From Chitinispirillales bacterium (lineage in GTDB: Bacteria; Fibrobacterota; Chitinivibrionia; Chitinivibrionales; Chitinispirillaceae), in NCBI GenBank assembly GCA_031254105.1, contig JAIRVB010000039.1, positions 124,001 to 188,000 of the forward strand: DNA of 64,000 nucleotides, written 5' to 3'. Under the pieces are notes generated by a model, which worked only from the letters and a program-made list of their open reading frames with translations, ran no database searches and had not been told where the DNA came from. Shown here piece by piece: positions 1 to 64,000 of this stretch. The position numbers and the translations under genes are program-made. Each line of letters begins with the position of its first letter. Positions within the stretch are counted from its first letter, which is position 1.

Positions 1-2
1 CA

Positions 3-200
3 ACAAGACCCTACCGCTCAAGCCTTGGCGCGGAAGAAGCTATCAGGCGTATTGTAAAAGACAGGGGCAAGCAATTTGACCCGCAGATTGTTGATGCGTT
101 TATGGCTGTCGCGAACCGCAAAGGGTGGATCTCCGAAAAATTCGGTTCTGAGCTTAGAATTCAAAGCTCAGAGCTCAGAACTCACAACTCAGAAAAATAA
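3..200 (+). CDS. HD-GYP domain protein, C-terminal end (partial)
   Basis: Open at the left window edge. The 65 visible residues begin RPYRSSLGAEEAIRRI and continue through QFDPQIVDAFMAV, the usual end of an HD-GYP cyclic-di-GMP phosphodiesterase, where the last helices follow the metal-binding core. The catalytic HD and GYP motifs lie outside the window, so activity cannot be judged. After the domain the reading frame runs into a repetitive tail (SELRIQSSELRTHNSEK) made by an intergenic repeat; a mirror-image copy of that repeat forms the end of the convergent helicase gene. A role in c-di-GMP turnover is inferred from the family only. Confidence 0.6.
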   Translation, partial: TRPYRSSLGAEEAIRRIVKDRGKQFDPQIVDAFMAVANRKGWISEKFGSELRIQSSELRTHNSEK

Positions 201-312
201 CCGGAATACCCGCATACATTTTTTATTGCCGGTTTTATGGCGTTCCGCTCTATCCGGCGTAAAGAGAGCCTCTGTTCTGACTGAGCTCTGAGTTCTGAGC
301 TTTGAGCTCTCC
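147..312. repeat. Inverted repeat shared by two convergent gene ends
   Basis: Roughly 45-base arms at 147-193 and 268-312 are near reverse complements built from repeats of GAGCTCAGAACTCA-like words. The left arm encodes the tail of the HD-GYP protein and the right arm the tail of the helicase (GELKAQNSELSQN). The arrangement could form a hairpin between the convergent genes and may serve as a bidirectional transcription stop. Confidence 0.6.
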
Positions 313-2331
313 ATTATCAAGCTTCTCCTGCATCTGCTTAAAAAAGTCGTCAAGATAATCCATTCTCTCCTTATCCTGCCGCTGTCCTATTTTGCCGTCA
401 AGAAACTCTTCGGGGATTTCGCTTAGAAACGGGCAGGGGGTAACCGCTTTCATGTTACCTCTAAATACTTTTTGACCGGGGTATGTTAAGTAAAGCTGCT
501 TTCTCGCGCGTGTCATTCCTACGTAAAACAGCCGCCGTTCCTCTTCTATGCTGCCTTGAGCGGCAGCTCTTGGCGAGGGCATATACTCACTGTCAAGTCC
601 GGCCAGAAAAACAACCGGAAACTCAAGCCCCTTTGACTTGTGCAAAGTCATCAGAACAGCGCCGTTTTTCTTCTTGCCGTCATTTTTCTCATCCTCCTCA
701 GAAGATACAAGGGCAAGCTCATGAAGATATCCGCTAAGCGTCGGCTTTTTACGTATAAACTTATGCTCGTAGATCTCAAGGCCGTGAACCATCTCCTCAA
801 CGTTTTCTATACGCCTCCGCGCTTCTTCCTCCTCTTTGTAAGCGCGCTTGAGCAGTTCAACGTAGCCGCATTCCGAAAGTAAAGCTCTCATGGCGGATGA
901 AAGCAGCCCGCTTTCAAATTTTCCGGTATACCGTTTGTGAAAATCAATAAACTCGTCAAGCTTTCCGCTTTGTTCACCCGCTATACCCTCAATTTCGTGA
1001 TGGCGCAGCATAGCGTCCCATATGCTTATTTTTCGTAAAGACGCCAGATCATCAAGTTTCTCCATTGTAACGCTCCCCAGGCCCCTTGACGGAACTTTGA
1101 GAACCCGCTCCAAACTCAGTTCGTCATGAGGGTTTGCGAAAAAACGCATGTACGAGATTATATCCTTAATCTCCTTGCGTTCGTAAAAACTTGTCGCGCC
1201 TACTACCACGCACGGAATTTTCTTGCGCCGCAGCTCCTCTTCATACCTCCTCATCATCGAATTAGTGCGAAGGAGAATAGCGTGGCTTGTGTAATCATAT
1301 GAAGTGTGCTCATTATTATCAAATATCTTCTGCGCTATCCACTCCGCCTCGTCAACTTCATCATCTCCCTTATAATGAAATATCGGATCGCCCTCTCCGG
1401 CTGCCGCCGTGATCTCCTTGTTTTTGCGGACTCTGTTTTTAGACACTACCGCGAGAGCCCCGTTTAGTATCTGGCTGGTCGAGCGGTAATTTTTGTCAAG
1501 TACAACCGTTTTACACCCTTTATAACCGCTCGAAAACGAGATAATATTCTCAATCTGCGCCCCGCGCCACGAATAAATCCCCTGATCATCATCCCCAACC
1601 ACCATTATATTATTTGCGGGCGCGCATAAAAGAGAAGCAAGCTTCATCTGAACCGCGTTCGTATCCTGAAACTCATCTATAGATATAAACCTGTACCGCT
1701 TGCGGTACTCAGCTAAAACGGATGGACTGCTGTTTAATATTTGAAGAGGCATAAGAAGCAGGTCGTCAAAATCAACCGTTTGACGCTTAAGCAAAATCTT
1801 ATTATACGAATTGTAAACACGAAAGAGTTTGCGCTCTTCGGGATTGTCTTTGTAGTACTCATCAGGATTCAGGGACGCGTTTTTTGCCAGGCTTATACGC
1901 TGGCCGAACTCATCCGGGTCTTCACTTTTTAGCCCCCTTACACCCTCCCCCCGCATAATTCCTTTCAGCACAGCGCCGCGTTCATGTTCATCAATAATCG
2001 TAAAACTCTTCGCCAGCCCAAGAATTTTCCCATGCTCGCGCAGTATCTTCACCCCAAGGCTGTGGAATGTGCAGAGAGTCATCTTTTCCGCCGCCGCCTT
2101 TGAAGTCGCCTGGCTGACGCGCTCCTGCATCTCCCTTGCGGCCTTATTCGTAAAAGTCACGGCCAGAATCTCTTCCGGCTTACATCGCTTTTCCCCCACA
2201 AGCCGCGCTATACGCGATGTGAGCACACGCGTCTTACCGCTTCCAGCTCCGGCAAGCACAAGAAGCGGCCCCTCATTGTGGAGTACAGCCTCTTTTTGAC
2301 TGGCATTCAAGCCTTGTATATATTTAGACAT
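250..2331 (-). CDS. UvrD/Rep-family superfamily 1 DNA helicase
   Basis: A 693-residue ATP-dependent 3'-5' DNA helicase acting in replication restart and repair. Visible motifs in order: Walker A GAGSGKT (28-34), Walker B DEFQDTN (about 220), motif III GDDDQGIYSWRGA (about 246), motif IV LDKNYRST, motif V TLHKSKGLEFPVVF (about 570) and motif VI VGMTRARKQLYL (about 615). The motif III wording SWRGA is closer to Rep than to PcrA, and the length fits Rep (about 670) plus a short tail. The last 20 residues are repeat-derived rather than family sequence. No operon partner: the gene is convergent with the HD-GYP gene, and the next upstream gene, in the same direction, lies about 120 bases away. Confidence 0.93.
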   Translation of the reverse strand: MSKYIQGLNASQKEAVLHNEGPLLVLAGAGSGKTRVLTSRIARLVGEKRCKPEEILAVTFTNKAAREMQERVSQATSKAAAEKMTLCTFHSLGVKILREHGKILGLAKSFTIIDEHERGAVLKGIMRGEGVRGLKSEDPDEFGQRISLAKNASLNPDEYYKDNPEERKLFRVYNSYNKILLKRQTVDFDDLLLMPLQILNSSPSVLAEYRKRYRFISIDEFQDTNAVQMKLASLLCAPANNIMVVGDDDQGIYSWRGAQIENIISFSSGYKGCKTVVLDKNYRSTSQILNGALAVVSKNRVRKNKEITAAAGEGDPIFHYKGDDEVDEAEWIAQKIFDNNEHTSYDYTSHAILLRTNSMMRRYEEELRRKKIPCVVVGATSFYERKEIKDIISYMRFFANPHDELSLERVLKVPSRGLGSVTMEKLDDLASLRKISIWDAMLRHHEIEGIAGEQSGKLDEFIDFHKRYTGKFESGLLSSAMRALLSECGYVELLKRAYKEEEEARRRIENVEEMVHGLEIYEHKFIRKKPTLSGYLHELALVSSEEDEKNDGKKKNGAVLMTLHKSKGLEFPVVFLAGLDSEYMPSPRAAAQGSIEEERRLFYVGMTRARKQLYLTYPGQKVFRGNMKAVTPCPFLSEIPEEFLDGKIGQRQDKERMDYLDDFFKQMQEKLDNGELKAQNSELSQNRGSLYAG

Positions 2332-2451
2332 TTTTAGTCAGCTTTCTTTCATTTGGTATAGATCAGGTATTGGGAATATAATCTATTAATTTTCTGTCAG
2401 GCGAAGTTAATTAAGGTGATTGACTACGCGCGCAAGATGTGGGGAAGTTAT

Positions 2452-2862
2452 TCAACCGCTCTTCTGCTGTGCGGTTATGTACTCTTTCACAGCCGTTAAG
2501 AATTCCCGCGCGTTTTCAATTTGAGTGGACACTTCATCTTTTGAAACAATGTAGAAGTCTTTATAATCGCTTTCAACACGGATTTCAAAAGCGTCTATGA
2601 TAATATCAGAATATTTCACAGGGAACGTACCGGTATTTATGTATCTTTGGCGGAAAGCGGAGATTATGCCGGAATGCCGTTTGGAATCAAATCTCTCAAA
2701 AGCCAGAACAGCCCGCATTGAGTGAAAAATGCAGTAATATGAACGGTTAGCGGCGTCTTTGAAAAAACCCGCGTTCATATTTATCTCCGCTACCTGCAAG
2801 CATTTCATTGCTTGATCAAGGCGGAAAGAGGCCAGATCCGAAGGGTCAGTATCCTCAGGCAT
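2452..2862 (-). CDS. HEPN domain protein (toxin or partner of MNT)
   Basis: A 136-residue all-helical HEPN protein. The N-terminal half (LDQAMKCLQVAEINMNAGFFKDAANRSYYCIFHSMRAVL) is typical: a helix with AANRSYY, then FHSMRA. The C-terminal half has the R-x3-DYKDFY segment seen in this HEPN subgroup instead of the RxxxxH ribonuclease motif, so RNase activity is doubtful. Its start overlaps the end of the upstream nucleotidyltransferase gene by 8 bases, which indicates translational coupling. The pair matches the HEPN/MNT (HepT/MntA-like) toxin-antitoxin arrangement, in which the nucleotidyltransferase modifies and silences HEPN. Which partner is toxic here is inferred. Confidence 0.85.
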   Translation of the reverse strand: MPEDTDPSDLASFRLDQAMKCLQVAEINMNAGFFKDAANRSYYCIFHSMRAVLAFERFDSKRHSGIISAFRQRYINTGTFPVKYSDIIIDAFEIRVESDYKDFYIVSKDEVSTQIENAREFLTAVKEYITAQQKSG

Positions 2863-3196
2863 ATAGTTCCACCCCCTCTTTTTGTACGTTCATATAAAAC
2901 GGCAATACATTTATCCAATTATAAAAATTACTACTGCATGTTACACTCAAACAGACAAGAACATTATATTCCAAATCTATATGATCCATCAAACCGCGTA
3001 TTTTACGGCGTGTCTTGCTTTCTTCTTCCAACGCGATATCGGCAAGTATCATAATATCAATATCTGAATCCTCGCGGTAGTCTCCACGGGCGTAAGAGCC
3101 GAAGAGTACTACTTTTTCTAATTTGCCGCCCAACACCTCTTTGGCCGCGATGCAAATCTTTTTTGTTATAGTCTCAAGTACTGTTTTATCACACAT
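2855..3196 (-). CDS. Minimal nucleotidyltransferase (MNT), antitoxin-like
   Basis: A short nucleotidyltransferase with the signature GSYARGDYREDSDIDIMI, containing the Gly-Ser of the pol-beta fold and the two metal-binding aspartates (DSDID). An ATG at 3196 is chosen because GGAG sits about 6-9 bases upstream and the family begins there; the frame also runs further upstream to 3289 but without family sequence. Two bonds to the downstream HEPN gene are seen: an 8-base overlap and identical strand. By analogy with MntA it would transfer AMP to its HEPN partner. The C-terminal region (NWINVLPFYMNVQKEGVELY) is normal for the family. Confidence 0.85.
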   Translation of the reverse strand: MCDKTVLETITKKICIAAKEVLGGKLEKVVLFGSYARGDYREDSDIDIMILADIALEEESKTRRKIRGLMDHIDLEYNVLVCLSVTCSSNFYNWINVLPFYMNVQKEGVELYA

Positions 3197-3337
3197 AGGA
3201 TTCTCCGGTGAGTAAAGGCTCCGCGTTAATGTAATATACCGCATTTTGTGAGCCATGGCAAGAAAACATTGAGTTCTCCCCACTCTCATCCTGTCAGGCG
3301 GATTCTCAAGACTAATCGGTAACTGCTGCGGGTAGGG

Positions 3338-3610
3338 TCAAAAATTACGGCGGCAATTCATAAACGTCTCGGGTTCTATGTTTATTATACGGTCAGGCAT
3401 TGGAAGATAAGGTTGATAATATATAAGAGTAGTAGTATTTTCTTGTTCAGGTATGGTTTTTATAAAATATAAAGTGTTTTTAGCGTCTGAAATGTATAGT
3501 TTTGTGAGTTCCGGCCGTTTAATGTTTTGGTGGAAATAATTCAGGTAAAAGCCCCTCTTCTTCTTGATATCCGCAATACAAAATATGTTCGCGTTTCTCC
3601 TCTTAACTAT
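3338..3610 (-). pseudogene. Unrecognised coding remnant without a start
   Basis: Reverse-strand frame open for 91 codons between two stops in an otherwise gene-free stretch. The translation (for example CIADIKKKRGFYLNYFHQ, then LYISDAKNTLYFIKTIPEQE) has protein-like composition, but no ATG, GTG or TTG near its beginning. I do not recognise the family. It lies upstream of the MNT gene and next to the repeat-flanked GxxExxY gene, a position where gene debris is common. It may be the C-terminal end of a displaced gene, or chance. Confidence 0.35.
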
Positions 3611-3824
3611 TTAGATTGTGTAAAATAGACGGAAAAAGGAAAATCGCGCCCTGAGATTTATGCTGAATTGTATCTGGATTTTATAGAAAATAATATATGA
3701 GTATATATCATTGTGTTATCATTGTATATTCAAGTATTTTTTTCTTGTAATGGTATTGTGCGATAGTTATATTGTATGCTAAGGCTGTTACATATAGAGG
3801 GTGCGGCGCAACAACTGTCTTGAC

Positions 3825-4323
3825 GGGGATTTATATGATTTGTGTGATTTTTATGATTAGGAGTATCAGGAGTAATTAGTTAGTGATGGTTAATGAGCAG
3901 TATAAGTATTCGGAGTTGACATCTAAGATTATTGGGTGCGCTATGGCTGTTCATAAAGTGTTGGGTAATGGGTTTCAGGAAGTGATTTATCAGAGAGCCT
4001 TAGCAATAGAATTTGGGTTGGTGGGTATTCGGTTTCAGAGGGAATTTGAAATGCCTGTTTATTATAAAGAAAAACGAATCGGTACGCGGCGGGTTGATTT
4101 TCTTGTTGAAGAAATAATCTCAGTAGAATTAAAGGCCGCTACAAATTTAGAAGATAGACATTTTGCGCAAGCAATTAATTATTTAGAAGCCTATAACTTA
4201 GAAATTGGATTGCTGATAAACTTTGGGGAAATGAGCTTGAAGTTTAAACGGCTGACAAATAAAAAGTTTAAGGGTTTGCAGTTGAAATCATAGTAATCAT
4301 AAAAATCAAATGAATCATAGTCA
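3825..4323. repeat. Inverted repeat flanks around a GxxExxY gene
   Basis: Left flank 3825-3862 is a run of TGATTT/TTATGATT words and right flank 4294-4323 is its approximate reverse complement; the innermost 14 bases (AATCATAAAAATCA on the right) match exactly. The gene sits alone between them. The second GxxExxY gene of the window is bounded by similar tandem words, suggesting that gene and flanks travel together. Confidence 0.55.
3883..4293 (+). CDS. GxxExxY family protein
   Basis: A 136-residue protein of the GxxExxY family, named for the motif seen here as GNGFQEVIY. The C-terminal half has RRVDFLVEEIISVELKA, an Asp followed by Glu-x-Lys in beta strands, a PD-(D/E)XK nuclease-like pattern, then a helix and GLLINFG. 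The function of the family is not established; members are small, multi-copy and usually isolated. Start: GTG at 3883 lies 10 bases after AGGAG, and an ATG follows one codon later; either is possible. The gene is bracketed by inverted repeats. A paralogue lies at 19802-20197, on the other strand. Confidence 0.85.
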   Translation: MMVNEQYKYSELTSKIIGCAMAVHKVLGNGFQEVIYQRALAIEFGLVGIRFQREFEMPVYYKEKRIGTRRVDFLVEEIISVELKAATNLEDRHFAQAINYLEAYNLEIGLLINFGEMSLKFKRLTNKKFKGLQLKS

Positions 4324-4499
4324 GGACAATGGTAGAAAGTAGAATATTGTAAACAATCTGATATGATAAGAAGCAGATATTAACCGAAAAGAGAGTATTT
4401 GCAGCATCATCTTCTGAAGCTAAACAAGAAGACCTGTTTATTAGGGTAAGGTATAATATATTGCGCAAAACTATTGACACTATCGAAAAAAACTAATAA

Positions 4500-5516
4500 T
4501 TAAAACTGTTCAGAGTACGCGGAAGCAGGAATATATTTACTATTCTCCCACGCGCCAATAATAGCCTCAATAAGCCTGTCCTCCGCCATATCGATCTGCC
4601 TGCGCCGCGGGTCTTCCATAAACCAATCTACAGATTCTTTGATTGCGGCGGAGAAGCTTTTTTCGCACTTAAACCCGGGGGCAAATTTTTTGATTTTAGA
4701 GTTATCAAATACCCCGGGTTCTCTTTTGTCGCCCATGAGCATTCCTCTGGCGTCGGGGTATACTTTCGCTATGAACTCAGAGGGGATGTGTACAGGTTTT
4801 ATACTTGCGCCGAGAGCTTTGCCAAGCTCTTCGTAGATAGCGTTCCAGCTGAGAGTTTCATCACTTGTGATGTGGAACGCTTCTCCGATTGCGTTTTTGT
4901 TGCCCACAAGACCAACAAAACCTTTGGCAAAGTCTGATGACGCGGTAAGCGTCCACAGCGATTCTCCCTTGTCGTGAATGATGAACGGTTTACCGTTTTT
5001 TATTCGGGAAGAGACTGTAAAACCGCATCCGTTAATGGGCGAGGGGATCCAGGTTTGGCCGAAAGTATGCGATGGCCGTACAATCGTTACGGGAAAATCA
5101 TCCCCGTGAATTGACTCCAGATACTCTTCACAGGCGATTTTGTCCTGCGCGTAAGGCCAGAACGGATTACCCCTTGGTGTATCTTCGGTTACAGGGATTT
5201 TTGCGTGCGGTTTCTGATAAACCGTAGCGCTTGAAATAAAAATGAACTGCTCTGTTTTCCCGCGGAGCGCCCTGTAACCGGCGCGGCAGTGCGCGGGTGT
5301 AAAAGCCATAAAATCTATTGCCGCGTCAACACTTATATCTTTGAGGCAATTTTGCAGTTCTCCGTCATTAAATTTATTCGCTTTTATGTGACGGCATCCG
5401 GCCGGAACAGGACGGCTGCCGGAGCTCAGAATTGTAATCTCATGCCCCATTGAGTAGAGTTGTGAGGTAACTTCTGACGATATGTTGCCTGTGCCGCCAA
5501 TGATTAGAATCCGCAT
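4500..5516 (-). CDS. NAD-dependent epimerase/dehydratase family protein
   Basis: A 338-residue extended short-chain dehydrogenase. The N-terminus MRILIIGGTGNISSEVTSQL gives the Rossmann glycine motif GGTGxxS; the downstream ISSATVY and PYAQDKIACEEYL segments supply the catalytic Ser and a Y-x3-K-like pair (YAQDK). Family members act on nucleotide sugars or related carbonyl substrates; the substrate cannot be read from sequence. A second family member (22987-23904) is only distantly similar. It stands alone, with about 170 bases to the next gene upstream and a gene on the opposite strand downstream. Confidence 0.85.
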   Translation of the reverse strand: MRILIIGGTGNISSEVTSQLYSMGHEITILSSGSRPVPAGCRHIKANKFNDGELQNCLKDISVDAAIDFMAFTPAHCRAGYRALRGKTEQFIFISSATVYQKPHAKIPVTEDTPRGNPFWPYAQDKIACEEYLESIHGDDFPVTIVRPSHTFGQTWIPSPINGCGFTVSSRIKNGKPFIIHDKGESLWTLTASSDFAKGFVGLVGNKNAIGEAFHITSDETLSWNAIYEELGKALGASIKPVHIPSEFIAKVYPDARGMLMGDKREPGVFDNSKIKKFAPGFKCEKSFSAAIKESVDWFMEDPRRRQIDMAEDRLIEAIIGAWENSKYIPASAYSEQF

Positions 5517-5686
5517 AAATTTAATATAAAACCGGCGCTTGAGGCTTGTAAATGTTTTTTAGCGGAGATTATCACCGTGCGGCAGGTATGTTGCAAACCG
5601 GCGCGTCTGCTCCATATAACTTTTAATTAAGGTAATTAAATGACGGTGAAGCCGGCGGCTGAAGATACCTCACGCAAAAATACCAT

Positions 5687-8014
5687 TCAGGTTGGAGTGT
5701 TCACGATTTTTTTCGTATTATAATCTGTTATTAAGCAGGCGTTTATTACTCCCCGCGGCGTATTGGCCGTTTCTTTCTCCTCCTCATAAAACACCGCTCT
5801 GTTGCGTCCCTCTTTCTTGGCGCGGTAAAGCGCTTTGTCCGCGTTGCCGGTAGCGGTATTAATATCTTTAATTTTAGGGGTGACAAGCGCGATTCCAAAG
5901 CTTGCGCTGACCTGTATTTGCGTCTCTTCGAATTTTACGGGGGAACGGCAAATCTCCTTGCGTATGCGTTCAACCGCTGCCAAAACATTTTCCTTGTCGA
6001 TGTCCGGCATGAGTATTATAAATTCTTCTCCTCCGTAGCGTCCGAAAACATCATAGGGCCTGATTGCGTTTTTAACTCTTTGAGTGGTTTCCTTAAGTAC
6101 CTTATCACCCGCTAAATGCCCATGTGTGTCGTTGACCTGTTTGAAATGGTCAAGGTCGAAGATGATCACAAAACTTTCGCTTTCCGTACGCATCGACCGT
6201 TCGATATGCGTGAGGCAGAGTTCGATAAAATGGCGGCGGTTGCAGATATCGGTAAGGGCGTCGTTGTTGGCGGCATTTTTTAATTTTTCGCCCATTCGCA
6301 GAGTCTTTAAAAACAAGAATACGGTGACTGCGAGGATAGCCAGAATAACACTGAGAAAAACTGTCATTATAAGAGCGCGCTGTTCCGCGTACTTTTTTGA
6401 ATAATCAAAAGATTTACCTGTCCAGACGCTCTCAATGGCGCTTGTGTTCACAAAGCTTTGCGCCTTGTTTATAATGCCCTGTAAAACCACCTCATCTTTG
6501 TCGAATCCAAAGTAGGAGTCAAGCGTTTCGGCAAGTTTGAAATTTACTCTTAGACCGGTTTTTTCGCGGTAATTCGTTTGCGCTAAAAGCGTATATTCCG
6601 ATCCCATCACCAAATCGATTTTCCTGCTCTCAAGCGCGTCCATGCAGTCAAACTGAAAGGGGAAGGTTACAAGATTGCTGCTGTTAAAAAACCGTTTGTA
6701 AGCGTCAATTTTGCCGGAACTCTCCATTATGCCCACAGGCATATGCGCTATCTGGTAGCTTGTGACTTCCGGAAAATCCGCCCTTGACAAAATGGCATAA
6801 TTGCAGCTTGCGTATGGAGCGCCGCTGAACAAAAACGGCTCTTTTTCATCCTCTGTTTTTATAAGATGCCCGATCATTTGAATCTCGCCTGCTTTAAACA
6901 TCTCCAAAGTTTCGGACCACTTGCCGCTTTGCGATTTGACAGGTTTAAACTTCAAACCTGTAAGTTTGCTTATTTCTGTCAGCACGTCTATTGCAATGCC
7001 CTGAAAGCTGTTCTCTTTTTTGTTGTAAAAATCAGTAGGGTAGTTATCTGTCTCAAAGGCGACTAAAATTGTGGAAGCGTTGTTTAAATAATCTTTTTCG
7101 TGAGCCTCAAAAGAGTTGTATAATTTATTTTTGTTGTACCGGAATTCTCCTTTTTTGTAAAGTTCATACAGCTTCCTGGCTCCGCCCGCCGCTAGATATT
7201 TATTAAAGACCGAAATGACCGGTTCAAGATCTTGGTTAAGGGAGGTCATGGAAACCGGAGAGTTTACAAGTGTAAAAAAAAGCTTTGACCGTACATGCGG
7301 GTACTCGTCAAAAACGGGATCCGCGGTAGCTTCATCGACAAACGCGTCTATTCCGCCCCGCTTTGACCCAAGGTTTATCATATCAGCGGCTGATTTGTAG
7401 TTTGATATTGTATTCACGCTTTTGAATGTAAGCTTTGGGTACGCCCTTCTGATATCATCTTCAGTAGTGGTTTCCTCTAAAAAGCCGAGTGTAAGTCCAT
7501 TTAAGTCCTTTTCAGTTTTAATAACTGATTCTGCATCTGTAAATATTCTTAAAAGCCTCTCCGCGATAGGTTCCGACATTATGAAACCTTTTTCCACACG
7601 CTCGTTGGTCGGCGTCAGTTCTCCGGTAAAATCGATCTCTCTTAATTCGAGGGCGCCTTTGATGTGATTCCCATTCTCATCCTCATGGCCCATTATTTCA
7701 TCCCACTCACGCAAATGTACTTCAAACTCTATCCCGAAAAGCCCTGTCAGAAGTTTACACAAAAGCGGGGTAAAACCGTCAAAAGATCCATCCGCCGATT
7801 CAAATGCTTCTACCGACGGCATAGCGGCGTAAATGAATTTCCGCCCTGATTTTTTCAGATTTTCAATCGCGTTTATTTCCTGAGGCAAAACACCCGGTAT
7901 ATCTTGATATTTCTTAATTTTTTCGAATTCAAACAGCGGCGCTGATGATGATAGACCCACCAGTAAGATTATAGAAAGTGATATCAGGGCGAGAGCCGCC
8001 AGGAGGTGTTTCAT
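5687..8014 (-). CDS. Membrane diguanylate cyclase with two periplasmic solute-binding domains
   Basis: A 775-residue sensor. Order: N-terminal signal/anchor (LLAALALISLSIILLVGL); two tandem family-3 solute-binding domains (about 40-275 and 310-540, each with AAADMINLG- or FKAGEIQMIG-like segments); a transmembrane helix (about 545-572); then a GGDEF domain with FDLDHFKQVNDTHGHLAGD and the active-site loop RYGGEEFIILMPD (about 660). The intact GGEEF supports synthesis of c-di-GMP, controlled by a ligand bound in the periplasm, probably an amino acid or similar small molecule (inferred). The gene stands alone. A short repeat-derived stretch follows the GGDEF domain. Confidence 0.9.
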   Translation of the reverse strand: MKHLLAALALISLSIILLVGLSSSAPLFEFEKIKKYQDIPGVLPQEINAIENLKKSGRKFIYAAMPSVEAFESADGSFDGFTPLLCKLLTGLFGIEFEVHLREWDEIMGHEDENGNHIKGALELREIDFTGELTPTNERVEKGFIMSEPIAERLLRIFTDAESVIKTEKDLNGLTLGFLEETTTEDDIRRAYPKLTFKSVNTISNYKSAADMINLGSKRGGIDAFVDEATADPVFDEYPHVRSKLFFTLVNSPVSMTSLNQDLEPVISVFNKYLAAGGARKLYELYKKGEFRYNKNKLYNSFEAHEKDYLNNASTILVAFETDNYPTDFYNKKENSFQGIAIDVLTEISKLTGLKFKPVKSQSGKWSETLEMFKAGEIQMIGHLIKTEDEKEPFLFSGAPYASCNYAILSRADFPEVTSYQIAHMPVGIMESSGKIDAYKRFFNSSNLVTFPFQFDCMDALESRKIDLVMGSEYTLLAQTNYREKTGLRVNFKLAETLDSYFGFDKDEVVLQGIINKAQSFVNTSAIESVWTGKSFDYSKKYAEQRALIMTVFLSVILAILAVTVFLFLKTLRMGEKLKNAANNDALTDICNRRHFIELCLTHIERSMRTESESFVIIFDLDHFKQVNDTHGHLAGDKVLKETTQRVKNAIRPYDVFGRYGGEEFIILMPDIDKENVLAAVERIRKEICRSPVKFEETQIQVSASFGIALVTPKIKDINTATGNADKALYRAKKEGRNRAVFYEEEKETANTPRGVINACLITDYNTKKIVNTPT

Positions 8015-8175
8015 GCTTTTCTCTTGTTGTCAAAATGTTACGCGTGAGAGCAATTTGCTGTATGGATAATAGAAATATAACACGGTTTGCATTGGTTTCG
8101 CAAAGTTAGCAGGGTTGAATGAATGCAAAGGGTGTGCCGGGGTACTATAATAATTCAACTTCAAAATAAACTTCA

Positions 8176-8254
8176 AAATAGATGTTCGAATGCAGAAATA
8201 AAAGATCAGATCACCTCATTTCTGCATTCTGCCATCTATTTCTGCATTAATAAA
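8176..8254. repeat. Dispersed TGCAGAAAT repeat with hairpin potential
   Basis: In the 350-base gap between the cyclase and sigma genes. It contains AAATAGATGTTCGAATGCAG, then inverted copies (TTTCTGCATTCTGC, ATTTCTGCATTA). A closely similar copy sits at 14751-14843 and shorter ones near 11005-11045 and 31637-31656. I see no gene in the rest of this gap. Confidence 0.6.
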
Positions 8255-8349
8255 ACTCTTTTCAAGTAGAATGACGTTATATATATAACGGGGAGTAAAA
8301 AAAGTCGAGCTGCTTCTTATGCTGAAAAATTCCGGTGAAAAATGAGAAA

Positions 8350-8373
8350 GGCCCTAAGGAATTCTTTAAGGCC
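8350..8373 (-). terminator. Terminator overlapping the sigma factor stop codon
   Basis: On the minus strand GGCCTTAAAG pairs with CCTTAGGGCC around a four-base loop, followed by TTTCTCATTTTT. The hairpin includes the last codons and stop of the sigma factor gene, an economical rho-independent terminator. Confidence 0.65.
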
Positions 8374-9235
8374 CTTTAAAATTATCCAACCGTTTGCACC
8401 GCGAACCCTGTTTCAGCCGTTTGAGAGCTTTTTCTTTTATCTGTCTTACCCTTTCGCGTGTCAGGTTGAATCTTAAACCGATCTCTTCAAGCGTGTATGC
8501 GGTTTCCTCGCCGATTCCAAAGTAAAGCTTTACCACTTCCCGCTCTCTCTCTGTGAGCGTTTCCAAAACTGTATCTACTTCAGAGTGCAGGGAGATGTCA
8601 AGCATACCGTTTTCGGGGCTTTCTATCTGCTCATCCTGCAGGATATCAAGCAGCTTTGAATCGTCGCCGTGTTGAAGCGGAGCGTCTAAAGAGAAGTGGT
8701 TGTTGCCGATTTTTATCGTTTCATGCACTTCGCTGCTGTCGATTTTAAGCTCTTCGGCTATCTCATCCGCGCTTGGGGGGCGGTTGTATTTTTGCTCAAG
8801 TTTGCCCTGAACCATCCCTATTTTATGAATGGCGCCCACGCGGTTAAGCGGCAGTTTTACGATTCTTGACTGCTCCGCCAAAGCCTGTAAAATAGCCTGA
8901 CGGATCCACCATACGGCATACGAGATAAATTTGAAATTCTTTTTTTCGTCAAATCTTTTGGCTGCCCTTATTAATCCTAAGTTTCCTTCATTTATCAAAT
9001 CTATGAGAGGCAGCCCCTGATTTTGATAGTTGCGGCTGACGCTGACCACGAAGCGCAGGTTTGATTTGACTAATTTATCAAGCGCCGCGCGGTCTCCGCT
9101 GCGGATGCGAACCGCAAGCGTTGCTTCTTCTTCGATGGGCAGAGCTTTAAATCTGCTTATCTCCCTAAGGTAGAGTTCAAGGGCTCCTCCGTCATTTACT
9201 ATCACACGTGATGTATTCTGATCTTTTGATGCCAT
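8366..9235 (-). CDS. RNA polymerase sigma-70 family factor, RpoD/RpoS-like short form
   Basis: About 289 residues from ATG 9235, where MASKDQNTSRVIVND precedes the family region. The frame extends upstream to 9367, but that part is repeat/hairpin sequence. Regions seen: 1.2 (ALELYLREISRFKALP), 2 (NLRFVVSVSRNYQNQGLPL, then LINEGNLGLIRAAKRFD and KFISYAVWWIRQAILQAL), 3 and 4 (LTEREREVVKLYFGIG, then YTLEEIGLRFNLTRERVRQI). Region 1.1 is absent and the length fits the short housekeeping sigma of Bacteroidota and Fibrobacterota. Whether it is the primary factor or a stress paralogue cannot be settled. It ends in a terminator overlapping its stop. Confidence 0.92.
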   Translation of the reverse strand: MASKDQNTSRVIVNDGGALELYLREISRFKALPIEEEATLAVRIRSGDRAALDKLVKSNLRFVVSVSRNYQNQGLPLIDLINEGNLGLIRAAKRFDEKKNFKFISYAVWWIRQAILQALAEQSRIVKLPLNRVGAIHKIGMVQGKLEQKYNRPPSADEIAEELKIDSSEVHETIKIGNNHFSLDAPLQHGDDSKLLDILQDEQIESPENGMLDISLHSEVDTVLETLTEREREVVKLYFGIGEETAYTLEEIGLRFNLTRERVRQIKEKALKRLKQGSRCKRLDNFKGP

Positions 9236-9294
9236 AATAGTTTTTCCGAGATAAATTCCGTAATATATATTTATTATAATCTGTTTCCAGACAG

Positions 9295-9340
9295 GTTTGC
9301 GGTCAAAAGTTAAGCTGAGCTTACCTTTTGACCGCAAAAC
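9295..9340. promoter_or_regulatory. 46-base near-perfect hairpin between divergent genes
   Basis: GTTTGCGGTCAAAAGTTAAG and its inverted partner CTTACCTTTTGACCGCAAAA meet with almost no loop, with one mismatch and one unpaired base. It lies 60 bases upstream of the sigma factor start and 237 bases upstream of the aspartokinase. There is no T-run on either side, so it looks more like an operator or cruciform than a terminator. Confidence 0.5.
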
Positions 9341-9576
9341 ACTCTTCCACATCCTTAATGGTATCACTTCGCCGCCGTTTTTTCAACAAGACTATAAAAA
9401 AATGGTAAAAATTATAGTGGAAGGCGGATTTTTTAATTATGATCACATGTATGCGTGTGTTCATACTTCTGTAAAAACCGGGAATAATTAAGCGAAGGAG
9501 AGCGGGAGTTCAGGTAAACCGTAAAATCTGGAAACTTGTAATTGGAGCTGAAAACTAAAACCGGAGCGCATAAATA

Positions 9577-10935
9577 ATGGATCTTATTGTAAGTAAATTT
9601 GGCGGTTCTTCAGTCGCTTCAAGCGAAAAGATTGAGCAGATTGTAAAAATTATGAAACTTAACAGGAGCAGGCGTTGTATTGTTCTCTCCGCGCCGGGCA
9701 AAGCTCCCGGTTTTAACGTTAAGGTTACCGATCTGCTTATAGATGTTTGCGGCAAGGCTCTTGGTAATCAGGATTACAGCGCGCCTCTTGCTGATATCAA
9801 AAGCCGTTTTTTTGCCATCTATGAACCTCTCGGCGTCCGCAAAGATAACCTTTCCAAAGTACTTTTGGATTTGGATGAGAGGCTTAAGAGCGCCTCTGAG
9901 CAGCCGGCGAAGTTTCGTGATCTTGTCGTGGCTGCCGGTGAGGATATTAACTGCCGTCTCTTTGCCGATTATCTTAATACCGCCGGTATAAAAGCGCGGT
10001 ATGTTTCCCCTAAAGAGGCGGGGCTTATTGTTACCCCGGTATTCGGAGACGCACAGCCAATCCCTGAGGCGTCAATGAAACTTGCGGCGTTAAAAAGCGT
10101 CTGCGCCGATAATGTTATTGTTTTTCCCGGTTTTTTTGGCGTTACGGAAGCGGGCGATGTTGCGACGTTCAGCCGCGGCGGTTCAGATCTCACCGGCGCT
10201 ATTCTTGCCGAGGCTATTGACGCTGTAGAGTATGAGAACTGGACAGATGTTGACGGGATCCGCAGCGCTCATCCGTTAATGGTTGATTCACCGGCGCAGA
10301 TAACAGCGCTTACATACAGAGAGATGCGTGAGCTTTCTTACATAGGATTTAACGTGCTGCATGAAGAGGCGGTAAAGCCTGTTATGCGAAAGAAGATCCC
10401 GATACGCTTGCGCAATTCAAACAACATAGATAACGGCGGAACGCTTATAGTTGCCGAGCGGCTTCCGGGAGAGCGCGATGTTGTAGGAATCGCTTCAGGG
10501 AGCGGCTACTGCAGTTTTACACTTCAAAAATTTCTGATGAACCGCGAAAAGGGGTTCGGGCGAAAGCTTTTATCCATATTTGAGGAGATGAACCTTTCTT
10601 ATGAACACTGCCCATCCGGAGTAGATAACATATCTTTGATTCTTGATCAGGAGCAGTTAAAGCCGGAAACGCCATCTGCAATCATCAGGGCAATTAATGA
10701 ACAGCTTGTGCCCGATGATATAAAAACAGAGTTTGGAATAGCGCTTGTTTCGGTTGTGGGTGAGGGGCTTGTCCGTAAAATCGGGGTGCTTTCTTTAGCC
10801 GCAAGCGCGCTCTCTAAAGCTGGGGTAAATATAAAGATGATAAATCAGGGCAGCAGCGAGATAAGCATCATTTTTGGTATTGACGCAATGGATGAGAAAA
10901 AGGCGGTTAACGCGCTTTATAAGGAGTTTTTCTGA
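9577..10935 (+). CDS. lysC: Aspartate kinase
   Basis: A 452-residue enzyme that phosphorylates aspartate, the first step toward lysine, threonine and methionine. The N-terminal kinase motif VSKFGGSSVASSEKIEQI is intact, with GRGGSDLTGAILAEAIDA-type substrate loop visible as FSRGGSDLTGA (about 200) and ENWTDVDGIRSAHP. Two ACT domains follow: one around 310-380 and a second ending ISIIFGIDAMDEKKAVNAL, consistent with feedback regulation by end product. Length matches the monofunctional form without a homoserine dehydrogenase. It is transcribed alone, 130 bases ahead of the glutamine synthetase gene on the same strand, so the two could share a transcript. Confidence 0.93.
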   Translation: MDLIVSKFGGSSVASSEKIEQIVKIMKLNRSRRCIVLSAPGKAPGFNVKVTDLLIDVCGKALGNQDYSAPLADIKSRFFAIYEPLGVRKDNLSKVLLDLDERLKSASEQPAKFRDLVVAAGEDINCRLFADYLNTAGIKARYVSPKEAGLIVTPVFGDAQPIPEASMKLAALKSVCADNVIVFPGFFGVTEAGDVATFSRGGSDLTGAILAEAIDAVEYENWTDVDGIRSAHPLMVDSPAQITALTYREMRELSYIGFNVLHEEAVKPVMRKKIPIRLRNSNNIDNGGTLIVAERLPGERDVVGIASGSGYCSFTLQKFLMNREKGFGRKLLSIFEEMNLSYEHCPSGVDNISLILDQEQLKPETPSAIIRAINEQLVPDDIKTEFGIALVSVVGEGLVRKIGVLSLAASALSKAGVNIKMINQGSSEISIIFGIDAMDEKKAVNALYKEFF

Positions 10936-11067
10936 AAAAGAGCGGCTAATGGAGAAATAAAACAATAGGAATTTATTGGATAAGTTTCTCCTGCAAAATA
11001 AGTATTTTTGATATTTCTGCGTTCTGCGTTATTATTTCAGCATTATTGACTGGAGATAAGATAAGAG

Positions 11068-13263
11068 ATGAGCACCCGAAGCGATATAACTCAGGAAATA
11101 GGTCCGGTTGTATTTGACAAGATAGAGACCCCTTCGCCCGTATCAGGTTATTACGGAGTAAATACATTTAATGAGCCGTTAATGCAAAAAATGGTTTCCA
11201 AAGAGACTTTCAAGGCTTTTAAGAGATGGCAGGAGGGAGGCGCCGTTATAAGCGAAGCTCACGCCGATGAGATCGCGGAAGCGATGAAAGCCTGGGCGGT
11301 AACACGCGGCGCCACTGCTTATTCTCACTGGTTTCACCCTTTAACAGGTCTTACGGCAGAAAAGCATGACAGTTTTATAAGCGCGGTCAGCGAGACTCAG
11401 GGCGTTATAGAGAAGTTTACCGGCAGTAAACTTATTTTAGGCGAGCCGGATGCCTCATCTTTCCCCTCCGGCGGTATACGGGCTACATTTGAGGCGCGCG
11501 GCTATACAGCGTGGGATCCCTCTTCCCCCGCTTTTATTACTGAGGTCAGCCTTGGCAAGACGCTCTGCATCCCCTCAATATTTATCTCCTATACAGGCGA
11601 GGCGCTTGACAAAAAACTACCTCTTCTGCGAAGCGACGCGGCAGTAAACAGGGCGGCTGTCGAGTTATTAAAGCTTTTGGGCCAGGATGTAAAGAATGTT
11701 TACTCTACATGCGGGCCGGAGCAGGAGTTTTTTCTTGTTGATGAGGCGTGGTATAAAAAACGCTCAGATTTAATGCTTACAGGACGTACGCTGATCGGCG
11801 CCCCCTCTCCTAAGGGGCAGCAGCTTGAGGATCAGTATTTTGGTTCTATCAAGGAGCGGGTGCTCAATTATATGCATGATGTTTGTACGGAAGGCTTTGG
11901 GCTCGGTATTCCGGTTACCACTCATCATAATGAGACTGCGCCCGGCCAATATGAGTTTGCGCCTGTATTCGAGAGGTCAAATCTTGCCGCGGATCACAAT
12001 CTGCTCCTCATGGATATAATGAAAAAAGTTGCTTTACGGCACAATATGGTTTGCTTGCTGCATGAGAAACCGTTTGCAGGTGTAAATGGCAGCGGAAAAC
12101 ATGTAAACTGGTCGCTTAGCGACAATAATGGCGTCAACCTGCTCAACCCTGGAGACACACCTGAAGAAAATCTGGTATTTTTAACTATTTTAGTCAGTGT
12201 GGTTCACGCGGTGATGAATCATGGTGATCTTTTGCGCGCTGCCGCGGCTTCCGCCGGAAATGAATACCGTCTTGGCGCAAATGAAGCGCCTCCTGCGATA
12301 ATGAGTGTTTTTCTGGGAGAACAGCTGACAAAAATAATTTCTATGATTGAGAGCGGCAAAATTGAGAAAGCAAAAAAGCGGGATTTTATCGATCTTGGCG
12401 TTGGGCTTCTTCCAAAATTTATTCGCGATACTACAGACCGCAACAGAACTTCGCCTTTTGCGTTTACAGGAACGAAATTTGAATTTCGCGCGCTTGGAAG
12501 TTCCATGAATGTATCTACTACCATCACGGTCATAAATACTATTGTTGCGGATTCAATGGATATTATCCGCAAGCGCATAAAAAGTGAGATAAAAAGTAAA
12601 CAGAACCTCCGGAGCGCCGTACTAAAAGTTTTAAGCGGCGTCATAAGGGAATCCAAAACGATTCTTTTCGAAGGTAATAACTATTCGCAGGATTGGGTGA
12701 AGGAAGCGCAGAAGCGCGGGCTTCCCAATGTAGCTTCCTCACCGGAAGCGCTGAGAGCGTTTATTACTCCAAAAGCTATTGATGTTTTTGAGCGCCAAAA
12801 GGTACTTTCAAAAGTCGAGCTTACTGCAAGGTATAATATTTGGCTTGATTTGTACGAGAAAACGCTTGATATCGAGGTAAGGACACTTTCTGAAATGGTT
12901 TATACGCAGATACTCCCCAACGCGTATGAGTACCAGAGCGATATAGCGGCAGGTCTTGAGCTGCTCAGGGATTTATCCGATGACATGACGATAAATATGG
13001 TAGAGGGCGCTCTTGAGGATCGTAAAGAGGTGTTTGAGAAGCTTACGGCGGATATTTTTTATATACGTAAAAATCTCAAGGAGCTCTCAGCGCTGCTCCA
13101 AAAAACAGGAAGCCTTGATTCTGAGACAAAAGCCTCTTTTTTCTATACTGACCTCAAACCCCAAATGGCTCACATCCGCCGGCATGTCGACGCGCTTGAG
13201 TGCGAGATGCCCGATGAGTTGTGGCAGCTTTCAAAGTACAGGGAACTTTTGTTCATTTCCTGA
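11068..13263 (+). CDS. glnN: Glutamine synthetase, type III
   Basis: A 731-residue GSIII that makes glutamine from glutamate, ammonia and ATP. The N-terminal GSIII-only region (YYGVNTFNEPLMQKMVSKET, then YSHWFHPLTG) precedes the catalytic core with CGPEQEFFLVDE, the metal-binding glutamate segment, HHNETAPGQYEFAPVFE and FAGVNGSGKHVNWSL. A C-terminal region specific to type III follows. Size is standard (about 700-730). It is an ammonium-assimilation enzyme typical of Bacteroidota and of some anaerobes in this group. ATG at 11068 follows GGAGATAAGATAAGAG, giving a plausible ribosome site. The gene converges on the GLUG lipoprotein gene with 37 bases between. Confidence 0.95.
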   Translation: MSTRSDITQEIGPVVFDKIETPSPVSGYYGVNTFNEPLMQKMVSKETFKAFKRWQEGGAVISEAHADEIAEAMKAWAVTRGATAYSHWFHPLTGLTAEKHDSFISAVSETQGVIEKFTGSKLILGEPDASSFPSGGIRATFEARGYTAWDPSSPAFITEVSLGKTLCIPSIFISYTGEALDKKLPLLRSDAAVNRAAVELLKLLGQDVKNVYSTCGPEQEFFLVDEAWYKKRSDLMLTGRTLIGAPSPKGQQLEDQYFGSIKERVLNYMHDVCTEGFGLGIPVTTHHNETAPGQYEFAPVFERSNLAADHNLLLMDIMKKVALRHNMVCLLHEKPFAGVNGSGKHVNWSLSDNNGVNLLNPGDTPEENLVFLTILVSVVHAVMNHGDLLRAAAASAGNEYRLGANEAPPAIMSVFLGEQLTKIISMIESGKIEKAKKRDFIDLGVGLLPKFIRDTTDRNRTSPFAFTGTKFEFRALGSSMNVSTTITVINTIVADSMDIIRKRIKSEIKSKQNLRSAVLKVLSGVIRESKTILFEGNNYSQDWVKEAQKRGLPNVASSPEALRAFITPKAIDVFERQKVLSKVELTARYNIWLDLYEKTLDIEVRTLSEMVYTQILPNAYEYQSDIAAGLELLRDLSDDMTINMVEGALEDRKEVFEKLTADIFYIRKNLKELSALLQKTGSLDSETKASFFYTDLKPQMAHIRRHVDALECEMPDELWQLSKYRELLFIS

Positions 13264-13300
13264 CAACAGAGGTATCTGCGAGCCGCAACCCTGCGCTGTC

Positions 13301-14623
13301 TTATCTCAAATGATCCGGCAAAGTTAGCGCCGAACCGAATCCAGGCAGTTTGCCATCTTCTGTAGTCCATCCATTTTCAAGGGTGAACAACCCTCCAAAC
13401 GTTCCATCGGCTTTGATCTGTTCTTTGGTGATATCAAGGCCGTCTTTGGCTTTAATTTTTCCTTTATCCGTTTTGTTAAGCCATTCGGCGTTGCCGTCTT
13501 TATTCATCATGCCTATGAACGCCGCGTTTTTTAACAACATTTTTCCGTCACTGTGGCCGCGCAGGCGACCCGCTACTCCGACAGTAGCCTTTACGCTCTT
13601 GTTGAGAGCTACGCAGTTTGAGAGGGTGTCCGCTATTTGTCCCGCTATTCCTCCGATATAAGTTCTTCCGGTGACTTCGCTTGTCGAGTAGCAGTTTTTT
13701 ATATTGCCGCCCTGAATCACAAGTCCGGCAATGCCGCCGCCTTTGGAACCGCTCTCAATTTTAGCTGTGCTGTAGCTGTTTGACACTCTGCTGCCTCTGC
13801 CCTGTATGCCGCCGGCTACTCCTCCTACAGCCGCCTCACCGCTGACTTTACCTGCGCTGTAGCACCTCTCCACGATACTTCCGCCATCGAGGTCTCCCGC
13901 TACACCGCCGATGTAGTTTTCGCCGCCAAGTGAGCTTTCTGAATAACTGTCCGACACTTTACTTCTTCTGTAAGAGTATCCGACAACGCCTCCAATAAAC
14001 CCATTGCCTTTTACAGTACCGCTGCTGTAACAGTGTTCTACACTGCTGTTGCCGATACCGCCGGCTACAGCGCCGGCCCTGCTGTGAGCGGTGATGTTTG
14101 CTTCCGTCACACTTAAGTTTTTCACTACGGCGCTGTCAAGGCGGCCGAGCAGTCCGGCATAAAAGAGTTTTGGGTTGTTTATGTATAAACCGCGCACAAC
14201 TTTACCGTTGCCGTCAAATGTACCTTTAAACACAGACCGCTTGCTTCCGATAGGAACCCATCCCCTGCCTTCGTTAAACGAACTGTTTGCGTGGTAGCCG
14301 CTGAGATCTATGTCGGCTGTGATGATGATTGTCTTGCCTTTAAAACTGTTGCCGCTGTTTACAATTTTGGCAAGCCCTGCCAGTTGTCCGGCTTTGGAGA
14401 TTTCAAACACTTTACTTTCAGGATTGTACCAATCCTTAACAGGGTCTTCAGTGCGCGCGGGAGGAGGGGTTGCGGCTGTTCTTTGCCTCTCAGCCGTATT
14501 GCCTGCGGCGGCAGCGGCAGCACTGCCGCCTGAAGTTTTTGTTTTGTTGCAGCCGTAGAGAGCTGTCAGCAAAATCAGGGCGGTTGTGAATGCAAGAACC
14601 GTTTTTTGAGATATATGTTTCAT
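13301..14623 (-). CDS. Lipoprotein with GLUG repeats
   Basis: A 440-residue exported protein. The signal peptide ends in a lipobox (LLTALYGC, Cys at about 25), followed by a low-complexity linker rich in Ala, Thr and Pro. The body is a beta-helix-like array of GLUG units, each a variant of VGGVAG and CYSSGTVKG: for example AGAVAGGIGNSSVEHCYSSG, then FIGGVVGYSYRRSKVSDSYS. GLUG repeats occur in secreted adhesins and IgA protease-like proteins; the role is probably surface attachment or structure, but no catalytic motif is seen. The repeats explain the long paired shadow frames on the other strand. Expected location: outer surface, lipid-anchored. Confidence 0.88.
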   Translation of the reverse strand: MKHISQKTVLAFTTALILLTALYGCNKTKTSGGSAAAAAAGNTAERQRTAATPPPARTEDPVKDWYNPESKVFEISKAGQLAGLAKIVNSGNSFKGKTIIITADIDLSGYHANSSFNEGRGWVPIGSKRSVFKGTFDGNGKVVRGLYINNPKLFYAGLLGRLDSAVVKNLSVTEANITAHSRAGAVAGGIGNSSVEHCYSSGTVKGNGFIGGVVGYSYRRSKVSDSYSESSLGGENYIGGVAGDLDGGSIVERCYSAGKVSGEAAVGGVAGGIQGRGSRVSNSYSTAKIESGSKGGGIAGLVIQGGNIKNCYSTSEVTGRTYIGGIAGQIADTLSNCVALNKSVKATVGVAGRLRGHSDGKMLLKNAAFIGMMNKDGNAEWLNKTDKGKIKAKDGLDITKEQIKADGTFGGLFTLENGWTTEDGKLPGFGSALTLPDHLR

Positions 14624-15045
14624 CGCTTATCCTTTCTCCAATTGTGGTCGGTAATTCTAAATCAATAATAAATTTTCAAGGTCACTCTTTTAACTGTTTA
14701 GGCGCAATTTAATAGAGCGTGTAAATGAATTTCTGTAATTTTGTTGATCAATGCAGAAATAGATGTCCGAGTGCAGAAATAAAAAACAAAGCTATGTTAG
14801 ATTTTTTTTGTTGTATTATTAATTGTTTTTTATTTCTGCATCTGTTTTTGGCTGATTGAAAGATATATTTACAGAAAAATTTTTACAGGCACATTTATAT
14901 AGTATAATATGCGCGATGTTAATATGGCAAATACATCGTAGATTATATGGAGATTGAAAACGAACCGCGGGAAGATGCCTTTGTACTCAATACGTGCGTA
15001 TCATATATCCTGACCGATGCTATCCAGTAAACATTTGTCAAATTT
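14624..15045. other. Gap with a TGCAGAAAT repeat and no clear gene
   Basis: About 420 bases. The part at 14751-14843 repeats the element at 8176-8254 (AAATAGATGTCCGAGTGCAG) and contains an inverted TTTATTTCTGCAT copy. A TATAAT at 14900-14905 and an ATG-led 27-codon frame from 14948 are present, but I do not consider the latter a supported gene. Confidence 0.5.
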
Positions 15046-16254
15046 TTAATTCGTAGCGCCGGCTGTCTGCACAGTCTGTACTGCCTCAAGTTCCATCTTT
15101 TTTGCCCGGCGCTTGTCACGTAGCGCGTATACATACAGATAGCTGCATCCATAAAGAACTATCATAAAAATGACGATATTGCGCGGGGAGTGCAAAAATT
15201 TGCGGTAGCCAAGTACCCGCTCGCAGTACATTGTTACTATGGACATAAGGGGGATGTGTATCATGTAAGGATAAAACGATGTGCGCCCCATTTTGCGCAA
15301 AAAATGGAAGGAGAGAATACGGGCTGTAATCCCTTTTTCGATTGCGACAATGTAAAGAATCAGCAGATAAATGGGAACCATTAACACATGATACGAAAAG
15401 AATGTAAGCGTCGGTTTTCCCATGTACTGCAAGCCTAAGTTTTGAAACACAAGAAAAACACAGAACACAATCGCGAGATCGCAGCATAAACCCTTGAGGC
15501 AGTATTTTTTGTTTGATGTCAAATTACTTACGGCAGCGGGAGTTTTCTCTTTGCGCAAAATGAAAAGCTTAGCCAAAAGAACCCCAAGTCCGAATTCAAA
15601 GAAACGTACCGGCGCAAATGTGTGGAAGAAATGGTAATATTCGGTTGACGGCCCTAAAATACCATAAAGATATGCCCAAGCGGCAATAGGTACAAAGAAT
15701 AGCGCAATATAGAAAATCACAGTACGTTTATTTTTGATTGACACAGTCCACCTGAGCAGCGGACCAAACAACAGATAACAAAAAAACATCGCGGAAAGCG
15801 CCCACGATGGGGTATTGAGGTTAAGGCTTCCAAACGGCCACAATGACCACAAAAACGAGAGGTGCATAAAGATAGAATAACCAAGTTTAGACCAGTCGAT
15901 GCTTTCTGTTCCCCATCTTTTGATTACAAAAAGTGAAGCCATGATAAGTGTTGTAATAAGATGCAGAGGGTAAAGCTCAGAAAAACGTTTTTTGAGAAAC
16001 GGCCAGTTTTTGAAAGTTGCTATTTTTGGGGCGAATTTTGTCGCGAATATAAATCCGCCCAGAATAAAAAACAGGCTTGCGTGAAAAGCCGGCCCTTTAA
16101 GAATACGGAAAAACCACCCCGGATTCCCTCCCATATTATAAAATCCGCCGATGTATTGAAAATGAAACAGCACTATATTGACTGAAGCTATAAGACGCAG
16201 TCCGTCAAGTCCGCTAAAGTAAAGCGCTTTTTGGTTGTGATTATCGTTGTGCAT
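15046..16254 (-). CDS. Acyltransferase family 3 membrane protein (OafA/YrhL-like)
   Basis: About 402 residues from ATG 16254; a TTG start at 16281 would add nine residues, but the ATG has AGAGAG just upstream. The N-terminus LDGLRLIASVNIVLFHFQYI carries the family signature: LDGLR, then a helix ending in a conserved His. Around ten hydrophobic helices follow. Such enzymes transfer acyl groups onto surface sugars such as LPS, exopolysaccharide or peptidoglycan in the inner membrane; the acceptor is unknown. The C-terminus is Lys/Arg-rich and cytoplasmic. It follows tag on the same strand with a 30-base gap and may be part of the ispD-tag transcript. Confidence 0.88.
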   Translation of the reverse strand: MHNDNHNQKALYFSGLDGLRLIASVNIVLFHFQYIGGFYNMGGNPGWFFRILKGPAFHASLFFILGGFIFATKFAPKIATFKNWPFLKKRFSELYPLHLITTLIMASLFVIKRWGTESIDWSKLGYSIFMHLSFLWSLWPFGSLNLNTPSWALSAMFFCYLLFGPLLRWTVSIKNKRTVIFYIALFFVPIAAWAYLYGILGPSTEYYHFFHTFAPVRFFEFGLGVLLAKLFILRKEKTPAAVSNLTSNKKYCLKGLCCDLAIVFCVFLVFQNLGLQYMGKPTLTFFSYHVLMVPIYLLILYIVAIEKGITARILSFHFLRKMGRTSFYPYMIHIPLMSIVTMYCERVLGYRKFLHSPRNIVIFMIVLYGCSYLYVYALRDKRRAKKMELEAVQTVQTAGATN

Positions 16255-16284
16255 GAACTCTCTTTGAGTATATTTTCCCAAACG

Positions 16285-16869
16285 TCATACCTGTTTAAAC
16301 TTACCTGAAAATTTAAAACAGTGTTCCATATGATCATCCGCCATTCCAGTTGCCTGCATAAAAGCGTAACAGATGGTGCTTCCGACAAATTTAAATCCGC
16401 GTTTTTTTAAATCTTTGCTCATTGCGTCGGATTGGGGAGTGGTTGCCGTAAAATCTTCAAAGCTTCGCAGCGGTTTTGCGGGATAAACGGTCTTATGATC
16501 GGTAAATTGCCATATATATTTATCAAAACTCCCGAACTCATTACGCACCTGTTCAAATAAAGTTGCGTTTTTTATAGCGCCCTCTATTTTGAGGCGGTTG
16601 CGAATAATTCCCGCGTCACCCATGAGCTGTTCAACATCAGCCCGCGTGAATTTTGCTACTTTTTTCCAATCCCAATTTGCAAAAGCTTTTTTAAACGCCG
16701 CTCTTCGTTTGAGAATTGTCAGCCATGAAAGCCCCGCTTGAAATCCTTCGAGGATAAGCATTTCAAATAATTTACGGTCATCATGTACCGGTACGCCCCA
16801 TTCGTTGTCATGATACGCGCAGTAGTCGGGATCATCCCCGGCCCAGCTGCACCTGTTGATTTTTTTCAA
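16285..16869 (-). CDS. tag: DNA-3-methyladenine glycosylase I
   Basis: A 194-residue base-excision enzyme that removes 3-methyladenine from alkylated DNA. Family marks: MKKINRCSWAGDDPDYCAYH with the zinc-site Cys and the YHDNEWGVP motif, FQAGLSWLTIL, the helix-hairpin-helix-like region and the C-terminal GFKFVGSTICYAFMQATG with HCFKF supplying remaining metal ligands. The start is TTG at 16869: a strong GGAGG lies six bases upstream and no ATG precedes the conserved Cys. This start lies within ispD (38-base overlap), so translation is probably coupled. Length is standard for Tag. Confidence 0.95.
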   Translation of the reverse strand: MKKINRCSWAGDDPDYCAYHDNEWGVPVHDDRKLFEMLILEGFQAGLSWLTILKRRAAFKKAFANWDWKKVAKFTRADVEQLMGDAGIIRNRLKIEGAIKNATLFEQVRNEFGSFDKYIWQFTDHKTVYPAKPLRSFEDFTATTPQSDAMSKDLKKRGFKFVGSTICYAFMQATGMADDHMEHCFKFSGKFKQV

Positions 16870-17548
16870 GCAGCGCCTCCGCTATTTTGAGATCAGATTT
16901 AGTCGTAATTTTAAAATTTATCGGGTCTCCCCACGAATATCCGACAGCTATTCCAAGACTTTCAATAAGCGCGGCTTCATCGGTTGGGGGAACAACCATC
17001 TTTTCTACCTGTTCAAAAGATAAAACAAGAAGTTCTCTTTTGAAAAGCTGAGGAGTGCCCACGCGTAAAAGTTTCGACCGGTCCACAGTTACCCCGCAGC
17101 GGTCTCCCTCAATTGTACGGATAGTATCTACTTCAGGTGTGGCGGTTATGACACACTCAAACTCATCTCGTTTTCCAAGTACCGAATCTATAACTTCATG
17201 GCTTACAAATGGACGCGCCGCGTCGTGGATAAGCGCCCATTTACTATTTGAACATGATATACCGTTTCTTACAGATTTCCACCGCTCATCTCCGCCTGCT
17301 GTTATTTTTACTTTGTCAATAAATATTTTGTTTTCGTTTACGGTGATGTTTGCCTGGTCAATCATATCTTCGCTGACAACCAATATCACAGAACCGATTA
17401 AAGGATGTGAACAAAATGTGTTGAGAGAATAATACAATATTGGCTGCCCCGCAAGCGGAACAAAAGCTTTTGGTATCGAATGTCCAAGCCTTGTACCGGA
17501 TCCGGCTCCTACAATCACAGCGTCAATTCCACAGATATTGTCGTGCAA
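16832..17548 (-). CDS. ispD: 2-C-methyl-D-erythritol 4-phosphate cytidylyltransferase
   Basis: A 238-residue enzyme of the MEP isoprenoid pathway; it joins CTP to methylerythritol phosphate. The CTP-binding loop GAGSGTRLGHSIPKAFVPLAG is clear (about 16-36), with ALIHDAARPFVSHEVID and the AIKTTDEAAL-like PPTDEAALIESLG. The canonical AAGxGxRxG reads VGAGSGTRLG, a tolerated change of the first Ala. The start is TTG at 17548 with AGGT upstream; no alternative fits the family N-terminus. Its end overlaps tag by 38 bases. No ispF is adjacent in this window. Confidence 0.93.
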   Translation of the reverse strand: MHDNICGIDAVIVGAGSGTRLGHSIPKAFVPLAGQPILYYSLNTFCSHPLIGSVILVVSEDMIDQANITVNENKIFIDKVKITAGGDERWKSVRNGISCSNSKWALIHDAARPFVSHEVIDSVLGKRDEFECVITATPEVDTIRTIEGDRCGVTVDRSKLLRVGTPQLFKRELLVLSFEQVEKMVVPPTDEAALIESLGIAVGYSWGDPINFKITTKSDLKIAEALLEKNQQVQLGRG

Positions 17549-17706
17549 ATTGATTACCTATGGTGAAAGATGGTTTTGCTGGGGGTGTTGCGGGGGAGTG
17601 TCCCCCGTCAAAGGGCGGGCGTTGCCCGGCCCCCATATATAGATTTTGACTTTATCTTTTGACTTTAAAAATGGGCAACCGCAAGGGTTGCCCTTACAGG
17701 TGGATG
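17549..17706. other. GC-rich gap with several hairpins
   Basis: Contains GGGGGAGTGTCCCCC (about 17591-17605) and a GGGCGGGCGTTGCCCGGCCC stretch, followed by the argG terminator. These are palindromes of the same general kind as the GGGCGGCA elements near argD and argC. No gene seen. Confidence 0.5.
17673..17693 (-). terminator. argG rho-independent terminator
   Basis: On the minus strand GGGCAACCC and GGTTGCCC pair around a TTGC loop and are followed by ATTTTTAAAG, 14 bases after the argG stop. The element GGGCAACC...CCCTTACA also resembles a dispersed palindromic family found elsewhere in the window. Confidence 0.75.
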
Positions 17707-18909
17707 TTAAGTTCTATTTACCATCCCCGACACTTTCATCGGCAGCCCGAACAATTTAATAAAGCCTGTCGCGTCTTTCTGATCGTAAAGCTCGGTGTCT
17801 GTGAAAGATGCAAGGTCTTCAAGATAAAGTGATTTCTCAGCTTTCGTTCCGGCAGGGACGATATTACCTTTATATAATTTCAGTTTCACAACGCCGCTTA
17901 CATTGCGCTGGGTTACCTCGATAAATCCATCGAGAGCTTCTCTTAACGCAGAGAACCATTGACCGTTATACACAAGCTCCGCGTATTTAATAGCAAGCAT
18001 CTCTTTATAGTGGCTTGTGTCTCTGTCAAGTACAAGACGCTCAATCTCCCGGTGGCCGGCGTAAAGTATAGAACCTCCGGGAGTTTCATAAACGCCTCTT
18101 GACTTGATGCCGACAAGCCGGTTTTCGACCATATCCACATGCCCGATTCCGTGTACGGCCCCAAGTTTATTGAGGGTAGTGAGGAGTTCGGTTGCGCTCA
18201 TTTTTTTTCCGTCAACAGCAACCGGAACCCCTTTTTCAAATGTAATTTCAACATATCCGGGAGCGTCGGGCGCTTTTTCTATCGTACTTGTCAAAGTATA
18301 AACATCATCGGGCGGTTCGGTCGCGGGGTTTTCAAGCACGCCGCCTTCGTGGCTGATGTGCCAGATGTTGCGGTCTTCGGAATAAATACGTTTTTTGGAT
18401 TGCGAAATAGGAATGTTGCGCGCTTGCGCGTAGGCGATGCAGTCTTCGCGGCTGTGAAGATTCCATTTAGGGTCTTTCCATGGAGCGACGATCTTTAAAT
18501 TGGGAGCGAGCGCCATTACGGTAAGCTCAAATCTCACCTGGTCGTTACCTTTTCCGGTAGCTCCGTGAGCCACTGCGGCTGCGCCCTCTTTAAGCGCGAT
18601 CTCTACGGCGCGTTTTGCGATAAGGGGGCGGGCGAAACTTGTACCGAGAAGGTAAGAGCCTTCGTAAACCGCGCCAGCCTTAAGAGTGGGGTAGATGTAA
18701 TCGGTAATGAACTCTTCTGTGAGACGCTCAATATAGAGTTTGCTTGCTCCGGTTTTGAGCGCTTTCTCCTCAAGCCCGCTGAGTTCTTCCTCCTGGCCCA
18801 GGTCCGCGCACATCGCTATAACTTCATAATCATAATTCTCCTTTAGCCAGGGGATCATTATTGATGTGTCGAGGCCGCCTGAGTAGAGGAGTACTATTTT
18901 TTCTTTCAT
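17707..18909 (-). CDS. argG: Argininosuccinate synthase
   Basis: A 400-residue ATP-dependent ligase that condenses citrulline and aspartate in arginine synthesis. The N-terminal P-loop of the PP-ATPase type reads [16 protein letters not shown] (residues 7-22), followed by [40 protein letters not shown] and [17 protein letters not shown]. All are intact. The start ATG 18909 has AGGAG nine bases upstream. It lies away from the argD-argB-argC group on the same strand, separated by about 6 kb of accessory genes. Its 5' neighbour, 16 bases upstream, is the end of a HEPN/MNT pair, which therefore reads straight into argG. A terminator follows the stop. Confidence 0.97.
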
Positions 18910-18924
18910 TTAAGGTTATTCTCC

Positions 18925-19305
18925 TTATACCGTTGTGATTTTAGTTATAACGAAATCTTTTATGTTTTGCGCAAAATGTATTGCTGATTTCATATCGTCT
19001 TCACATATTTGTAGTTCATTAGGATATTTGGGTATCACACCAAAATTAGTCAAAAAAGCGCATTGCTTTGTAAAATTTGAAAAATCCTGAGATAAAATTA
19101 ATAATTTTGACAAATCGTGAGTCCTTGGCGGTTCTTTAGAGTTATTAAAAAGATACGCCTTTAAATATTTCTCTGAAGATTGCTGACACTGATTACAAAT
19201 AACTTCATATGGAGCAGGATGCATGGTATCCGCCAAATGCCGCGCAACGTGCAAATTTTGTTCGGCAAGAGATAGCCATTGCCTTAATTCGCCATTTCTA
19301 TCCAT
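18925..19305 (-). CDS. HEPN domain toxin, RxxxxH type
   Basis: A 126-residue HEPN protein. The first helices contain WLSLAEQNLHVARHL and CQQSSEKYLKAYLF, followed by PPRTHDLSKLL, in which the R-T-H-D-L segment carries the catalytic-type Arg and His of this HEPN subgroup. It is therefore more likely to be an active RNase than the HEPN protein at 2452-2862. It overlaps the MNT gene by 8 bases at its start and ends 16 bases before argG on the same strand. The two HEPN proteins of the window are different subtypes, not recent duplicates. Confidence 0.87.
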   Translation of the reverse strand: MDRNGELRQWLSLAEQNLHVARHLADTMHPAPYEVICNQCQQSSEKYLKAYLFNNSKEPPRTHDLSKLLILSQDFSNFTKQCAFLTNFGVIPKYPNELQICEDDMKSAIHFAQNIKDFVITKITTV

Positions 19306-19630
19306 ATATTTTTATTCCATGTTCGGTAATTTTTTTTTCCATTGTAGCGTTATTAGCTCTGTCCCAAAAACGGTTTTTACGCAAAGCCAGTACGTCAACG
19401 GATCTTCTTAATTTCCGCTCTGTACGTCCGATATTTACCTCCGTCATGGCGTCCATTTCACGCATTTTGGCGTCGTCTTTCATTACGATGTAAATGTCAA
19501 TATCAGAATCATTGCGCGGAGTTCCATAGGCGTAAGAGCCGAAAAGCCAAATCTCTTCAGTTGGAACTTTTTCTAAGATTATCTCTTTTAATATTTCAAG
19601 TTCGCTTTTTATTTCATTGATATGCGTCAT
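19298..19630 (-). CDS. Minimal nucleotidyltransferase (MNT), antitoxin-like
   Basis: A 110-residue nucleotidyltransferase. The signature is WLFGSYAYGTPRNDSDIDIYIV, with GSYAYG and the DSDID metal site complete. The C-terminal half (RKLRRSVDVLALRKNRFW) is the usual helix-strand closure. It is first in the pair and overlaps the HEPN gene. Expected role: transfer AMP to the HEPN toxin and inhibit it. ATG at 19630 is the natural start. The upstream sequence holds tandem AATCCTG words that belong to the neighbouring GxxExxY unit. Confidence 0.87.
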   Translation of the reverse strand: MTHINEIKSELEILKEIILEKVPTEEIWLFGSYAYGTPRNDSDIDIYIVMKDDAKMREMDAMTEVNIGRTERKLRRSVDVLALRKNRFWDRANNATMEKKITEHGIKIYG

Positions 19631-19639
19631 GATTATTAA

Positions 19640-19825
19640 TACCTTGATTTTAGGATTTCCAGGATTTCCAGGATTTTTCTCTTCATATAATCTTTCTTTA
19701 TAATAATCCTGTTCATCCTGTTAATCTTTCAATCCTGATCTTGATTTACTTGATTTAAGGATTCACAAGATTCTTTCTTTATAATAATCCTGTTCATTCT
19801 GTTAATCTTTCAATCCTGATATTGG
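19640..19825. repeat. Tandem AATCCTG-rich repeat beside a GxxExxY gene
   Basis: Two imperfect copies of about 80 bases (AATCCTGTTCATCCTGTTAA, then CTTTCAATCCTGAT at 19705-19740 and again at 19785-19820), preceded by GGATTTCCAGGATTTCCAGG. The last copy runs into the 3' end of the gene, so the terminal residues (NPISGLKD) are encoded by repeat. Confidence 0.7.
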
Positions 19826-20197
19826 ATTATATTTTGAATTAAATATTTTTTTAAATTGTAAACTGTTTGCTCCAAAGTTGATAAGTAAGCCTATTGGAAA
19901 ATCATAAGCTACTACATAGTTTTTAGCTTGCGCCAAATGAACATCTTCCAGATTCACAGATGCTTTTAATTCTACTATCACCTGTTTTTCTACTATAAAA
20001 TCGGCTCTGCGCGTGCCAACTTCAATACCATCATAATAAATAACTTGCTGTATTTCTCTGCCAAAATTTAATCCGGCCCTCCCCATTTCAATAGCCAGGC
20101 ATCTTTGATAAATGACTTCCTGAAAACCATTACCGAGTGTATTGTGCACTTTCATAGCGCAACCGTTTATTTTATATGTTATCTCGTCTAATATCAT
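19802..20197 (-). CDS. GxxExxY family protein
   Basis: A 131-residue paralogue of the gene at 3883. The family motif is GNGFQEVIY, followed by QRCLAIEMGRAGLNFGREIQ and the PD-(D/E)XK-like RRADFIVEKQVIVELKA. The ATG at 20197 gives MILDEITYKINGCAMKVHN, the standard beginning; the frame extends five codons upstream to a TTG. It is flanked on both sides by AATCCTG-type repeats, some in inverted relation. Function not known; a mobile or nuclease-related role is inferred from family architecture and setting. Confidence 0.85.
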   Translation of the reverse strand: MILDEITYKINGCAMKVHNTLGNGFQEVIYQRCLAIEMGRAGLNFGREIQQVIYYDGIEVGTRRADFIVEKQVIVELKASVNLEDVHLAQAKNYVVAYDFPIGLLINFGANSLQFKKIFNSKYNPISGLKD

Positions 20198-20214
20198 AAT
20201 CTTGTTATCCAATT

Positions 20215-20430
20215 TTGCTGATTTAAGGATTTATTGGGTATTCCTATTCATCATAATTTTGTTCATCTTCCATTATTCCGGATCAGGATTTTCAGGATTT
20301 AAGGATAAACAGGATTATTTCTCTATTATAATCCTGCTTATCTTGTTAATCCTTCAATCCTGATATTGATTTTAGGATTTTTCTCTATTATAATCCTGCT
20401 CATCATTTAATCTTGAAAATCCTGATCCGG
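20215..20430. repeat. AATCCTG repeats upstream of the GxxExxY gene
   Basis: GGATCAGGATTTTCAGGATT (20280-20299) is mirrored by AATCTTGAAAATCCTGATCC (20410-20429), with two further direct copies of TTATAATCCTGCTTATC type between. Together with 19640-19825 this brackets the gene. Confidence 0.65.
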
Positions 20431-20733
20431 TTTAAAATACTATACGTCACAGAAAAGACGGCAATGATTCTTGAATTTTAATATTTTCGGCGATATCAAT
20501 TATAGCTTGTTGAATAAAGAAAATTTTTTCGATGGTCTGACACATTATCGCAACCCCAAGTTTAGTATATTTGCGGAGAGATGTTTTTATGGGAAATACA
20601 CAGTCAGTGGATAAAATGTTTGCTCGAATGCCTCCTGCTTTTGACTTTTGCTGTTGATAGAACGATACTGTTTAAACAGGTTAAGCGTTTTATTATATTA
20701 TAGGAATTATTAAAAACTATAATAACTGAAGAA
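20431..20733. other. Gap with a gene scrap and a partial palindromic repeat
   Basis: A reverse-strand frame ending at 20447 reads PIKTSLRKYTKLGVAIMCQ, then TIEKIFFIQQAIIDIAENIK, protein-like but unrecognised and only about 60 codons long. At 20596-20681 a partial copy of the island repeat (TTTGCTCGAATGCCTCCTGC, then TTTTGACTTTTGC) adjoins the restriction-modification genes. Confidence 0.4.
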
Positions 20734-21759
20734 GTGAAAGATTATATGAATATAAAGAATATTGCGGAAAAAATAAACGAAAAAGCTTCAAGCTATAGAA
20801 TGGGTAATTTTCAGGATATAAGGGCAGAGACTAGAGAATCTAGGAAATACACTTCAAAAATATTTGCTAAAAAATCAATCTTCGAAAAAGATGGTTATGC
20901 GTATCATTGTGGTGGGAGAACAGAAATACAATATAATATTGGTTTCGAAATAAATAATTTGTTGCGTTATGGCCTTGCATTTTCATTAGAGCGAAGTCAT
21001 ACATTACCAAATGTATCTGATTTGTATCCACAAATTTTTAGATTAAATTATTTAATTCGAGAGCACTCAAATTTATTATCTGGGTACAAAATGATAGTCT
21101 ATGCTCACAATAAGGGTAGAGATGAATCATTTGTACATGAGATACAATCATCACTAATCCATGACTATAAATTTATCTTTTTGGGGAAAATGATGGCAAT
21201 CCCAAATATTGATTATGACAAAATATTGTTGACATTTGACGATATGTTGTCGATATACAGGTATGTAGTCACTGATACCACTCATAAATTAACAAATGTA
21301 AAACATTCTTCTCAGTCAAACCAATTCAAATTTGAAAAAACTAGTGTTAAATTACCTTCAAAACGTAGTTACGATTATACACGGGAACAAATATGTATTG
21401 ATATTGATGTTCGACATTCAATTATACAAGAAAAATTAGTGAATGTGTTAATAAATGAATATGGAAACGATAACGTTTCATTAGAACATCCATTATTTGG
21501 AAATCGAAAAGTTGATGTTGTTGTAAATGATAATAAGAAAATCTATTTTTATGAAGTAAAAACTGCACCGGCGGCTCGATACTGTATTAGAGAGGCTATG
21601 GGTCAAATTTTAGAATACGGTTTTTGGCATGGGAAAAAACATGCCGATAAACTCTTTATAGTGGGTACGGAAAAACTTGATAAAGATACAAGGTTATATT
21701 TAGACTATATAAATAATGAATTTAATATACCACTAGAATATTTTAAAGTAGACATATAA
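20734..21759 (+). CDS. Putative PD-(D/E)XK restriction endonuclease
   Basis: A 341-residue AT-rich gene. The C-terminal third has the nuclease pattern: RKVDVVVNDNKKIYFYEVKTAP gives Asp, then Glu-x-Lys in adjacent strands, with a following helix (REAMGQILEYGFW) and ADKLFIVG. The N-terminal two thirds, beginning with IAEKINEKASSYRMGNFQD, are not recognised and may bind DNA. It precedes a 100-residue gene and a D12-class adenine methyltransferase on the same strand, which makes it the likely restriction subunit of a type II system. Target sequence unknown. The start lies after ATTATTAAAAACTATAATAACTGAAG, without a strong ribosome site; an ATG at 20746 is an alternative. Confidence 0.6.
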   Translation: MKDYMNIKNIAEKINEKASSYRMGNFQDIRAETRESRKYTSKIFAKKSIFEKDGYAYHCGGRTEIQYNIGFEINNLLRYGLAFSLERSHTLPNVSDLYPQIFRLNYLIREHSNLLSGYKMIVYAHNKGRDESFVHEIQSSLIHDYKFIFLGKMMAIPNIDYDKILLTFDDMLSIYRYVVTDTTHKLTNVKHSSQSNQFKFEKTSVKLPSKRSYDYTREQICIDIDVRHSIIQEKLVNVLINEYGNDNVSLEHPLFGNRKVDVVVNDNKKIYFYEVKTAPAARYCIREAMGQILEYGFWHGKKHADKLFIVGTEKLDKDTRLYLDYINNEFNIPLEYFKVDI

Positions 21760-21793
21760 GAAATATACATTTTCTGTACACTGGAATAAAAAA

Positions 21794-22096
21794 ATGGCAG
21801 TTGCTTTGGACAACTCGTTTTTCAAGACGCTGCCGTCGCTTCCTGAAGTAAAGAAAGAGGATGCCGATATTGCATGGTTTATTTATGATTTAGTTCACCA
21901 ATCCGATAGAAACGTGTTTGAGCTTCAAAAAGTTGAAACGAAGTATACAAAGTTTAAAAATGCATTGGACAAAATAACAACACCATCGCCTGGTGATGTG
22001 GGTAATTTTGTGAATATTTTGCAGGATAAGTTAGACGAAAAACTTGATAATTACCCGCCTGAAAATCATACTCTTATGGATATACAAAAAATTTAG
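21794..22096 (+). CDS. Small unrecognised protein between restriction and methylase genes
   Basis: A 100-residue protein, MAVALDNSFFKTLPSLPEVK, then DADIAWFIYDLVHQ. I do not recognise it firmly; the opening resembles the start of some restriction enzymes, in which case it would be a truncated N-terminal piece. The gene lies 34 bases after the nuclease gene and its stop is 8 bases before the methylase ATG, so it is in the operon. It could be a nuclease subunit, a controller without helix-turn-helix, or a remnant. Mostly helical by composition. Confidence 0.5.
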   Translation: MAVALDNSFFKTLPSLPEVKKEDADIAWFIYDLVHQSDRNVFELQKVETKYTKFKNALDKITTPSPGDVGNFVNILQDKLDEKLDNYPPENHTLMDIQKI

Positions 22097-22104
22097 AAAG
22101 AGTT

Positions 22105-22980
22105 ATGTATAATTATAATCTATTTGGAGAGATAGTTGAAACTCCGCAATGTATAGTTAATGTTGCTTCTGTCCGGCAATTGAGTCCATTTCGGTATCCG
22201 GGCGGTAAGACATGGTTTATTCCGCAGATTTATAAGTGGATGCGAAGTTTGAGCATACCACCAAAGACTTTTATAGAACCGTTTGCGGGTGGGGGGATTG
22301 TCAGTTTAACTGTGGCTAATGAAAATTTGGCGGATCATGTCATTATGGCGGAAATTGACAATGAAGTGGCCGCTGTGTGGAAGACAATATTTTACGGCGA
22401 TGTGGAGTGGTTGACAAATAAAATATCAACATTTAATATAACGGTTGATAATGTCAATAAAGTTTTGGTAGGTGATTATGCTACGGATGAAGAGACGGCG
22501 TTTAAGACTATCATAAAAAACAGAACTTCCCATGGCGGGATATTGGCTAAGGGTTCGGGATTGATTAAGAATGGGGAAAACGGAAAAGGGGTCGCTTCGC
22601 GGTGGTATCCTCAAACGATAGTCAAAAGAATAAATCACATCAGGCATTTGAGAAACAAGATTACGTTTATTCAGGCTGATGGGATGGAAGTAATCAAAAA
22701 TCATATAGGCAGTGACAGCGTTTTCTTTTTTGACCCTCCATATACTGCCGGAGGAAAAAGCGCCGGAACGAGATTGTACAATCATCACGAGTTAGATCAC
22801 AATTCATTATTTTCGTTGTGCGAAGGCATTAACGAGTTTTTAATGACGTATGATATTTCCGGCGAGATTGAAACTTTAGCGAAACAGTATAATTTTAAGG
22901 CGAAAAAGATTCCTATGAAGAATACGCATAATACTAAAATGAAAGAATATGTGATAAGTAAGAATTTGGCATGGGTATGA
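22105..22980 (+). CDS. D12-class adenine-specific DNA methyltransferase
   Basis: A 291-residue Dam/DpnM-type N6-adenine methylase. SAM site: LSPFRYPGGKTWFIPQIYKW and FIEPFAGGGIVSLTVA; catalytic motif FFDPPY (DPPY) followed by HHELDHNSLF. Both are intact. Domain order (SAM motif first, catalytic motif last) is that of group alpha. It protects host DNA against the upstream nuclease. AT content is higher than in the flanking epimerase gene, consistent with horizontal gain. It ends six bases from the convergent epimerase gene. Confidence 0.92.
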   Translation: MYNYNLFGEIVETPQCIVNVASVRQLSPFRYPGGKTWFIPQIYKWMRSLSIPPKTFIEPFAGGGIVSLTVANENLADHVIMAEIDNEVAAVWKTIFYGDVEWLTNKISTFNITVDNVNKVLVGDYATDEETAFKTIIKNRTSHGGILAKGSGLIKNGENGKGVASRWYPQTIVKRINHIRHLRNKITFIQADGMEVIKNHIGSDSVFFFDPPYTAGGKSAGTRLYNHHELDHNSLFSLCEGINEFLMTYDISGEIETLAKQYNFKAKKIPMKNTHNTKMKEYVISKNLAWV

Positions 22981-22986
22981 AACAAT

Positions 22987-23904
22987 TTACCGCTCAAAAT
23001 TCCACTTCAAATGTTCATCAATAAATTCACTCCCGTCAAACTTCAACCCAAAGCGTTTATTCATTTTTTCTACAGAAAACAGATACGGATCATCGCCCCA
23101 GCCCTTATCCTCTTCTTCAATAACCGCTTTCGTTCCAGGACACATGGCGATTGCGCGCTCTGCTATGGTTTTCCAGCTTATCCAGTTTGCGGCTAATCCA
23201 AAGAAAATCTCCTCATTTAAATCACTCTCCAAAACAGCGGTGTAAAGTTTAGCAAGCTGAGAAGCGTGAATGAACTGAGTGCCGTCATTTTTAATCAGCT
23301 TAATAGGTTTACCTTCCTTTGCCGATTGGGCGATGTTAAAAAAACGGCGGTCGGGCTGAGTAACTCCGTCTGGAAATGCAAGATGTCCAAAAGTATAGCC
23401 AGGACGGATGATATTCCGTTTCATTTTAACTTGCGGGAAATTATCGCCATATCCTTTTGAAAATCCCAGTACATAAGCCTCGCCCGCGGCTTTTGTCGAT
23501 CCGTACAGGTCTTGAGGCAAGCAGACCATATCTTCATTGTTTTCAGGACGCATTTTGCCGAAAGCGGCGGTGCTTGACGTATAAATAAATTTTTCGCATC
23601 CGTTTTTCACGGCCGTCTCTAACAGCAGAACTGTAACGGCGGTATCGTTGGCAAGCATTGCGGCGGGGGTATCACCCCACCCAAGGGCTGCATGAACGCA
23701 TGCTTCGCAGCCGTCAAGAATATTTTTCATCCCCGCTAAATCCTGCAAACCGCCCTTTACCATCTCAATATCTTTATGAGCGGCAAGACTTGGGATTTTA
23801 TTTGGATTCCTGGCTAAGATTTTAAGACTATGTCCGCGGTCTAAAAATTCTTTGGCGGCAAAATGTCCGATAAATCCTGTGCCGCCTGTTAAGAAAATTT
23901 TCAT
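22987..23904 (-). CDS. NAD-dependent epimerase/dehydratase family protein
   Basis: A 305-residue extended short-chain dehydrogenase. MKIFLTGGTGFIGHFAAKEF gives the TGGTGFIG nucleotide site; FIYTSSTAAFG and the YGSTKAAGEAYVLGF segment give the catalytic Ser and Y-x3-K. Substrate is unknown but likely a nucleotide sugar or similar. Different from the epimerase at 4500-5516 outside the core motifs. Base composition is that of the core genome, so the restriction cassette immediately downstream looks inserted beside it. Confidence 0.87.
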   Translation of the reverse strand: MKIFLTGGTGFIGHFAAKEFLDRGHSLKILARNPNKIPSLAAHKDIEMVKGGLQDLAGMKNILDGCEACVHAALGWGDTPAAMLANDTAVTVLLLETAVKNGCEKFIYTSSTAAFGKMRPENNEDMVCLPQDLYGSTKAAGEAYVLGFSKGYGDNFPQVKMKRNIIRPGYTFGHLAFPDGVTQPDRRFFNIAQSAKEGKPIKLIKNDGTQFIHASQLAKLYTAVLESDLNEEIFFGLAANWISWKTIAERAIAMCPGTKAVIEEEDKGWGDDPYLFSVEKMNKRFGLKFDGSEFIDEHLKWNFER

Positions 23905-23931
23905 TTTGGCCTAATTTGTATCCTTTGTCAA

Positions 23932-24831
23932 TTAAATAATTTGTTCATGCGGTAGTCCGGTCGCGTTAGATACGGTTTCAATTGGTATCCCCTGTTTTAG
24001 CAGATTCAGGGCGATTTCGATTTTTTCCCTAGCTCTTCCTTTGGCTTCTCCCTCGGCTCTTCCCTCAGTCCTTCCCTCGACCCTTCCGTCAAATTTTCCG
24101 CTTTCGTATGAAGTTCGTATTGAGTTCTGCTCAAAACGGGTTTGGCCTATGTAGTAACGGTAAGCGCTTTTTTCTTCTTCGGTCATATCGTCGTAAAGCA
24201 GTTTCTCACGAGCTTCGGGAAGTCCGCGCGCGGTAAAATTTTCGGGTATCTCGGTATTTTTAAGATAGTAAATCCACTCGTCGAGGCTGCTTTTTGCGAC
24301 ATTGTCAAACTCATTAACGCAGAGAATATAATACTCAGGGTATAAATCTTTCACCGTTTCTTTTGCGAAAAACTCTTTTTGCTTTGGGGTAAGCTGCAAT
24401 ATTGTGTTGTTGTGAATTCCGCGGTATTCCGTAATGCCGTGATACACGTAATCGGAACCATCGCCCATGCTGAAATAGAGAATATTGATATGATAAACTT
24501 TGCGAACCTTATGATAACCATCGCTTATTGCCATATGTTCAGTTATCGCTTTTGAGACGCCGTAGAGCATCCGCAGATAGTAATCTACCTCGGCGCTGTT
24601 TTGCAGTTCTATTATGAGGAGTTCCCTTTTGGCGTTTTCTACAAGCATATCCACACGGTTGAACTTGTCCGCGGCGTGCTCCTGATTGCTTTCGCTTTCT
24701 TTAATGTTGATTATTTTTATATCATCATTCAAAAGAACAGACAAAAAACCTTCTAAAACCGTATAGTCGGCCTTGTTGCGAAGCAGCCGCTTTATAGCCC
24801 AGTCAAAACGGATTAATCTTTTCTCTTTCAT
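23932..24831 (-). CDS. Rpn family PD-(D/E)XK nuclease (putative transposase)
   Basis: About 299 residues from ATG 24831; the frame reaches 24864. The N-terminal LIRFDWAIKRLLRNKADYTVLEGFLSVLL is the Rpn opening, and RVDMLVENAKRELLIIELQN has the Asp then Glu-x-Gln nuclease pattern in which Lys is replaced by Gln, normal for this family. The C-terminal GRVEGRTEGRAEGEAKGRA is the charged Gly-Glu-Arg linker, followed by ALNLLKQGIPIETVSNATGL. Members promote RecA-independent recombination or act as simple nucleases; a mobile history is likely. No terminal repeats or target duplications are visible around it. A hairpin terminator for argD lies just upstream. Confidence 0.88.
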   Translation of the reverse strand: MKEKRLIRFDWAIKRLLRNKADYTVLEGFLSVLLNDDIKIINIKESESNQEHAADKFNRVDMLVENAKRELLIIELQNSAEVDYYLRMLYGVSKAITEHMAISDGYHKVRKVYHINILYFSMGDGSDYVYHGITEYRGIHNNTILQLTPKQKEFFAKETVKDLYPEYYILCVNEFDNVAKSSLDEWIYYLKNTEIPENFTARGLPEAREKLLYDDMTEEEKSAYRYYIGQTRFEQNSIRTSYESGKFDGRVEGRTEGRAEGEAKGRAREKIEIALNLLKQGIPIETVSNATGLPHEQII

Positions 24832-24898
24832 ATATTTATAGACCCCTGTCATAAAATATATCATTGAAAAGGAAGGCGGGCGTACTTTTATTAGAAGA

Positions 24899-24917
24899 GG
24901 GGGAGACTTCTCCCCCC
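24899..24917 (-). terminator. argD terminator hairpin
   Basis: On the minus strand GGGGGGAGA and TCTCCCCC pair almost without loop, 24 bases after the argD stop, followed by TCTTCTAAT. The downstream U-run is short, so termination efficiency is uncertain. Confidence 0.55.
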
Positions 24918-24940
24918 CTTAAAAATTTCTCAGAAAAGAA

Positions 24941-26137
24941 TTAATCATTTTTTGATTTCAACACATTTTCAAAAATGTCAACAGCCTTGTCAATATCTTC
25001 CAATCCCGCAATAAGAGGCGGCAGGAACCGCAATGTGTTGAGATTTGCTCTCGCAACCAAAAGACCGGCTGTTTTACAATCGTCAACAAGTGTTCCAAAG
25101 TCCTCCTTGAACCGCAATCCAAGCAGCAGCCCTTCGCCTCTTACGCTTCTGATTGAAGGATACTTAGACCGTATCTCTTCAAGTTTACTCTTAAGATAAT
25201 TACCATTTGTCTGCACCCGCTTTAGAAATGTTTTGTCACTCACAATGTCAAGAATCTGCGAGCCAAGAGCGCAGGCTACAGGGTTTCCGCCGAATGTTGT
25301 CCCGTGGTCTCCGGGCGATATACTTGCAGAAATCTCCTCTGTACACAACACCGCCCCAAGAGGCAGGCCGCCGCCGATCGGTTTTGCTATTGTCATAATA
25401 TCGGGCGTTACTCCGGTTTGTTCATAGTACCAGAGAGTTCCTGTCCGTCCAGTTCCGCATTGTATCTCATCAAATATGAGGGATATCGAATGTGAATCAG
25501 CTATTTGCCGCAAAAATTGCAGAAACTCCGCGTCAGCGGCGTTTACTCCGCCCTCAGCCTGTAAGGGTTCAATGATAATGGCGGCGAAATCGTGCTTGTC
25601 AAGAATATCATTTGCGCTTTTAATATCATTGAAAGGGGAGTAGTGGAATCCTGCCAAAAGCGGGCCGAATCCGCTGTGGATTTTTTCTTGCGCCGTCGCG
25701 GTCATAGCGCCGTAGGTTCTGCCGTGAAAGCTTTGCGAAAAAGAGAGGACATGAAATTTCTCTTTGGAAATTTTGGCAGCCTTTTTTCTGGCAAATTTAA
25801 TGGCGGCTTCATTGGCCTCTGTGCCGCTGTTACACAGAAATACTTTTTTGGCGAAACTGTGCTTAATAAGCCGTGAGGCAAACTCAATCTGCGGTTCGCT
25901 GTAATAGAGGTTAGAGGTGTGTATAAGCTTTGCGGCTTGCTGCGCAATAGTTTCCACAAGAAGCGGATGAGCGTGCCCAAGAGCGTTTACCGCTATCCCT
26001 GAACTAAAGTCAAGGTATTTTTTGTTGTCGGTATCGTAAAGATACATCCCCTCTCCCCGCACAAAGGGAGCGCCGCTCCGCTTGTAGGTGGGGACGAAGA
26101 GGGTTTCGGGGTTGATATTTTTATTGTCGGTTGTCAC
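24941..26137 (-). CDS. argD: Acetylornithine aminotransferase
   Basis: A 398-residue PLP-dependent class III aminotransferase of arginine synthesis, acting on N-acetylglutamate semialdehyde. Motifs: YLYDTDNKKYLDFSSGIAVN, FLCNSGTEANEAAIKFARK for the phosphate cup, FDEIQCGTGRTGTLWYYE with the PLP-ring Asp, and the Schiff-base Lys in IMTIAKPIGGGLPLGA. GTG at 26137 is the start; AGGAG sits eight bases upstream. It follows argB and argC on the minus strand, giving argC-argB-argD with gaps of 175 and 179 bases that hold palindromic repeats, so separate promoters are possible. Confidence 0.95.
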   Translation of the reverse strand: MTTDNKNINPETLFVPTYKRSGAPFVRGEGMYLYDTDNKKYLDFSSGIAVNALGHAHPLLVETIAQQAAKLIHTSNLYYSEPQIEFASRLIKHSFAKKVFLCNSGTEANEAAIKFARKKAAKISKEKFHVLSFSQSFHGRTYGAMTATAQEKIHSGFGPLLAGFHYSPFNDIKSANDILDKHDFAAIIIEPLQAEGGVNAADAEFLQFLRQIADSHSISLIFDEIQCGTGRTGTLWYYEQTGVTPDIMTIAKPIGGGLPLGAVLCTEEISASISPGDHGTTFGGNPVACALGSQILDIVSDKTFLKRVQTNGNYLKSKLEEIRSKYPSIRSVRGEGLLLGLRFKEDFGTLVDDCKTAGLLVARANLNTLRFLPPLIAGLEDIDKAVDIFENVLKSKND

Positions 26138-26316
26138 TTGTGCTTCTCCTATAAGAGTATATGTTCATATGTTTTTGTGCGTCCCAGCGCGTTGTCGGGG
26201 CGCGTGATATGCGGGCGGCAGGTTGCCGCCCTTACACAGATGATCTGCGATATCTACACATGGTACGTATGCAAGACCGTGCGGGCGGCAGATTACCGTC
26301 CTTACAAAGATCATTA
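26138..26316. repeat. GGGCGGCA palindromic repeats between argB and argD
   Basis: Two copies of a short palindrome ending in TTACA: GGGCGGCAGGTTGCCGCCC (26213-26231) and a decayed GGGCGGCAGATTACCGTCC (about 26283-26301). Others: 27165-27193, 39360-39385 and inside the second Hsp70 gene near 33647. These may act as weak terminators or RNA-stability elements. Confidence 0.65.
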
Positions 26317-27096
26317 TCAGCTGTGTATCACTGTTCCCGCGCATTCGCCGCCGGTTAGTTCATTAAGAAGAGTGCGGGAGCCGTTCCATCCACAGATATG
26401 CACCCTTTTAACACCTTTATGAACAGCTTCCGCCGCGCTGCGTAATTTAGGAATCATGCCGCCTGTAACGTGTCCGGCGGAAATCAGCTCCTCAATTTCG
26501 GATGTCTTTATACTTCGTCGGACTTTTTTGTCAATCATCACGCCTGGTACATCGGAAATAAAAATCAGATCATCCGCTTTGATTGCCATTGCAAGCTCGC
26601 TTGCGGCCAGATCGGCGTTTACGTTGTAAATAGCGCCGTCTTCACCCCTTGACACAGGTGAGATCACTGGCGTTAGTTTTGCTTGTTGACAGAATGTAAT
26701 AATCTCTTTGTTTACAGAATTAATTTCACCCACAAACCCGATATCCTGTCCCTTTATAAGCATTTTTGAGGCTGTAAAGAGTCCGCCGTCAACTCCGCTG
26801 AAACCTATCGTGTTAACTTTTTCCATAAGCAGAGCATTTACAATGCGTTTATTCACATCACCGGATAACACCATTTGAACAACATTTACCATCTGAGCGT
26901 CTGTAACCCGCATACCCTCCACAAAGGTAAATTCTTTATTTAGCAAGTCAAGCTGACGCGCAATATCTTTGCCGCCGCCATGCACTATCACAGGAAAGTC
27001 ATTGTGAATGATCTCTTTTATGCTTTTCCCAAGCTCTTGCAGAAGCCCGCTTGCGTCTACCGTTGATCCGCCTATTTTTATGACTACTGTTCCCAT
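26317..27096 (-). CDS. argB: Acetylglutamate kinase
   Basis: A 259-residue kinase phosphorylating N-acetylglutamate. VVIKIGGSTVDASGLLQEL (residues 4-22) holds the KIGGS phosphate loop; VHGGGKDIARQLDLL binds substrate; LISPVSRGEDGAIYNVNADLAA and LIFISDVPGVMID form the nucleotide site; and GGMIPKLRSAAEAV completes the family marks. Length is on the short side (E. coli enzyme 258) and lacks the N-terminal extension of arginine-sensitive forms, which suggests an arginine-insensitive enzyme. It lies between argC and argD on the same strand. ATG at 27096 is a natural start. Confidence 0.95.
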   Translation of the reverse strand: MGTVVIKIGGSTVDASGLLQELGKSIKEIIHNDFPVIVHGGGKDIARQLDLLNKEFTFVEGMRVTDAQMVNVVQMVLSGDVNKRIVNALLMEKVNTIGFSGVDGGLFTASKMLIKGQDIGFVGEINSVNKEIITFCQQAKLTPVISPVSRGEDGAIYNVNADLAASELAMAIKADDLIFISDVPGVMIDKKVRRSIKTSEIEELISAGHVTGGMIPKLRSAAEAVHKGVKRVHICGWNGSRTLLNELTGGECAGTVIHS

Positions 27097-27271
27097 TTTT
27101 TTCGAAAATTTCCTCTGATAATTATATCTATCGTATGTTGTTAATCATCCGTTCGCGTTGTACACGCGGACGGCAGGCTGCCGTCCCTGCACTGATAATG
27201 AACCGTCATCACCCAACAATATTTATTTCCTGAATAATTTGTACATTATACATTATACATTATACATTGCC

Positions 27272-28300
27272 TTACCTCATCAGGCCCGTTGTTTCCGTCA
27301 GACCAAACATAATATTCATGTTTTGGATAGCCTGTCCGCTTGCTCCTTTTACTAAGTTGTCAAGGGCTGATACAGCAATTACCGGCCGTCCATCTTTGCC
27401 GTCAGTAAAAGTGATATCGCAATAGTTTGTGTGAGCGACAGACGCAACGGTGGGCAGATCAGACGCTTCACGTACGCGCACGAACGGCTCGCCTGTATAA
27501 AAGTTTTTGACGATCTCCGCGCACTTTTCAGCGCTTAAACCTGTTTTTATGTAAATCGTAGACAAAATTCCGCGGTTTACAGGGAGCAGATGAGGCGAAA
27601 AGGTTATCGTAACTGGTTTACCCGCGGCAAATCCGAGTTCCTGTTCTATTTCAGGAGTATGCCGGTGTGCATGACCTATCGAATAGGCGCTGAAGTTCTC
27701 ATTTGCTTCCGCGAACATTGTATTAAGTTTGAGTGTCCGCCCCGCCCCGCTTACGCCGGATTTTGAATCTGCGATAATCCACTCAATAGACGCTCCGTTT
27801 TTGTAAAGAGGAAGCAAAGGCAGAAGTACGCTTGTAACGTAGCAGCCGGGATTTGCGATGATTGACGCGTTCGCGATCTCTTTTCTATAATGTTCACAGA
27901 GCCCAAACACCGCTTTTTCAAGAAGCTTGGGAGCGGGGTGCTCTGTTTTATACCATGCTTTATAAATATCAGGGTTTTTTAGCCGGAAGTCTGCGCTCAA
28001 GTCAATTACTTTTATGCCTCTCTCAATAACAGGCAGAATAAGCGAAGCGCTTACAGCGTGAGGGAGGCAGGAAAAGACACAATCAACATCTCCCCGAATT
28101 TGCGCGTCTTGCGGTGAGATAAGCACATCATCATTGATTCCCGAAAGAGCGGGGAAAATAGAGGAGAGCCGCTCTTGAGCGTGACTCTGCGATGATACAT
28201 ATGTTATTGTTGCATTTGGATGAAACGCTAAGATCCGTACAAGTTCCGCGCCTGTGTAAGAGGTCGCCCCTAAAACGCCGATTCTAATTTTATCAGACAT
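27272..28300 (-). CDS. argC: N-acetyl-gamma-glutamyl-phosphate reductase
   Basis: A 342-residue NADPH-dependent reductase, third step of arginine synthesis. N-terminal Rossmann motif GVLGATSYTGAELVRIL; the catalytic Cys lies in IIANPGCYVTSVLLPL (about residue 149) and the catalytic His later in GHAHRHTPEIEQEL. All are intact. It is upstream of argB on the minus strand, the order argC-argB-argD. The gap to argB (about 175 bases) holds a palindromic element and three tandem copies of TACATTATA. Confidence 0.95.
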   Translation of the reverse strand: MSDKIRIGVLGATSYTGAELVRILAFHPNATITYVSSQSHAQERLSSIFPALSGINDDVLISPQDAQIRGDVDCVFSCLPHAVSASLILPVIERGIKVIDLSADFRLKNPDIYKAWYKTEHPAPKLLEKAVFGLCEHYRKEIANASIIANPGCYVTSVLLPLLPLYKNGASIEWIIADSKSGVSGAGRTLKLNTMFAEANENFSAYSIGHAHRHTPEIEQELGFAAGKPVTITFSPHLLPVNRGILSTIYIKTGLSAEKCAEIVKNFYTGEPFVRVREASDLPTVASVAHTNYCDITFTDGKDGRPVIAVSALDNLVKGASGQAIQNMNIMFGLTETTGLMR

Positions 28301-28456
28301 AATTGTATACCTGTTTTTTGTGATTAAATAAGTTAGCCTATATAAAATAATTTAACCGCGGCGCAAGTATACTATATTATGTTTTTACTGCGGTTAGTTA
28401 TCAGAAACGGTACATTCTCCCCGCCTTTTACTGGAAACTGACAAACGGTAACTAAA

Positions 28457-29227
28457 TCACTTCTTACTCTCTTCCCAGTATACATCCATCTCCTCAAGAG
28501 TTGCTTCGGCTATATCTTTACCGTTCTCTTTAAATTTATCCTCAACAAACCGGAAACGTTTTTCGAACTTTTTTACGGCCGCTCTAAGCGCGTTTTCCGC
28601 ACTTATTTTGTGATGTCTGGCAACATTTACCAATGCGAATAATATATCGCCAAGTTCTTCTTCCGCATTTTTGACATCGCCTTTTTCAACAGCCTCCCTG
28701 AACTCTCCAAACTCTTCCTCAACCTTATCAAGCACAGGTTTGATACTTTTCCAGTCAAAACCTACTTGCGCCACGCGTTTCTGCGTTTTTTCCGCTTTGA
28801 AAAGCGCGGGAAGCGCGTCTGGTATATCATCCACAATATATTTGCGTTTTTCTTTACCATATTCGCGGCTCTTGATTTTCTCCCAGTTACGAATCACTTC
28901 ATTAGAAGATGATATCTGAAGGTCGCCAAACACATGGGGATGACGCCGGATAAGTTTGTCGCTTATCTCTTTTGCGACATCTTCAATATCAAACATTTTT
29001 GCTTCGCTTGCGATTTGAGCATGGAGTACAACCTGCATCAGTACATCTCCGAGCTCTTCTTTCATTTTGGCGCTGTCATCTTCATCCACCGCTTCAAAAA
29101 ATTCATACGCTTCATCAAGAAGACAGTTCAAAATGCTGTGGTGAGTTTGCTCCCTGTCCCATGGACACCCGCCCGGAGCGCGCAATTTAGCCACAATGCC
29201 GATTAACCGTTTTAGTTGATTTTCCAT
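28457..29227 (-). CDS. mazG: MazG nucleoside triphosphate pyrophosphohydrolase
   Basis: A 256-residue house-cleaning enzyme that hydrolyses nucleoside triphosphates to monophosphates. Two tandem MazG domains: the first begins LRAPGGCPWDREQTHHSILN with EELGDVLMQVVLHAQIA, the second has EEELGDILFALVNVARH, each carrying the ExxE...ExxD metal motif. The second domain is the active one in characterised MazG. Full length (E. coli 263). It stands alone, 156 bases upstream of argC on the same strand. Not associated with mazEF here. Confidence 0.94.
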   Translation of the reverse strand: MENQLKRLIGIVAKLRAPGGCPWDREQTHHSILNCLLDEAYEFFEAVDEDDSAKMKEELGDVLMQVVLHAQIASEAKMFDIEDVAKEISDKLIRRHPHVFGDLQISSSNEVIRNWEKIKSREYGKEKRKYIVDDIPDALPALFKAEKTQKRVAQVGFDWKSIKPVLDKVEEEFGEFREAVEKGDVKNAEEELGDILFALVNVARHHKISAENALRAAVKKFEKRFRFVEDKFKENGKDIAEATLEEMDVYWEESKK

Positions 29228-29381
29228 AATTTTCCATAATTAATGGTGATAATTTGCAGGGAACGGCAGCTGAACGTTTCCGTTTAATGAGAAAATATTT
29301 ATCAGACAGCAGAATAATATTAAGAAAATAACGGAACGGTAACAGAGGTATTCTGCTTTATTTGCGCCTCCAAATTCCGAA

Positions 29382-29999
29382 TTAATCTCCGGTCTCCTCC
29401 CACACCCCCTTGCCTAATCTGACTAAAACAGGATTATCTTCCGTGAGGTCAATGATGGTAGAAGGTTCGGGGTTGTCAAGAGGCCCCGCGTCAAGCAGAA
29501 TGTCTACGCTGTGCCGCATGGTTTGTTTTATCTCTTCAGGGTCACATACATTCGATCCGTTTATTTTTACTGAGGTGTTTGCCAGCGGTTCTCCTATAAG
29601 CTTTACAAGTTCAAGTACAGCGGTTGAAGACGGCATACGTATTCCTGCGGTTTTCCTTTTGGGCGCAATACGTTTAGGAACTAAGTTTGTGGCGTTAAGG
29701 ATAAAGGTGTATGGACCGGGCAGATAGCGTCTCATAAGCTTATAGTGAGCGTTAGAAACCCTCACATAACGGCTGATCTGTGAAAAGTCGCTGCATATAA
29801 AGGAAAAAAGGCGTGTTTTATCTTTTTCGAGAATGCGGGCTATCTTATCTATCCCTTTTGGATTAGTAACACACGCGCCGATGCCGTATACCGTGTCGGT
29901 AGGATACACCGCAATACCCCCTTCAGACTCCAAAACACGAGCCGCAGCTTCGATAAATCGGTGCTGAGGGTTAACCGGATGTATATTGTATGTTATCAT
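29382..29999 (-). CDS. L-threonylcarbamoyladenylate synthase (Sua5/YrdC family)
   Basis: A 205-residue enzyme making threonylcarbamoyl-AMP for the t6A37 modification of ANN-decoding tRNAs. Family sequence: GGIAVYPTDTVYGIGACVTNP, IARILEKDKTRLFSFICSDF, KYLPGPYTFIL-like RYLPGPYTFILNATN, and GIRMPSSTAVLELV. It is the short TsaC/YciO-size form without the Sua5 C-terminal domain. The KRxxxKP motif that marks true TsaC over YciO reads KDKTRLFSF here, so assignment to YciO cannot be excluded. It stands alone, divergent from the STAS gene. Confidence 0.85.
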   Translation of the reverse strand: MITYNIHPVNPQHRFIEAAARVLESEGGIAVYPTDTVYGIGACVTNPKGIDKIARILEKDKTRLFSFICSDFSQISRYVRVSNAHYKLMRRYLPGPYTFILNATNLVPKRIAPKRKTAGIRMPSSTAVLELVKLIGEPLANTSVKINGSNVCDPEEIKQTMRHSVDILLDAGPLDNPEPSTIIDLTEDNPVLVRLGKGVWEETGD

Positions 30000-30095
30000 A
30001 GATATGGTTTCCAGCCGTTAGTTAACAGTCTCCAGCTGCCAGTTTTTAGAAACGGAGTATTTCTTGTGTTTTACCGGCAGCAGAAATTCTATTAT

Positions 30096-30124
30096 TTGAC
30101 TTTACTTCATTGTAAAAATAATAT
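30096..30124 (+). promoter_or_regulatory. Sigma-70-type promoter of the STAS gene
   Basis: TTGACT, a 17-base spacer and TAATAT, an almost consensus promoter, 63 bases before the STAS start codon. It lies inside the divergent gap upstream of the Sua5-type gene. Confidence 0.65.
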
Positions 30125-30186
30125 TTTAATAATTGAGTTATAAGAAAATTAACCTCTTTTTATAAATTTTGAAAAGGAGAGGATGA

Positions 30187-30522
30187 ATGGCTCTTGAAGT
30201 ATCTCTCATATCTGAAGCGGAAAACCCTGTTTTGGAGCTTACAGGTAAAATTATTGATATTGACGTAAAGAAGCTTCAGCACAAGATGGATCAACTTTAC
30301 AAAAAGAAAGCTATACCGCGCATTGTTTTAGATGTATCCCTGGCTAATTTTATTGACAGCCACGGGGTGGGTACGATTGTTTATTACCACACTTTGCTGC
30401 AAAGAGAGAACCGCCGGCTTGTTATCCTTAACGCAAATCCGGATCCGAAAGCGTATCTCAATAACTTGTTTGAATTAACAAATTTAGATAAGGTTCTTAA
30501 TATTGTAAAGTCGTTGGAATGA
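30187..30522 (+). CDS. STAS domain anti-sigma factor antagonist
   Basis: A 111-residue single STAS domain (ALEVSLISEAENPVLELTGK, then IPRIVLDVSLANFIDSHGVG). The segment FIDSHGVGTI corresponds to the phosphorylatable loop; the Ser (about 59) is present, so control by an anti-sigma kinase is possible. AAAGGAGAGGATGA provides a strong ribosome site. No kinase or phosphatase partner lies nearby in this window. Such proteins regulate alternative sigma factors or serve as general signalling adaptors. Its last 39 bases overlap a decayed gene on the other strand. Confidence 0.85.
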   Translation: MALEVSLISEAENPVLELTGKIIDIDVKKLQHKMDQLYKKKAIPRIVLDVSLANFIDSHGVGTIVYYHTLLQRENRRLVILNANPDPKAYLNNLFELTNLDKVLNIVKSLE

Positions 30523-30738
30523 ATAATCTAAAGCGCGAATCTCACACATTGAGGAACTGTATACTGCCTGTACGCCATTGCCTTTGCAGGAGGTACGGTT
30601 GATCATATCAGGCGTAAAATTGAAATTATGCGCGACAGTCCATTCCGCCGCTGTCTTTTCTCTGAGCTCCTGATCATCGTTTCGCATAACTTTGCAAGCG
30701 CCGCGTTCCGAACGGTCAATACCGTGGTAAGCGGTCAT
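30484..30738 (-). pseudogene. DUF3795 remnant with lost cysteines
   Basis: An 84-codon frame whose first 70 residues match the DUF3795 pattern: MTAYHGIDRSERGACKVMRN stands where the family has YCGLDCSKCEAY, and NDDQELREKTAAEWTVAHNF, INRTSCKGNGVQ and MCEIR follow. At least four metal-ligand-type Cys are replaced by His, Arg, Arg, Arg or Ser. The second Cys cluster after CEIRKC is missing, because the frame runs into the end of the STAS gene. Loss of ligands and truncation together indicate decay rather than a working protein. I compare from memory of the family, so the exact number of lost Cys is approximate. Confidence 0.6.
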
Positions 30739-30744
30739 TTTTTT

Positions 30745-30815
30745 ATTAAATTTTCTTCTTAAAGTCTGAATTAAAAATCGAGGATATCAGATTAAAAAAT
30801 TCAGAAGAAAATTTA
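30745..30815. repeat. AT-rich inverted repeat
   Basis: TTAAATTTTCTTCT and CTGAATT on the left are mirrored by AATTCAG and AAGAAAATTTAA on the right with a short unmatched insert. It precedes the DUF3795 remnant; possible terminator or cruciform. Confidence 0.5.
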
Positions 30816-30939
30816 AAATTCTATTATACTTCATTAACTGGTATGTTATTTGCACCATTTTTTCATCTTGTTTCTGTTTTTCCGTTTAAATATTAACTAT
30901 TTTATGAACCGGCAGTTTCAAAATTGCGAAATTAAGGCA

Positions 30940-31027
30940 GCGGCCAGTTATTAGTGAATAGTTGTTAGTTTAGTTAAAAGCGTACAAAAGAATTTTCAGT
31001 AAATTGATCTCACTAATTACTGGCCGC
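30940..31027. promoter_or_regulatory. Inverted repeat upstream of the Hsp70 operon
   Basis: GCGGCCAGTTATTAGTGA (30940-30957) and its reverse complement at 31010-31027 match at 17 of 18 positions around a 52-base loop. It ends 43 bases before the DUF2760 start codon. It does not resemble the CIRCE heat-shock operator. A related CAGCTGCCAGTTTTTA word occurs near 30030, so it may be a dispersed repeat. Confidence 0.5.
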
Positions 31028-31070
31028 TAACCACTAATCACTAAAAAAACAGTGCGAAAGGAAGCGGTTG

Positions 31071-31619
31071 ATGAACAGGGTGGAGCTTGCGTTGCGGACA
31101 TTCTTTTGGATTTTCTTCAAAAAAGAGTTTAGAGATAAGATTGCGCCTTATTTTGATTATAAGCGGCAGATTGGCGTTGAGGAGGAAGCTGAGGAAAAGG
31201 CCGTGCCTGTTGTTTTGCCGCAGGAGAAAAAGACGCGGCGCAGCGATGCTGTCGGGTTATTAGCGCTTCTTCAGCGTGAGGGGAGGTTAGTTGATTTTTT
31301 TAAAGAACCGATTGACTCCTACAGCGACGCTCAAATAGGGGCTGCTGTGCGTGACGTACACAAAGATTGCGCAGCAGTATTAGAACGCGTTTTTGACATA
31401 ATTCCTCTTGTCGAAAAAGAGGAAGGGACGCAGATGCCTGTTCTCCCGGGATTTGACCCTGACCAGATTCGCCTGACCGGAAACGTGGCTGGAAATCCTC
31501 CGTATAACGGAATATTAAGACACTGCGGCTGGAAAGCAAACCGTTGTGAACTGCCGCTTTGGCAGGGGGCTGAAGAGGCTGTTAATGTAGTGGCTCCGGC
31601 GGAGGTGGAACTTAATTAA
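31071..31619 (+). CDS. DUF2760 family protein
   Basis: A 182-residue protein of unknown function. It opens with a hydrophobic helix (LALRTFFWIFF), then an acidic linker (GVEEEAEEKAVPVV), then the conserved DUF2760 region: DAVGLLALLQREGRLVDFFKE, IGAAVRDVHKDCAAVLE, LTGNVAGNPPYNGILRHCGW and CELPLW. ATG at 31071 has AAGGAAG upstream; the frame extends one codon to a TTG. It is the first gene of the operon with the two Hsp70 genes, a pairing that I know to recur in other bacteria. It may be the substrate, adaptor or membrane tether of these chaperones (inferred). Confidence 0.85.
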   Translation: MNRVELALRTFFWIFFKKEFRDKIAPYFDYKRQIGVEEEAEEKAVPVVLPQEKKTRRSDAVGLLALLQREGRLVDFFKEPIDSYSDAQIGAAVRDVHKDCAAVLERVFDIIPLVEKEEGTQMPVLPGFDPDQIRLTGNVAGNPPYNGILRHCGWKANRCELPLWQGAEEAVNVVAPAEVELN

Positions 31620-31739
31620 AATAAAGCGGAAATAATAATGCAGAATGCAGAAATATTAAAACAATAGAACCCAATATCTATGCGTCAATTGGTTTTGATT
31701 TTATTTCCGCGTTAAACAAATAGGAGAAAATTGTAATAT

Positions 31740-33521
31740 ATGGCTTCTAAGTATGCTATAGGAATAGATCTCGGTACTACAAATTGCGTCCTTGCGTATA
31801 GAACCCTTGAGGAAGAAAACGCTGAGATAAAACTTTTGGAAGTTCCGCAGGCATCGGCAGCTTCTACTATTGAAAACAGATATTCGCTTCCATCTTTCTG
31901 TTATTTGGCGACAGAGGCTGAGAGCGCCGCCGCAGCATTTTCTTTGCCCTGGGACGACAATAAGGATTACGCTGTCGGCGAACTTGCCAGACGTCAATCC
32001 GCTGACGTTCCGGGCCGTACTGTCGCTGCCGCAAAATCGTGGCTTGCGCATTCCCGTGTCGATAGAAGAGACGCGATTTTACCCTGGAACGCGCCTGAGG
32101 ATGTCAAAAAAATATCTCCGGTGGAAGCGTCAAGACGGTATTTGCGACACCTTGTTGACGCGTGGAACAATAAGTTTCCGCAAGAACCGCTTGCTTTACA
32201 GCAGGTAGTACTCACGGTTCCAGCCTCTTTTGACGCAAGCGCCCGTGAATTGACTATGGAGGCCGCGCGTCTTGCGGGTCTTCCCGAATCACTCGTTTTA
32301 CTTGAGGAACCTCAGGCGGCGGTTTACGCGTGGCTTGCGGATGTGGGTGATGGTTGGCGAAAGAAGCTGCGTCTTGGTGATAATCTGCTTGTCTTTGATG
32401 TTGGCGGCGGCACTACCGATTTCACTCTTATCGGTGTGGAAGAGGAAAATGGTGAGTTGACGCTTAAGAGAATCGCCGTAGGCAACCATATTCTTGTGGG
32501 CGGCGATAACATGGATTTGACAATTGCTCACGTTGCACGTAATATCTTCGCTGATAAGGGGATCAACCTTGATCCGTGGCAGTCTGTGGCTTTGTGGCAC
32601 TCCTGCCGGGCAGCTAAGGAACATCTTCTTAGTGAAGATGGACCGCAAGTCTATCCGGTAACAATATTAGGCAGGGGATCAAAGCTTATTGGCGGCACTG
32701 TGACTGCGGAGTTATCGGCTGAGCAGGTAAAAAGTATCCTGGCGGAAGGGTTTTTCCCTATTTGCAAAGCGGACGCTGTTCCAGTCCGTAAATCAGCATC
32801 AGGTTTCAGGGAGCTTGGGCTCGCGTTTGAATCAGACGCCGCTGTCACCCGTCACCTGGCCAATTTCTTAAGAGTACAGGGACAAAACGGGGTCTCTGTA
32901 CAGCCGTCTCACGTATTATTTAATGGCGGAGTGTTCAAGGCGGATATCTTCAAAAGCCGTACTCTTGAGGCGGTAAAATCATGGTTTGGTGAGGATGTGG
33001 AGTCGCTTGAACAGAATCCTGATCTTGACTATTCGGTAGCGAGGGGCGCTTCCTTTTATGCTTTTGTTAAGCAGGGGAAGGGTTTGCGGATACGCGGCGG
33101 CGCCGCGCGTTCTTATTATGTAGGGATCGAAACAAGCGGCCCCGCGGTTCCCGGCATGGAGCGCCCGCTTTCCGCGCTTTGCGTCGTGCCTTTTGGGATG
33201 GAGGAGGGGAGCCAGATTGATGTACCTTCCGAAGAGATAGGGCTTGTTGTTGGCGAACCCGCTAAATTTCGTTTTTTCAGTTCATCGGTACGTCATCAGG
33301 ATACCGCGGGAACAATTGTAGAACGCTTTAACGATACGCAAATAGAGGAGACCGATTCTTTGGAGGCGGATCTGCCTGCGGATGAAAAATTTACGGATAT
33401 GTATGTGCCTGTACTTTTCCAGTCACGCATTACGGAGCTTGGGGTTTTTGAGTTATGGTGCAGGAGTACCATATCGGATGATTCGTGGAAACTTGAGTTC
33501 AGCGTGCGGGAAAATCAATAA
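31740..33521 (+). CDS. Hsp70 family protein (first of a pair)
   Basis: A 593-residue Hsp70-type ATPase. Actin-fold motifs: phosphate-1 YAIGIDLGTTNCVLAY (about 5-20), LTVPASFDASARELTMEAA, LLEEPQAAVYAW, phosphate-2 LVFDVGGGTTDFTLI (about 217-231) and adenosine motif LFNGGVFKADIF. The C-terminal part is a short beta-rich domain (residues about 440-593), unlike the DnaK substrate domain, and lacks an EEVD-like tail or lid. AGGAG lies 11 bases before the ATG. The gene's stop overlaps the next gene's start (TAATG). No DnaJ or GrpE gene is near. Function of this Hsp70 subgroup is unknown; I expect a specialised chaperone or scaffold. Confidence 0.9.
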   Translation: MASKYAIGIDLGTTNCVLAYRTLEEENAEIKLLEVPQASAASTIENRYSLPSFCYLATEAESAAAAFSLPWDDNKDYAVGELARRQSADVPGRTVAAAKSWLAHSRVDRRDAILPWNAPEDVKKISPVEASRRYLRHLVDAWNNKFPQEPLALQQVVLTVPASFDASARELTMEAARLAGLPESLVLLEEPQAAVYAWLADVGDGWRKKLRLGDNLLVFDVGGGTTDFTLIGVEEENGELTLKRIAVGNHILVGGDNMDLTIAHVARNIFADKGINLDPWQSVALWHSCRAAKEHLLSEDGPQVYPVTILGRGSKLIGGTVTAELSAEQVKSILAEGFFPICKADAVPVRKSASGFRELGLAFESDAAVTRHLANFLRVQGQNGVSVQPSHVLFNGGVFKADIFKSRTLEAVKSWFGEDVESLEQNPDLDYSVARGASFYAFVKQGKGLRIRGGAARSYYVGIETSGPAVPGMERPLSALCVVPFGMEEGSQIDVPSEEIGLVVGEPAKFRFFSSSVRHQDTAGTIVERFNDTQIEETDSLEADLPADEKFTDMYVPVLFQSRITELGVFELWCRSTISDDSWKLEFSVRENQ

Positions 33522-36496
33522 TGCAGGAACAGGAACGCGCTGAAAGCAGATATATCGTCGGTATAGATTTAGGGACTACGAACACGTCTGTATCGTTTGT
33601 TGATACTATGACGGGCGGGCGGCAGGGCGCTGCGGGTCGCGGGAACGGGCGGCAGCTGTTGTCCGCCCTTACAATAGAGGACTTTGCGGTATTGCAGGTT
33701 GTTTCGCCTGGGGAGTTTGACGCCAGAGAGTTGCTGCCCTCCTTTCATTATGAGGCCGCGCCGCAGGAGTTTACAAGCGGATCGCTTGACCTGCCTTGGA
33801 ACAACGCCGGTAATCTCCTTATAAACGGCGTATTCGCCCGCAGTCACGGAAGTAAAGTGCCGGGGCGTTTGATCGCTTCCGCGAAATCGTGGCTAAGCCA
33901 CAGCGGCGTTGACCGCACCGCGCCCATTTTGCCATGGCAGACTGCCGCGGAGGACGTGGAGAAAATCTCTCCTGTTGAAGCGAGTTCCCGCTTTATCAGC
34001 CATATCCGCTGCGCGTGGAATTATAATCATCCTCAGGATCTTTTGGAAAACCAGGATGTGGTGCTTACCGTTCCCGCCTCATTTGATGAGGTCGCGCGTG
34101 AGTTGACTGTTACGGCGGCCAAGGCCGCGGGATTAACGAATATAGTTTTGCTTGAGGAGCCTATCAGCGCGTTTTATTCGTGGATACACCGAAACTCCTC
34201 GGACTGGCAGTCGAAGCTTACGCCAGGACAGCGCATATTGATATGCGACATAGGGGGAGGTACGACTGATTTTACTTTGATAGAGGTTAGGACAGATGAT
34301 AAGGCGGGGATAAGCTTTCACAGAATCGCGGTAGGAGATCATCTTATACTTGGCGGAGACAATCTGGATCTCTCCCTTGCCTATATGGTAGAAAACAGAG
34401 TAACCGGAGGTAAACGCCTGACAGCGCGCCGGTTCAGCGCGCTTGTGCGTTCCTGTCAATTCGCTAAAGAAACGCTTTTGGGTGATAACCCTCCGCAGCA
34501 AGCTACGGTGAATGTGCCGGGAGAGGGGTCTTCACTGATCGGCGGAGCTGTTCAAGGGCATATTTCACGGGATGAGGCGCAAAAAATTCTGCTTGATGGA
34601 TTTTTCCCGCTTGTTTCGCTTTATGAAAGACCGGTTACCCGTCAGTCAGGTTTTCAGGAGTTTGGACTCCCTTACGCTCCTGACGCGGCGGTCACCAAAT
34701 ATTTAGCCGCGTTTCTTACCGCGAACGCAGATACCAAATTACAAATGAATACTTCGGGCGCGGGCGCGCGTCCTGATATCGTGTTGTTTAACGGCGGCGT
34801 ACTGACACCGCGTATTGTTAAGAAAAGGATTGTTGATGTTTTAGAAAACTGGTTCAGGCGGGATGATCCGCAGTGGACGCCTGTTGTTCTGGAAAATGAG
34901 CGTCCTGAACTTGCCGTAAGCAGGGGAGCGGCATATTTCGGTATTGTACGCAGGGGGGCCGGAGTCAGGATATCAGCGGGGCTTGCCCGTTCTTATTATA
35001 TCGGTATAGAAGTGCCGTCTGAAGAAACGCGGGAATCGGCTTACCAGCACAAAGAGGCTGCTGACGATTCTCCATCACCGGATAGTTATGAAGATCCTGC
35101 GCGGGAAAAAAACACCTTACCAAAAAAAGCGCTGTGTCTTGTACCTGCCGGGCTTCAGGAAGGGCAGACAATCAATGTTACCGGCCGCGCCTTTGAGCTT
35201 CTTATACGGCAGCCGGTAGAGTTCCCTCTTTACATTTCAAGTGTAAGAACTGTTGATAAACCTGGTGATGTAATAGAGATTGATCCCCTTGAAATGCACG
35301 CTGTGCCGCCTATCCGCACCGTACTGCGTTCGGGCAAGGGGATGGAGGCTGGAAGCGTGACGGTTACGCTCCACGCCGCTCTTACGGAGATAGGCGTTTT
35401 GGATATGTGGTGCAGTGAGCGGAACGGAAACCGCAGATGGAAGCTTCAGTTTGACATCCGCAGCGCAACCCGCACCGATGTGGCCGCTCACGCGGGAACG
35501 GGAGAGCAGGCCGGATTTCTTGACGCTGATACTGTGACCGCGTGCAATGATCTGATTATAAATACATTCAGAACCGATTTGGGCCGCGTTGGCGATCCGC
35601 GTGATCTTATAAAGCGTATAGAAGAGAGATGTGGTATTGAACGTTTACAATGGCCGCCTTCATTTTTGAGATCACTCTGGGAAACTGCGCTTGAATGTGA
35701 GCCCGGGCGCCGTATAGATCCCACTTATGAAATCCGCTGGCTTAATCTCCTTGGCTTTACTCTGAGGCCGGGTTTCGGCGTTGCGGTTGATGACTGGCGT
35801 GTAAAGCAGACTTGGCAGATTTTCAGGCTTGGAGTCGTACACCGCCGCAATCAGGCATGCATGGCAGAATGGTGGATTTTATGGAGGCGTATCGCCGGCG
35901 GATTAACTCAGGGGCAGCAGCGCGCGCTTGTTCAGCCTCTTGTCAGTTTACTTAAAAGTTCATGTAAGGATAACGGTGAGCCGGGACGCGGCAGGAAGCA
36001 AAATAAAAGCGGCGCGGAACGCTGCGGCATCCATGAACTTGCGGAAATCTGGCGTTTAGCAGCGTCTTTAGAACACCTTACTAAAGCAGTCAAAAAAGAA
36101 CTTGGCGAAACAGCGCTCAAACTTGCCTGCCGCGCAAATCCTCTTACGAACGCGTCCGTCTGGTCGTTGGGCAGATTTGGTTCCAGAGTGCCTATGTATG
36201 GGAGTCTCAGTGAAATTGTAGATATTGAAACAGTGGAAGGGTGGTTAAAGTTACTCATCGAAAAAGCTTCCCCATCCGAAACCCTTGCCTTAAGCCTTAT
36301 GCAAATGAGCCGCATGACAAAAGACCGCTACAGAGATATTGATGATAGTTTACGAAAAGAAGTCTCTGATTTTCTAAGGCGCCACGCCGCTCCCGCGCAC
36401 TACGCCGATCTGGTGGAGAAGGGGGGAAGCCTTGCGCAGGAGGAGAGGAACGCTATCTTTGGTGAGCAGCTACCAAGCGGTTTACGTGTTTTTTAG
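33521..36496 (+). CDS. Hsp70 family protein with C-terminal DUF3731 domain
   Basis: A 991-residue paralogue of the upstream gene. Hsp70 ATPase motifs: RYIVGIDLGTTNTSVSFV, LTVPASFDEVARELTVTAAK, LICDIGGGTTDFTLIEV, LFNGGVLTPRIV. After the short beta domain comes a long helical region (about 670-991): VTACNDLIINTFRTDLGRVG, PPSFLRSLWETALE, RWLNLLGFTLRPGFGVAVDD and EWWILWRRIAGGL, the DUF3731 region. Compared with its partner, about 16 extra residues stand between GTTN and LPSF; they are encoded by a GC-rich palindromic repeat. It overlaps the upstream gene by one base and converges on ptsI with a 4-base overlap. No known substrate. Confidence 0.9.
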   Translation: MQEQERAESRYIVGIDLGTTNTSVSFVDTMTGGRQGAAGRGNGRQLLSALTIEDFAVLQVVSPGEFDARELLPSFHYEAAPQEFTSGSLDLPWNNAGNLLINGVFARSHGSKVPGRLIASAKSWLSHSGVDRTAPILPWQTAAEDVEKISPVEASSRFISHIRCAWNYNHPQDLLENQDVVLTVPASFDEVARELTVTAAKAAGLTNIVLLEEPISAFYSWIHRNSSDWQSKLTPGQRILICDIGGGTTDFTLIEVRTDDKAGISFHRIAVGDHLILGGDNLDLSLAYMVENRVTGGKRLTARRFSALVRSCQFAKETLLGDNPPQQATVNVPGEGSSLIGGAVQGHISRDEAQKILLDGFFPLVSLYERPVTRQSGFQEFGLPYAPDAAVTKYLAAFLTANADTKLQMNTSGAGARPDIVLFNGGVLTPRIVKKRIVDVLENWFRRDDPQWTPVVLENERPELAVSRGAAYFGIVRRGAGVRISAGLARSYYIGIEVPSEETRESAYQHKEAADDSPSPDSYEDPAREKNTLPKKALCLVPAGLQEGQTINVTGRAFELLIRQPVEFPLYISSVRTVDKPGDVIEIDPLEMHAVPPIRTVLRSGKGMEAGSVTVTLHAALTEIGVLDMWCSERNGNRRWKLQFDIRSATRTDVAAHAGTGEQAGFLDADTVTACNDLIINTFRTDLGRVGDPRDLIKRIEERCGIERLQWPPSFLRSLWETALECEPGRRIDPTYEIRWLNLLGFTLRPGFGVAVDDWRVKQTWQIFRLGVVHRRNQACMAEWWILWRRIAGGLTQGQQRALVQPLVSLLKSSCKDNGEPGRGRKQNKSGAERCGIHELAEIWRLAASLEHLTKAVKKELGETALKLACRANPLTNASVWSLGRFGSRVPMYGSLSEIVDIETVEGWLKLLIEKASPSETLALSLMQMSRMTKDRYRDIDDSLRKEVSDFLRRHAAPAHYADLVEKGGSLAQEERNAIFGEQLPSGLRVF
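33608..33679 (+). repeat. Palindromic repeat inserted in frame in the Hsp70 gene
   Basis: GGGCGGCAGCTGTTGTCCGC followed by CCTTACA (33647-33673) and a preceding CGGGCGGCAGGGCGCTGCGG match the intergenic element near argD and argC. In frame it encodes TGGRQGAAGRGNGRQLLSAL, absent from the paralogue at the same site. Confidence 0.7.
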
Positions 36497-38199
36497 TCAA
36501 GCAGGAGCGCTTCCCGCAATCTGCGCCGCGTATCAATGAACGACATGCGCGAAATAGCCTCTCTTACCGCAGGTATTGAGGACGGACGCATCGAAAGCGA
36601 TGTGACGCCGCATCCCACAAACAGTGTGGCAATATATGGGTCGGAGGCTGCCTCGCCGCATACTGATACCGCTTTTTTGCAGGCCTGCGCCTCGCGGGCT
36701 ATTCTTTTGATGAGCCTCAGCATGACCGGACGCATAATCCGGCAGTACTCTTGCAGGCCGCTGTCTTCGCGGCTTGCCGCGAAAAGATACTGGGCGAGGT
36801 CATTCGTGCCAATGCTGACAAAAGATATTTTTGGGAAAAATGAACGCATTGAAAACGCCGCGGATGGAATTTCGACCATTATCCCAACGTTAAGCCGCTG
36901 TTTGCTAACGTTACGCTCCTTGCACACCTCATAAATAAAATCAAGAGTACTGTGAAGATCATCGGGTAATGCCACGAAAGGCAGAATTATTTTTATATCG
37001 GCCGTTTTACAAGCACCAATTATTGCCGAGAGGTGCTGCCGCAGCAGTTCCGGATTACGCAGGAGGTAGCGGACGCCCCTGATCCCAAGCTGAGGATTTT
37101 CTTCTTCGTAGAAATTAAGAAACGAGGGCAATTTGTCGGCCCCAAGGTCAAGCAGGCGTATCGCGACAGGCTTTTCTTTCATAATGCACGATATGCTCCG
37201 GTAGAACTCCAGCTCCTCTTCTACCGGGGGTTTATGGTCTTGCGACATATAATAGAGCTCTGTTCTTAAAAGTCCCACACCTTCAGCTCCGTAAGCATCA
37301 GCCTCCCGCGCTTCTCTGACGGAGCTGATATTTGCCTCAAGACGTACTCTTCTGCCATCGGCAGTAAACAGCTTTTGGGGCCGCGTTGTTTTTGGGAGAG
37401 GTGTGTTTGACGGGAGTTCGCGCCGCTTTTTTGTATAAACGAGTTTATCATCTTCGTTTGGCCATATAAGAACTGTTCCGCTGTAAGCGTCAAGGATAAG
37501 AGAATCGCCGGTATGGATGAGAGACGCGGCGCCGGGGGCGCCTATAATAGCCGGAATCTTAATAGACTTTAACATTCCGGCTGCGTGCGAGAGGGCGCTT
37601 CCTTCTTCTATTATTATACCGGTTATCTTTTTGAAGTCAAGCAGAGCTATGTCCGAAGGCAAAAGTCTATTCGCTATAAAAATTACATCTGTTTCGATTC
37701 TCTTCAGAGGATCGCTTTTCATATGATCTATATTAAGCAGATTACGCAGGATCCGTTGATATGTATCTTGTATATCAAAGAATCTTGAACGCAGTACCTC
37801 ATCGTCCATTGACGCGAAACGTGTTTCAAGAATTCGTATCTGCCGGGCAATCACATGTTCAATATTAAGACGGCAGCTCAGCAGCAGCTCCCGTGATTCA
37901 TTAAGCAGCGAGACATCATCAAGCAGCTGTAACTGTATTTTGACAATATCCTGAGCGTTGCCGCTGCTTTTTTCGTTGAGCTGCCGGTAAATTTTCCTTA
38001 GCTGCTCCCGGCTTTTTTCCAAAGCGTTTTCGAGTTTGTTAAATTCATTCGGAATATCGTTTACCAGGTAGCTGTCTATTTCCAGAACGTCAAGAGCGAC
38101 AGTCTCAAAAAGTAACGCGTTCGCAACCGCTATTCCCGGTGAAACGGGTTCTCCTCTGAGCTCTCCGCGTATTCTTTCCCTCTCTGAAGGTATGCTCAT
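36493..38199 (-). CDS. ptsI: Phosphoenolpyruvate-protein phosphotransferase (PTS enzyme I)
   Basis: About 568 residues from ATG 38199, or 575 from TTG 38220. Enzyme I takes phosphate from PEP to HPr. Domain order: N-terminal HPr-binding helices (GEPVSPGIAVANALLFE, then a long helical region), the phospho-His swivel segment EEGSALSHAAGMLKSIKIPA (His about 205), and the PEP-binding barrel with GVGLLRTELYYM, FLNFYEEENPQLGIRGVRY, GIMVEIPSAA, FVSIGTNDLAQYLFA and the catalytic Cys in VSVCGEAASDP. The His neighbourhood departs from the usual GGRTSHTAIMAR, with Leu for Thr and Ala-Ala for Thr-Ala. No HPr or enzyme II gene is adjacent. Confidence 0.93.
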   Translation of the reverse strand: MSIPSERERIRGELRGEPVSPGIAVANALLFETVALDVLEIDSYLVNDIPNEFNKLENALEKSREQLRKIYRQLNEKSSGNAQDIVKIQLQLLDDVSLLNESRELLLSCRLNIEHVIARQIRILETRFASMDDEVLRSRFFDIQDTYQRILRNLLNIDHMKSDPLKRIETDVIFIANRLLPSDIALLDFKKITGIIIEEGSALSHAAGMLKSIKIPAIIGAPGAASLIHTGDSLILDAYSGTVLIWPNEDDKLVYTKKRRELPSNTPLPKTTRPQKLFTADGRRVRLEANISSVREAREADAYGAEGVGLLRTELYYMSQDHKPPVEEELEFYRSISCIMKEKPVAIRLLDLGADKLPSFLNFYEEENPQLGIRGVRYLLRNPELLRQHLSAIIGACKTADIKIILPFVALPDDLHSTLDFIYEVCKERNVSKQRLNVGIMVEIPSAAFSMRSFFPKISFVSIGTNDLAQYLFAASREDSGLQEYCRIMRPVMLRLIKRIAREAQACKKAVSVCGEAASDPYIATLFVGCGVTSLSMRPSSIPAVREAISRMSFIDTRRRLREALLLD

Positions 38200-38220
38200 T
38201 GACTTACCGCGCTTTCCCAA

Positions 38221-38543
38221 AAGAAACGCTTCTCGCTATGAAATATCCATATATAAGTTGTGTGGGCAGTTCCCGCGTCCGTCTCGTCTAATGTGAATTA
38301 ATACTATACCAAATCGCAAAAAAGGGCGCGCACACCGAAAGCCTACTTTACAGATCAAGCAATAATCAATCCTTATTTTAACCGCTATAGTCATTCCGCC
38401 TGAAAAAACCGGATCGTGTGATAACGCGGCTCTTCATCCGTAATTCCCGCGAAAGCGTGGGTCCAGTTGTTAATATTCACTATTTTAAAATCAACGGATA
38501 AGAACAGTAACTCCCGACTTAGCGGGAGTGACGTGAAACCAAC
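38221..38543. other. Gap with two small hairpins
   Basis: About 320 bases. CCCGCGAAAGCGTGGG (38446-38461) and CTCCCGACTTAGCGGGAG (38511-38528) are imperfect palindromes in direct succession, of the kind seen as scattered intergenic hairpins. They could end transcription of upstream genes. No gene seen. Confidence 0.5.
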
Positions 38544-38603
38544 TTGTTTACCTCAACGAAGCCAACTCTTTTTCAAGCGGATCAACTATATTATATAAAA
38601 ATT

Positions 38604-39275
38604 ATGGGACATAATACAAAAAACATGCCATCCCGCAAACTTATGGAACGTATGTTTGGTATTGGGCCGGTTGAGCATTGTACAAGCATAACCGCGCTTC
38701 AGGTGAAAGCGGTGTTTGATTTTTGGGAGGAGTGGGAGAGGGAGAGCGCTTTTGAGCGGGATGTTCCGTTTTGGGCGCTTGTGTGGCCGGCCGCGGCTGT
38801 GCTTGGCCGTTTTATTTTGGAAAATACTGAATGGGTAAAAGGCAAACGGGTTCTTGATATAGGGTGCGGAAGCGGGGTTTCCTCCATAGCGTGCGCGCTG
38901 GCGGGAGCCGCGCATGTTAAGGCTAACGACATTGATCCTGCCGCTCTTGAGATGACCTCCATAAACGCGGGCCTCAACGGTGTGAGTTTGGAGTTAAGCG
39001 GCGTTAATTTATTGACAGCTGATGAAATCTGTGAGGTTGACACGGTTCTTGCGGCGGATATGTTCTACAGTAAACATCAGGCTGATTTGCTGTCCGGTTT
39101 CTTAGAAAAAACGAGGCGCTGCGGAGCGCAGGTTCTTATAGCCGACGCGGGGCGTCCGTTTGCTCCGCGTAACGGAACGAGGCTTTTATGGTCGCGGACT
39201 GTTGACGTAAACAAAGAGGTTGAGGGTGTTGAGCGGCGTACCGTAAATGTGATTACCTTTGATAGTGTAAAATAA
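38604..39275 (+). CDS. Class I SAM-dependent methyltransferase, protein-lysine type
   Basis: About 224 residues from ATG 38604; the frame begins at a TTG at 38544, which I consider too far upstream. Rossmann motif VLDIGCGSGVSSIACALAGA (SAM binding), then KANDIDPAALEMTSINAGL, and the upstream VPFWALVWPAAAVLGRFI segment shared with the METTL20/ETFB-lysine and PrmA-like methyltransferases. TVLAADMFYSKHQADLL supplies the catalytic D-x-F-Y-like loop. Target is probably a protein lysine (inferred). Isolated; the next gene is convergent. No clear ribosome site, so the exact start is uncertain. Confidence 0.8.
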   Translation: MGHNTKNMPSRKLMERMFGIGPVEHCTSITALQVKAVFDFWEEWERESAFERDVPFWALVWPAAAVLGRFILENTEWVKGKRVLDIGCGSGVSSIACALAGAAHVKANDIDPAALEMTSINAGLNGVSLELSGVNLLTADEICEVDTVLAADMFYSKHQADLLSGFLEKTRRCGAQVLIADAGRPFAPRNGTRLLWSRTVDVNKEVEGVERRTVNVITFDSVK

Positions 39276-39580
39276 ATCCGGCGGCGTGTGAGAATTGATA
39301 TCAATTTTCTATTGCCCCCGTCTTGGCCCTTTGTTGAAATACGGGGCGGTGTGTTGGAAGGGCGTTGCTCGCAACGCCCGTACAGATTGTAAATAGGGGC
39401 AAGGGTTATTTCTGTGCATGGTTTTCAACCCCAGTGGGGTTGGAAAGATAGACCGGAGCAGTGTGTCCCTGCAGGGTGCCGGAGAGGAGTGGGACGAAGT
39501 GTGAAGTTCTAACGGACAATCTGAGATAAGTTAACCCGCCTCCTCCTGCTTTTGACTTTTGCTTTTAGAAAGATGCTATA
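39276..39580. other. Gap at the left border of the defence island
   Basis: Contains GGGCGTTGCTCGCAACGCCC plus GTACAG (39360-39385), a hairpin AACCCCAGTGGGGTT (39428-39442), and at 39540-39577 the first partial copy of the island repeat (GCCTCCTCCTGCTTTTGACT, then TTTGCTTTTAGAAAGATGC). No gene seen. Confidence 0.55.
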
Positions 39581-39835
39581 TCACTTTCTCAGTTTTAGTT
39601 CGTTCAACAGCAATTCGTATGTTTCAGCCCAATCTTTTTTGTAAAGTTCGGTTTCGATATCCGACAACTTATTAAGAGTTTCCGATTCAGAAAATAAATT
39701 TGTTGCTTTGTTTTCGTCAAGGTTAAAATCAACTATTAATTTTTTAATAACCGGTTCGGAAATCATTACTATGTCGTATGTCGGAGTATCGTCAATTCTG
39801 TCAATTGTTTGCAGTGAATTTATGTGCAAAAACAA
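39581..39835 (-). CDS. Unrecognised small protein in the DUF3990 operon
   Basis: An 84-codon frame beginning at TTG 39835, or 61 residues from ATG 39766. The conserved-looking part is VMISEPVIKKLIVDFNLDEN, followed by KLSDIETELYKKDWAETYEL, helical and acidic. It follows the DUF3990 gene (35-base overlap with the TTG start). A small third gene at this place is my recollection of similar operons. It could be the antitoxin. No helix-turn-helix is evident. Confidence 0.55.
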   Translation of the reverse strand: MFLHINSLQTIDRIDDTPTYDIVMISEPVIKKLIVDFNLDENKATNLFSESETLNKLSDIETELYKKDWAETYELLLNELKLRK

Positions 39836-40262
39836 ACTTGATGCGTTTCTTCGTGGTGTGTGAGCATTTCAGAAATTTTGCTTTTGCGAATTTCCCTTTC
39901 AGATAAAGCCGTAAAGTACTTTGGATTTTATCGTTGGCAACGGGCCCTATTACAATGTCATAATCGTGGGCAGGAAATTTACTGTTTTTATCTCTGTTTA
40001 TTACAACAAAATCAAGCCATTCTTCGTTGTAAGCATCAAAACGCTTAATTTTGCATATAGAATTTGTAAAATCATTTTCAGAGAATTCAAATTCACTTAC
40101 AAATCCGGCTGTTCCGTATTTTTCGCCAATGATTTTTGCCCATTCTTCTGCGTGATTACGAAATTTTGTTACATAAAAACCTTTGCCGAAATCCTTATTC
40201 GGTTTGCACTTTAACAAATCAATTGTGTCAACTTTAATATAACCGCCATGATAAACTTTCAT
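39801..40262 (-). CDS. DUF3990 protein, ADP-ribosyltransferase-like
   Basis: A 153-residue DUF3990 protein. It begins MKVYHGGYIKVDTIDLLKC with YHG, has DFGKGFYVTKFRNHAEEWA (the G-x-G-F-Y strand-helix) and EWLDFVVINRDKN, and ends DYDIVIGPVANDKIQSTL. These are the features that place the family in the ADP-ribosyltransferase-like fold, with YH and GFY in the NAD pocket, though a catalytic Glu is not obvious. Operon order DUF3791, DUF3990, small gene, with one-base and about 35-base overlaps. The set looks like a toxin-antitoxin module; activity and target are inferred. Confidence 0.8.
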   Translation of the reverse strand: MKVYHGGYIKVDTIDLLKCKPNKDFGKGFYVTKFRNHAEEWAKIIGEKYGTAGFVSEFEFSENDFTNSICKIKRFDAYNEEWLDFVVINRDKNSKFPAHDYDIVIGPVANDKIQSTLRLYLKGKFAKAKFLKCSHTTKKRIKFVFAHKFTANN

Positions 40263-40498
40263 TATCGCATTCCTCCATTTTTATAACAAATTTCGTAAAT
40301 GTCGTGAATAGCCCAAATGTCATTATCTGTATGTAAAGCCCACCAATGTTTGTTTATAAAATCCCAGCCGCCGTATTTTTTCAAATACTTAAAAGCAGCG
40401 GGAACCGGCATTTTGTAAGTTTCCGCGAATACAGGAATAATGAAACTGATAAAACTTATTTTATCGCTTGTCGCTTTATTTATTGTTTTTTCTTTCAT
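40262..40498 (-). CDS. DUF3791 protein
   Basis: A 78-residue DUF3791 protein (KISFISFIIPVFAETYKMPV, then AAFKYLKKYGGWDFINKHWW, HTDNDIWAIHDI). It regularly accompanies DUF3990 proteins. Its stop and the DUF3990 start share one base (TAATG), and a GGAGG in its last codons serves the next gene, so the two are co-translated. Likely antitoxin or chaperone of the DUF3990 protein (inferred). First gene of the module. Confidence 0.75.
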   Translation of the reverse strand: MKEKTINKATSDKISFISFIIPVFAETYKMPVPAAFKYLKKYGGWDFINKHWWALHTDNDIWAIHDIYEICYKNGGMR

Positions 40499-40698
40499 TG
40501 TATTCCTGTTTTCTGTTAGTGTTTTTCGCTGGATAAATATATAGCAAATACTACATTTTCGCCAATGTTTTCACAATTCTACAAAATTATCCATTTTTTA
40601 TTTTTCAAATATTCTGCCTTTTAGAGGACTGCTTTATTGGCTTTTCAACCATATTCAAAAATTCTTTGTTTCACTATTTGCAATGTTTTTTGTTTTTT

Positions 40699-40757
40699 CT
40701 GTATGCCTATGGGGAGCAAGCGTTTTGTTTTCATAGTTATATAATTTACAATAATGC
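40699..40757. repeat. Duplicated 5' end of an AAA-ATPase gene
   Basis: 59 bases identical but for one position (40736) to 48979-49037, which covers the first 11-12 codons and the 5' flank of the truncated ATPase gene. Here it lies upstream of, and contains the start codon of, the gene at 40754. Confidence 0.85.
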
Positions 40758-41602
40758 AAGAGGATAAGGAGAGATTTTATATCAAGGTGACAAATGATTG
40801 GTATGTTTTTGAATTATGCAATTTGTTTCTATACCGCTATTCGCTAATTTTGATAGAATCCAAAAATTACATTTCAGACAATTTTCTCGTAAGGCAACTT
40901 TATTATCCATTCAGACTTTGGAATGGAAGAATAAATAAAAAGGTTCGATCTGTTTTTCTAACGTTCACTAATGGTATTTTTCATTTGCGGGAATATGAAT
41001 TTACAGATGTAAATCATTATAATTCTCTTCGATTAATAAAAAACAAAAAATATATAATTCATGAAGAAACGTTCAATCATGAAGTTTTATCTGAAATTAT
41101 AGATAAAACAAAAGTAGTTGAAGAACCGGAAAAAATACCTTTTCCACAAGCAGATAGTTTTGAAAGAGTTATTAATCTTTGCGAACTTTTAAATCAAAAA
41201 GATTTCTTGCCTAAAGAAGAAATTACTCAAAACTATGATTTTGACAGTAGGCAAACAGACTATTATTCCAATGCAGGAAAATATTTGGATTTGATTGAAA
41301 CAGGAAGAGACAGCGTTACTAATCAAATAGGTTGTTTTCTAACTTCTAAAGGGAAACAATTGTTCGGGTTAAATCTTGCGGATCGACAAAAAGAATTTGT
41401 AAAACTAATCGTATCTCACATCGCCTTTAAAGACACGTTGAAACTTTCTCTTGAAAATGGAGAACTTCCAACAAAGGAGGTGGTCGTTGAGATAATGAAG
41501 CGTTCGAAATTGGTTAACATGGATTCAGAAACAACATATAATAGAAGAGCTTCGACAATCACAGGTTGGATTAATTGGATTTTAAGCCAAATAGAAGAAT
41601 AA
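40754..41602 (+). CDS. Restriction-associated winged-helix protein
   Basis: A 282-residue AT-rich gene. The C-terminal part (about 130-282) reads IPFPQADSFERVINLCELLN, then FDSRQTDYYSNAGKYLDLIE and RRASTITGWINWILSQI, a winged-helix-type domain found at the end of type II restriction enzymes (DUF7226-like, from memory). The N-terminal part, LFLYRYSLILIESKNYISDN to HLREYEFTDVNHYNSL, resembles a DUF6997-like domain of the same proteins. No methylase partner is adjacent. The ATG lies in a copied piece of another gene, so the original N-terminus may have been replaced or lost. Confidence 0.55.
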   Translation: MQEDKERFYIKVTNDWYVFELCNLFLYRYSLILIESKNYISDNFLVRQLYYPFRLWNGRINKKVRSVFLTFTNGIFHLREYEFTDVNHYNSLRLIKNKKYIIHEETFNHEVLSEIIDKTKVVEEPEKIPFPQADSFERVINLCELLNQKDFLPKEEITQNYDFDSRQTDYYSNAGKYLDLIETGRDSVTNQIGCFLTSKGKQLFGLNLADRQKEFVKLIVSHIAFKDTLKLSLENGELPTKEVVVEIMKRSKLVNMDSETTYNRRASTITGWINWILSQIEE

Positions 41603-41744
41603 CGCCGAACGCCGAGCGAGACGGTCTAACGCAAGCGCAGGAGCGTACTTCGATAAGCTGTAATAACCATGGTTCGTTTCAACTGGCAGTGCTCTCTCCC
41701 TGTTTAACCTTATTCGGGTTAAAAATGTCATAAATAACCAGAAC

Positions 41745-42000
41745 GTTACCTGTCCGCGGATAAAATGTTGGCTCGGAAAACTCTTGTTTTTGACTTTGAT
41801 GTTGATAGAACGATACTGTTTGTGCGGACGGGTACCGTCCGCGGATAGGGTGTTTGCTCGAACAATTCTTGCATTTGACTTTTGCTTTTGGAAAGATACA
41901 GTTGTTGCTGACAGGTTCCTACCTGTCAGCGGGTAAACTGTTTGCTCGACCACCTCTTGTTTTTGACTTTTACTGTTGATAGAACGATACTGCTTGCGCT
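41745..42000 (+). repeat. Island repeat array
   Basis: Three to four units of about 88 bases. Stems: GCGGACGGGTACCGTCCGC (41824-41842) and GCTGACAGGTTCCTACCTGT (41907 on). Unit tails read GTTTGCTCGACCACCTCTTG and linkers TTTTGACTTTTACTGTTGAT. Not coding, although spurious frames run through it. Confidence 0.85.
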
Positions 42001-42060
42001 GCAATATAAATTAAAAATCTCCCAATACGTTACTATTCTCAAAACCCCCGGTTTGTTATT

Positions 42061-42321
42061 TTATGGGTTTATTCCTTGGTAAAGTTTCCATAAATCAAAT
42101 TCCAAATCCCAATTCTTTCCCCAAACAAGATTATTTCGTTCTATTTTGAACTTTCGGAAGTTATTTAATTTCCTGTATTTATTATGTTGAGGGTGTGGAT
42201 GGTTATGCAAAAACTTAACGAAATCAATTTGACGAACAACATTGTCATCAAATTGCAACTCTACCCTGTAATCACCAAGCCACTTTGCGTGAATAAGTTT
42301 TATTATTTTTGTCGTATTCAT
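42061..42321 (-). CDS. DUF2442 protein
   Basis: An 86-residue DUF2442 protein: IKLIHAKWLGDYRVELQFDD, then VVRQIDFVKFL and FRKFKIERNNLVWGKNWDL. It overlaps the upstream DUF4160 gene by four bases (ATGA), typical of the DUF4160-DUF2442 pair frequently met in toxin-antitoxin-like settings. Role unknown; DUF2442 is the presumed antitoxin partner (inferred). Confidence 0.8.
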   Translation of the reverse strand: MNTTKIIKLIHAKWLGDYRVELQFDDNVVRQIDFVKFLHNHPHPQHNKYRKLNNFRKFKIERNNLVWGKNWDLEFDLWKLYQGINP

Positions 42322-42722
42322 TTTTTCCCTCTTTTTGCCTGTTTCCTGGATTTTGGATAAAAGCGTTCGTTTAGGTTCTGCATTTCGCCCAAAAATTTTT
42401 GCGTATCTACGGTAAGGTTTTCGAGTTTACGTATCGTTTCGGATTTAACGCTTTTCTGAAGCACAAAATATTCAAACCATTTTGTCACAATTTGCGCATA
42501 GTAAGCGTATATAAAAGCCTTTACAACACCCTGGTCTTTTTCGCTCATAGGTTTGTATCCAGCTTTATGTCTGACTTTAATATCAGCAAGTATCCCGTCT
42601 ATAATTATCAGGTCAAAAACATTTCGGTTATCATCTTCATCAGATACGTGAACATGAGGCGGCAGATGTTCATTAGACAAAAACGAAAAAATGAACTTTA
42701 AATATTTAAAAATCTGCGGCAT
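42318..42722 (-). CDS. DUF4160 protein
   Basis: A 134-residue protein whose N-terminal half is the DUF4160 region, FIFSFLSNEHLPPHVHVSDE with the conserved EHxPPHxHV, followed by a longer C-terminal extension (SEKDQGVVKAFIYAYYAQIV, then KRGKK). First gene of a two-gene operon. The His-rich PPHVHV suggests a metal or nucleic-acid site. Function unknown. A repeat array lies on each side of the pair. Confidence 0.78.
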   Translation of the reverse strand: MPQIFKYLKFIFSFLSNEHLPPHVHVSDEDDNRNVFDLIIIDGILADIKVRHKAGYKPMSEKDQGVVKAFIYAYYAQIVTKWFEYFVLQKSVKSETIRKLENLTVDTQKFLGEMQNLNERFYPKSRKQAKRGKK

Positions 42723-42810
42723 AAATACTGTCTCCTTTCAACAATTTCGATATTACAAAAGTACATAAATAGTCATGAATACACAAGAAATTTTTTGTGG
42801 AGATAGTGAT

Positions 42811-42941
42811 GCGGGTCATATGTTTGTTCGATAAACTCTTGTTTTTGATTTTTACTGTTGGATAGAACGATACTGATGGCGCGGACGGGCACCGTCCGCG
42901 GGTAAGATGTTTGCTCTACAGCCTCTTGCTTTTGATTTTTG
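42811..42941 (+). repeat. Island repeat array
   Basis: About one and a half units. Stem GCGGACGGGCACCGTCCGCG (42881-42900), followed by GGTAAGATGTTTGCTCTACA and CTTTTGATTTTT. Same orientation as the other arrays. Confidence 0.85.
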
Positions 42942-42956
42942 AACCCCGCAAACACT

Positions 42957-43365
42957 CTACTTGAAAATGTTGACGATTTTCAACTTATCATCTATCATCT
43001 GACTGTCGTGCATATCCTCGGAGAATACTTGCGCACAATCGTTTTCGGGAGCCGCAGACAGAATCAGACTATCCCAATAGCTGAAGCCGTATCGCTGCTT
43101 AACGGTATAAACTGATGTAACGGTTTGAAAACCAACGCTTTTAATTTCACAGAATGCAGCAATTTCGGTTTACAGCAGACACAATCCGTTCATGCTCCAC
43201 CTTGTTTTTTGACATGGCGTTATAGAACTCGTTCAAAACCTGGATGCTTACAACGAATGGTTCGGCGGTTTCGTCCAATAGCCTTTTCACTGTTTGAGTT
43301 TTCTCGCCGCTTTCGGTAAAAGCTTAAACAAGTACGTTGGTGCCGAGAAAGATTTTATCGTTCAT
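42957..43365 (-). pseudogene. VapC-type PIN toxin, inactivated
   Basis: PIN-domain gene broken twice. The start MNDKIFLGTNVLV is followed by an in-frame TAA where the family has Tyr, then AFTESGEKTQTVKRLLDETA, FVVSIQVLNEFYNAM and a frameshift near 43160, after which GFQTVTSVYTVKQRYGFSYW, DSLILSAA and QVFSEDMHD continue in another frame. The first catalytic Asp (D of DTNVLVY) is Gly here. It overlaps the antitoxin gene by 11 bases (ATG inside the antitoxin end), the classic VapBC arrangement. Confidence 0.88.
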
Positions 43366-43567
43366 TAAGCTCATCCCGACTGAAAAGTCTGAGATTGTCA
43401 ATTTTTACAGGAGTGATTATCTCAGAGGGACGTTTTCTTGCGGCGGCTGCCTGCTGTTCGCTTTGTGTATCCCGTTTAAAAACGTCAATATATGCAAGAT
43501 CCTTAAGCAGAGCCAGTACATGACTTGCTTTTGATTCGTCCTTAACTGAAATCGTGTATTGTGTCAT
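43355..43567 (-). CDS. VapB-like antitoxin
   Basis: About 70 residues from ATG 43567 (MTQYTISVKDESKASHVLAL), an intact frame ending SRDELNER. It looks like a Bacteroidota-type antitoxin paired with PIN toxins, with an N-terminal strand-helix part and a Lys/Arg/Ala-rich middle. Its stop overlaps the start of the dead VapC. It survives alone without toxin, so it is either a relic or a protective antitoxin against related toxins elsewhere. Confidence 0.65.
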   Translation of the reverse strand: MTQYTISVKDESKASHVLALLKDLAYIDVFKRDTQSEQQAAAARKRPSEIITPVKIDNLRLFSRDELNER

Positions 43568-43718
43568 AATAAACTCACACCTTGACTCCAATGGTACCAT
43601 CAAAATAGGTTCTCACGGACTTTATCATTAATATTACGCACATTGTGTGCCATAAATTAATACTCTTATTATAAATCTTTTAAAGAATGATAGCCACAGA
43701 AAACGGAAAATAACGTAC

Positions 43719-43839
43719 TTTTGAACGATACTGCTTGTGCGGACGGGCACCGTCCGCGGGTAGGGTGTTTGTTCGGATGATTCTTGCTTTTCGGGGGTGG
43801 CGGCGCACGAAGCAGCCGCCAGGGGGCCGAGTGCGGAGC
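43719..43839 (+). repeat. Island repeat unit plus a 47-bp GC-rich repeat
   Basis: Stem GCGGACGGGCACCGTCCGCG (from about 43739), unit tail to 43792, then at 43793-43839 a GC-rich 47-mer (starting GGGGGTGGCGGCGCACGAAG) that occurs again at 47842-47888 inside the truncated ATPase gene. The gap 43604-43959 contains no supported gene. Confidence 0.8.
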
Positions 43840-43959
43840 GACGTTGCTACTTTCGGCCCCCGCAGGATATATGGGAAACAACTGTTTGCCAATACCTGTT
43901 TTTGAGCAACACCTGTTTCCCGCCGTATCCGGTGGTGATGTGTTTTGCTTTCAGTATTG

Positions 43960-44802
43960 TTACTTCAGTTTCTTTTTTGTTTTTGCAGGCGGCAGAAAAT
44001 TTTCTTTTGTGATTACCGGTTTTCCTGTTTTTGCTTCTAATGCTTTACGGGCGTTTTTGGCTATTCGTCCGCCTTTTTTGCCGGCCTGGGCATTTTTTGT
44101 GAAGCCTTTTGCGCGTTCGCTTTGAGCTATTTGCCGGGTGGAGAGTTCCGCTAATGCTGTGAATATCAGTTCCGCTTCCGACATGTGGTCGCGCAGGTTT
44201 TGAGTTTTCAGGTTTTTTAATCCTTTGTGCTCTTTTACGGTTAATCCTGTCCATTCCTGATGAATGATATTTGTTAATGCGGCGAATTCGGTTTGTTCAT
44301 TGACGCCGGATTCTTTCCAATAGTCGGTCAATTTGTTACGGGTCTCCTGCCCGCTCATGCGCATTTGAATCCACTTTTCACTTCGTCCGAGACGAACCCA
44401 ATGTTCACGCGCGCGGTCTAGGCTCTGTTCGGGATCAATGGTTTCCTGAATCCGCTCATAGCCGACTTTTGCAAGCCATTGTTTGAAAGGCTCCGCTTTG
44501 GGCGAGGGAATGGATTGGATGATACGCAAAAGACTCTTTACATTTGCACAATCGGTACTGTATCTTTTTCCATCAGACGCAAGTAGTTTCAGTTGTCGAC
44601 AAAATGTCGACAACTCAATTCCGTCTTCAAGTTTTACCCGTTGTTTCATCCTGAACCAATAATCACGCGGATTGGCGCTGCCGGTTAAAACTTCAACGAC
44701 ATCCGTTACGGAGAAGTACCATTCTTCGGTTTGTTCGTCCCAATGTGTGCGGACTTTTCTGTTTTCAAATATTTTTACGGCTGTTTCCGCTTTTTTACTC
44801 AT
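43960..44802 (-). CDS. Bro-N family phage antirepressor-like protein
   Basis: About 280 residues from ATG 44802. N-terminal Bro-N domain: VRTHWDEQTEEWYFSVTDVV, then PRDYWFRMKQRVKLEDGIEL and STFCRQLKLLASDGKRYSTD. The central region has PKAEPFKQWLAKVGYERIQE and the C-terminal part, ending in a Lys-rich tail (KTGKPVITKENFLPPAKTKKK), resembles DinD-like antirepressors. Role: DNA-binding regulator derived from phage. The frame extends upstream to 44844 through a scrap of an ABC ATPase, so the ATG 44802 is preferred. Confidence 0.85.
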   Translation of the reverse strand: MSKKAETAVKIFENRKVRTHWDEQTEEWYFSVTDVVEVLTGSANPRDYWFRMKQRVKLEDGIELSTFCRQLKLLASDGKRYSTDCANVKSLLRIIQSIPSPKAEPFKQWLAKVGYERIQETIDPEQSLDRAREHWVRLGRSEKWIQMRMSGQETRNKLTDYWKESGVNEQTEFAALTNIIHQEWTGLTVKEHKGLKNLKTQNLRDHMSEAELIFTALAELSTRQIAQSERAKGFTKNAQAGKKGGRIAKNARKALEAKTGKPVITKENFLPPAKTKKKLK

Positions 44803-44950
44803 TATGCAAACCTTTTTTACCATTCTCCGCATCTGCCCCGGCAAGCGGCTTATCTAACAATATGAACTTAGGCGGATGCACAAGCGCATTCCAAAAAGTA
44901 AACAACTGTTTCTCTCCGCCGCTGAGATGAAAAGGCGTTTGTTTATGCAT
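44795..44950 (-). pseudogene. ABC-transporter ATPase scrap
   Basis: Fifty-one codons containing the ABC signature and the following Walker B: HLSGGEKQLFTFWNALVHPP and KFILLDKPLAG. Walker B has Lys where the catalytic Glu should be (LDEP becomes LDKP), and no Walker A or other ABC sequence adjoins. It is therefore a relic. It ends within the Bro-N gene's start region, which probably uses it as 5' sequence. Confidence 0.8.
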
Positions 44951-45340
44951 TAATCCTCACAGCATTTATTTGTAACCCACTTTTCATATTTAATAATATA
45001 ATATTTTTTGTTTATTAATGTTTTGCTAAAAAAATTATTTTGCGAATAGTTGTGATAAATTGCTACGCGCTACGCCAGCGGGGTTCTTGTTTTTGACTTT
45101 TGCTTTTAGAAAGATGCAGTTGATGTGGACAGATTCCTATTTGTCCGCGGGTAGGGTGTTTGCTCGACAGTCAATACAAAAGCCGCATGTTACGGGAGGT
45201 TTATTTTGAGGATTAATGATTTATTCGTAAAAGCTCCCCTTTATTAGAATGGTGTATACAAAACGGGGAAATGAAAATTTTGTAATAAAAAAGGTTGTAC
45301 AATAGGTACGCCCCAGTTAGGTGTTCGGCATTTAATATCC
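44951..45340. other. Gap with one island repeat
   Basis: About 390 bases, AT-rich, with an island repeat at 45083-45169 (stem around 45126: TGGACAGATTCCTATTTGTC). The rest shows no coding or RNA signal that I can support. Confidence 0.5.
45083..45169 (+). repeat. Island repeat unit
   Basis: One nearly full unit: TTCTTGTTTTTGACTTTTGC, AGAAAGATGCAGTTGATGTG, stem, then GGTAGGGTGTTTGCTCGACA. It stands between the Bro-N relic module and the ATPase-HEPN gene. Confidence 0.85.
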
Positions 45341-47347
45341 CTAAATAAAACCATTGACTATTTTTTCAATTCTTGACATATGAACCCTAAAAAAATCCAT
45401 TTCATCATTTGTGATTTCTTTGGCGTGAGCATCTGTCCTAAATTTATTAATTGTTTCTAATGCTACTTTTATTTCATCTTTATTACTGCCGAAAATGTTT
45501 TTGAAAACTTGGTTGTAATGTTTTGAAATTATTTTTGTCAAATCAGAAAAATAAACTTCCGTTTTCTTGGCATCAAATAAATCGTTATAATCAGAACCGA
45601 CTAATTTTGTTTTCCTTGGTTCTCCATAAATATCAACAACTTCTTTAAACGCATCTGGTTTTCCAAAATAAGCTTGCAATTGCATTCGCACTAATTGTCT
45701 CAACTTTGGTTCTACTTTATTTCTTCTTTCTGAAATTTCTTTCCATTTATCTTCTGTTGTATTGAGTTTTATTTTATACTTATTTTTGTTTTTTAGATAT
45801 TCCTTTATTGCTTCAATTTTGAAATAATAATTGCCATCATTTTCTTCGATTACATTATAACCTTTTAAATGAGCAATCAAATCGGGAGAAAGATTTGCTA
45901 AGTCATTAAACGTATCAAAATCTTCTACCGCAAGATAATTTAACATTTCGTATTCTTCGGGATAAAAACGAACAAGCACTTCTAATACCATTTCTAAGTA
46001 GCTGCTATATCTTTCGTTAAAAAGAGTTTTGGCTTTTGCATAATGAGTTTTATCAACACTTGCAGGTCTGTGTTTATTTGTTAATTCATTTGTAATACTA
46101 CATAAATGGCGAATAAGATATGGGTGTCCTCCATAATCGTCTCTTAATTTTCCAAATAATGTATCATCAAAATTTAGTCCCATATAACCGCCAAGTTTTG
46201 AAACCATTTCTGTTGTCTGTTCAACAGTAAAGCCTTGTATAAATTCAAAGGGAACATTATTGAAAATAGGATTTTCTGTATCATTAATTCTAGATGTTTC
46301 TATCGCTTTTGGATTGGTGCCAACAACCAAGAAAGAGAAAACAGCATTTTCTTCTCTTATAAATTTTTGAAATTTTGAGCGAACTGTTTGCCAAAACGAA
46401 ACAAAGTCCAAGTCTTCTTTCCAATAAACATTAGGAGAAGTTATTGGCGATATATTTTCTATTTCGTCAAAAATTATCAAAAATGGTTTATTGTCTGTTT
46501 TGGAATACAATCGTTTTAAATCTTTTTCAAATTTGGTACTTGCATTTTCTACGTCATATTCAGATTCTTCTGCAACTTTACACTGGATATTATTTTGCTT
46601 TTTTATCTCTGAGATAATGTAAAACAATGCTTTATGCCACCGCTTTTGATTAAATGCTGTATCTTGACAATCAATAACAACACTGGGCATCTTATCAACT
46701 TTCAAAGCTCTTACAATTCCGTTAATTACCGAAGTCTTACCTGTTTTTCGCAAACCAAATAATCCTGAATTTTCATTTGATTTGTGTCGGTTTATTATTT
46801 TGTGTATTAGTGAATTTCTTCCAAAAAAGAAAAAGTCTTTTGTAATAGGAGATTCAAATGCAAATAAATCTCTTTCAAAAAAGAAATTTCTGAATCTGTT
46901 TTTAATAAAGTCGTTATTGGTTGTTTCTAAAAAATCATTATAAGAAAACGGTATAATAACTCTTGACTCTGGATCTTTTTGTAGCAGAGAGGATATTTTA
47001 TCTTTTATATTTTTGTCTTGGCTAATTAATATACAACAAACATTTTCAAGTCTTTGATCTGGATAACGTTTATAGACTCGTTCAAATGCATCTAATGTTC
47101 TTGGCTCAAAATCTTTATATGGACTAAAGACAACAGCAATTTCTCTTTCAATATTAAACATTGTTTGAAAATCAACGCAAGGCTTTAATAAGAAATACCT
47201 GTAATTTGATTTTTCACTTAATTCTAAAGTTCCACCACCATTAGTAACATACCACTCGCTTGAAAGTCTCTGAATTATGAGCTTTTCTTCTTTTTCAAAG
47301 TGGCTAAGTTTTACACTCTGATTTATACCAGGAAATGTGTTTGCCAT
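45341..47347 (-). CDS. STAND-like ATPase with C-terminal HEPN-type domain
   Basis: A 668-residue AT-rich gene, alone between two repeat arrays. Segments: N-terminal region of unknown fold (1-160, VVFSPYKDFEPRTLDAFERV); P-loop ATPase of the archaeal/STAND type, Walker A GLFGLRKTGKTSVINGIVRA (about 198) and Walker B FLIIFDEIENISP (about 290); a helical region; and a C-terminal domain of about 130 residues with ETINKFRTDAHAKEITNDEM, in which Arg and His stand as in Swt1-like HEPN RNases. Architecture suggests an abortive-infection protein: ATPase sensing and RNase effector. A good promoter lies upstream. I do not recognise the exact defence family. Confidence 0.7.
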   Translation of the reverse strand: MANTFPGINQSVKLSHFEKEEKLIIQRLSSEWYVTNGGGTLELSEKSNYRYFLLKPCVDFQTMFNIEREIAVVFSPYKDFEPRTLDAFERVYKRYPDQRLENVCCILISQDKNIKDKISSLLQKDPESRVIIPFSYNDFLETTNNDFIKNRFRNFFFERDLFAFESPITKDFFFFGRNSLIHKIINRHKSNENSGLFGLRKTGKTSVINGIVRALKVDKMPSVVIDCQDTAFNQKRWHKALFYIISEIKKQNNIQCKVAEESEYDVENASTKFEKDLKRLYSKTDNKPFLIIFDEIENISPITSPNVYWKEDLDFVSFWQTVRSKFQKFIREENAVFSFLVVGTNPKAIETSRINDTENPIFNNVPFEFIQGFTVEQTTEMVSKLGGYMGLNFDDTLFGKLRDDYGGHPYLIRHLCSITNELTNKHRPASVDKTHYAKAKTLFNERYSSYLEMVLEVLVRFYPEEYEMLNYLAVEDFDTFNDLANLSPDLIAHLKGYNVIEENDGNYYFKIEAIKEYLKNKNKYKIKLNTTEDKWKEISERRNKVEPKLRQLVRMQLQAYFGKPDAFKEVVDIYGEPRKTKLVGSDYNDLFDAKKTEVYFSDLTKIISKHYNQVFKNIFGSNKDEIKVALETINKFRTDAHAKEITNDEMDFFRVHMSRIEKIVNGFI

Positions 47348-47429
47348 ATTTTCTTATTTAATCTGTTAAATTTAAACATTTTCTTTTCTTGTTATACTGT
47401 TGCCCTGCTGATGCCCAACTCATAGCTAT

Positions 47430-47458
47430 AATGTACTATGTTATATGTAGATTGTCAA
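47430..47458 (-). promoter_or_regulatory. Promoter of the ATPase-HEPN gene
   Basis: Minus strand TTGACA, 17-base spacer, TACATT, located 83-111 bases ahead of the start codon. A consensus -35 box supports independent expression of this gene. Confidence 0.6.
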
Positions 47459-47502
47459 GGGTGAAGCGTAATTATTATCCAAATAGCTAACAAATGATTG
47501 TG

Positions 47503-47700
47503 TGACGAACGCCTCTTGTTTTTGATTTTTACTGTTGATAGAACGATACTGCTTGCGCGGACGGGTACCGTCCGCGGATAGGGTGTTTGTTCGAACGATT
47601 CTTGCAGTTGATTTTTGTTGTTAGAAAGATGGTGCTGATGCTGACAGATTCCTATTTGTCAGCGGGTAAAACGCTTGTTCGATAAACTCTTGCTTTTGAT
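47503..47700 (+). repeat. Island repeat array
   Basis: About two units: one with stem GCGGACGGGTACCGTCCGCG (near 47558) and one with GCTGACAGATTCCTATTTGT (47640 on, closing with CAGC). The last part runs into the 3' end of the truncated ATPase frame. Confidence 0.85.
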
Positions 47701-49014
47701 GAGATGTAAAACAACTGTTTCCGTATTAAAGCAACAAGTGTTTATAGCTGCATAACGGCACAAACTAAACTTCCACGCCAGCGGAGAGTCGTGAGAATGC
47801 TGCCCGTGACGATTCGGCTTTCGGCGTGCTTTGGCTGTTCGGGGGGTGGCGGCGCACGAAGCAGCCGCCAGGGGGCCGAGTGCGGAGCTTACCTCTTCAT
47901 TGGGGTAATCGAGGGCGCAGCGTTCACGTTCTTCATCATATTTTGATATGGTAAGATACCCGCTTTGGTACAGGACTGTTACGGCATCCATATTTTCTAT
48001 GTCGAATTTACGTAAGTTCTCATATCGGATCCATTTATCGTTCAGGTTAACGATGTTTATCTTTTGTTTTGTAATGAGTTTTACCAAAAATGCGGGCGTT
48101 CCGGTTTCATACCAATAGGGCAGAAATTCACCGCCGCTGTCAAAGTGTTTGAGCAGGCCGAAGGGGTTATATACAGTGAGGGGCTTTTTGGAAAATCGGT
48201 ATCCGTTGTAATACCGGGGCAGCTTCTCTATGTAATCTTCTCTGTTTCTGCTTGTGTCTTTTAGAATGGTTTCTATCTCAGAAACGAAATTTTGCTCTAC
48301 CTCATTCTGCGTTAAGCCGCAAATATCTCCGTAGCGTTGGTCAAGGGTTAAATCTACCAGGTGGTTTAAGTCGGAGAATATGCTGACTTGGGAAAATTTG
48401 GTGACGCCTGTTAGAAATACGAATTGCAGGTATTCATCGGAAGATTTCAGTACGCTGTAAAATCCCTTGAGTTTTTCACGGTTTTTGAGATGAAGTTCAG
48501 TATCATTGATAGTGGTGAGCAGCGGTTTATCGTATTCATCAATAATTACTGCCGCTCTTTCGCCGCCCTTTTCGGATGCTTTTCGTATGAGGTACTTAAA
48601 TTGACTGATAATATCCGCTTGCGGAAGCTCGATTTTGTGTTTTTCCGCCTGAGCTTGCAATTCAGAGAGCAGCGCATTATGAAGCGCCTCTGCTCCACCC
48701 TGCGAATAGTCACCGGCATTTAAATCTAATCTTATCACCGGATGTTTCTTCCACTGCCAATCAAGGGAATTTATTGCTAAAGAGGGGCGTCCCGCGATTT
48801 CCTGAAACAATTCCCGCCGTCCCTGAAAAACAGCTTCCAGGGTCGAACACAGGAGTGACTTTCCAAAGCGGCGCGGACGGGAGAGAAAGAACGCTCTGCC
48901 GGAGCCGGTGATCAATTGATGTATGCGCTCGGTTTTGTCCACATATACATAGCCATCCTCGCGGATGCTGATAAAATCCTGTATGCCTATGGGGAGCAAG
49001 CGTTTTGTTTTCAT
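47659..49014 (-). pseudogene. AAA-ATPase/PD-(D/E)XK fusion gene, 3' end lost
   Basis: Family with an N-terminal AAA-ATPase-like part and a C-terminal nuclease, usually about 520-560 residues. Intact here: MKTKRLLPIGIQDFISIRED, the P-loop-like RAFFLSRPRRFGKSLLCSTL (about 40-58), AAVIIDEYDKPLL and FVFLTGVTKFSQVSIFSDL. Family sequence stops after YPNEEV (about residue 374); the remaining 75 codons translate a GC-rich 47-mer repeat and noncoding sequence. The PD-(D/E)XK nuclease is gone. It may still make an ATPase fragment. A 59-bp copy of its 5' end lies at 40699-40757. Confidence 0.85.
47842..47888. repeat. 47-bp GC-rich repeat at the ATPase break
   Basis: Identical to 43793-43839 over 47 bases. 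It sits exactly where the ATPase family sequence stops, so recombination at this repeat probably removed the 3' end. Confidence 0.85.
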
Positions 49015-49120
49015 ATTTATATAATTTACAATAATGCGAGGTGGGGAAGTTGATATTTTATGGTTCGCCGCTGTTCTTTTTGGTAAGAGGAATCAAAGCA
49101 GTTTATCTGAAAAAAGTTGG

Positions 49121-49231
49121 TGTGCTTGCTTGACCGCCTCTTGCTTTTGATTTTTGCTTTTGGAAAGATGCTGCTTGTGCGGACGGGTTCTTATTTGTCC
49201 GCGGGTAGGGTGTTTGTTCGAAAGATTCTCC
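49121..49231 (+). repeat. Island repeat unit
   Basis: One unit with the mixed stem GCGGACGGGTTCTTATTTGT and CCGC (49179-49202), between the truncated ATPase and the five-gene operon. The mixed stem joins the arm of one type to the loop of the other. Confidence 0.85.
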
Positions 49232-49290
49232 AAACCACCAGATACACTTAAATAAAAAAATCAGAAAACAAAGACAGGTGACCGCGAGGT

Positions 49291-49839
49291 TTACTCTTTT
49301 TGAAAACAGCCCTCAATACAATAAACCGTGAGTTTGCCAACCTTGTTTTCATCCTGACAGCGCTGACCTAAATTGCATGATGGACATAGTTCACAAACCG
49401 TCTTATCAAGAGTTCCCTTTTTTTCGTGCAAGGAATAAAGATATTTGAGATACTTACCCTCCGCGATACGGTGGTGCTCGTCTTTAGCGTCAAGGCCGCG
49501 CCATTCGTACAGACGTTTGCCGCCCTTACTGCTGTTGCAAGAGGCGCAGACCCTTACTGCGTTGTCGGCTATGTCCTCGCCGCCGCAGGATATGGGCAGT
49601 ATGTGCTCGGTTGTCAATTTCTTTTCTTCGCCGCAGTAAATACAAGTTGTTGGGTTTTCAAATTCCTTTTGCCATTCGCGTCTCGCGCTTGACCATGTAA
49701 GATCGCCGGAACATAGTTTTTTATAGGTTGACATTATCATGGCGTAGTTTTTCTTGCCGAAACCGGAAGAAGAGGATACGATTTTGGCGTATTGGTAGAA
49801 GATTATTTGTTTTATGGTTTTTATGGCTGGAGGGGGCAT
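49291..49839 (-). CDS. HNH endonuclease
   Basis: A 182-residue protein, last in a five-gene operon. Zinc-bound HNH core: TTCIYCGEEKKLTTEHILPI, SCGGEDIADNAVRVCASCNS and SKGGKRLYEW, with the two CxxC pairs and the catalytic His (EHILP) in place. A further Cys cluster near the C-terminus (CELCPSCNLGQRCQ) may bind zinc too. Five bases separate it from the preceding gene. Expected role: DNA cleavage, presumably as an effector of the operon (inferred). Length and the extra Cys cluster are unusual for a simple HNH nuclease. Confidence 0.85.
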   Translation of the reverse strand: MPPPAIKTIKQIIFYQYAKIVSSSSGFGKKNYAMIMSTYKKLCSGDLTWSSARREWQKEFENPTTCIYCGEEKKLTTEHILPISCGGEDIADNAVRVCASCNSSKGGKRLYEWRGLDAKDEHHRIAEGKYLKYLYSLHEKKGTLDKTVCELCPSCNLGQRCQDENKVGKLTVYCIEGCFQKE

Positions 49840-49843
49840 AGAA

Positions 49844-50293
49844 TTAATTATTCGTTGGAAAAGTGAAAATTCTAAATAAATCTTTGCAAATTTTATACAA
49901 ACAATACGCAGAACCCATCAAAATAGGAAAAACAATAGATTGTTTACCTAAATCTAAATAAATAAAATTCCGCAACAAGCCAATATTCCAAAATTCTGGA
50001 ATTATGAAAATTAAAATAATTGAAGTCATTTCAAAAAAGATTGAATGTTTGTAGTAATCTTTTATCCGATGTAGTTCTGTTTCATAAGGTTTAACATTGT
50101 TTGCATCCCATAATTTTTTCCGTAATGGAGAATTAAACAAAATAGCCAAAGAAGAAATCTTAAACCCAATCATTATTGATAAAAATGTAATTAAATCAGA
50201 ATAACGGTCAAAATTTTCATCAAACGTAAATAACCCTGCAACAAATGAAATTGTTACTATTATCAAAAATTTAGTTGAATCTTTACCCTTCAT
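49844..50293 (-). CDS. Unrecognised membrane protein, about four helices
   Basis: A 149-residue protein with four hydrophobic segments: FLIIVTISFVAGLFTF, YSDLITFLSIMIGFKISSLA, SIFFEMTSIILIFIIPEFWN and IVFPILMGSAYCLYKIC. Between the second and third is a soluble loop (RKKLWDANNVKPYETELHRI). It overlaps the preceding gene by 11 bases, so the two are translationally coupled. I do not recognise the family. A small four-helix membrane protein paired with a soluble protein inside a defence operon recalls membrane-effector systems such as Kiwa, but I cannot show homology. Confidence 0.65.
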   Translation of the reverse strand: MKGKDSTKFLIIVTISFVAGLFTFDENFDRYSDLITFLSIMIGFKISSLAILFNSPLRKKLWDANNVKPYETELHRIKDYYKHSIFFEMTSIILIFIIPEFWNIGLLRNFIYLDLGKQSIVFPILMGSAYCLYKICKDLFRIFTFPTNN

Positions 50294-51086
50294 TTTCCAA
50301 TTTCCTTAATAAATTGTTGCGTATATCATCATGGACAAATTTTCCATTAGAATCTTTTGCGCAATGAATACTAATTTTTTTCTGAAAAGTATCGGAATTG
50401 TAAACAGTTTCGAAACCTTTTTCATCTATTCCTTTAATAACTAAGGTGTTTATTTCAAAATTTCGTTTCGCTTGGAAAAGGCCTTTTATAAAATCTACTA
50501 TTTCATTGTTTTTCTTATACCTTGCAGTAATTGTAAATTCATCAGGTGCATCTGTCCCAGTTAAATCAACCAATGCATGTTTTTTTGTACTATCATTGTT
50601 AAAAAGATTGTTTACATGAGTAAAGCTAATACTGCTACATTCTTTTAAGACGTCAATGAATTCATCTTCATTTTTGTAAATGTTTTTTATTTTAAAATCC
50701 GTTTGTATTTTTTCTTTCAAAATAGATTCAAATAAAATTTTCTTTTTGGAACTTGATACATATAAAAGTTGTTCTTCGTAATGAAAAAGAAAAAATGCTT
50801 GATTGTTTAGCTCTGCTTGTTCCATGGTTCTTTGATTTATAATTTTGTCACCGGTATTTACATTTGTTAGATTTTCATCTCGTGGTGCTGGATTTCCAAA
50901 TGTAAAAACAAAAAAAGCATAATCATCGTGTTTTTCAACAGTAACGTTATAAAAAGAGCCATCCTTAGTATAATTAAAACTCTCTTCCAATTTACTAAAG
51001 GTTTCTTTGGTTGGAGTAACAAATCGTACTCCTGAATTTTCGGATTCTTCTATTATCTGCATTGTAGCAAATTGTAATTCTGCCAT
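50283..51086 (-). CDS. Unrecognised soluble protein in the five-gene operon
   Basis: A 267-residue cytosolic protein (no signal or helices of membrane type). It shows alternating strands and helices: AFFVFTFGNPAPRDENLTNV, QAFFLFHYEEQLLYVSSSKK and DEFTITARYKKNNEIVDFIK, with FEINTLVIKGIDEKGFETVY near the end. It has no catalytic motif I can identify. ATG 51086 follows GAGG at a good distance. It lies 42 bases after the type IIG gene and overlaps the membrane protein gene. A sensor or partner role is inferred from coupling only. Confidence 0.6.
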   Translation of the reverse strand: MAELQFATMQIIEESENSGVRFVTPTKETFSKLEESFNYTKDGSFYNVTVEKHDDYAFFVFTFGNPAPRDENLTNVNTGDKIINQRTMEQAELNNQAFFLFHYEEQLLYVSSSKKKILFESILKEKIQTDFKIKNIYKNEDEFIDVLKECSSISFTHVNNLFNNDSTKKHALVDLTGTDAPDEFTITARYKKNNEIVDFIKGLFQAKRNFEINTLVIKGIDEKGFETVYNSDTFQKKISIHCAKDSNGKFVHDDIRNNLLRKLENEG

Positions 51087-51128
51087 TACAATATCCTCAT
51101 GTTATAGAAAATAGTAATTTAAAACCAT

Positions 51129-53897
51129 TTAATTTTTTTCTCCCACCAATTCCCGATACCTCCCCATCAACTCCGCCACAATCTCCGACTCCGTCATATC
51201 CTTACCAAATTTGTATAGCTTCATAACCGCCTTATCAAGAGCCTGATGAGCTTTCAGCAATACTGTTGGCATTGTCAGCGGGTCGTACAGGTCAGCAAGA
51301 CTGCTGTCTGGAAATTTTGTCCTTGCATCTAATACTACTTGCGCCAAATTCTCAATTGTAATTTTTTGCTCTTCGGTTACATTCGGCCAAGGGAAATTGT
51401 TATAAACAACCGTGTTTGAATATCTATAATCGCTTTTAAGCCGCCCACAAACTGCCCTTACCCATGCCATGTGGACATTTGAGGTTAAAACGCCAAAATG
51501 GTAGAGTGTCGCATTTGGAATGATTTTAACAAGATTGCTGCAAAGTATATCGGGTGTTAAAAACCCCATCGGAATATATTTTCGCCGTTCAGAAGATACT
51601 TCTGGAACAACAATAAAATTACCGTTGGAAATATTGGAAAACGCAAATTCCCGTGGAGTTTCAGCTAAATCTCTTGTAACTTGACGATTACTTTCAAGCC
51701 GAAATTGTTTTACTAACTCAACACGTTTAGAAGCTTCGGGCATAGCTCGAAGTTCAGCAGGAGAGCAATCTTTTAAGAGTAAAAAATAACGATAATAACG
51801 GTTAATAAATTCGTGAGAACCAACCCACGGACGAAACCATTTTTTTGCTTTAGGTTCAATTTTTAAAAAAGCATCTTTCTCTTCAGAAGAAAAAAGATAA
51901 TGTCCTCCATCAATCGGTTGATTACCAAGGCTCATAATTGGCACGTCACACAACGGCTTACTCCGGCTCTCAATAAAAATATTCGGCGCATCCACAAGAT
52001 AAGGATTAATATTTCTCGCCTTTATTATCGTCCCATCGTTTTCGTAAACGAAGTGATACCTGCCATAATTAACTTTTCGCGGTTCACTTACGCCTGTATT
52101 ATTATCGTCACCATCATCAAAAAGAGATATTTCCTCTGTCAAACAGTCGGACGTACTAAATCCTATAATTACACAATACACTGCTGCCTTGCCTTTCGCT
52201 TCGTTACTCCAAACAAAAGTGCGGTAAGCGAAATTAATTTTTACACTATATTCTTCAAAAAGCGGTTTCCACAATATTGCGACTTGTTCCCCTTGCGTTA
52301 TGCTGTTTGTCGAAACAAATGCACATCTAATATTTGTATTACGCATATAATTGACTGCTTTTTTGTACCATGCAGTAACATAATCCAAATTACCAACATT
52401 TTTGAATTTATCCCCAAAAATGCGTAATACATCATCTTTTTGCTCATGCGACATAATTCGCGCTCCCACAAACGGCGGATTCCCCAGTATATAACTCAAC
52501 TCCCTCTTTTTCACCACGCCTTCCCAGTCAATCCTCAATGCGTTTCCGTGTACAATCGTTGCGCTTTGTACAAGCGGCAGCCGCACGTAATAGCACCCGA
52601 ACAAATCAGACGCTTCCAGATTCATTTGATGATCTGTCAACCACATGCCGACACGCGCGATTTGACAGGGGAACTCTTCGTATTCAATCCCATAAAACTG
52701 TTCTACATTTACACGAAGCAGCCCCCACAAGATGTTAAATTCCAATTTGTTTTTACCGACTTTCTTTTTTAAAACCGCGAGTTCAAGTTTGCGCAACTCT
52801 CTATACGCGACAATCAAAAAGTTTCCGCATCCGCAAGCAGGGTCAAGAAATTTCAGCTCAGAGATTTTGGTATGAAATGCGTCAAGTCTTTTTGGGATAT
52901 TTTTAACCCGCTCAAGCTCTTCCCGCAAGCTGTCCATGAACAGAGGATTTATCACTTTTAAAATATTTTCTTCGCTTGTGTAATGAGCGCCGATTTCGCG
53001 CCTGTATTCCTTATCCATAACGCCCTGAAACATCGCTCCAAAAATAGCGGGTGAGATGCCGCTCCAATCGAATTTGGCGCAGTCAATCAGAGTATTACGC
53101 ATTTTTTCCGTAAAATCAAGAAACAGAAGCTGCTTTTCAAACAGGCCGCCATTTATGTATTTGAACTCTTGCAGTTCGGCAGACAGATTTGTCCTTGCTT
53201 TGTCCGGCGTATTCAGGAGCTGAAACAGATATGCGATTTTAAGCGACAGATCGGAACCGTCTTTTTTGGAATCTTCTATGTATTTCAAAAATGAGTGTTT
53301 AGGAAATATATCAGTATCTTGCGCAAAGAGGCAGAAAAGGAGCCTGACTAAGTAAACTTCCAAATTATTCCCCACGTAACCGCCCGCACTCAGTGCGTCA
53401 TGTAGTTTAGCCATCTTCTCGGCAGCTTTAACATTCGCTTCTATTTGTTCTTTTTGATACGGGTCTTCCTGTTTTTCCAAGAGACAGTTAAACAGATGTA
53501 AATGTTTTCGCAGTTCCTTTGTTTTGAATGCAATTTTCTTTTTACCAAAATCAAGAATTATGGTTTCAAAATCGCATACCATAAAAATTTGTGGAATATC
53601 CTCTGGGGGCAAAAACAGCATATACTCTTTGAGCTGCTCAAAGGCTTTGTCTAAGTCTTTACCTCTGGCTTTCATCTCAATGGCAATTTTGCCCTTTATT
53701 AAGCAGTCAATACGCCCATGCTCACCGTTTCTTTTACGGGCATTAAACTCTAAATGCTCACTTGGGATAATCGTTATTCCAAAGACCTCTAAAAAATCCC
53801 TCAAAAATATCTGAGATTCTTTCATTTCAAAACTCGCGTTTTCCCACTTCTTTGAGAAAGCGATGGCAAGAGATGTGATTTTTTTGGGAGCGGTCAT
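51129..53897 (-). CDS. Type IIG restriction-modification enzyme
   Basis: A 922-residue bifunctional enzyme. N-terminal PD-(D/E)XK nuclease: GRIDCLIKGKIAIEMKARGK gives Asp64, Glu74 and Lys76. Then an Eco57I-like N6-adenine methylase: LDPACGCGNFLIVAYRELRK (SAM, about 350), a helical spacer, and YILGNPPFVGAR (NPPF catalytic motif, about 473). The C-terminal 300 residues hold the target-recognition part (ISNGNFIVVPEVSS, YRYSNTVVYNNFPWP). Cutting and methylation in one chain need no separate methylase. It overlaps the YhcG-like gene by four bases and is the second gene of the operon. Target sequence unknown. Confidence 0.88.
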   Translation of the reverse strand: MTAPKKITSLAIAFSKKWENASFEMKESQIFLRDFLEVFGITIIPSEHLEFNARKRNGEHGRIDCLIKGKIAIEMKARGKDLDKAFEQLKEYMLFLPPEDIPQIFMVCDFETIILDFGKKKIAFKTKELRKHLHLFNCLLEKQEDPYQKEQIEANVKAAEKMAKLHDALSAGGYVGNNLEVYLVRLLFCLFAQDTDIFPKHSFLKYIEDSKKDGSDLSLKIAYLFQLLNTPDKARTNLSAELQEFKYINGGLFEKQLLFLDFTEKMRNTLIDCAKFDWSGISPAIFGAMFQGVMDKEYRREIGAHYTSEENILKVINPLFMDSLREELERVKNIPKRLDAFHTKISELKFLDPACGCGNFLIVAYRELRKLELAVLKKKVGKNKLEFNILWGLLRVNVEQFYGIEYEEFPCQIARVGMWLTDHQMNLEASDLFGCYYVRLPLVQSATIVHGNALRIDWEGVVKKRELSYILGNPPFVGARIMSHEQKDDVLRIFGDKFKNVGNLDYVTAWYKKAVNYMRNTNIRCAFVSTNSITQGEQVAILWKPLFEEYSVKINFAYRTFVWSNEAKGKAAVYCVIIGFSTSDCLTEEISLFDDGDDNNTGVSEPRKVNYGRYHFVYENDGTIIKARNINPYLVDAPNIFIESRSKPLCDVPIMSLGNQPIDGGHYLFSSEEKDAFLKIEPKAKKWFRPWVGSHEFINRYYRYFLLLKDCSPAELRAMPEASKRVELVKQFRLESNRQVTRDLAETPREFAFSNISNGNFIVVPEVSSERRKYIPMGFLTPDILCSNLVKIIPNATLYHFGVLTSNVHMAWVRAVCGRLKSDYRYSNTVVYNNFPWPNVTEEQKITIENLAQVVLDARTKFPDSSLADLYDPLTMPTVLLKAHQALDKAVMKLYKFGKDMTESEIVAELMGRYRELVGEKN

Positions 53898-54964
53898 TTA
53901 GTTACTGCCTTAATTTTCTTCGCGTTCAACTTCTGCGATTTACCCTCTTTCACTTTAATCATCGCGTTAGATATTTCACACAAACGCTTTTTCAACAATT
54001 TTTTATCGGGCAGTTCCAACCTGTATTTAGAAACTAATGTCGGCGAAATGGTGCGGCTCATTGCGTATTCTACTACTTGTTCGTCTGCCGTGGCGCATAA
54101 GATGATTCCGACGCTTGGGTTTTCGTTCGGTTTTTTGTAATCTCTGTCCAATGCTTCCAAGTAGAAGTCCATTTTGCTGATATATTCGGGCGTAAACTTT
54201 CCTCTTTTCAACTCAAACGCAACAAGACATTGCAACCCTCTGTGAAAAAAAAGCAGGTCTAAAAAGAAATCGCTGTTTCCAACTTGTATTTTTATCTCTT
54301 TGCCAAGAAATGAAAAATCTTTGCCTATTTCCAACAGAAAGTTTTTCATGTTTTCTACGAGAGCGTTTTGCAAGTCGTTTTCCGTGTATCCGCCTGGCAG
54401 ATTCAGGAACTCTAAAACGTAGGTGTCTAAAAATGGATTGGCTCTATCTTTGGGCATGTTTGCGGGCAATGCTTTGTTTTCGGATAAGGCAGCTCTCTGG
54501 AAATACGCGCTTTCGAGCTGTCTGTCCAATTCTCTGTATGTCCATTTTTCTTCAATGGATTTTTTGATATAAAAGTGCCGCTCTTTGGGGCTTTTTGCGG
54601 CGCTCATAATAAGCAAATGGTTAGCCCAGCTTAATTGCGTCAGCAGTGCTGACGCAATTGGGTCGTCATTGTATGTTTCATAAAATCTCCGCATTCTTTC
54701 AAGACCACGTTTATTAAATCCTCTCAAATCGGGATGATTTTGTTTGAGGAAATTTGCGGCGTTATCTATATATTTATCTCCCCAGAAATGCTTTTTGGTT
54801 TCACGGCTCAAATGTTTTCCAATGTTCCAATAAAGTGAAACAAGTTCTTCGTTGATTTTACGTAATGTGTTGTTTCGGGCGGTTATAATTAATTCAACTA
54901 TATGGGAGAAGTTTTCTTGCCCGGCAAGCGCAGTCGAGTTTTTTGTTTTTACTTTTTTAGTCAT
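53894..54964 (-). CDS. YhcG/DUF1016 family PD-(D/E)XK nuclease
   Basis: A 356-residue DUF1016 protein. The N-terminal DNA-binding region (NEELVSLYWNIGKHLSRETK, then GFNKRGLERMRRFYETY) precedes the nuclease: DFFLDLLFFHRGLQCLVAFE, LKRGKFTPEYISKMDFYLEA with Asp, Glu-x-Lys-like LKRG and the following helix. The C-terminus is Lys-rich. It is the first gene of the operon and overlaps the type IIG gene (ATGA). Family members are often found next to restriction systems; whether they cut invading DNA or repair is not settled. Confidence 0.88.
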   Translation of the reverse strand: MTKKVKTKNSTALAGQENFSHIVELIITARNNTLRKINEELVSLYWNIGKHLSRETKKHFWGDKYIDNAANFLKQNHPDLRGFNKRGLERMRRFYETYNDDPIASALLTQLSWANHLLIMSAAKSPKERHFYIKKSIEEKWTYRELDRQLESAYFQRAALSENKALPANMPKDRANPFLDTYVLEFLNLPGGYTENDLQNALVENMKNFLLEIGKDFSFLGKEIKIQVGNSDFFLDLLFFHRGLQCLVAFELKRGKFTPEYISKMDFYLEALDRDYKKPNENPSVGIILCATADEQVVEYAMSRTISPTLVSKYRLELPDKKLLKKRLCEISNAMIKVKEGKSQKLNAKKIKAVTK

Positions 54965-55645
54965 AAAGCCTGTTTCACCGTTTCCAATTCAATTTCTTTG
55001 CCTGCAATACCTTCAAACAATTGTTTTTTATGTTCAAGAATCAAAAATATAACATTTTTTCTTAGAGTCAATACATTTGTCGTTTTTTGCGCCATATTTC
55101 ATCCAGCAAACGGGGTTCTTGTTTTTGACTTTTGCTTTTTTAGAGATGTTGTTGAAGCGGGCAGATTCCTACCTGTCAGCAGGTAAAACGCTTGCACGAC
55201 AAACTCTTGTTTTTGATTTTGATGTTGATAGAACTGACCGCTTGCGCGGACGGGCACCGTCCGCGGGTAAGGTGTTTGCTCGAACGATTCTTGTCGTTGA
55301 CTTTTGATTTTAGAAAAATGCTGTTAATGCGGTCAGATTCTTATCTGTCCGCGGGTAAAATGTCTGCTCGAACGACTCCTGCTTTTGACTTTTGCTTTTA
55401 GAGAGATACAGTTAATGCGGACAAATTCCTATCTGTCCGCGGGTAAGGTGTTTACTCGATCGCCTCTTGCTTTTGACTTTTATGGTTTTGTTTATTGAAC
55501 CGAAAGCAGATTCTCTGTATGCAGCTACAGCCCATTGTTTATATTTATACCATGAAAAACGAGTTCATTTTATACCGTCCTCACGAGCTTACTGAGCATA
55601 TTGAGGTGATAATATACGCAGGATTATAAATTTAAGGATTATTTT
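54965..55645. other. Gap dominated by an island repeat array
   Basis: About 680 bases with array 55112-55483 and AT-rich single-copy DNA on each side (54965-55111 and 55484-55645). No gene or promoter I can support, other than the -35-like TTGACT words that recur inside the repeats. Confidence 0.5.
55112..55483 (+). repeat. Island repeat array of about four units
   Basis: Stems: GCGGGCAGATTCCTACCTGT (about 55157), GCGGACGGGCACCGTCCGCG (about 55246), GCGGTCAGATTCTTATCTGT (about 55330) and GCGGACAAATTCCTATCTGT (about 55418). Linkers GCTTTTGACTTTTGC and tails GTGTTTGCTCGAACG. The first stem carries mismatches, the others are well paired. Confidence 0.85.
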
Positions 55646-56682
55646 ATGAACAACGACATTATCCATAATCAAGATTATAAAAATTGGTCAGAGTTCATTT
55701 TAAACAAGATAAAACTTGCCCATACAAATGCTGCGTTCAAGGTAAATGTTGAGATGTTAAACTTGTATTGGGAAATAGGAAACTCTATTATTGGCAGGCA
55801 AAAACAAAACGGTTGGGGCAGTAAGGTAATCGAATTTCTCGCAGCCGATTTAGCGAAAAATTTCCCGGAGAACACCGGGTTTTCTGTGCGTAATCTCAAA
55901 TATATGAGGGCTTTTGCAGAGGCTTATCCGCAGTTTCCAATTGTGCAGGCGCCGCTTGCACAATCAGAAAATCAATTCGTGCAAGTGCCGCTTGCGCAAA
56001 TAACATGGTATCACCATATCAGCCTGCTAACCAAAGTAAAAGATACCGCGGAGAGAGCGTTTTACATAGCCGAAACCGCTAAAAATGAGTGGAGCAGAGA
56101 TGTAATGCTTTTGCAGATACAAAGTAATCTATATGCAAGAAAAGGGAAAGCATTAAACAATTTTAAGAAACACTGCCTGAATACCAATCAGATTTGGCAA
56201 AAAGCATCTTCAAAGACCCATATCATTTTGATTTTTTAACGCTCTCCGATAAAATAAAGGAACTTGAAATTGAAAAGCTATTGATTCAAAAGATTACTGA
56301 CTTTTTGTTGGAGTTAGGAAAAGGATTTGCTTATGTCGGCAGGCAATATCCTATTGAAGTTGACAATACCGACTACAAAATAGACCTCCTGTTTTATCAC
56401 ACTATATTACATTCTTATGTTGTAATCGAACTCAAGGCCGGAGAGTTTTTACCAGAATACATTTCTAAACTTAACTTTTACATTAGCGCTGTTGACGATA
56501 AACTGAAAACACCTGCCGATGAACCTACAATCGGCCTATTGTTATGCGCTTCAAAAAGTAATGTAAAAGTTGAATATGCAATGCGCGGCTTATCTAAACC
56601 ATTAGGAGTTGCCTCTTATCAATTAGAACAATTAATGAGAGAAAATATTGAAAAACTTGAAGAATCGGGCAATGAAGAATAG
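55646..56682 (+). pseudogene. YhcG/DUF1016 nuclease, frameshifted
   Basis: Two overlapping frames of one gene. The first (from ATG 55646) gives NNDIIHNQDYKNWSEFILNK to LYARKGKALNNF; the second starts in a shifted frame with TLPEYQSDLAKSIFKDPYHF and includes TDYKIDLLFYHTILHSYVVI and ELKAGEFLPEYISKLNFYIS of the nuclease. One base appears to be missing near 56171 (after AATTTTAAGAA). Either a real frameshift, separating DNA-binding and nuclease halves, or an assembly error. The repeat arrays on both sides isolate it. It belongs to the same family as 53894-54964 but is well diverged from it. Confidence 0.85.
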
Positions 56683-57341
56683 TGAGAAAATAAAATCTGC
56701 ACCTGGATAAGGTGTTTGTTCGACTGCCTCTTGCATTTGACTTTTGATTACAGAAAGATACAGTTGATGCGGGTAAATTCTTATTTGTCCGCGGGTAATA
56801 CGCTTACTCGACCGGCTCTTGCTTTTGGCTTTTGATTTTTGAAAGATACAGTTGATGCGGTCAGATTCCTATCTGTCTGCGGGTAATGTGCTTGCTCGAC
56901 TGATTCTTGCCTTTGACTTTCGATTTTGGAAAGATACAATTGAAGCGGTCAGATTCTTATCTGTCCGCGGATAAGGTGTTTACTCGACTGATTCTTGACT
57001 GATTCTTGCTTTTGATTTTTACTGTTGGTAGAACGATGCTGTTTGCGCGGTCGGGCACCGTCCGCGGGTAATGTGCTTGCTCGACTGATTCTTGCTCTTG
57101 ACTTTTGCTTTTAGAAAGATACAGTTGATGCGGACAGGTCTTACCTGTCCGCGGGTAGGGTGCTTGCTCTACTGGCTCTTGCTTTTGATTTTTGTTTTAT
57201 GAGCGGCACTGAACTTAGGATAGTGTTTTTGCGAAAATAACGATGTTTAGATGGATATTTTACTATATTGTAGAACATGTGTGGAATGAGGATGTTGTGT
57301 GTATTTGGAAGTTAGCGGCAAAGGAACATTACTGATAATAT
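56683..57341. other. Gap dominated by the longest repeat array
   Basis: About 660 bases, of which 56705-57198 is repeat. The remaining 140 bases ahead of the ATPase gene are AT-rich and may hold its promoter (for example TACTATATTG around 57262), but I cannot assign boxes. Confidence 0.45.
56705..57198 (+). repeat. Longest island repeat array, about five and a half units
   Basis: Stems: GCGGGTAAATTCTTATTTGT (about 56778), GCGGTCAGATTCCTATCTGT (about 56856), GCGGTCAGATTCTTATCTGT (about 56945), GCGGTCGGGCACCGTCCGCG (about 57048) and GCGGACAGGTCTTACCTGTC (about 57131). One unit has an internal duplication of ACTGATTCTTG. Spacing between stems averages about 88 bases. Confidence 0.87.
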
Positions 57342-59951
57342 ATGAACACAACAAATAGTAATAGCGACTATTCGCAAGTAGAGTCTCTTGAAACTGCAAT
57401 TAAAGAATTTGCAGAGAAACTTCCCTATTGGGCAAAGTATCTTGCAAAGAAAATTTTGTCTGAAAATACTATTTCTGATAACGATATTGATAACTCATAT
57501 TCATATTTACTTGAAAATTTAAAACTAAAAGAAGAGACTCAAAAACCTGATATTTCAATTAACTGCAATTCTGCAAATACAACAAACTATAAATCTGATT
57601 TATTTCTTACCAAACTTGAAAATGTAGAAGGTGTAAACGCATTAGTAGAAAATCAAACAATAGAATTTAGTCCCAACCTGACTATCATTTATGGTGCAAA
57701 TGGCTCAGGAAAATCAGGATATGTTCGATTGTTAAAAAATGTGTTTTATTCTAAAGCTCCTGAAAAAATTTTACAAAATGTTCATATTGATAGTGGACAT
57801 AAATCTGTTAGTGCAAAATTTACTTTTAAATCAAATGATACAGAGATTCCGTTAAATAATGCGAATAAAGATAATGTGGAATTTAAACAGTTTGCTGTTT
57901 TCGATGGAAAAAGCGCTATAAGCCACCTTGAACAAAAAAATGAATTTGAATTTCGTCCAAGTGGATTGAATTTTTTTGCAAATTACACAAATGCGATTAA
58001 GCGAGTTGAAGATAAACTCAATGTTGATATTCAGGGTAAATCAACGCAAAATGATTTTTCTATTTTGTTTGATGGAGATTCTGAAATAAAAACTTTTGTT
58101 CAAAATCTAAATGCTCAGACAAAATTTGACGATATTAAAAGATATACTCCTTTTTCTGACGAGGATAAAACCAAAAAAGAAGATATTCAAAAAAAATCTG
58201 ATGACTTACGTTTGATTTTATCAAGGAAAAATGAGGAAATACTGAAACTTGAAAATATCAAAAAACTATTAACAGAAAACAAAACTGCAATAGAAAGACT
58301 TAATCAGATTTTCACAACAGAAGCTCTTGTAAGAGTTAAAGCAGCAATAAACGATTGCTTGACAAAAGAAGTCACTGCAAAAAATGAAGGTATTGAAAAC
58401 TTTAAAACAGATAAAATTCAAGGTATTGGAACTGTTGAATGGAAAAATTTTATTATATCTGCTGAAACATTTGCAAAAAAACAAAATATCAAAAATAATT
58501 TATATCTGCAAAAAGAAAACAACTGTTTGTTTTGCCTGCAACCACTTTCGGAAGATGCTGAAAAACTGATTGCCAACTATTGGATTTTCATAAAAAGTGT
58601 TGCGGAGCAAAATGCAAAAAAAGCACTGGAAACGCTTAATAATATTAAACAAAAATTTGAACAATTAAATTTTGATTTATTTCCCGCAAATAACACGCTT
58701 ACTACTTGGCTAACTGAAAAATATCCAAATGAATTAGAAACATTAAAACAAACACTATCTGAACAAAAAGCACTTGCTCAAAACATTATTTCTGATATTC
58801 AAAATAAAACAGTAAGTGAAAGAGTGGAGATAAAGATTGATATTGAACAACACACCATAATTGAAACGGCTATTGACGCTTCTATAAAGTCTCTCAAAGA
58901 AGATGAACAAAATAAAGAATTAGATAATCTATTGAAAACAAAGACATTTCTTGAACACAAAGAAAAATTCAATACGTATTTTTCAAAGTTTGAAATATAT
59001 GTCGATAATCAAGTTTGGATAAAAAAGGCAAAAAAAGCAGATTTTGCTAAACGCAAAATAACAGACACTGAAAAAAACTTATCAAACAAATTTTTTAATC
59101 AAAAATATATTGACAATTTTAATAGTGAGTGTAAAAAACTTAATGGAAGTTTTGGAATTGAAATCAATCACACAGGTTCGGCAGGAAAATCATACAGGCA
59201 ACTTAAATTAAAAGGAAATAGTCCCAATACCATATTGAGCGAGGGAGAGCAAAAAGTAATTGCTATTGCCGATTTTCTTGCCGAAATGCAATTGTCCGAA
59301 ATAAATAGAGGGTTTGTTTTTGACGACCCTGTTAATTCATTAGATAATGATCGAAAAAAACAAATTGCGCAAAGGTTGGCATCGCAAGCCACTGCAAAAC
59401 AAGTGATTGTTTTTACACATGATTTAGTTTTTGTATCAGATATATTAACTTATAGCGAAAATTCACAATTACCATTTTTATGCCATTGGATTGAAAATCG
59501 AAATAACAATCCTGGACAAATATGGTTAGAAAATGCACCTTGTTATGAAAAAAAATATCGAAACGCAGAACTTGTGAAAAAAATATACCTAGACTGCAAT
59601 AATAATTGTCCTCCAACGCAAAGAGAAATGTTATTAAAGCAGGGATTCGCAGCATTAAGAACTTGTTATGAAGTTTTAGTAATCAATGAATTATTTTGCA
59701 ATGTGGTACAGCGTTATAATGAACGAGTAAGCGTTGATTCTCTTTCAAAAGTAATTATTACTGATGAAATTAAGAACGAATTGGCTGATAGTTTTGCACA
59801 ATGTTGTAGATATATGGAGGGACATACACATAGTGATAAGTACGCATACCAACAACCGGAACCTATAAATCTCAACGAAGAAATTCTGAGATATGAATCA
59901 ATAAGGAAAATTATTAAAGATGCGAAAAAAACAATCAGTATCAATAAATAA
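57342..59951 (+). CDS. ABC-type (SMC-like) ATPase with HEPN-like C-terminus
   Basis: An 869-residue protein. Walker A GANGSGKS (118-125), a zinc-knuckle-like NNCLFCLQPLSEDAEKL (about 395), long coiled coils, ABC signature ILSEGEQKVIAIADFLAE (about 631) and Walker B RGFVFDDPVNSLD (about 658), then KQVIVFTHDLVFV. Residues about 750-869 are helical and hold CRYMEGHTHSDKYAY, where Arg and His fit a HEPN RNase motif. The layout resembles the RloC/PrrC anticodon nucleases. It directly precedes an AvaI/BsoBI-like restriction-modification pair with 13 bases to the nuclease gene. Its likely job: an RNase that acts when restriction fails (inferred). Confidence 0.75.
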   Translation: MNTTNSNSDYSQVESLETAIKEFAEKLPYWAKYLAKKILSENTISDNDIDNSYSYLLENLKLKEETQKPDISINCNSANTTNYKSDLFLTKLENVEGVNALVENQTIEFSPNLTIIYGANGSGKSGYVRLLKNVFYSKAPEKILQNVHIDSGHKSVSAKFTFKSNDTEIPLNNANKDNVEFKQFAVFDGKSAISHLEQKNEFEFRPSGLNFFANYTNAIKRVEDKLNVDIQGKSTQNDFSILFDGDSEIKTFVQNLNAQTKFDDIKRYTPFSDEDKTKKEDIQKKSDDLRLILSRKNEEILKLENIKKLLTENKTAIERLNQIFTTEALVRVKAAINDCLTKEVTAKNEGIENFKTDKIQGIGTVEWKNFIISAETFAKKQNIKNNLYLQKENNCLFCLQPLSEDAEKLIANYWIFIKSVAEQNAKKALETLNNIKQKFEQLNFDLFPANNTLTTWLTEKYPNELETLKQTLSEQKALAQNIISDIQNKTVSERVEIKIDIEQHTIIETAIDASIKSLKEDEQNKELDNLLKTKTFLEHKEKFNTYFSKFEIYVDNQVWIKKAKKADFAKRKITDTEKNLSNKFFNQKYIDNFNSECKKLNGSFGIEINHTGSAGKSYRQLKLKGNSPNTILSEGEQKVIAIADFLAEMQLSEINRGFVFDDPVNSLDNDRKKQIAQRLASQATAKQVIVFTHDLVFVSDILTYSENSQLPFLCHWIENRNNNPGQIWLENAPCYEKKYRNAELVKKIYLDCNNNCPPTQREMLLKQGFAALRTCYEVLVINELFCNVVQRYNERVSVDSLSKVIITDEIKNELADSFAQCCRYMEGHTHSDKYAYQQPEPINLNEEILRYESIRKIIKDAKKTISINK

Positions 59952-59964
59952 CGATAATGAGTTT

Positions 59965-60912
59965 ATGAAACATATTATCAAAACTTCCGAAGATTTAGTA
60001 ACCTCGAAAGAGCAAACGCGGGCAGGTTTCATTGCATTTGCATTAGAAAAAAACCGTCGTTCGACACCGATAATTGAAAATGCAAAATCGCTCAAAATCC
60101 TGGCTTCAAAAGCAAGAACAGCAACAGATCTGCTTAAAATAATTGAAATACGACCTGCACTTTTAACGGCCTCAGGATTATCCGATAAAGCTTTAAATCA
60201 TTTTACAGAAGAAGATAAAAATAACGCTATTTTGGGCTTGATTGAAAAGTTTCTTGAGCCGGCAGGCAAATACTTTGTTGATGAAGTTGTATATAGATAC
60301 CTGCTCATAAAAGGCGATTCGTTGGGCGGTTCTATGCGAAATATCGTTGGAGCTATTGCACATCAAAAATTTGTCAGGACGCTTTTGTCAAATCTTTCTA
60401 TTTCCGGCGCAGATTACCAATGGCTTAATAACAAAACTAAAAATTGGGAAAAAAAACCAGCTGATGACTTAGCTATTGAGGAGCAGCTGAAAGCTTTGTC
60501 GTGGATAAATTCCAAAAGAAAAATTCGCGTTTTAGCGTTTAATCTGAATATTCCTATTGTCAAAAACAATATTGATATTTGTCTTTTTAATGCTGATATT
60601 GAAACTTATAATAATGGCGCAATTGTAAATGCGCCCGAAAAAATTCTGATGTTGGGTGAACTCAAAGGCGGTATTGACCCTGCAGGTGCGGATGAACATT
60701 GGAAAACGGGAAATACCGCGCTTAATCGTATTAGAGAATCGTTTGGTCAAAATGGTTTGAAAATCGAAACATCTTTTATTGCGGCTGCCATTGAAAAGAA
60801 AATGGCAACTGAAATTTTTGTACAACTTCAAAATAAAACATTATCTAATGCCGCCAATTTGACTATTGATGAGCAAATTGTGAGTTATTGTGATTGGTTG
60901 CTAAAACTCTGA
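59965..60912 (+). CDS. AvaI/BsoBI-family type II restriction endonuclease
   Basis: About 315 residues from ATG 59965, the length of AvaI (315). Family sequence: SKEQTRAGFIAFALEKNRRS, RPALLTASGLSDKALNHFTE, KGDSLGGSMRNIVG and the catalytic part NNIDICLFN, then LMLGELKGGIDPAGADEHWK. Asp (about 204), Glu-x-Lys (about 232-234) and His (about 245) align with the BsoBI active site (Asp212, Glu240, Lys242, His253) at a constant offset of eight. The family recognises CYCGRG. The frame also opens at 59920, inside the ATPase gene, but that extension lacks family sequence. Confidence 0.88.
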   Translation: MKHIIKTSEDLVTSKEQTRAGFIAFALEKNRRSTPIIENAKSLKILASKARTATDLLKIIEIRPALLTASGLSDKALNHFTEEDKNNAILGLIEKFLEPAGKYFVDEVVYRYLLIKGDSLGGSMRNIVGAIAHQKFVRTLLSNLSISGADYQWLNNKTKNWEKKPADDLAIEEQLKALSWINSKRKIRVLAFNLNIPIVKNNIDICLFNADIETYNNGAIVNAPEKILMLGELKGGIDPAGADEHWKTGNTALNRIRESFGQNGLKIETSFIAAAIEKKMATEIFVQLQNKTLSNAANLTIDEQIVSYCDWLLKL

Positions 60913-60922
60913 ATGGTGAAAT

Positions 60923-62425
60923 ATGGAACAACTGAATTTATTTGACATACCAGTTAATGCTGATAAGTGGCAGGTACAAAATTTTTCGGCAGATAATTTT
61001 GGTGAGCAATCCGTCCGAATGAGTTTGGAGCGGAAACTTATTAATATAACCGTTGTGTCAGATATGTTTAATCGGCAAAATGTTAGTTATCAATTAAGTA
61101 AAAATGATACTTTGCACCGTTGGCTAAAATACAAAGAAGGATTTTCGGCAGACTTGGTCAAAAGGTTATTAAAAGAATTTAATATAAAGCAAGGTGATAC
61201 GGTTTTAGATCCTTTTGTCGGCTCAGGAACAACTTCTTTGGTCTGCAAAATGCAGGGTATAAACAGTATCGGCTTTGATATTCTACCTATGTCAAAAATT
61301 GCCATTAAAGCGAAGCAATCCGTTTTAGAATATGATTTGATAGAAATAAAACGAGTTATTTCGGAAATCAAAAATTTAGAAATACCTGAAAATTATAATA
61401 GTCGAACACCGCATATAACCATTACTGACGGCGCTTATTCCGAAAATACAGAAAAGGAGATTGCATTTTTTACTGAATGGAATAACGATAATGAATGTTC
61501 TGAAATAACAAAAAATCTTGTAACTCTCTGCATTTTAAACTCTTTGGAAAAAATAAGCTACACCGCTAAAGACGGGCAATTTTTGCGTTGGGATTACCGT
61601 AGTAAAAAAATGCTTGAATCTGCTGAACATCGAAAAAAAAATGGAAAATCGCCCTTGGTTATTCGTTTGGATAAAGGGGATCTTCCCGCTTTGAAACAAT
61701 CATTGTTAGATGAATTAAACAGTGTATCTATTGATATTTCTTTTATTCAGAAAAGCGCGACATCTAACACAGGTAAATTAAATTTTATTGAAGGCAGTGC
61801 GCTTTATGAATTGCCGAAACTCGAAAGTAATTTGTTAAACGCCGTGATCACTTCACCCCCTTATTGCAATCGGTATGATTACACAAGAACTTACGCTTTA
61901 GAATTAGCATATTTGGGTATTACAGATGAAAAAATAAAGAAGCTGCGTCAAGAATTATTATCCTGCACAGTGGAAAACAGACCCAAAATTGATTATATCA
62001 AAGAAAAATACATTGCATTATGCAAAGAAAAAGACTTTAATCAAATAATGAAAATTGTTGAGAACAACCAAACATTAGCTGAGATTAATCATTCTCTGAA
62101 TGAGCGAAGCAAGAATGGAGATATTAACAACAGAGGCGTTTTACGAATGGTTAACGGTTACTTTCAGGAATTGACTTTTATTTATGCCGAGCTGTTTCGT
62201 TTGTGTAAATCAGGGGCAAAAGTGGCTTTTGTGAATGACAATGTCCGTTATGGCGGTGAGGTTATTTCAGTAGATTTCATTTCTACGGAATTGGCGGAAA
62301 AAATCGGATTTAAACCTGTTAAAGTTTATTCTTTGAAACAGCAAAAAGGCAATAGCAGTCAACAAATGGCAAAATTTGGACGAGTACCCTTGAGAAAAAG
62401 TATAACTGTTTGGGAAAAACCATAA
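60923..62425 (+). CDS. DNA methyltransferase, cognate to the AvaI-like nuclease
   Basis: A 500-residue amino-methyltransferase. SAM motif VLDPFVGSGTTSLVCKMQGI (about 94), then a 200-residue spacer that probably holds target recognition, and catalytic motif VITSPPYCNRYDYTRTYALE (about 308). SPPY is usual for N4-cytosine methylation, matching M.AvaI and M.BsoBI, which are N4-cytosine enzymes, though N6-adenine cannot be excluded. It follows the nuclease by 10 bases. Together with the upstream ATPase-HEPN gene it forms a three-gene operon bounded by repeat arrays. Expected to protect CYCGRG sites. Confidence 0.87.
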   Translation: MEQLNLFDIPVNADKWQVQNFSADNFGEQSVRMSLERKLINITVVSDMFNRQNVSYQLSKNDTLHRWLKYKEGFSADLVKRLLKEFNIKQGDTVLDPFVGSGTTSLVCKMQGINSIGFDILPMSKIAIKAKQSVLEYDLIEIKRVISEIKNLEIPENYNSRTPHITITDGAYSENTEKEIAFFTEWNNDNECSEITKNLVTLCILNSLEKISYTAKDGQFLRWDYRSKKMLESAEHRKKNGKSPLVIRLDKGDLPALKQSLLDELNSVSIDISFIQKSATSNTGKLNFIEGSALYELPKLESNLLNAVITSPPYCNRYDYTRTYALELAYLGITDEKIKKLRQELLSCTVENRPKIDYIKEKYIALCKEKDFNQIMKIVENNQTLAEINHSLNERSKNGDINNRGVLRMVNGYFQELTFIYAELFRLCKSGAKVAFVNDNVRYGGEVISVDFISTELAEKIGFKPVKVYSLKQQKGNSSQQMAKFGRVPLRKSITVWEKP

Positions 62426-62759
62426 TATAAATATTAAGAAAGATGCAATTTAAGCGGGCAGGTTCTTACCTGTCCGCGAATAAAATGTTTACTCGGAGAA
62501 ATCTTGATTTTTACTGTTTACTGTTGATAGAACGATACTGCTTGCGCGGACGGGTACCGTCCGCGGGTAAAATGTTGGCTCGACCACCTTTTGTTTTTGA
62601 TTTTTTTTCGGGGTGCCCGAAGACTATGGGCTGAGGGCAGGGGGCGGTGTTTCACATGACTTTTCTAAGCGGCGCCCCCTCAGATATATAAAGGCTGATT
62701 TTGAACCGAATGACTCTGTCATTGAGTTTTGCAAGAAGTCTGATATATCCTTATTCATA
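62426..62759. other. Right border of the defence island
   Basis: An island repeat array at 62436-62608, then GC-rich DNA with GGGGCGGTG and TAAGCGGCGCCCCCTCAG, and about 60 bases before the larE stop. No gene seen. Base composition changes here from AT-rich back to the core. Confidence 0.5.
62436..62608 (+). repeat. Last island repeat array
   Basis: Stems GCGGGCAGGTTCTTACCTGT (about 62454) and GCGGACGGGTACCGTCCGCG (about 62546), tails TAAAATGTTTACTCG and TAAAATGTTGGCTCG. Same orientation as all others. Confidence 0.85.
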
Positions 62760-63551
62760 TTACCCCCGCCCCTCCAGATCCAATAACACCACCGGAAAAT
62801 ACGGCTTAACCGCCTTCACAATATCATCCTTTTTGTCAACAGCCCGGCTCATCTGATTTCCCGGAAGCTGTATTCTCGCGGCCTCATCAAACACCCGCAC
62901 GCGCAGGTCTGTAAACCCAAGCGCAAACAGCGCGTCTTCCGCCTTTTCCACACGCCGCAGCAGCTCCTCTTCAATCACGCGGCCATGAGGTATGCGCGTA
63001 GCAAGGCAGGAGTACGCCGGTTTATCCCATGTCCGCAGCCCCGCCTCTTTTGAAAGACGGCGTATATCGTCTTTCGTCAAACCGCACTCTTTCAGAGGCG
63101 AACGGACGGAAAGCTCGCTCAGGGCTTGCATGCCGGGACGGTCAGCCGCGCTGTCGGAAGCGTTTGTTCCATCAATAATGAGCGGCGCGCCGTCTGAAAA
63201 AGCGTGTTCCCGCAAAGCCTCAAAAATCGCTCTTTTACAAAAATAGCAACGCCTGGGCGAATTGAGAATAATCCTTCTATCATCCAAAATATTTTTTTCC
63301 AAAACGGCAATCTCAACCCCAACCTGTTTCGCAAACCGCAGCGCATCCTGCAATTCAAACTCCGGCTGAAAAGCAGTCTTTACAAAACAAACTTTCATTT
63401 CAGCACCGCACCGCATTCCCGCATATAACAAATAAGATGAGTCAACGCCTCCCGAAAAAGCAAGCGTAACGGTTGGGTTATCTTTGAAAAAGTCCTCTAA
63501 CGTCAAAAGCGGCCCCGCTAAATCCCCAAAAACTGAATCGCCAGCCCGCAC
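62760..63551 (-). CDS. larE: ATP-dependent sacrificial sulfur transferase LarE
   Basis: A 263-residue PP-loop enzyme that gives its own cysteine sulfur to make the nickel-pincer nucleotide cofactor of lactate racemase and related enzymes. PP-loop LAFSGGVDSSYLLYAGMRCG (about 30), KRAIFEALREHAFSD after RRCYFCK, DGTNASDSAADRPGM, and the sacrificial Cys in KPAYSCLATRIPHGRV (about 180). All are present, so this is the single-Cys type. Its start lies 34 bases inside the upstream membrane protein gene, which suggests co-translation. larB and larC are not seen in the window. Confidence 0.93.
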   Translation of the reverse strand: MRAGDSVFGDLAGPLLTLEDFFKDNPTVTLAFSGGVDSSYLLYAGMRCGAEMKVCFVKTAFQPEFELQDALRFAKQVGVEIAVLEKNILDDRRIILNSPRRCYFCKRAIFEALREHAFSDGAPLIIDGTNASDSAADRPGMQALSELSVRSPLKECGLTKDDIRRLSKEAGLRTWDKPAYSCLATRIPHGRVIEEELLRRVEKAEDALFALGFTDLRVRVFDEAARIQLPGNQMSRAVDKKDDIVKAVKPYFPVVLLDLEGRG

Positions 63552-64000
63552 ATCAAAACCGCAAAGCCTGCCAGCGAATGCGAATAACGCTCAATCTTTT
63601 TCGCAGGAATCATATCAATACCCTTCAACACAACGCCTGCGCAAACAAGCATTGTACCTACCGTACAAAAAGCAAAAACAGCCGCAACCGCAATCACAGA
63701 CATCATCCCGCCCTGCGCCGCCGGAAACATCAGCAAAGGAATCAAAAGCTCGCAAGGCCCAAGCACAAACAAAATAAAAAGCGGCCAGAACGAACGCGAC
63801 ACACCTGTTCTCTCTGAATGCTCATCGCCGCACTCCCTGCCGTGAACAGCATCATGATTATGCCAAACCTCCTTGCCATCCGTCAACACATGCTTATGCG
63901 GCCTGTTCCTCACCGCATTTCTGATACCCCATAACATATAAACCGCTCCAAAAGCAATAAGAAACCACACCGCCACCTCACCGCGAAAGTCCTGTATGCC
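63518..64000 (-). CDS. His-rich membrane protein, probable nickel/cobalt transporter (partial)
   Basis: Open at the right window edge: the frame runs on upstream of the GTG at 63976, so the true start is outside. Segments: a helix VAVWFLIAFGAVYMLWGIRN, a His-rich soluble loop with KHVLTDGKEVWHNHDAVHGR and DEHSERTG, then three further helices (WPLFILFVLGPCELLIPLLM, SVIAVAAVFAFCTVGTMLVC, FAVLMCGLAIQFLGI). The fold and the GPCELL helix resemble the UreH/TauE-SafE-like and NicO families. His-rich loops bind nickel or cobalt. Coupling to larE supports a nickel supply role (inferred). Confidence 0.65.
   Translation of the reverse strand, partial: GIQDFRGEVAVWFLIAFGAVYMLWGIRNAVRNRPHKHVLTDGKEVWHNHDAVHGRECGDEHSERTGVSRSFWPLFILFVLGPCELLIPLLMFPAAQGGMMSVIAVAAVFAFCTVGTMLVCAGVVLKGIDMIPAKKIERYSHSLAGFAVLMCGLAIQFLGI

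Follow-up and report, generated by a model that had tools for sequence, protein, structure and literature searches.

How do single modules turn over in defence islands without transposons or integrases? The question is raised by a stretch of 64,000 nucleotides (the window) on contig C15 of a Chitinispirillales bacterium, in which short arrays of one repeat stand between restriction, toxin-antitoxin-like and ATPase modules. The repeat marks most module borders and points in one direction per island, and the junctions are therefore readable.

The repeat and the modules it separates

The repeat unit of ~88 nt comprises a hairpin core and a T-rich flank and forms short head-to-tail arrays, all of them on the + strand of the window. 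The earlier note had described a palindromic repeat of about 88 bases: the length stands, the palindrome is restricted to a core stem of ~20 nt, the rest of the unit is not palindromic, and units fall into two types, A (GCGGACGGGnACCGTCCGC) and B (GCGGACAGATTCCTATCTGTCCGC), with A/B hybrids besides. nhmmer profiles built from 14 and then 17 copies recover the repeat at every place that had been named, including the partial copy by the restriction cassette at 20.7 kb, which is a partial pair. The common orientation claimed for all window copies is borne out as well; minus-strand rows of the 14-copy search all score below 5 bits. TRF detects an 88-nt period at 55259-55481 and 56720-57202. The best unit is well clear of chance, with E 6.2e-25 in the window (nhmmer) and 3.5e-16 genome-wide (covariance model), both models being built from these same copies; no Rfam family matches the window over its gathering score. 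Arrays and modules alternate as follows, the gene calls being longest-ORF calls by script:

20603-20677, +, two partial copies next to the cassette at 20.7 kb (better half 24 bits by nhmmer; 46 bits by covariance model at C15:144572-144652)
39543-39577, +, incomplete B unit at the island's left border, with the DUF3990 region beginning at its right edge
39581-40262, -, DUF3990 module, ORFs 39581-39835 and 39801-40262 (PF13151 on the latter)
40754-41602, +, DUF6997/DUF7226, type II restriction-enzyme-like
41746-42001, +, array: partial, A, B, partial A
42061-42722, -, DUF4160 protein (42318-42722) and neighbour ORF (42061-42321)
42811-42941, +, array: partial, A, T-rich end
43355-43603, -, 82-aa ORF without Pfam match
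43719-43791, +, single A unit; an unrelated second GC-rich repeat abuts at 43793
43960-44844, -, Bro-N protein
45084-45172, +, single B unit
45341-47347, -, STAND/AAA-type ATPase
47506-47700, +, array: A, B; ORF 47659-49014 (-) terminates inside
47659-49014, -, AAA-ATPase_like (PF09820), 3' end within the array
49119-49229, +, single A/B hybrid unit
49291-54964, -, HNH, two genes without match, MmeI-type IIG enzyme, DUF1016/YhcG nuclease
55116-55481, +, array: B, A, B, B and T-rich end
55646-56682, +, second DUF1016/YhcG gene, two overlapping frames
56704-57211, +, array: partial, B, B, B, A, B, T-rich end
57342-62425, +, AAA_13 ATPase (PADLOC PDC-S06), BsobI endonuclease, DNA methyltransferase
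62435-62605, +, array: B, A, ending 155 bp away from the larE stop codon
62760-63551, -, larE (TIGR00268)

The description of oriented, structured sites between unrelated modules is thus supported. Several modules are multigene or decayed, such as the DUF1016 gene at 55646-56682, which lies in two frames, and the DUF3990 region with more than one ORF; GC content is 0.30-0.43 at 40-62 kb and mostly 0.41-0.53 upstream of it (2-kb windows). The arrays are not confined to the stretch up to 62.6 kb: they extend as far as C15:199.3 kb, 11 kb outside the window, where they also adjoin non-defence genes. The piece C15:163576-163709, at the island's left border, has an inverted counterpart at C15:198957-199090, which lies 25 nt from a further array.

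Distribution in the genome and its relatives

With 150 of 979 candidates scored by the covariance model, the genome yields 55 matches, of which 39 lie in three islands that make up ~43 kb of 3.68 Mb; such counts are lower bounds, 150 candidates having been scored in each genome. The suggestion that copies cluster at accessory and defence genes holds in this sample, and within each island the scored matches share one orientation (27/27, 8/8 and 4/4). The 16 matches outside the islands include some that adjoin core-type genes (H+-pyrophosphatase, cation-transporting ATPase), and contig C1 carries the repeat in both orientations. An even spread in both orientations, which the earlier note had named as speaking against its view, is not what this repeat displays, whereas another repeat family of the genome looks just so: the control family, built by single-linkage clustering from the ~1.0 Mb that was read (contigs chosen for holding the repeat), is dispersed over 60 places and takes both orientations within contigs. 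It is absent from C15:163-199 kb, which is not significant alone (about 2 copies expected), and one copy adjoins the C10 island, at 16405. Units of an island are more alike than they are to units elsewhere (AA 0.872 vs 0.796, BB 0.774 vs 0.691, compared without a statistical test), and their likeness across arrays about equals that within arrays (BB 0.786).

The repeat has no match in 23 relatives of the family (22 of another genus, one of the same genus) by blastn, covariance model or T-rich pattern, in a set of 24 genomes, 13 of them below 90% completeness or above 5% contamination, with 150 candidates per genome scored by the covariance model. Viral contigs, searched with two patterns, and plasmids and phages, searched with one array, gave no match either; the 21-nt hairpin pattern occurs exactly in five GTDB stretches, which were discarded at profile scores of at most 7.3 bits.

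Comparison with the same-genus genome (G023) places a left synteny break at about 36.5 kb, 3 kb from the first array. There larE, larB and larC are contiguous; here larE and larB (C15:193.6 kb) stand 6 kb apart with other genes and arrays between them, and arrays lie 155 bp behind the larE stop and 160-210 bp behind that of larB. No larC match was obtained in this genome, by one search that recovered larE and larB and another that had no positive control. Simple insertion into the lar operon was dropped as an explanation, since larB and larE also come in another order than in G023. On the 3' side of truB, the island of this genome is matched in position by a 418-aa gene in G023, a different species, and in G005, G007, G008 and G013, likewise different species and compared by size only, by genes of 316-359 aa and of about 690 aa; the G010 contig was too short for this comparison.

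Homology at the array borders

Module I, a pair of genes without Pfam or NCBIfam match in those scanned, fills an inter-array gap at both C22:67257-68099 and C43:5560-6402, at about 70% identity. The arrays are on the - strand at both places, and the module has opposite orientations relative to them. Under loose alignment scoring its homology ends within 17 nt of the array profile edges; stricter alignment stops 84-86 nt short of the array on one side. A PIN module behaves similarly: the copies at C10:14650-15251 and C43:6559-7164 (60% identity) are also opposed relative to the arrays, and their 3' end lies within 13 nt of an array, with 189 nt (C10) and 99 nt (C43) between homology and array on the 5' side. 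Opposite relative orientations of the repeat recur at a nucleotidyltransferase gene (C10, C50) and at a 90-nt flank (C38:46077, C54:79926). The relative orientation is the same between C10:13811-14039 and C46:49206-49433, where homology passes through the array edge, in a C10/C22 homology, and on C22, where module I is duplicated in tandem together with its repeat.

Across the 22 arrays of the three islands, left and right edges occupy many different phases of the unit, and many junctions carry several units. On C15 the right edge of an array matches the left edge of the next better than in shuffled pairs (12 pairs, p 0.0003-0.011 in six settings), a fit spotted by eye before being tested; with 7 pairs of C43 and C10 added (19 pairs), p is 0.0008 in one setting and 0.16-0.32 in the other five.

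The copies cluster and share one orientation within an island, module homology stops at arrays or close to them, modules are free in orientation, and an operon is broken beside arrays: from these observations we tentatively favour, at a little short of even chances, the reading that the genome-specific non-coding arrays are landing and exchange points for accessory modules in the three islands. The modules concerned are restriction, toxin-antitoxin-like, orphan-ATPase and some metabolic genes. An oriented tandem array may have spread locally through unequal recombination; incoming DNA could then be captured inside an array by illegitimate joining, perhaps at breaks made at the hairpins, which would split the array and leave both halves with their direction. 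Direct-repeat recombination of the RecA type between arrays might subsequently delete, duplicate or replace modules. A dedicated recombinase would not be required, and no dedicated enzyme for the repeat was found. The exchange of modules by homologous recombination between arrays, already proposed, is plausible; it would not be the only process, because module orientation is free, and RecA exchange between direct repeats alone would not flip a module against its arrays, which counts against the favoured reading.

Competing explanations and known systems

Repeats that came in later than the modules would fit the same data. A non-autonomous mobile element could have inserted head to tail into earlier copies, its orientation following replication as in Y1 single-strand transposition; we regard this as possible, if on balance doubtful. 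The repeat is genome-specific, mostly intergenic and hairpin-bearing, has two subtypes, forms tandem copies and occurs singly elsewhere, which speaks for this reading, as does the C38/C54 flank with the repeat in either orientation. Orientation agrees with third-position skew at 6 of the 9 loci where the skew was resolved (16 loci tested), but the other three disagree, C54 strongly, and C1 has both orientations; replication polarity as the cause of orientation, approached through the skew of stretches and then through strand-balanced third-position skew, is unproven. The constant ends and terminal inverted repeats of a MITE are also missing, the ends being variable and the palindrome internal, and no target-site duplication is apparent by eye in the array flanks inspected. 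Late insertion does not predict the phase fit on C15, and the mixed orientation of another repeat family of the genome also counts against it. The earlier guess of a RAYT fails: a Y1 transposase gene is present but adjoins another tandem repeat, a further point against late insertion. At three Y1-match loci the best repeat profile score is 2.7 bits, and the repeat match nearest the Y1 gene of C53 is weak and 9 kb off (150 of 979 candidates scored). REP elements mobilized by RAYTs have a conserved GTAG/GGAG foot at the hairpin; here it precedes the stem in only 4 of 39 units, and with no strong match at the Y1 loci a RAYT/REP origin is not supported.

An integron-like site-specific cassette system with a lost or unrecognized recombinase is very unlikely, even though it would suit sites that are oriented, structured and specific to this genome and that separate mostly small modules, several of which resemble toxin-antitoxin systems. 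attC sites carry the boxes RYYYAAC and GTTRRRY. The repeat had been judged not attC-like, rightly: none of 39 rows, which represent 38 arrays since a segment boundary cuts one in two, holds both boxes on either strand, shuffles averaging 0.475. No integrase had been noticed in the window, and in the genome none of the integron type passes the cut-off: TIGR02249 gives nine partial matches, all below 265 bits (best 92.2), on contigs C13, C23, C45, C14 and C55 and none on C15, C43 or C10. The cassette idea falters further on edges at many phases, hence no fixed cut point, on several units at many junctions, on modules in both orientations relative to the site and on modules that reach 5.7 kb (49291-54964). 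A cassette system lacking attC sites and an integron integrase can be imagined as a dedicated platform, where a still unrecognized host or mobile-element protein would open an oriented satellite-like array and let it capture and stockpile defence and toxin-antitoxin modules either way round; we consider it improbable.

About equally improbable are functional non-coding units, such as oriented promoters followed by a hairpin, or transcription insulators between operons, which selection would maintain and which would have no link with the exchange of genes. B units carry TTGACT-N16-TACA(G/A)T at a constant place before the hairpin (4 copies in 54.9-57.4 kb), and this segment has 16 promoter-like sites against 6.8 in shuffles and six terminator-like sites (2.2 expected in all), three of them in repeat units. 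Folding is stronger than in shuffles for an A unit (z -3.55 and -3.29) but weak for two B units (z -0.26 to -2.10), the main core stem is not among the terminator-like sites, genes downstream of arrays lie on both strands, and clustering in variable islands is not predicted.

Should strains reveal swaps inside arrays, the islands would allow the turnover of defence genes, driven by homology or by breaks, to be measured in a natural setting outside Neisseria, and accessory modules of this species could be located through the repeat. Among known systems, REP/BIME elements are short palindromic intergenic repeats with RAYT (Y1) transposases and are partly tandem. The present repeat likewise consists of short palindromic intergenic copies, partly tandem, in one genome; it differs in the rarity of the foot and in Y1 loci without a strong match. 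BOX elements of Streptococcus pneumoniae, too, are modular short intergenic repeats with internal tandem units, but they are dispersed, whereas this repeat is concentrated and oriented in accessory islands. Chromosomal integrons (PMC8618304) present oriented structured sites between mostly small modules, several toxin-antitoxin-like. Genome-specific oriented sites with secondary structure between mobile-looking small modules are common to both; variable junctions, often with several units, free module orientation and the lack of attC boxes and of an integrase over the cut-off set the arrays apart. Closest in setting are the neisserial intergenic mosaic elements (NIME) and repeat arrays, which, according to PMC3898611, adjoin variable genes and are proposed to raise the exchange of their neighbours, and the minimal mobile elements of the same source, whole-gene cassettes swapped by homologous recombination between conserved genes. 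Both there and here, intergenic arrays of short repeats adjoin variable genes; here, in one genome, a single repeat family with uniform orientation per island stands at most successive module borders.

The repeat and its distribution

The repeat was picked up with TRF as well as in repeat and profile searches. Its ~88-nt unit combines a T-rich stretch (CTCTTGCTTTTGACTTTTG) with a hairpin core and with GTTTGCTCGA, which is well conserved. The core is GCGGACGGGnACCGTCCGC in type A and GCGGACAGATTCCTATCTGTCCGC in type B, and A/B hybrids are present. The window holds ten arrays (39.5-62.6 kb) plus a partial pair at 20.6 kb, every one on the + strand, in line with the single orientation described in the earlier note. 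Relative to shuffled sequences, the folding of one A unit is more stable on either strand (z -3.55 and -3.29) and that of two B units less markedly so (z -0.26 to -2.10); the Rfam search of the window returned no matches. Three terminator-like sites lie inside repeat units, none of them at the core stem. B units also carry a promoter-like element, TTGACT-N16-TACA(G/A)T, at a constant unit position immediately 5' of the hairpin:

55385-55412, promoter-like element in a B unit
56737-56764, promoter-like element in a B unit
56913-56940, promoter-like element in a B unit
57098-57125, promoter-like element in a B unit

The genome (3.68 Mb in 56 contigs; window, C15:124001-188000) was searched with a covariance model for which 39 copies served as input. 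Scoring 150 of 979 first-look candidates gave at least 55 matches with E no higher than 0.1, of which 39 lie within ~43 kb, in three islands of single orientation; clustering, which the earlier note proposed to test, is thus seen in the genome-wide search.

Covariance-model matches by location
C15 island, 163-200 kb: 27 matches, all +
C43 island, 2.9-7.5 kb: 8 matches, all -
C10 island, 13.7-16.3 kb: 4 matches, all -
Outside the three islands: 16 matches

In a ~1.0 Mb sample of contigs chosen for holding the repeat, 38 arrays were found, tabulated as 39 rows because one array is split over two of them; none of the 22 in the islands is inverted within its own island. Among the covariance-model matches outside the islands, both orientations occur on contig C1. 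Self-comparison of the same sample revealed a second family of ~130 nt (AATGCAGAAATAATAATGC...) at 60 places (for example C15:17500, C45:34466 and C54:81173), which is dispersed over contigs and occurs in both orientations within C15. It is absent from C15:163-199 kb, where about 2 places were expected, and one place adjoins the C10 island. Clustering in uniform orientation is therefore not general to repeats of this genome. Replication polarity could be resolved at 9 of 16 loci, 6 of which agree with the repeat orientation.

The search of relatives proposed in the earlier note gave no match in 23 family genomes, including a same-genus genome with a completeness of 88%. Viral contigs, plasmids and phages likewise held no match of the 88-nt repeat, and five GTDB stretches with the exact hairpin pattern reached a profile score of at most 7.3 bits.

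Modules between the arrays

According to Pfam and PADLOC, the genes between the window arrays encode DUF3990, a DUF6997/7226 restriction-enzyme-like protein, DUF4160, Bro-N, a STAND protein and an AAA-ATPase_like protein; the window modules further include an HNH/MmeI-type IIG system with DUF1016, a second DUF1016 gene split over two frames, and an AAA_13-BsobI-methyltransferase set (4 of 10 submitted proteins were without a PADLOC match). The C43 island, which ends 3' of truB, holds GmrSD, Schlafen/AlbA_2, DUF1016_N, PIN and KilA-N genes, and the C10 island nucleotidyltransferase and PIN genes. The earlier note spoke of a defence island, but beyond the window C15 arrays also adjoin larB, a TPR protein gene and a serpin gene, so the three islands are accessory rather than purely defensive. 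Of the single copies outside them, some have core-type neighbours (H+-pyrophosphatase and cation-transporting ATPase genes), and others stand next to a type III restriction gene or next to RhuM or ORF6N genes.

Two further repeats were observed. A 62-nt stretch occurs with 97% identity at 40699-40760 and at 48979-49040, the latter being the start of the AAA-ATPase_like gene; the former, upstream of the 40754 ORF, looks like the 5' remnant of another such gene, possibly the trace of a lost module. A GC-rich repeat (GGGGGTGGCGGCGCACGAAGCAGCCGCC...) with 47 identical nt at 43793-43839 and 47842-47888, present also at C15:188284, directly abuts the array at 43719-43791.

Sequence comparison yielded 12 homologous pairs beside arrays that extend beyond the repeat alone. 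Module I, two genes whose proteins had no match in the domain and family libraries used, fills the gap between arrays at C22 and at C43 in opposite orientations relative to them. At its 3' border the stop codon and the array edge overlap (C43), or the profile edge lies 13 nt past the stop (C22); at the 5' border the distance left to the arrays is at most 10 nt in a loose alignment and 84-86 nt in a strict one. At C22:67170-69078, module I and the adjoining repeat are tandemly duplicated (939 nt, 79% identity). The PIN module is likewise opposite in relative orientation at C10 and C43; its 3' end comes to within 13 nt of the arrays, but on the 5' side 189 nt (C10) or 99 nt (C43) remain. A DUF3990 piece occurs next to two different C15 arrays, inverted at one relative to the other, and a 90-nt piece common to C38 and C54 and the nucleotidyltransferase gene at C10 and C50 are each accompanied by the repeat in opposite orientations. 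There are counter-cases: at C10, module I is present in truncated form and oriented as at C22, and C10/C46 flank homology passes through the array edge in the same orientation, indicating joint copying of flank and repeat. Given identities of 60-70%, the most likely reading is that the copies of module I and of the PIN module arrived independently. The direction of arrays is thus a property of the island, and module direction is free.

Whether modules entered pre-existing arrays was addressed by aligning arrays to a circular profile and comparing the right edge of every array with the left edge of the one that follows, against shuffled pairs. The 12 pairs of C15 fit better than shuffled ones (p 0.0003-0.011 over six settings); for the 19 pairs of C15, C43 and C10, p was 0.0008 in one setting and 0.16-0.32 in the other five. 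The fit is only suggestive of such insertion, because the pattern was noticed by eye before testing. Array edges fall at many phases of the unit, an observation that speaks against a fixed cut site.

Comparison with relatives

In the same-genus relative G023, larE, larB and larC are contiguous. In the source genome an array lies 155 bp behind the stop of larE (62760-63551; C15:186760-187551) and another 160-210 bp, by edge used, behind that of larB (C15:193.6-194.4 kb; 193640-194386); the two genes are separated by 6 kb that contain other genes, and larC had no match in a search that found both. Gene order is changed too, which makes this a rearrangement and not a simple insertion into a lar operon. 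In G023 the larE-larB-larC stretch (L106:8223-12291) lies between inverted repeats of 70 nt (81%) of other sequence. Left-hand synteny with G023 ends at ~36.5 kb, 3 kb before the first array, so this break falls outside the repeats. By gene size, the region 3' of truB differs among the source genome, G023 and four relatives. At the end of contig G023:C64 (L105:9900-10020), a 42-nt sequence is directly repeated after a 37-nt gap and may be where a CRISPR array begins.

Relation to known systems

Among the possibilities named in the earlier note are integron-like cassette sites and a RAYT gene near copies. Its observation that the sequence is not attC-like is borne out, attC boxes being found in 0 of 39 rows; no integron integrase in the genome exceeds the cut-off, and this, together with the many edge phases and the free module orientation, speaks against cassette sites. 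As for a RAYT, the Y1 transposase gene at C53 adjoins, as seen by eye, a tandem array of another sequence, and the REP foot tetranucleotide occurs in 4 of 39 units; a RAYT/REP origin is not supported. The C53 locus itself (L056, ~39.4 kb) carries an open frame of 187 aa that matches Y1 transposases and is followed by a tandem palindromic array (CAGCCCCGAAGGGGCG and GGGGCGTATTACGCCCC, by eye), perhaps a RAYT-REP pair.

The islands could have arisen in the following manner, in which we infer both the steps and their sequence: an oriented array would spread locally, foreign modules would be captured inside it in either direction, and recombination between direct arrays would delete or replace modules. 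Literature searches by subject gave no description of this 88-nt repeat among the papers listed. Integrons were compared with it by way of PMC8618304. The nearest known kind is the neisserial repeat array with minimal mobile elements (PMC3898611), and we take the present system as a new variant of this type, in which one oriented repeat family marks most borders in three islands.

Follow-up and report, generated by a model that had tools for sequence, protein, structure and literature searches.

Does an RloC-type gene that stands directly ahead of a type II restriction-modification (R-M) pair guard that pair, or does it encode a defence of its own? The question is raised by one locus in the window, by which we mean the whole 64,000-nt stretch of Chitinispirillales DNA that was analysed. 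Three intact open reading frames on the plus strand, to which all features below belong unless stated otherwise, span positions 57342-62425 with intergenic gaps of 13 and 10 nt: an ABC ATPase with a zinc hook and a tRNase-like C-terminal domain (57342..59951, 869 aa), an AvaI/BsoBI-family type II restriction endonuclease (59965..60912, 315 aa) and a cognate type II DNA methyltransferase (60923..62425, 500 aa). The rloC-type gene is probably co-transcribed with the R-M pair; a promoter and terminator scan, in which the number of sites was not above that in shuffled sequences, gives no evidence for or against an internal promoter. No tRNA genes lie in the 64-kb window. Published associations of RloC are with type I or type III loci (8/72 in 2008; PMC2610378) and, for RloC-like ABC-HEPN genes, with diverse R-M systems together with RhuM (2013; PMC3710099). 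We found no report of an RloC in a direct type II operon in those portions of the open literature that were available, and to that extent the arrangement appears to be unreported.

The R-M pair itself is ordinary. The endonuclease aligns over its whole length with BsoBI (1dc1; phmmer E 2e-107) and is recognised by Pfam Endonuc-BsobI (PF09194, 464 bits, E 3e-139), while the adjoining methylase is a full-length match to the PADLOC type II methylase PDLC03224 (531 bits). Together with the coordinates, these matches confirm a sequence-only reading that had the ATPase heading an operon with AvaI/BsoBI-type nuclease and methylase genes, 13 bases apart. Judging from the family, the pair would cleave CYCGRG sites (C^YCGRG-type). 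An alternative in-frame ATG at 59920 would give an endonuclease of 330 aa overlapping the ATPase gene, but the start at 59965 is supported because homology with a related locus (L130, see below) breaks at 59964. The endonuclease is single-copy in the genome, and the AAA_13 ATPase family has one clear member there.

To characterize the first gene product, we aligned 73 homologues, drawn from viral contigs and plasmids as well as from whole genomes; phage records yielded no RloC match. RloC has been defined by ABC motifs, a CX2C hook, an R-X3-E-X36-52-H triad and a length of 658-897 aa (PMC2610378), and the window protein shows all of these. Its ABC motifs comprise Walker A (GANGSGKS, residues 118-125, 57693..57716; G118 in 71/73 and K124 in 73/73), the ABC signature (LSEGEQ, residues 632-637, 59235..59252), Walker B with the D-loop (VFDDPVNSLD, residues 659-668, 59316..59345) and, after these, the linchpin His693 (59418-59420). 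The zinc hook, C395-x2-C398 (58524..58535), lies within a coiled-coil insert with long helices on both sides. The Walker A Lys, both cysteines, the Ser of the signature SEG, the DD of Walker B and the linchpin His are common to all 73 homologues, and so the RloC-like ATPase with zinc cysteines seen by the sequence-only reading stands. The first two triad residues, R773 and E777 (59658..59672), are Arg and Glu in 72/72 comparable rows, with the R-x3-E spacing in 71/71 counted rows. The third, His828 (59823..59825), follows E777 after x50 and is the His of CRYMEGH, kept in 71/71 comparable rows. The triad as a whole is retained in all 71 comparable homologues, and the distance from Glu to His falls within the published 36-52 in 64 of 71. 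By this sequence definition the first gene encodes a recognisable RloC-type protein.

The window protein shares with the RloCs of Geobacillus kaustophilus and Acinetobacter baylyi the ABC ATPase interrupted by a coiled coil, the CxxC hook, the R-x3-E...H triad and the size, as well as membership of a mobile family that is sporadically linked to R-M genes. It differs in belonging to a longer subfamily of about 850-880 aa, with an extra N-terminal ~80 residues, the hook Cys at about 380-400, the triad Arg at about 760-790 and a Glu-to-His spacing of 48-53, and in sharing an operon with an orthodox type II system. In the short group the Cys lies at about 255-296 and the spacing is 37-40, which fits the Geobacillus RloC of Davidov and Kaufmann (triad R692/E696/H737, hook Cys291; PMC2610378); members of this group match the PADLOC PrrC profile. 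The window protein matches PADLOC PDC-S06 from end to end (433 bits), but PDC-S06 is an unnamed candidate label that takes in the long subfamily as well as the short canonical one and is also given to canonical AAA_13/PrrC-related members. Strict motif conservation thus assigns the long form of this large, unnamed candidate defence family to RloC. PrrC of the E. coli PrrC-EcoPrrI system likewise lies in an R-M operon and joins an ABC ATPase to an RNase triad at the C-terminus; however, PrrC proteins have 341-416 aa, carry no zinc hook and are invariably linked to type Ic systems. We rejected PrrC membership for the 869-aa window protein given its hook, its type II neighbours and the lack of a match to the PADLOC PrrC profile, even at E 10.

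Pfam AAA_13 covers the ATPase only up to residue 715, and the C-terminus was therefore studied separately. The full-length AlphaFold2 model (mean pLDDT 83.2) shows a Rad50-like head with long predicted helices (273-354 and 404-488) flanking the hook; the best PDB match of the ATPase fold is Rad50 (E 2e-10), and the full-model search was so swamped by Rad50/SMC heads as to be uninformative on the C-terminus. Folded alone, the C-terminal domain (residues 733-869, 59538..59948), a predicted RNase domain, forms a helical bundle (pLDDT 83.6, pTM 0.76) in which R773 and E777 share one long helix and H828 sits just past another, a region of low confidence in the full-length model. Foldseek searches of the PDB and BFVD with this domain gave nothing significant (best E about 0.1). 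The HEPN proteins 4nqf, 1jog, 1wol, 1o3u, 2hsb and 8xeh appear only among the weak matches (E 0.47-1.7), alongside other four-helix bundles. The HEPN-type C-terminus suggested from sequence is supported by motifs, conservation and the predicted bundle, but a HEPN fold is no more than plausible. We rejected the route to HEPN through an Rx4H in CRYMEGHTH: the His of that motif is conserved, but only 20/71 homologues have an Arg 4-6 residues ahead of the His828 equivalent, so that R823 counts as variable; the Arg kept throughout is R773, 55 residues before H828. When the C-terminus was compared by hhalign with 15 RloC homologues of the short type, it reached a non-significant probability of 2%, so that by profile it is not alignable to the canonical group.

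The neighbours of RloC relatives are varied. Type III R-M operons hold two of them (L007, 63% identical, and L042), and in type I loci relatives lie between hsdS and hsdR (L029, L030 and L060), with the order hsdM-hsdS-rloC-rhuM-hsdR in L030. Others stand beside Kiwa (L048) or SbcCD-like pairs (L055, L059, L031, L037 and L045), are borne on prophages (for example L046, 50%) or occur alone, and in about two thirds of those examined the operon contains no nuclease partner. In a 44-row tree, the six rows linked to R-M need six changes, which is the maximum. The clade of the window protein (five members, 100% support) includes neighbours as different as type II R-M, type III R-M, CBASS, a prophage and no direct partner. 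No other member is co-operonic with type II genes; the PstI-type pair near the RloC of L036 is convergent and 374 nt off. RloC-type genes thus exchange partners freely.

Three of these loci have features of their own. Between hsdS and hsdR, the hsd locus L060:3234-12937 encodes a long RloC-type protein of 860 aa and, in addition, a bona fide PrrC of 386 aa (PADLOC PrrC 478 bits), so that a single type I operon holds two presumed anticodon nucleases. In L011:7001-12129 a gap of 38 nt separates an RloC relative (54%) from the CBASS-like operon downstream of it, in which two different nucleotidyltransferases flank a 2TM effector. On staphylococcal mupirocin-resistance plasmids (L008:5928-8423) the RloC-type frame stops at 772 aa; as similarity continues for about 50 residues past the stop, this copy may be a truncated one that ends short of the triad His.

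Viewed from the R-M side, the association did not recur. RloC was found near none of 12 other BsoBI-family loci in the stretches examined; two of the contigs end close by. Of these loci, 8 came from a set of 395 genomes belonging to another phylum (one of the 8 being a weak match), 2 from the window's phylum and 2 from plasmids. Viral contigs scanned for BsoBI relatives contained none. The closest of these loci is L130, from the window's phylum, whose endonuclease and methylase are each 81% identical to those of the window. DNA similarity between the two (78%) runs from window position 59964, one base before the endonuclease ATG, to 62430, just past the methylase stop. In L130 the rloC slot is occupied by a KAP P-loop NTPase of 1029 aa (L130:2551-6588) that ends 3 nt before the endonuclease. 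Because similarity is limited to the R-M genes and a KAP NTPase stands upstream, we regard the R-M pair as one module and the preceding gene as interchangeable; among carriers of this otherwise ordinary AvaI/BsoBI pair, only that gene varies. Third-position GC agrees with R-M as a separate module (0.197 for rloC vs 0.288 for the endonuclease and 0.301 for the methylase). L130 and the window form a natural pair, with the same R-M but KAP NTPase versus RloC in front, that is suited to testing the dependence of the first gene on R-M. In another BsoBI-family locus (L131:4327-6416), a C5-cytosine methylase, apparently split in two frames, takes the place of the usual methylase ahead of the endonuclease.

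Altogether, we consider it likely that the first gene encodes an autonomous, DNA-break-triggered tRNase that sits as cargo directly upstream of a self-sufficient BsoBI/AvaI type II R-M pair. This reading builds on direct observations of gene order, spacing, the endonuclease and methylase families, the RloC motifs with their conservation, and partner swapping; tRNA cleavage and break sensing by the window protein are extended to it from distant homologues. The ATPase and zinc-hook part would sense linear DNA or double-strand breaks arising from infection and switch on the C-terminal tRNase, and translation would stop, presumably through cleavage of the tRNA anticodon loop, as performed by the R-x3-E...H domain of the RloCs studied so far. 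DNA cutting would then be the first defence and translation shut-off the second, and the protein, acquired as cargo, would need no physical contact with the R-M enzymes. The range of partners exchanged by the family (type I, II and III R-M, CBASS, Kiwa, SbcCD, prophage cargo) favours such an autonomous effector. The dissimilarity of the C-terminus to canonical short-spacing RloC in the hhalign comparison counts against it, as does the outcome of the Foldseek searches, in which no match was significant. We also gave some thought to a C-terminal bundle (R773, E777, R791, H828) that is not a tRNase at all, acting on other RNA or serving as a regulatory or dimerisation domain. The fold and profile comparisons with HEPN and PrrC, none of which was significant, and the low confidence with which the H828 region is modelled speak for it, but the strict conservation of three triad residues, with order and spacing as published, and a four-helix bundle with HEPN proteins among its weak matches make it unlikely.

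The sequence-only reading had instead proposed a guard. Its template is PrrC, which is silenced by the EcoPrrI restriction system and cuts tRNA when that system is inhibited; here the RloC-type protein would be bound and silenced by the BsoBI-type endonuclease or methylase and would cut tRNA when a phage inhibits restriction. The operon-like 13-nt spacing with the ATPase first would suit a guard, as would the relatives between hsdS and hsdR and in type III operons, yet the same guard was not recurrently linked to the same R-M type (0/12 loci, six separate origins), the nearest R-M relative has a KAP NTPase at this position, and the closest RloC relatives adjoin unrelated systems. Further, type II enzymes are not known to have a Stp-like phage inhibitor that could trigger a guard. 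The published RloC of A. baylyi also behaves otherwise: break inducers activate its tRNA cleavage and hsd mutants behave as wild type, from which the authors of that study concluded that the switch is internal to RloC, with R-M proteins neither silencing it nor mediating its break-induced activation (PMC3874168). Given this switch and the swapping of partners, an autonomous effector is favoured, and since relatives change partners so freely an independent second defence riding with R-M is more probable than a dedicated guard, which we now think quite improbable. A looser cooperation, in which ends that the endonuclease makes on incoming DNA are sensed by the RloC-type ATPase, so that restriction itself sets off tRNA cleavage with no physical guarding, is in keeping with the activation of RloC ATPase and tRNase by break inducers and by linear, though not by circular, DNA (PMC3874168), and with relatives that often adjoin nucleases making or processing ends (type I and III R-M; SbcCD pairs in L055, L059 and L031). 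It is possible but, we feel, on the unlikely side: some two thirds of relatives lack an operonic nuclease partner, and CBASS and Kiwa neighbours make no DNA ends. Control of an RloC-type tRNase by an orthodox type II pair, whether through silencing or through firing by the ends it makes, is doubtful; if true, the guard or relay principle of type I systems would extend to type II. As a counterpoint to autonomy, association with restriction may have been favoured repeatedly, which would also account for the six independent R-M linkages.

Finally, the cassette is bounded by tandem ~88-nt repeats upstream (56699..57224) and by two copies of the same family downstream (62434..62636). These repeats carry a GC-rich palindrome, form short tandems also at 55137-55494 and near 42.9, 43.8, 45.1 and 49.2 kb, and occur in about 30 places in the genome, clustered on three contigs. 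They bound successive cassettes: a type IIG enzyme with a DUF1016 protein, a split DUF1016 gene, and the RloC-BsoBI-methylase genes. The split gene (55646-56682) encodes a DUF1016/YhcG-type nuclease in two overlapping frames, with the N-terminal and nuclease domains respectively, and is probably the product of a frameshift. In the same defence island, an MmeI-like type IIG restriction-methylase adjoins a same-strand DUF1016/YhcG nuclease on the minus strand (51129-54964).
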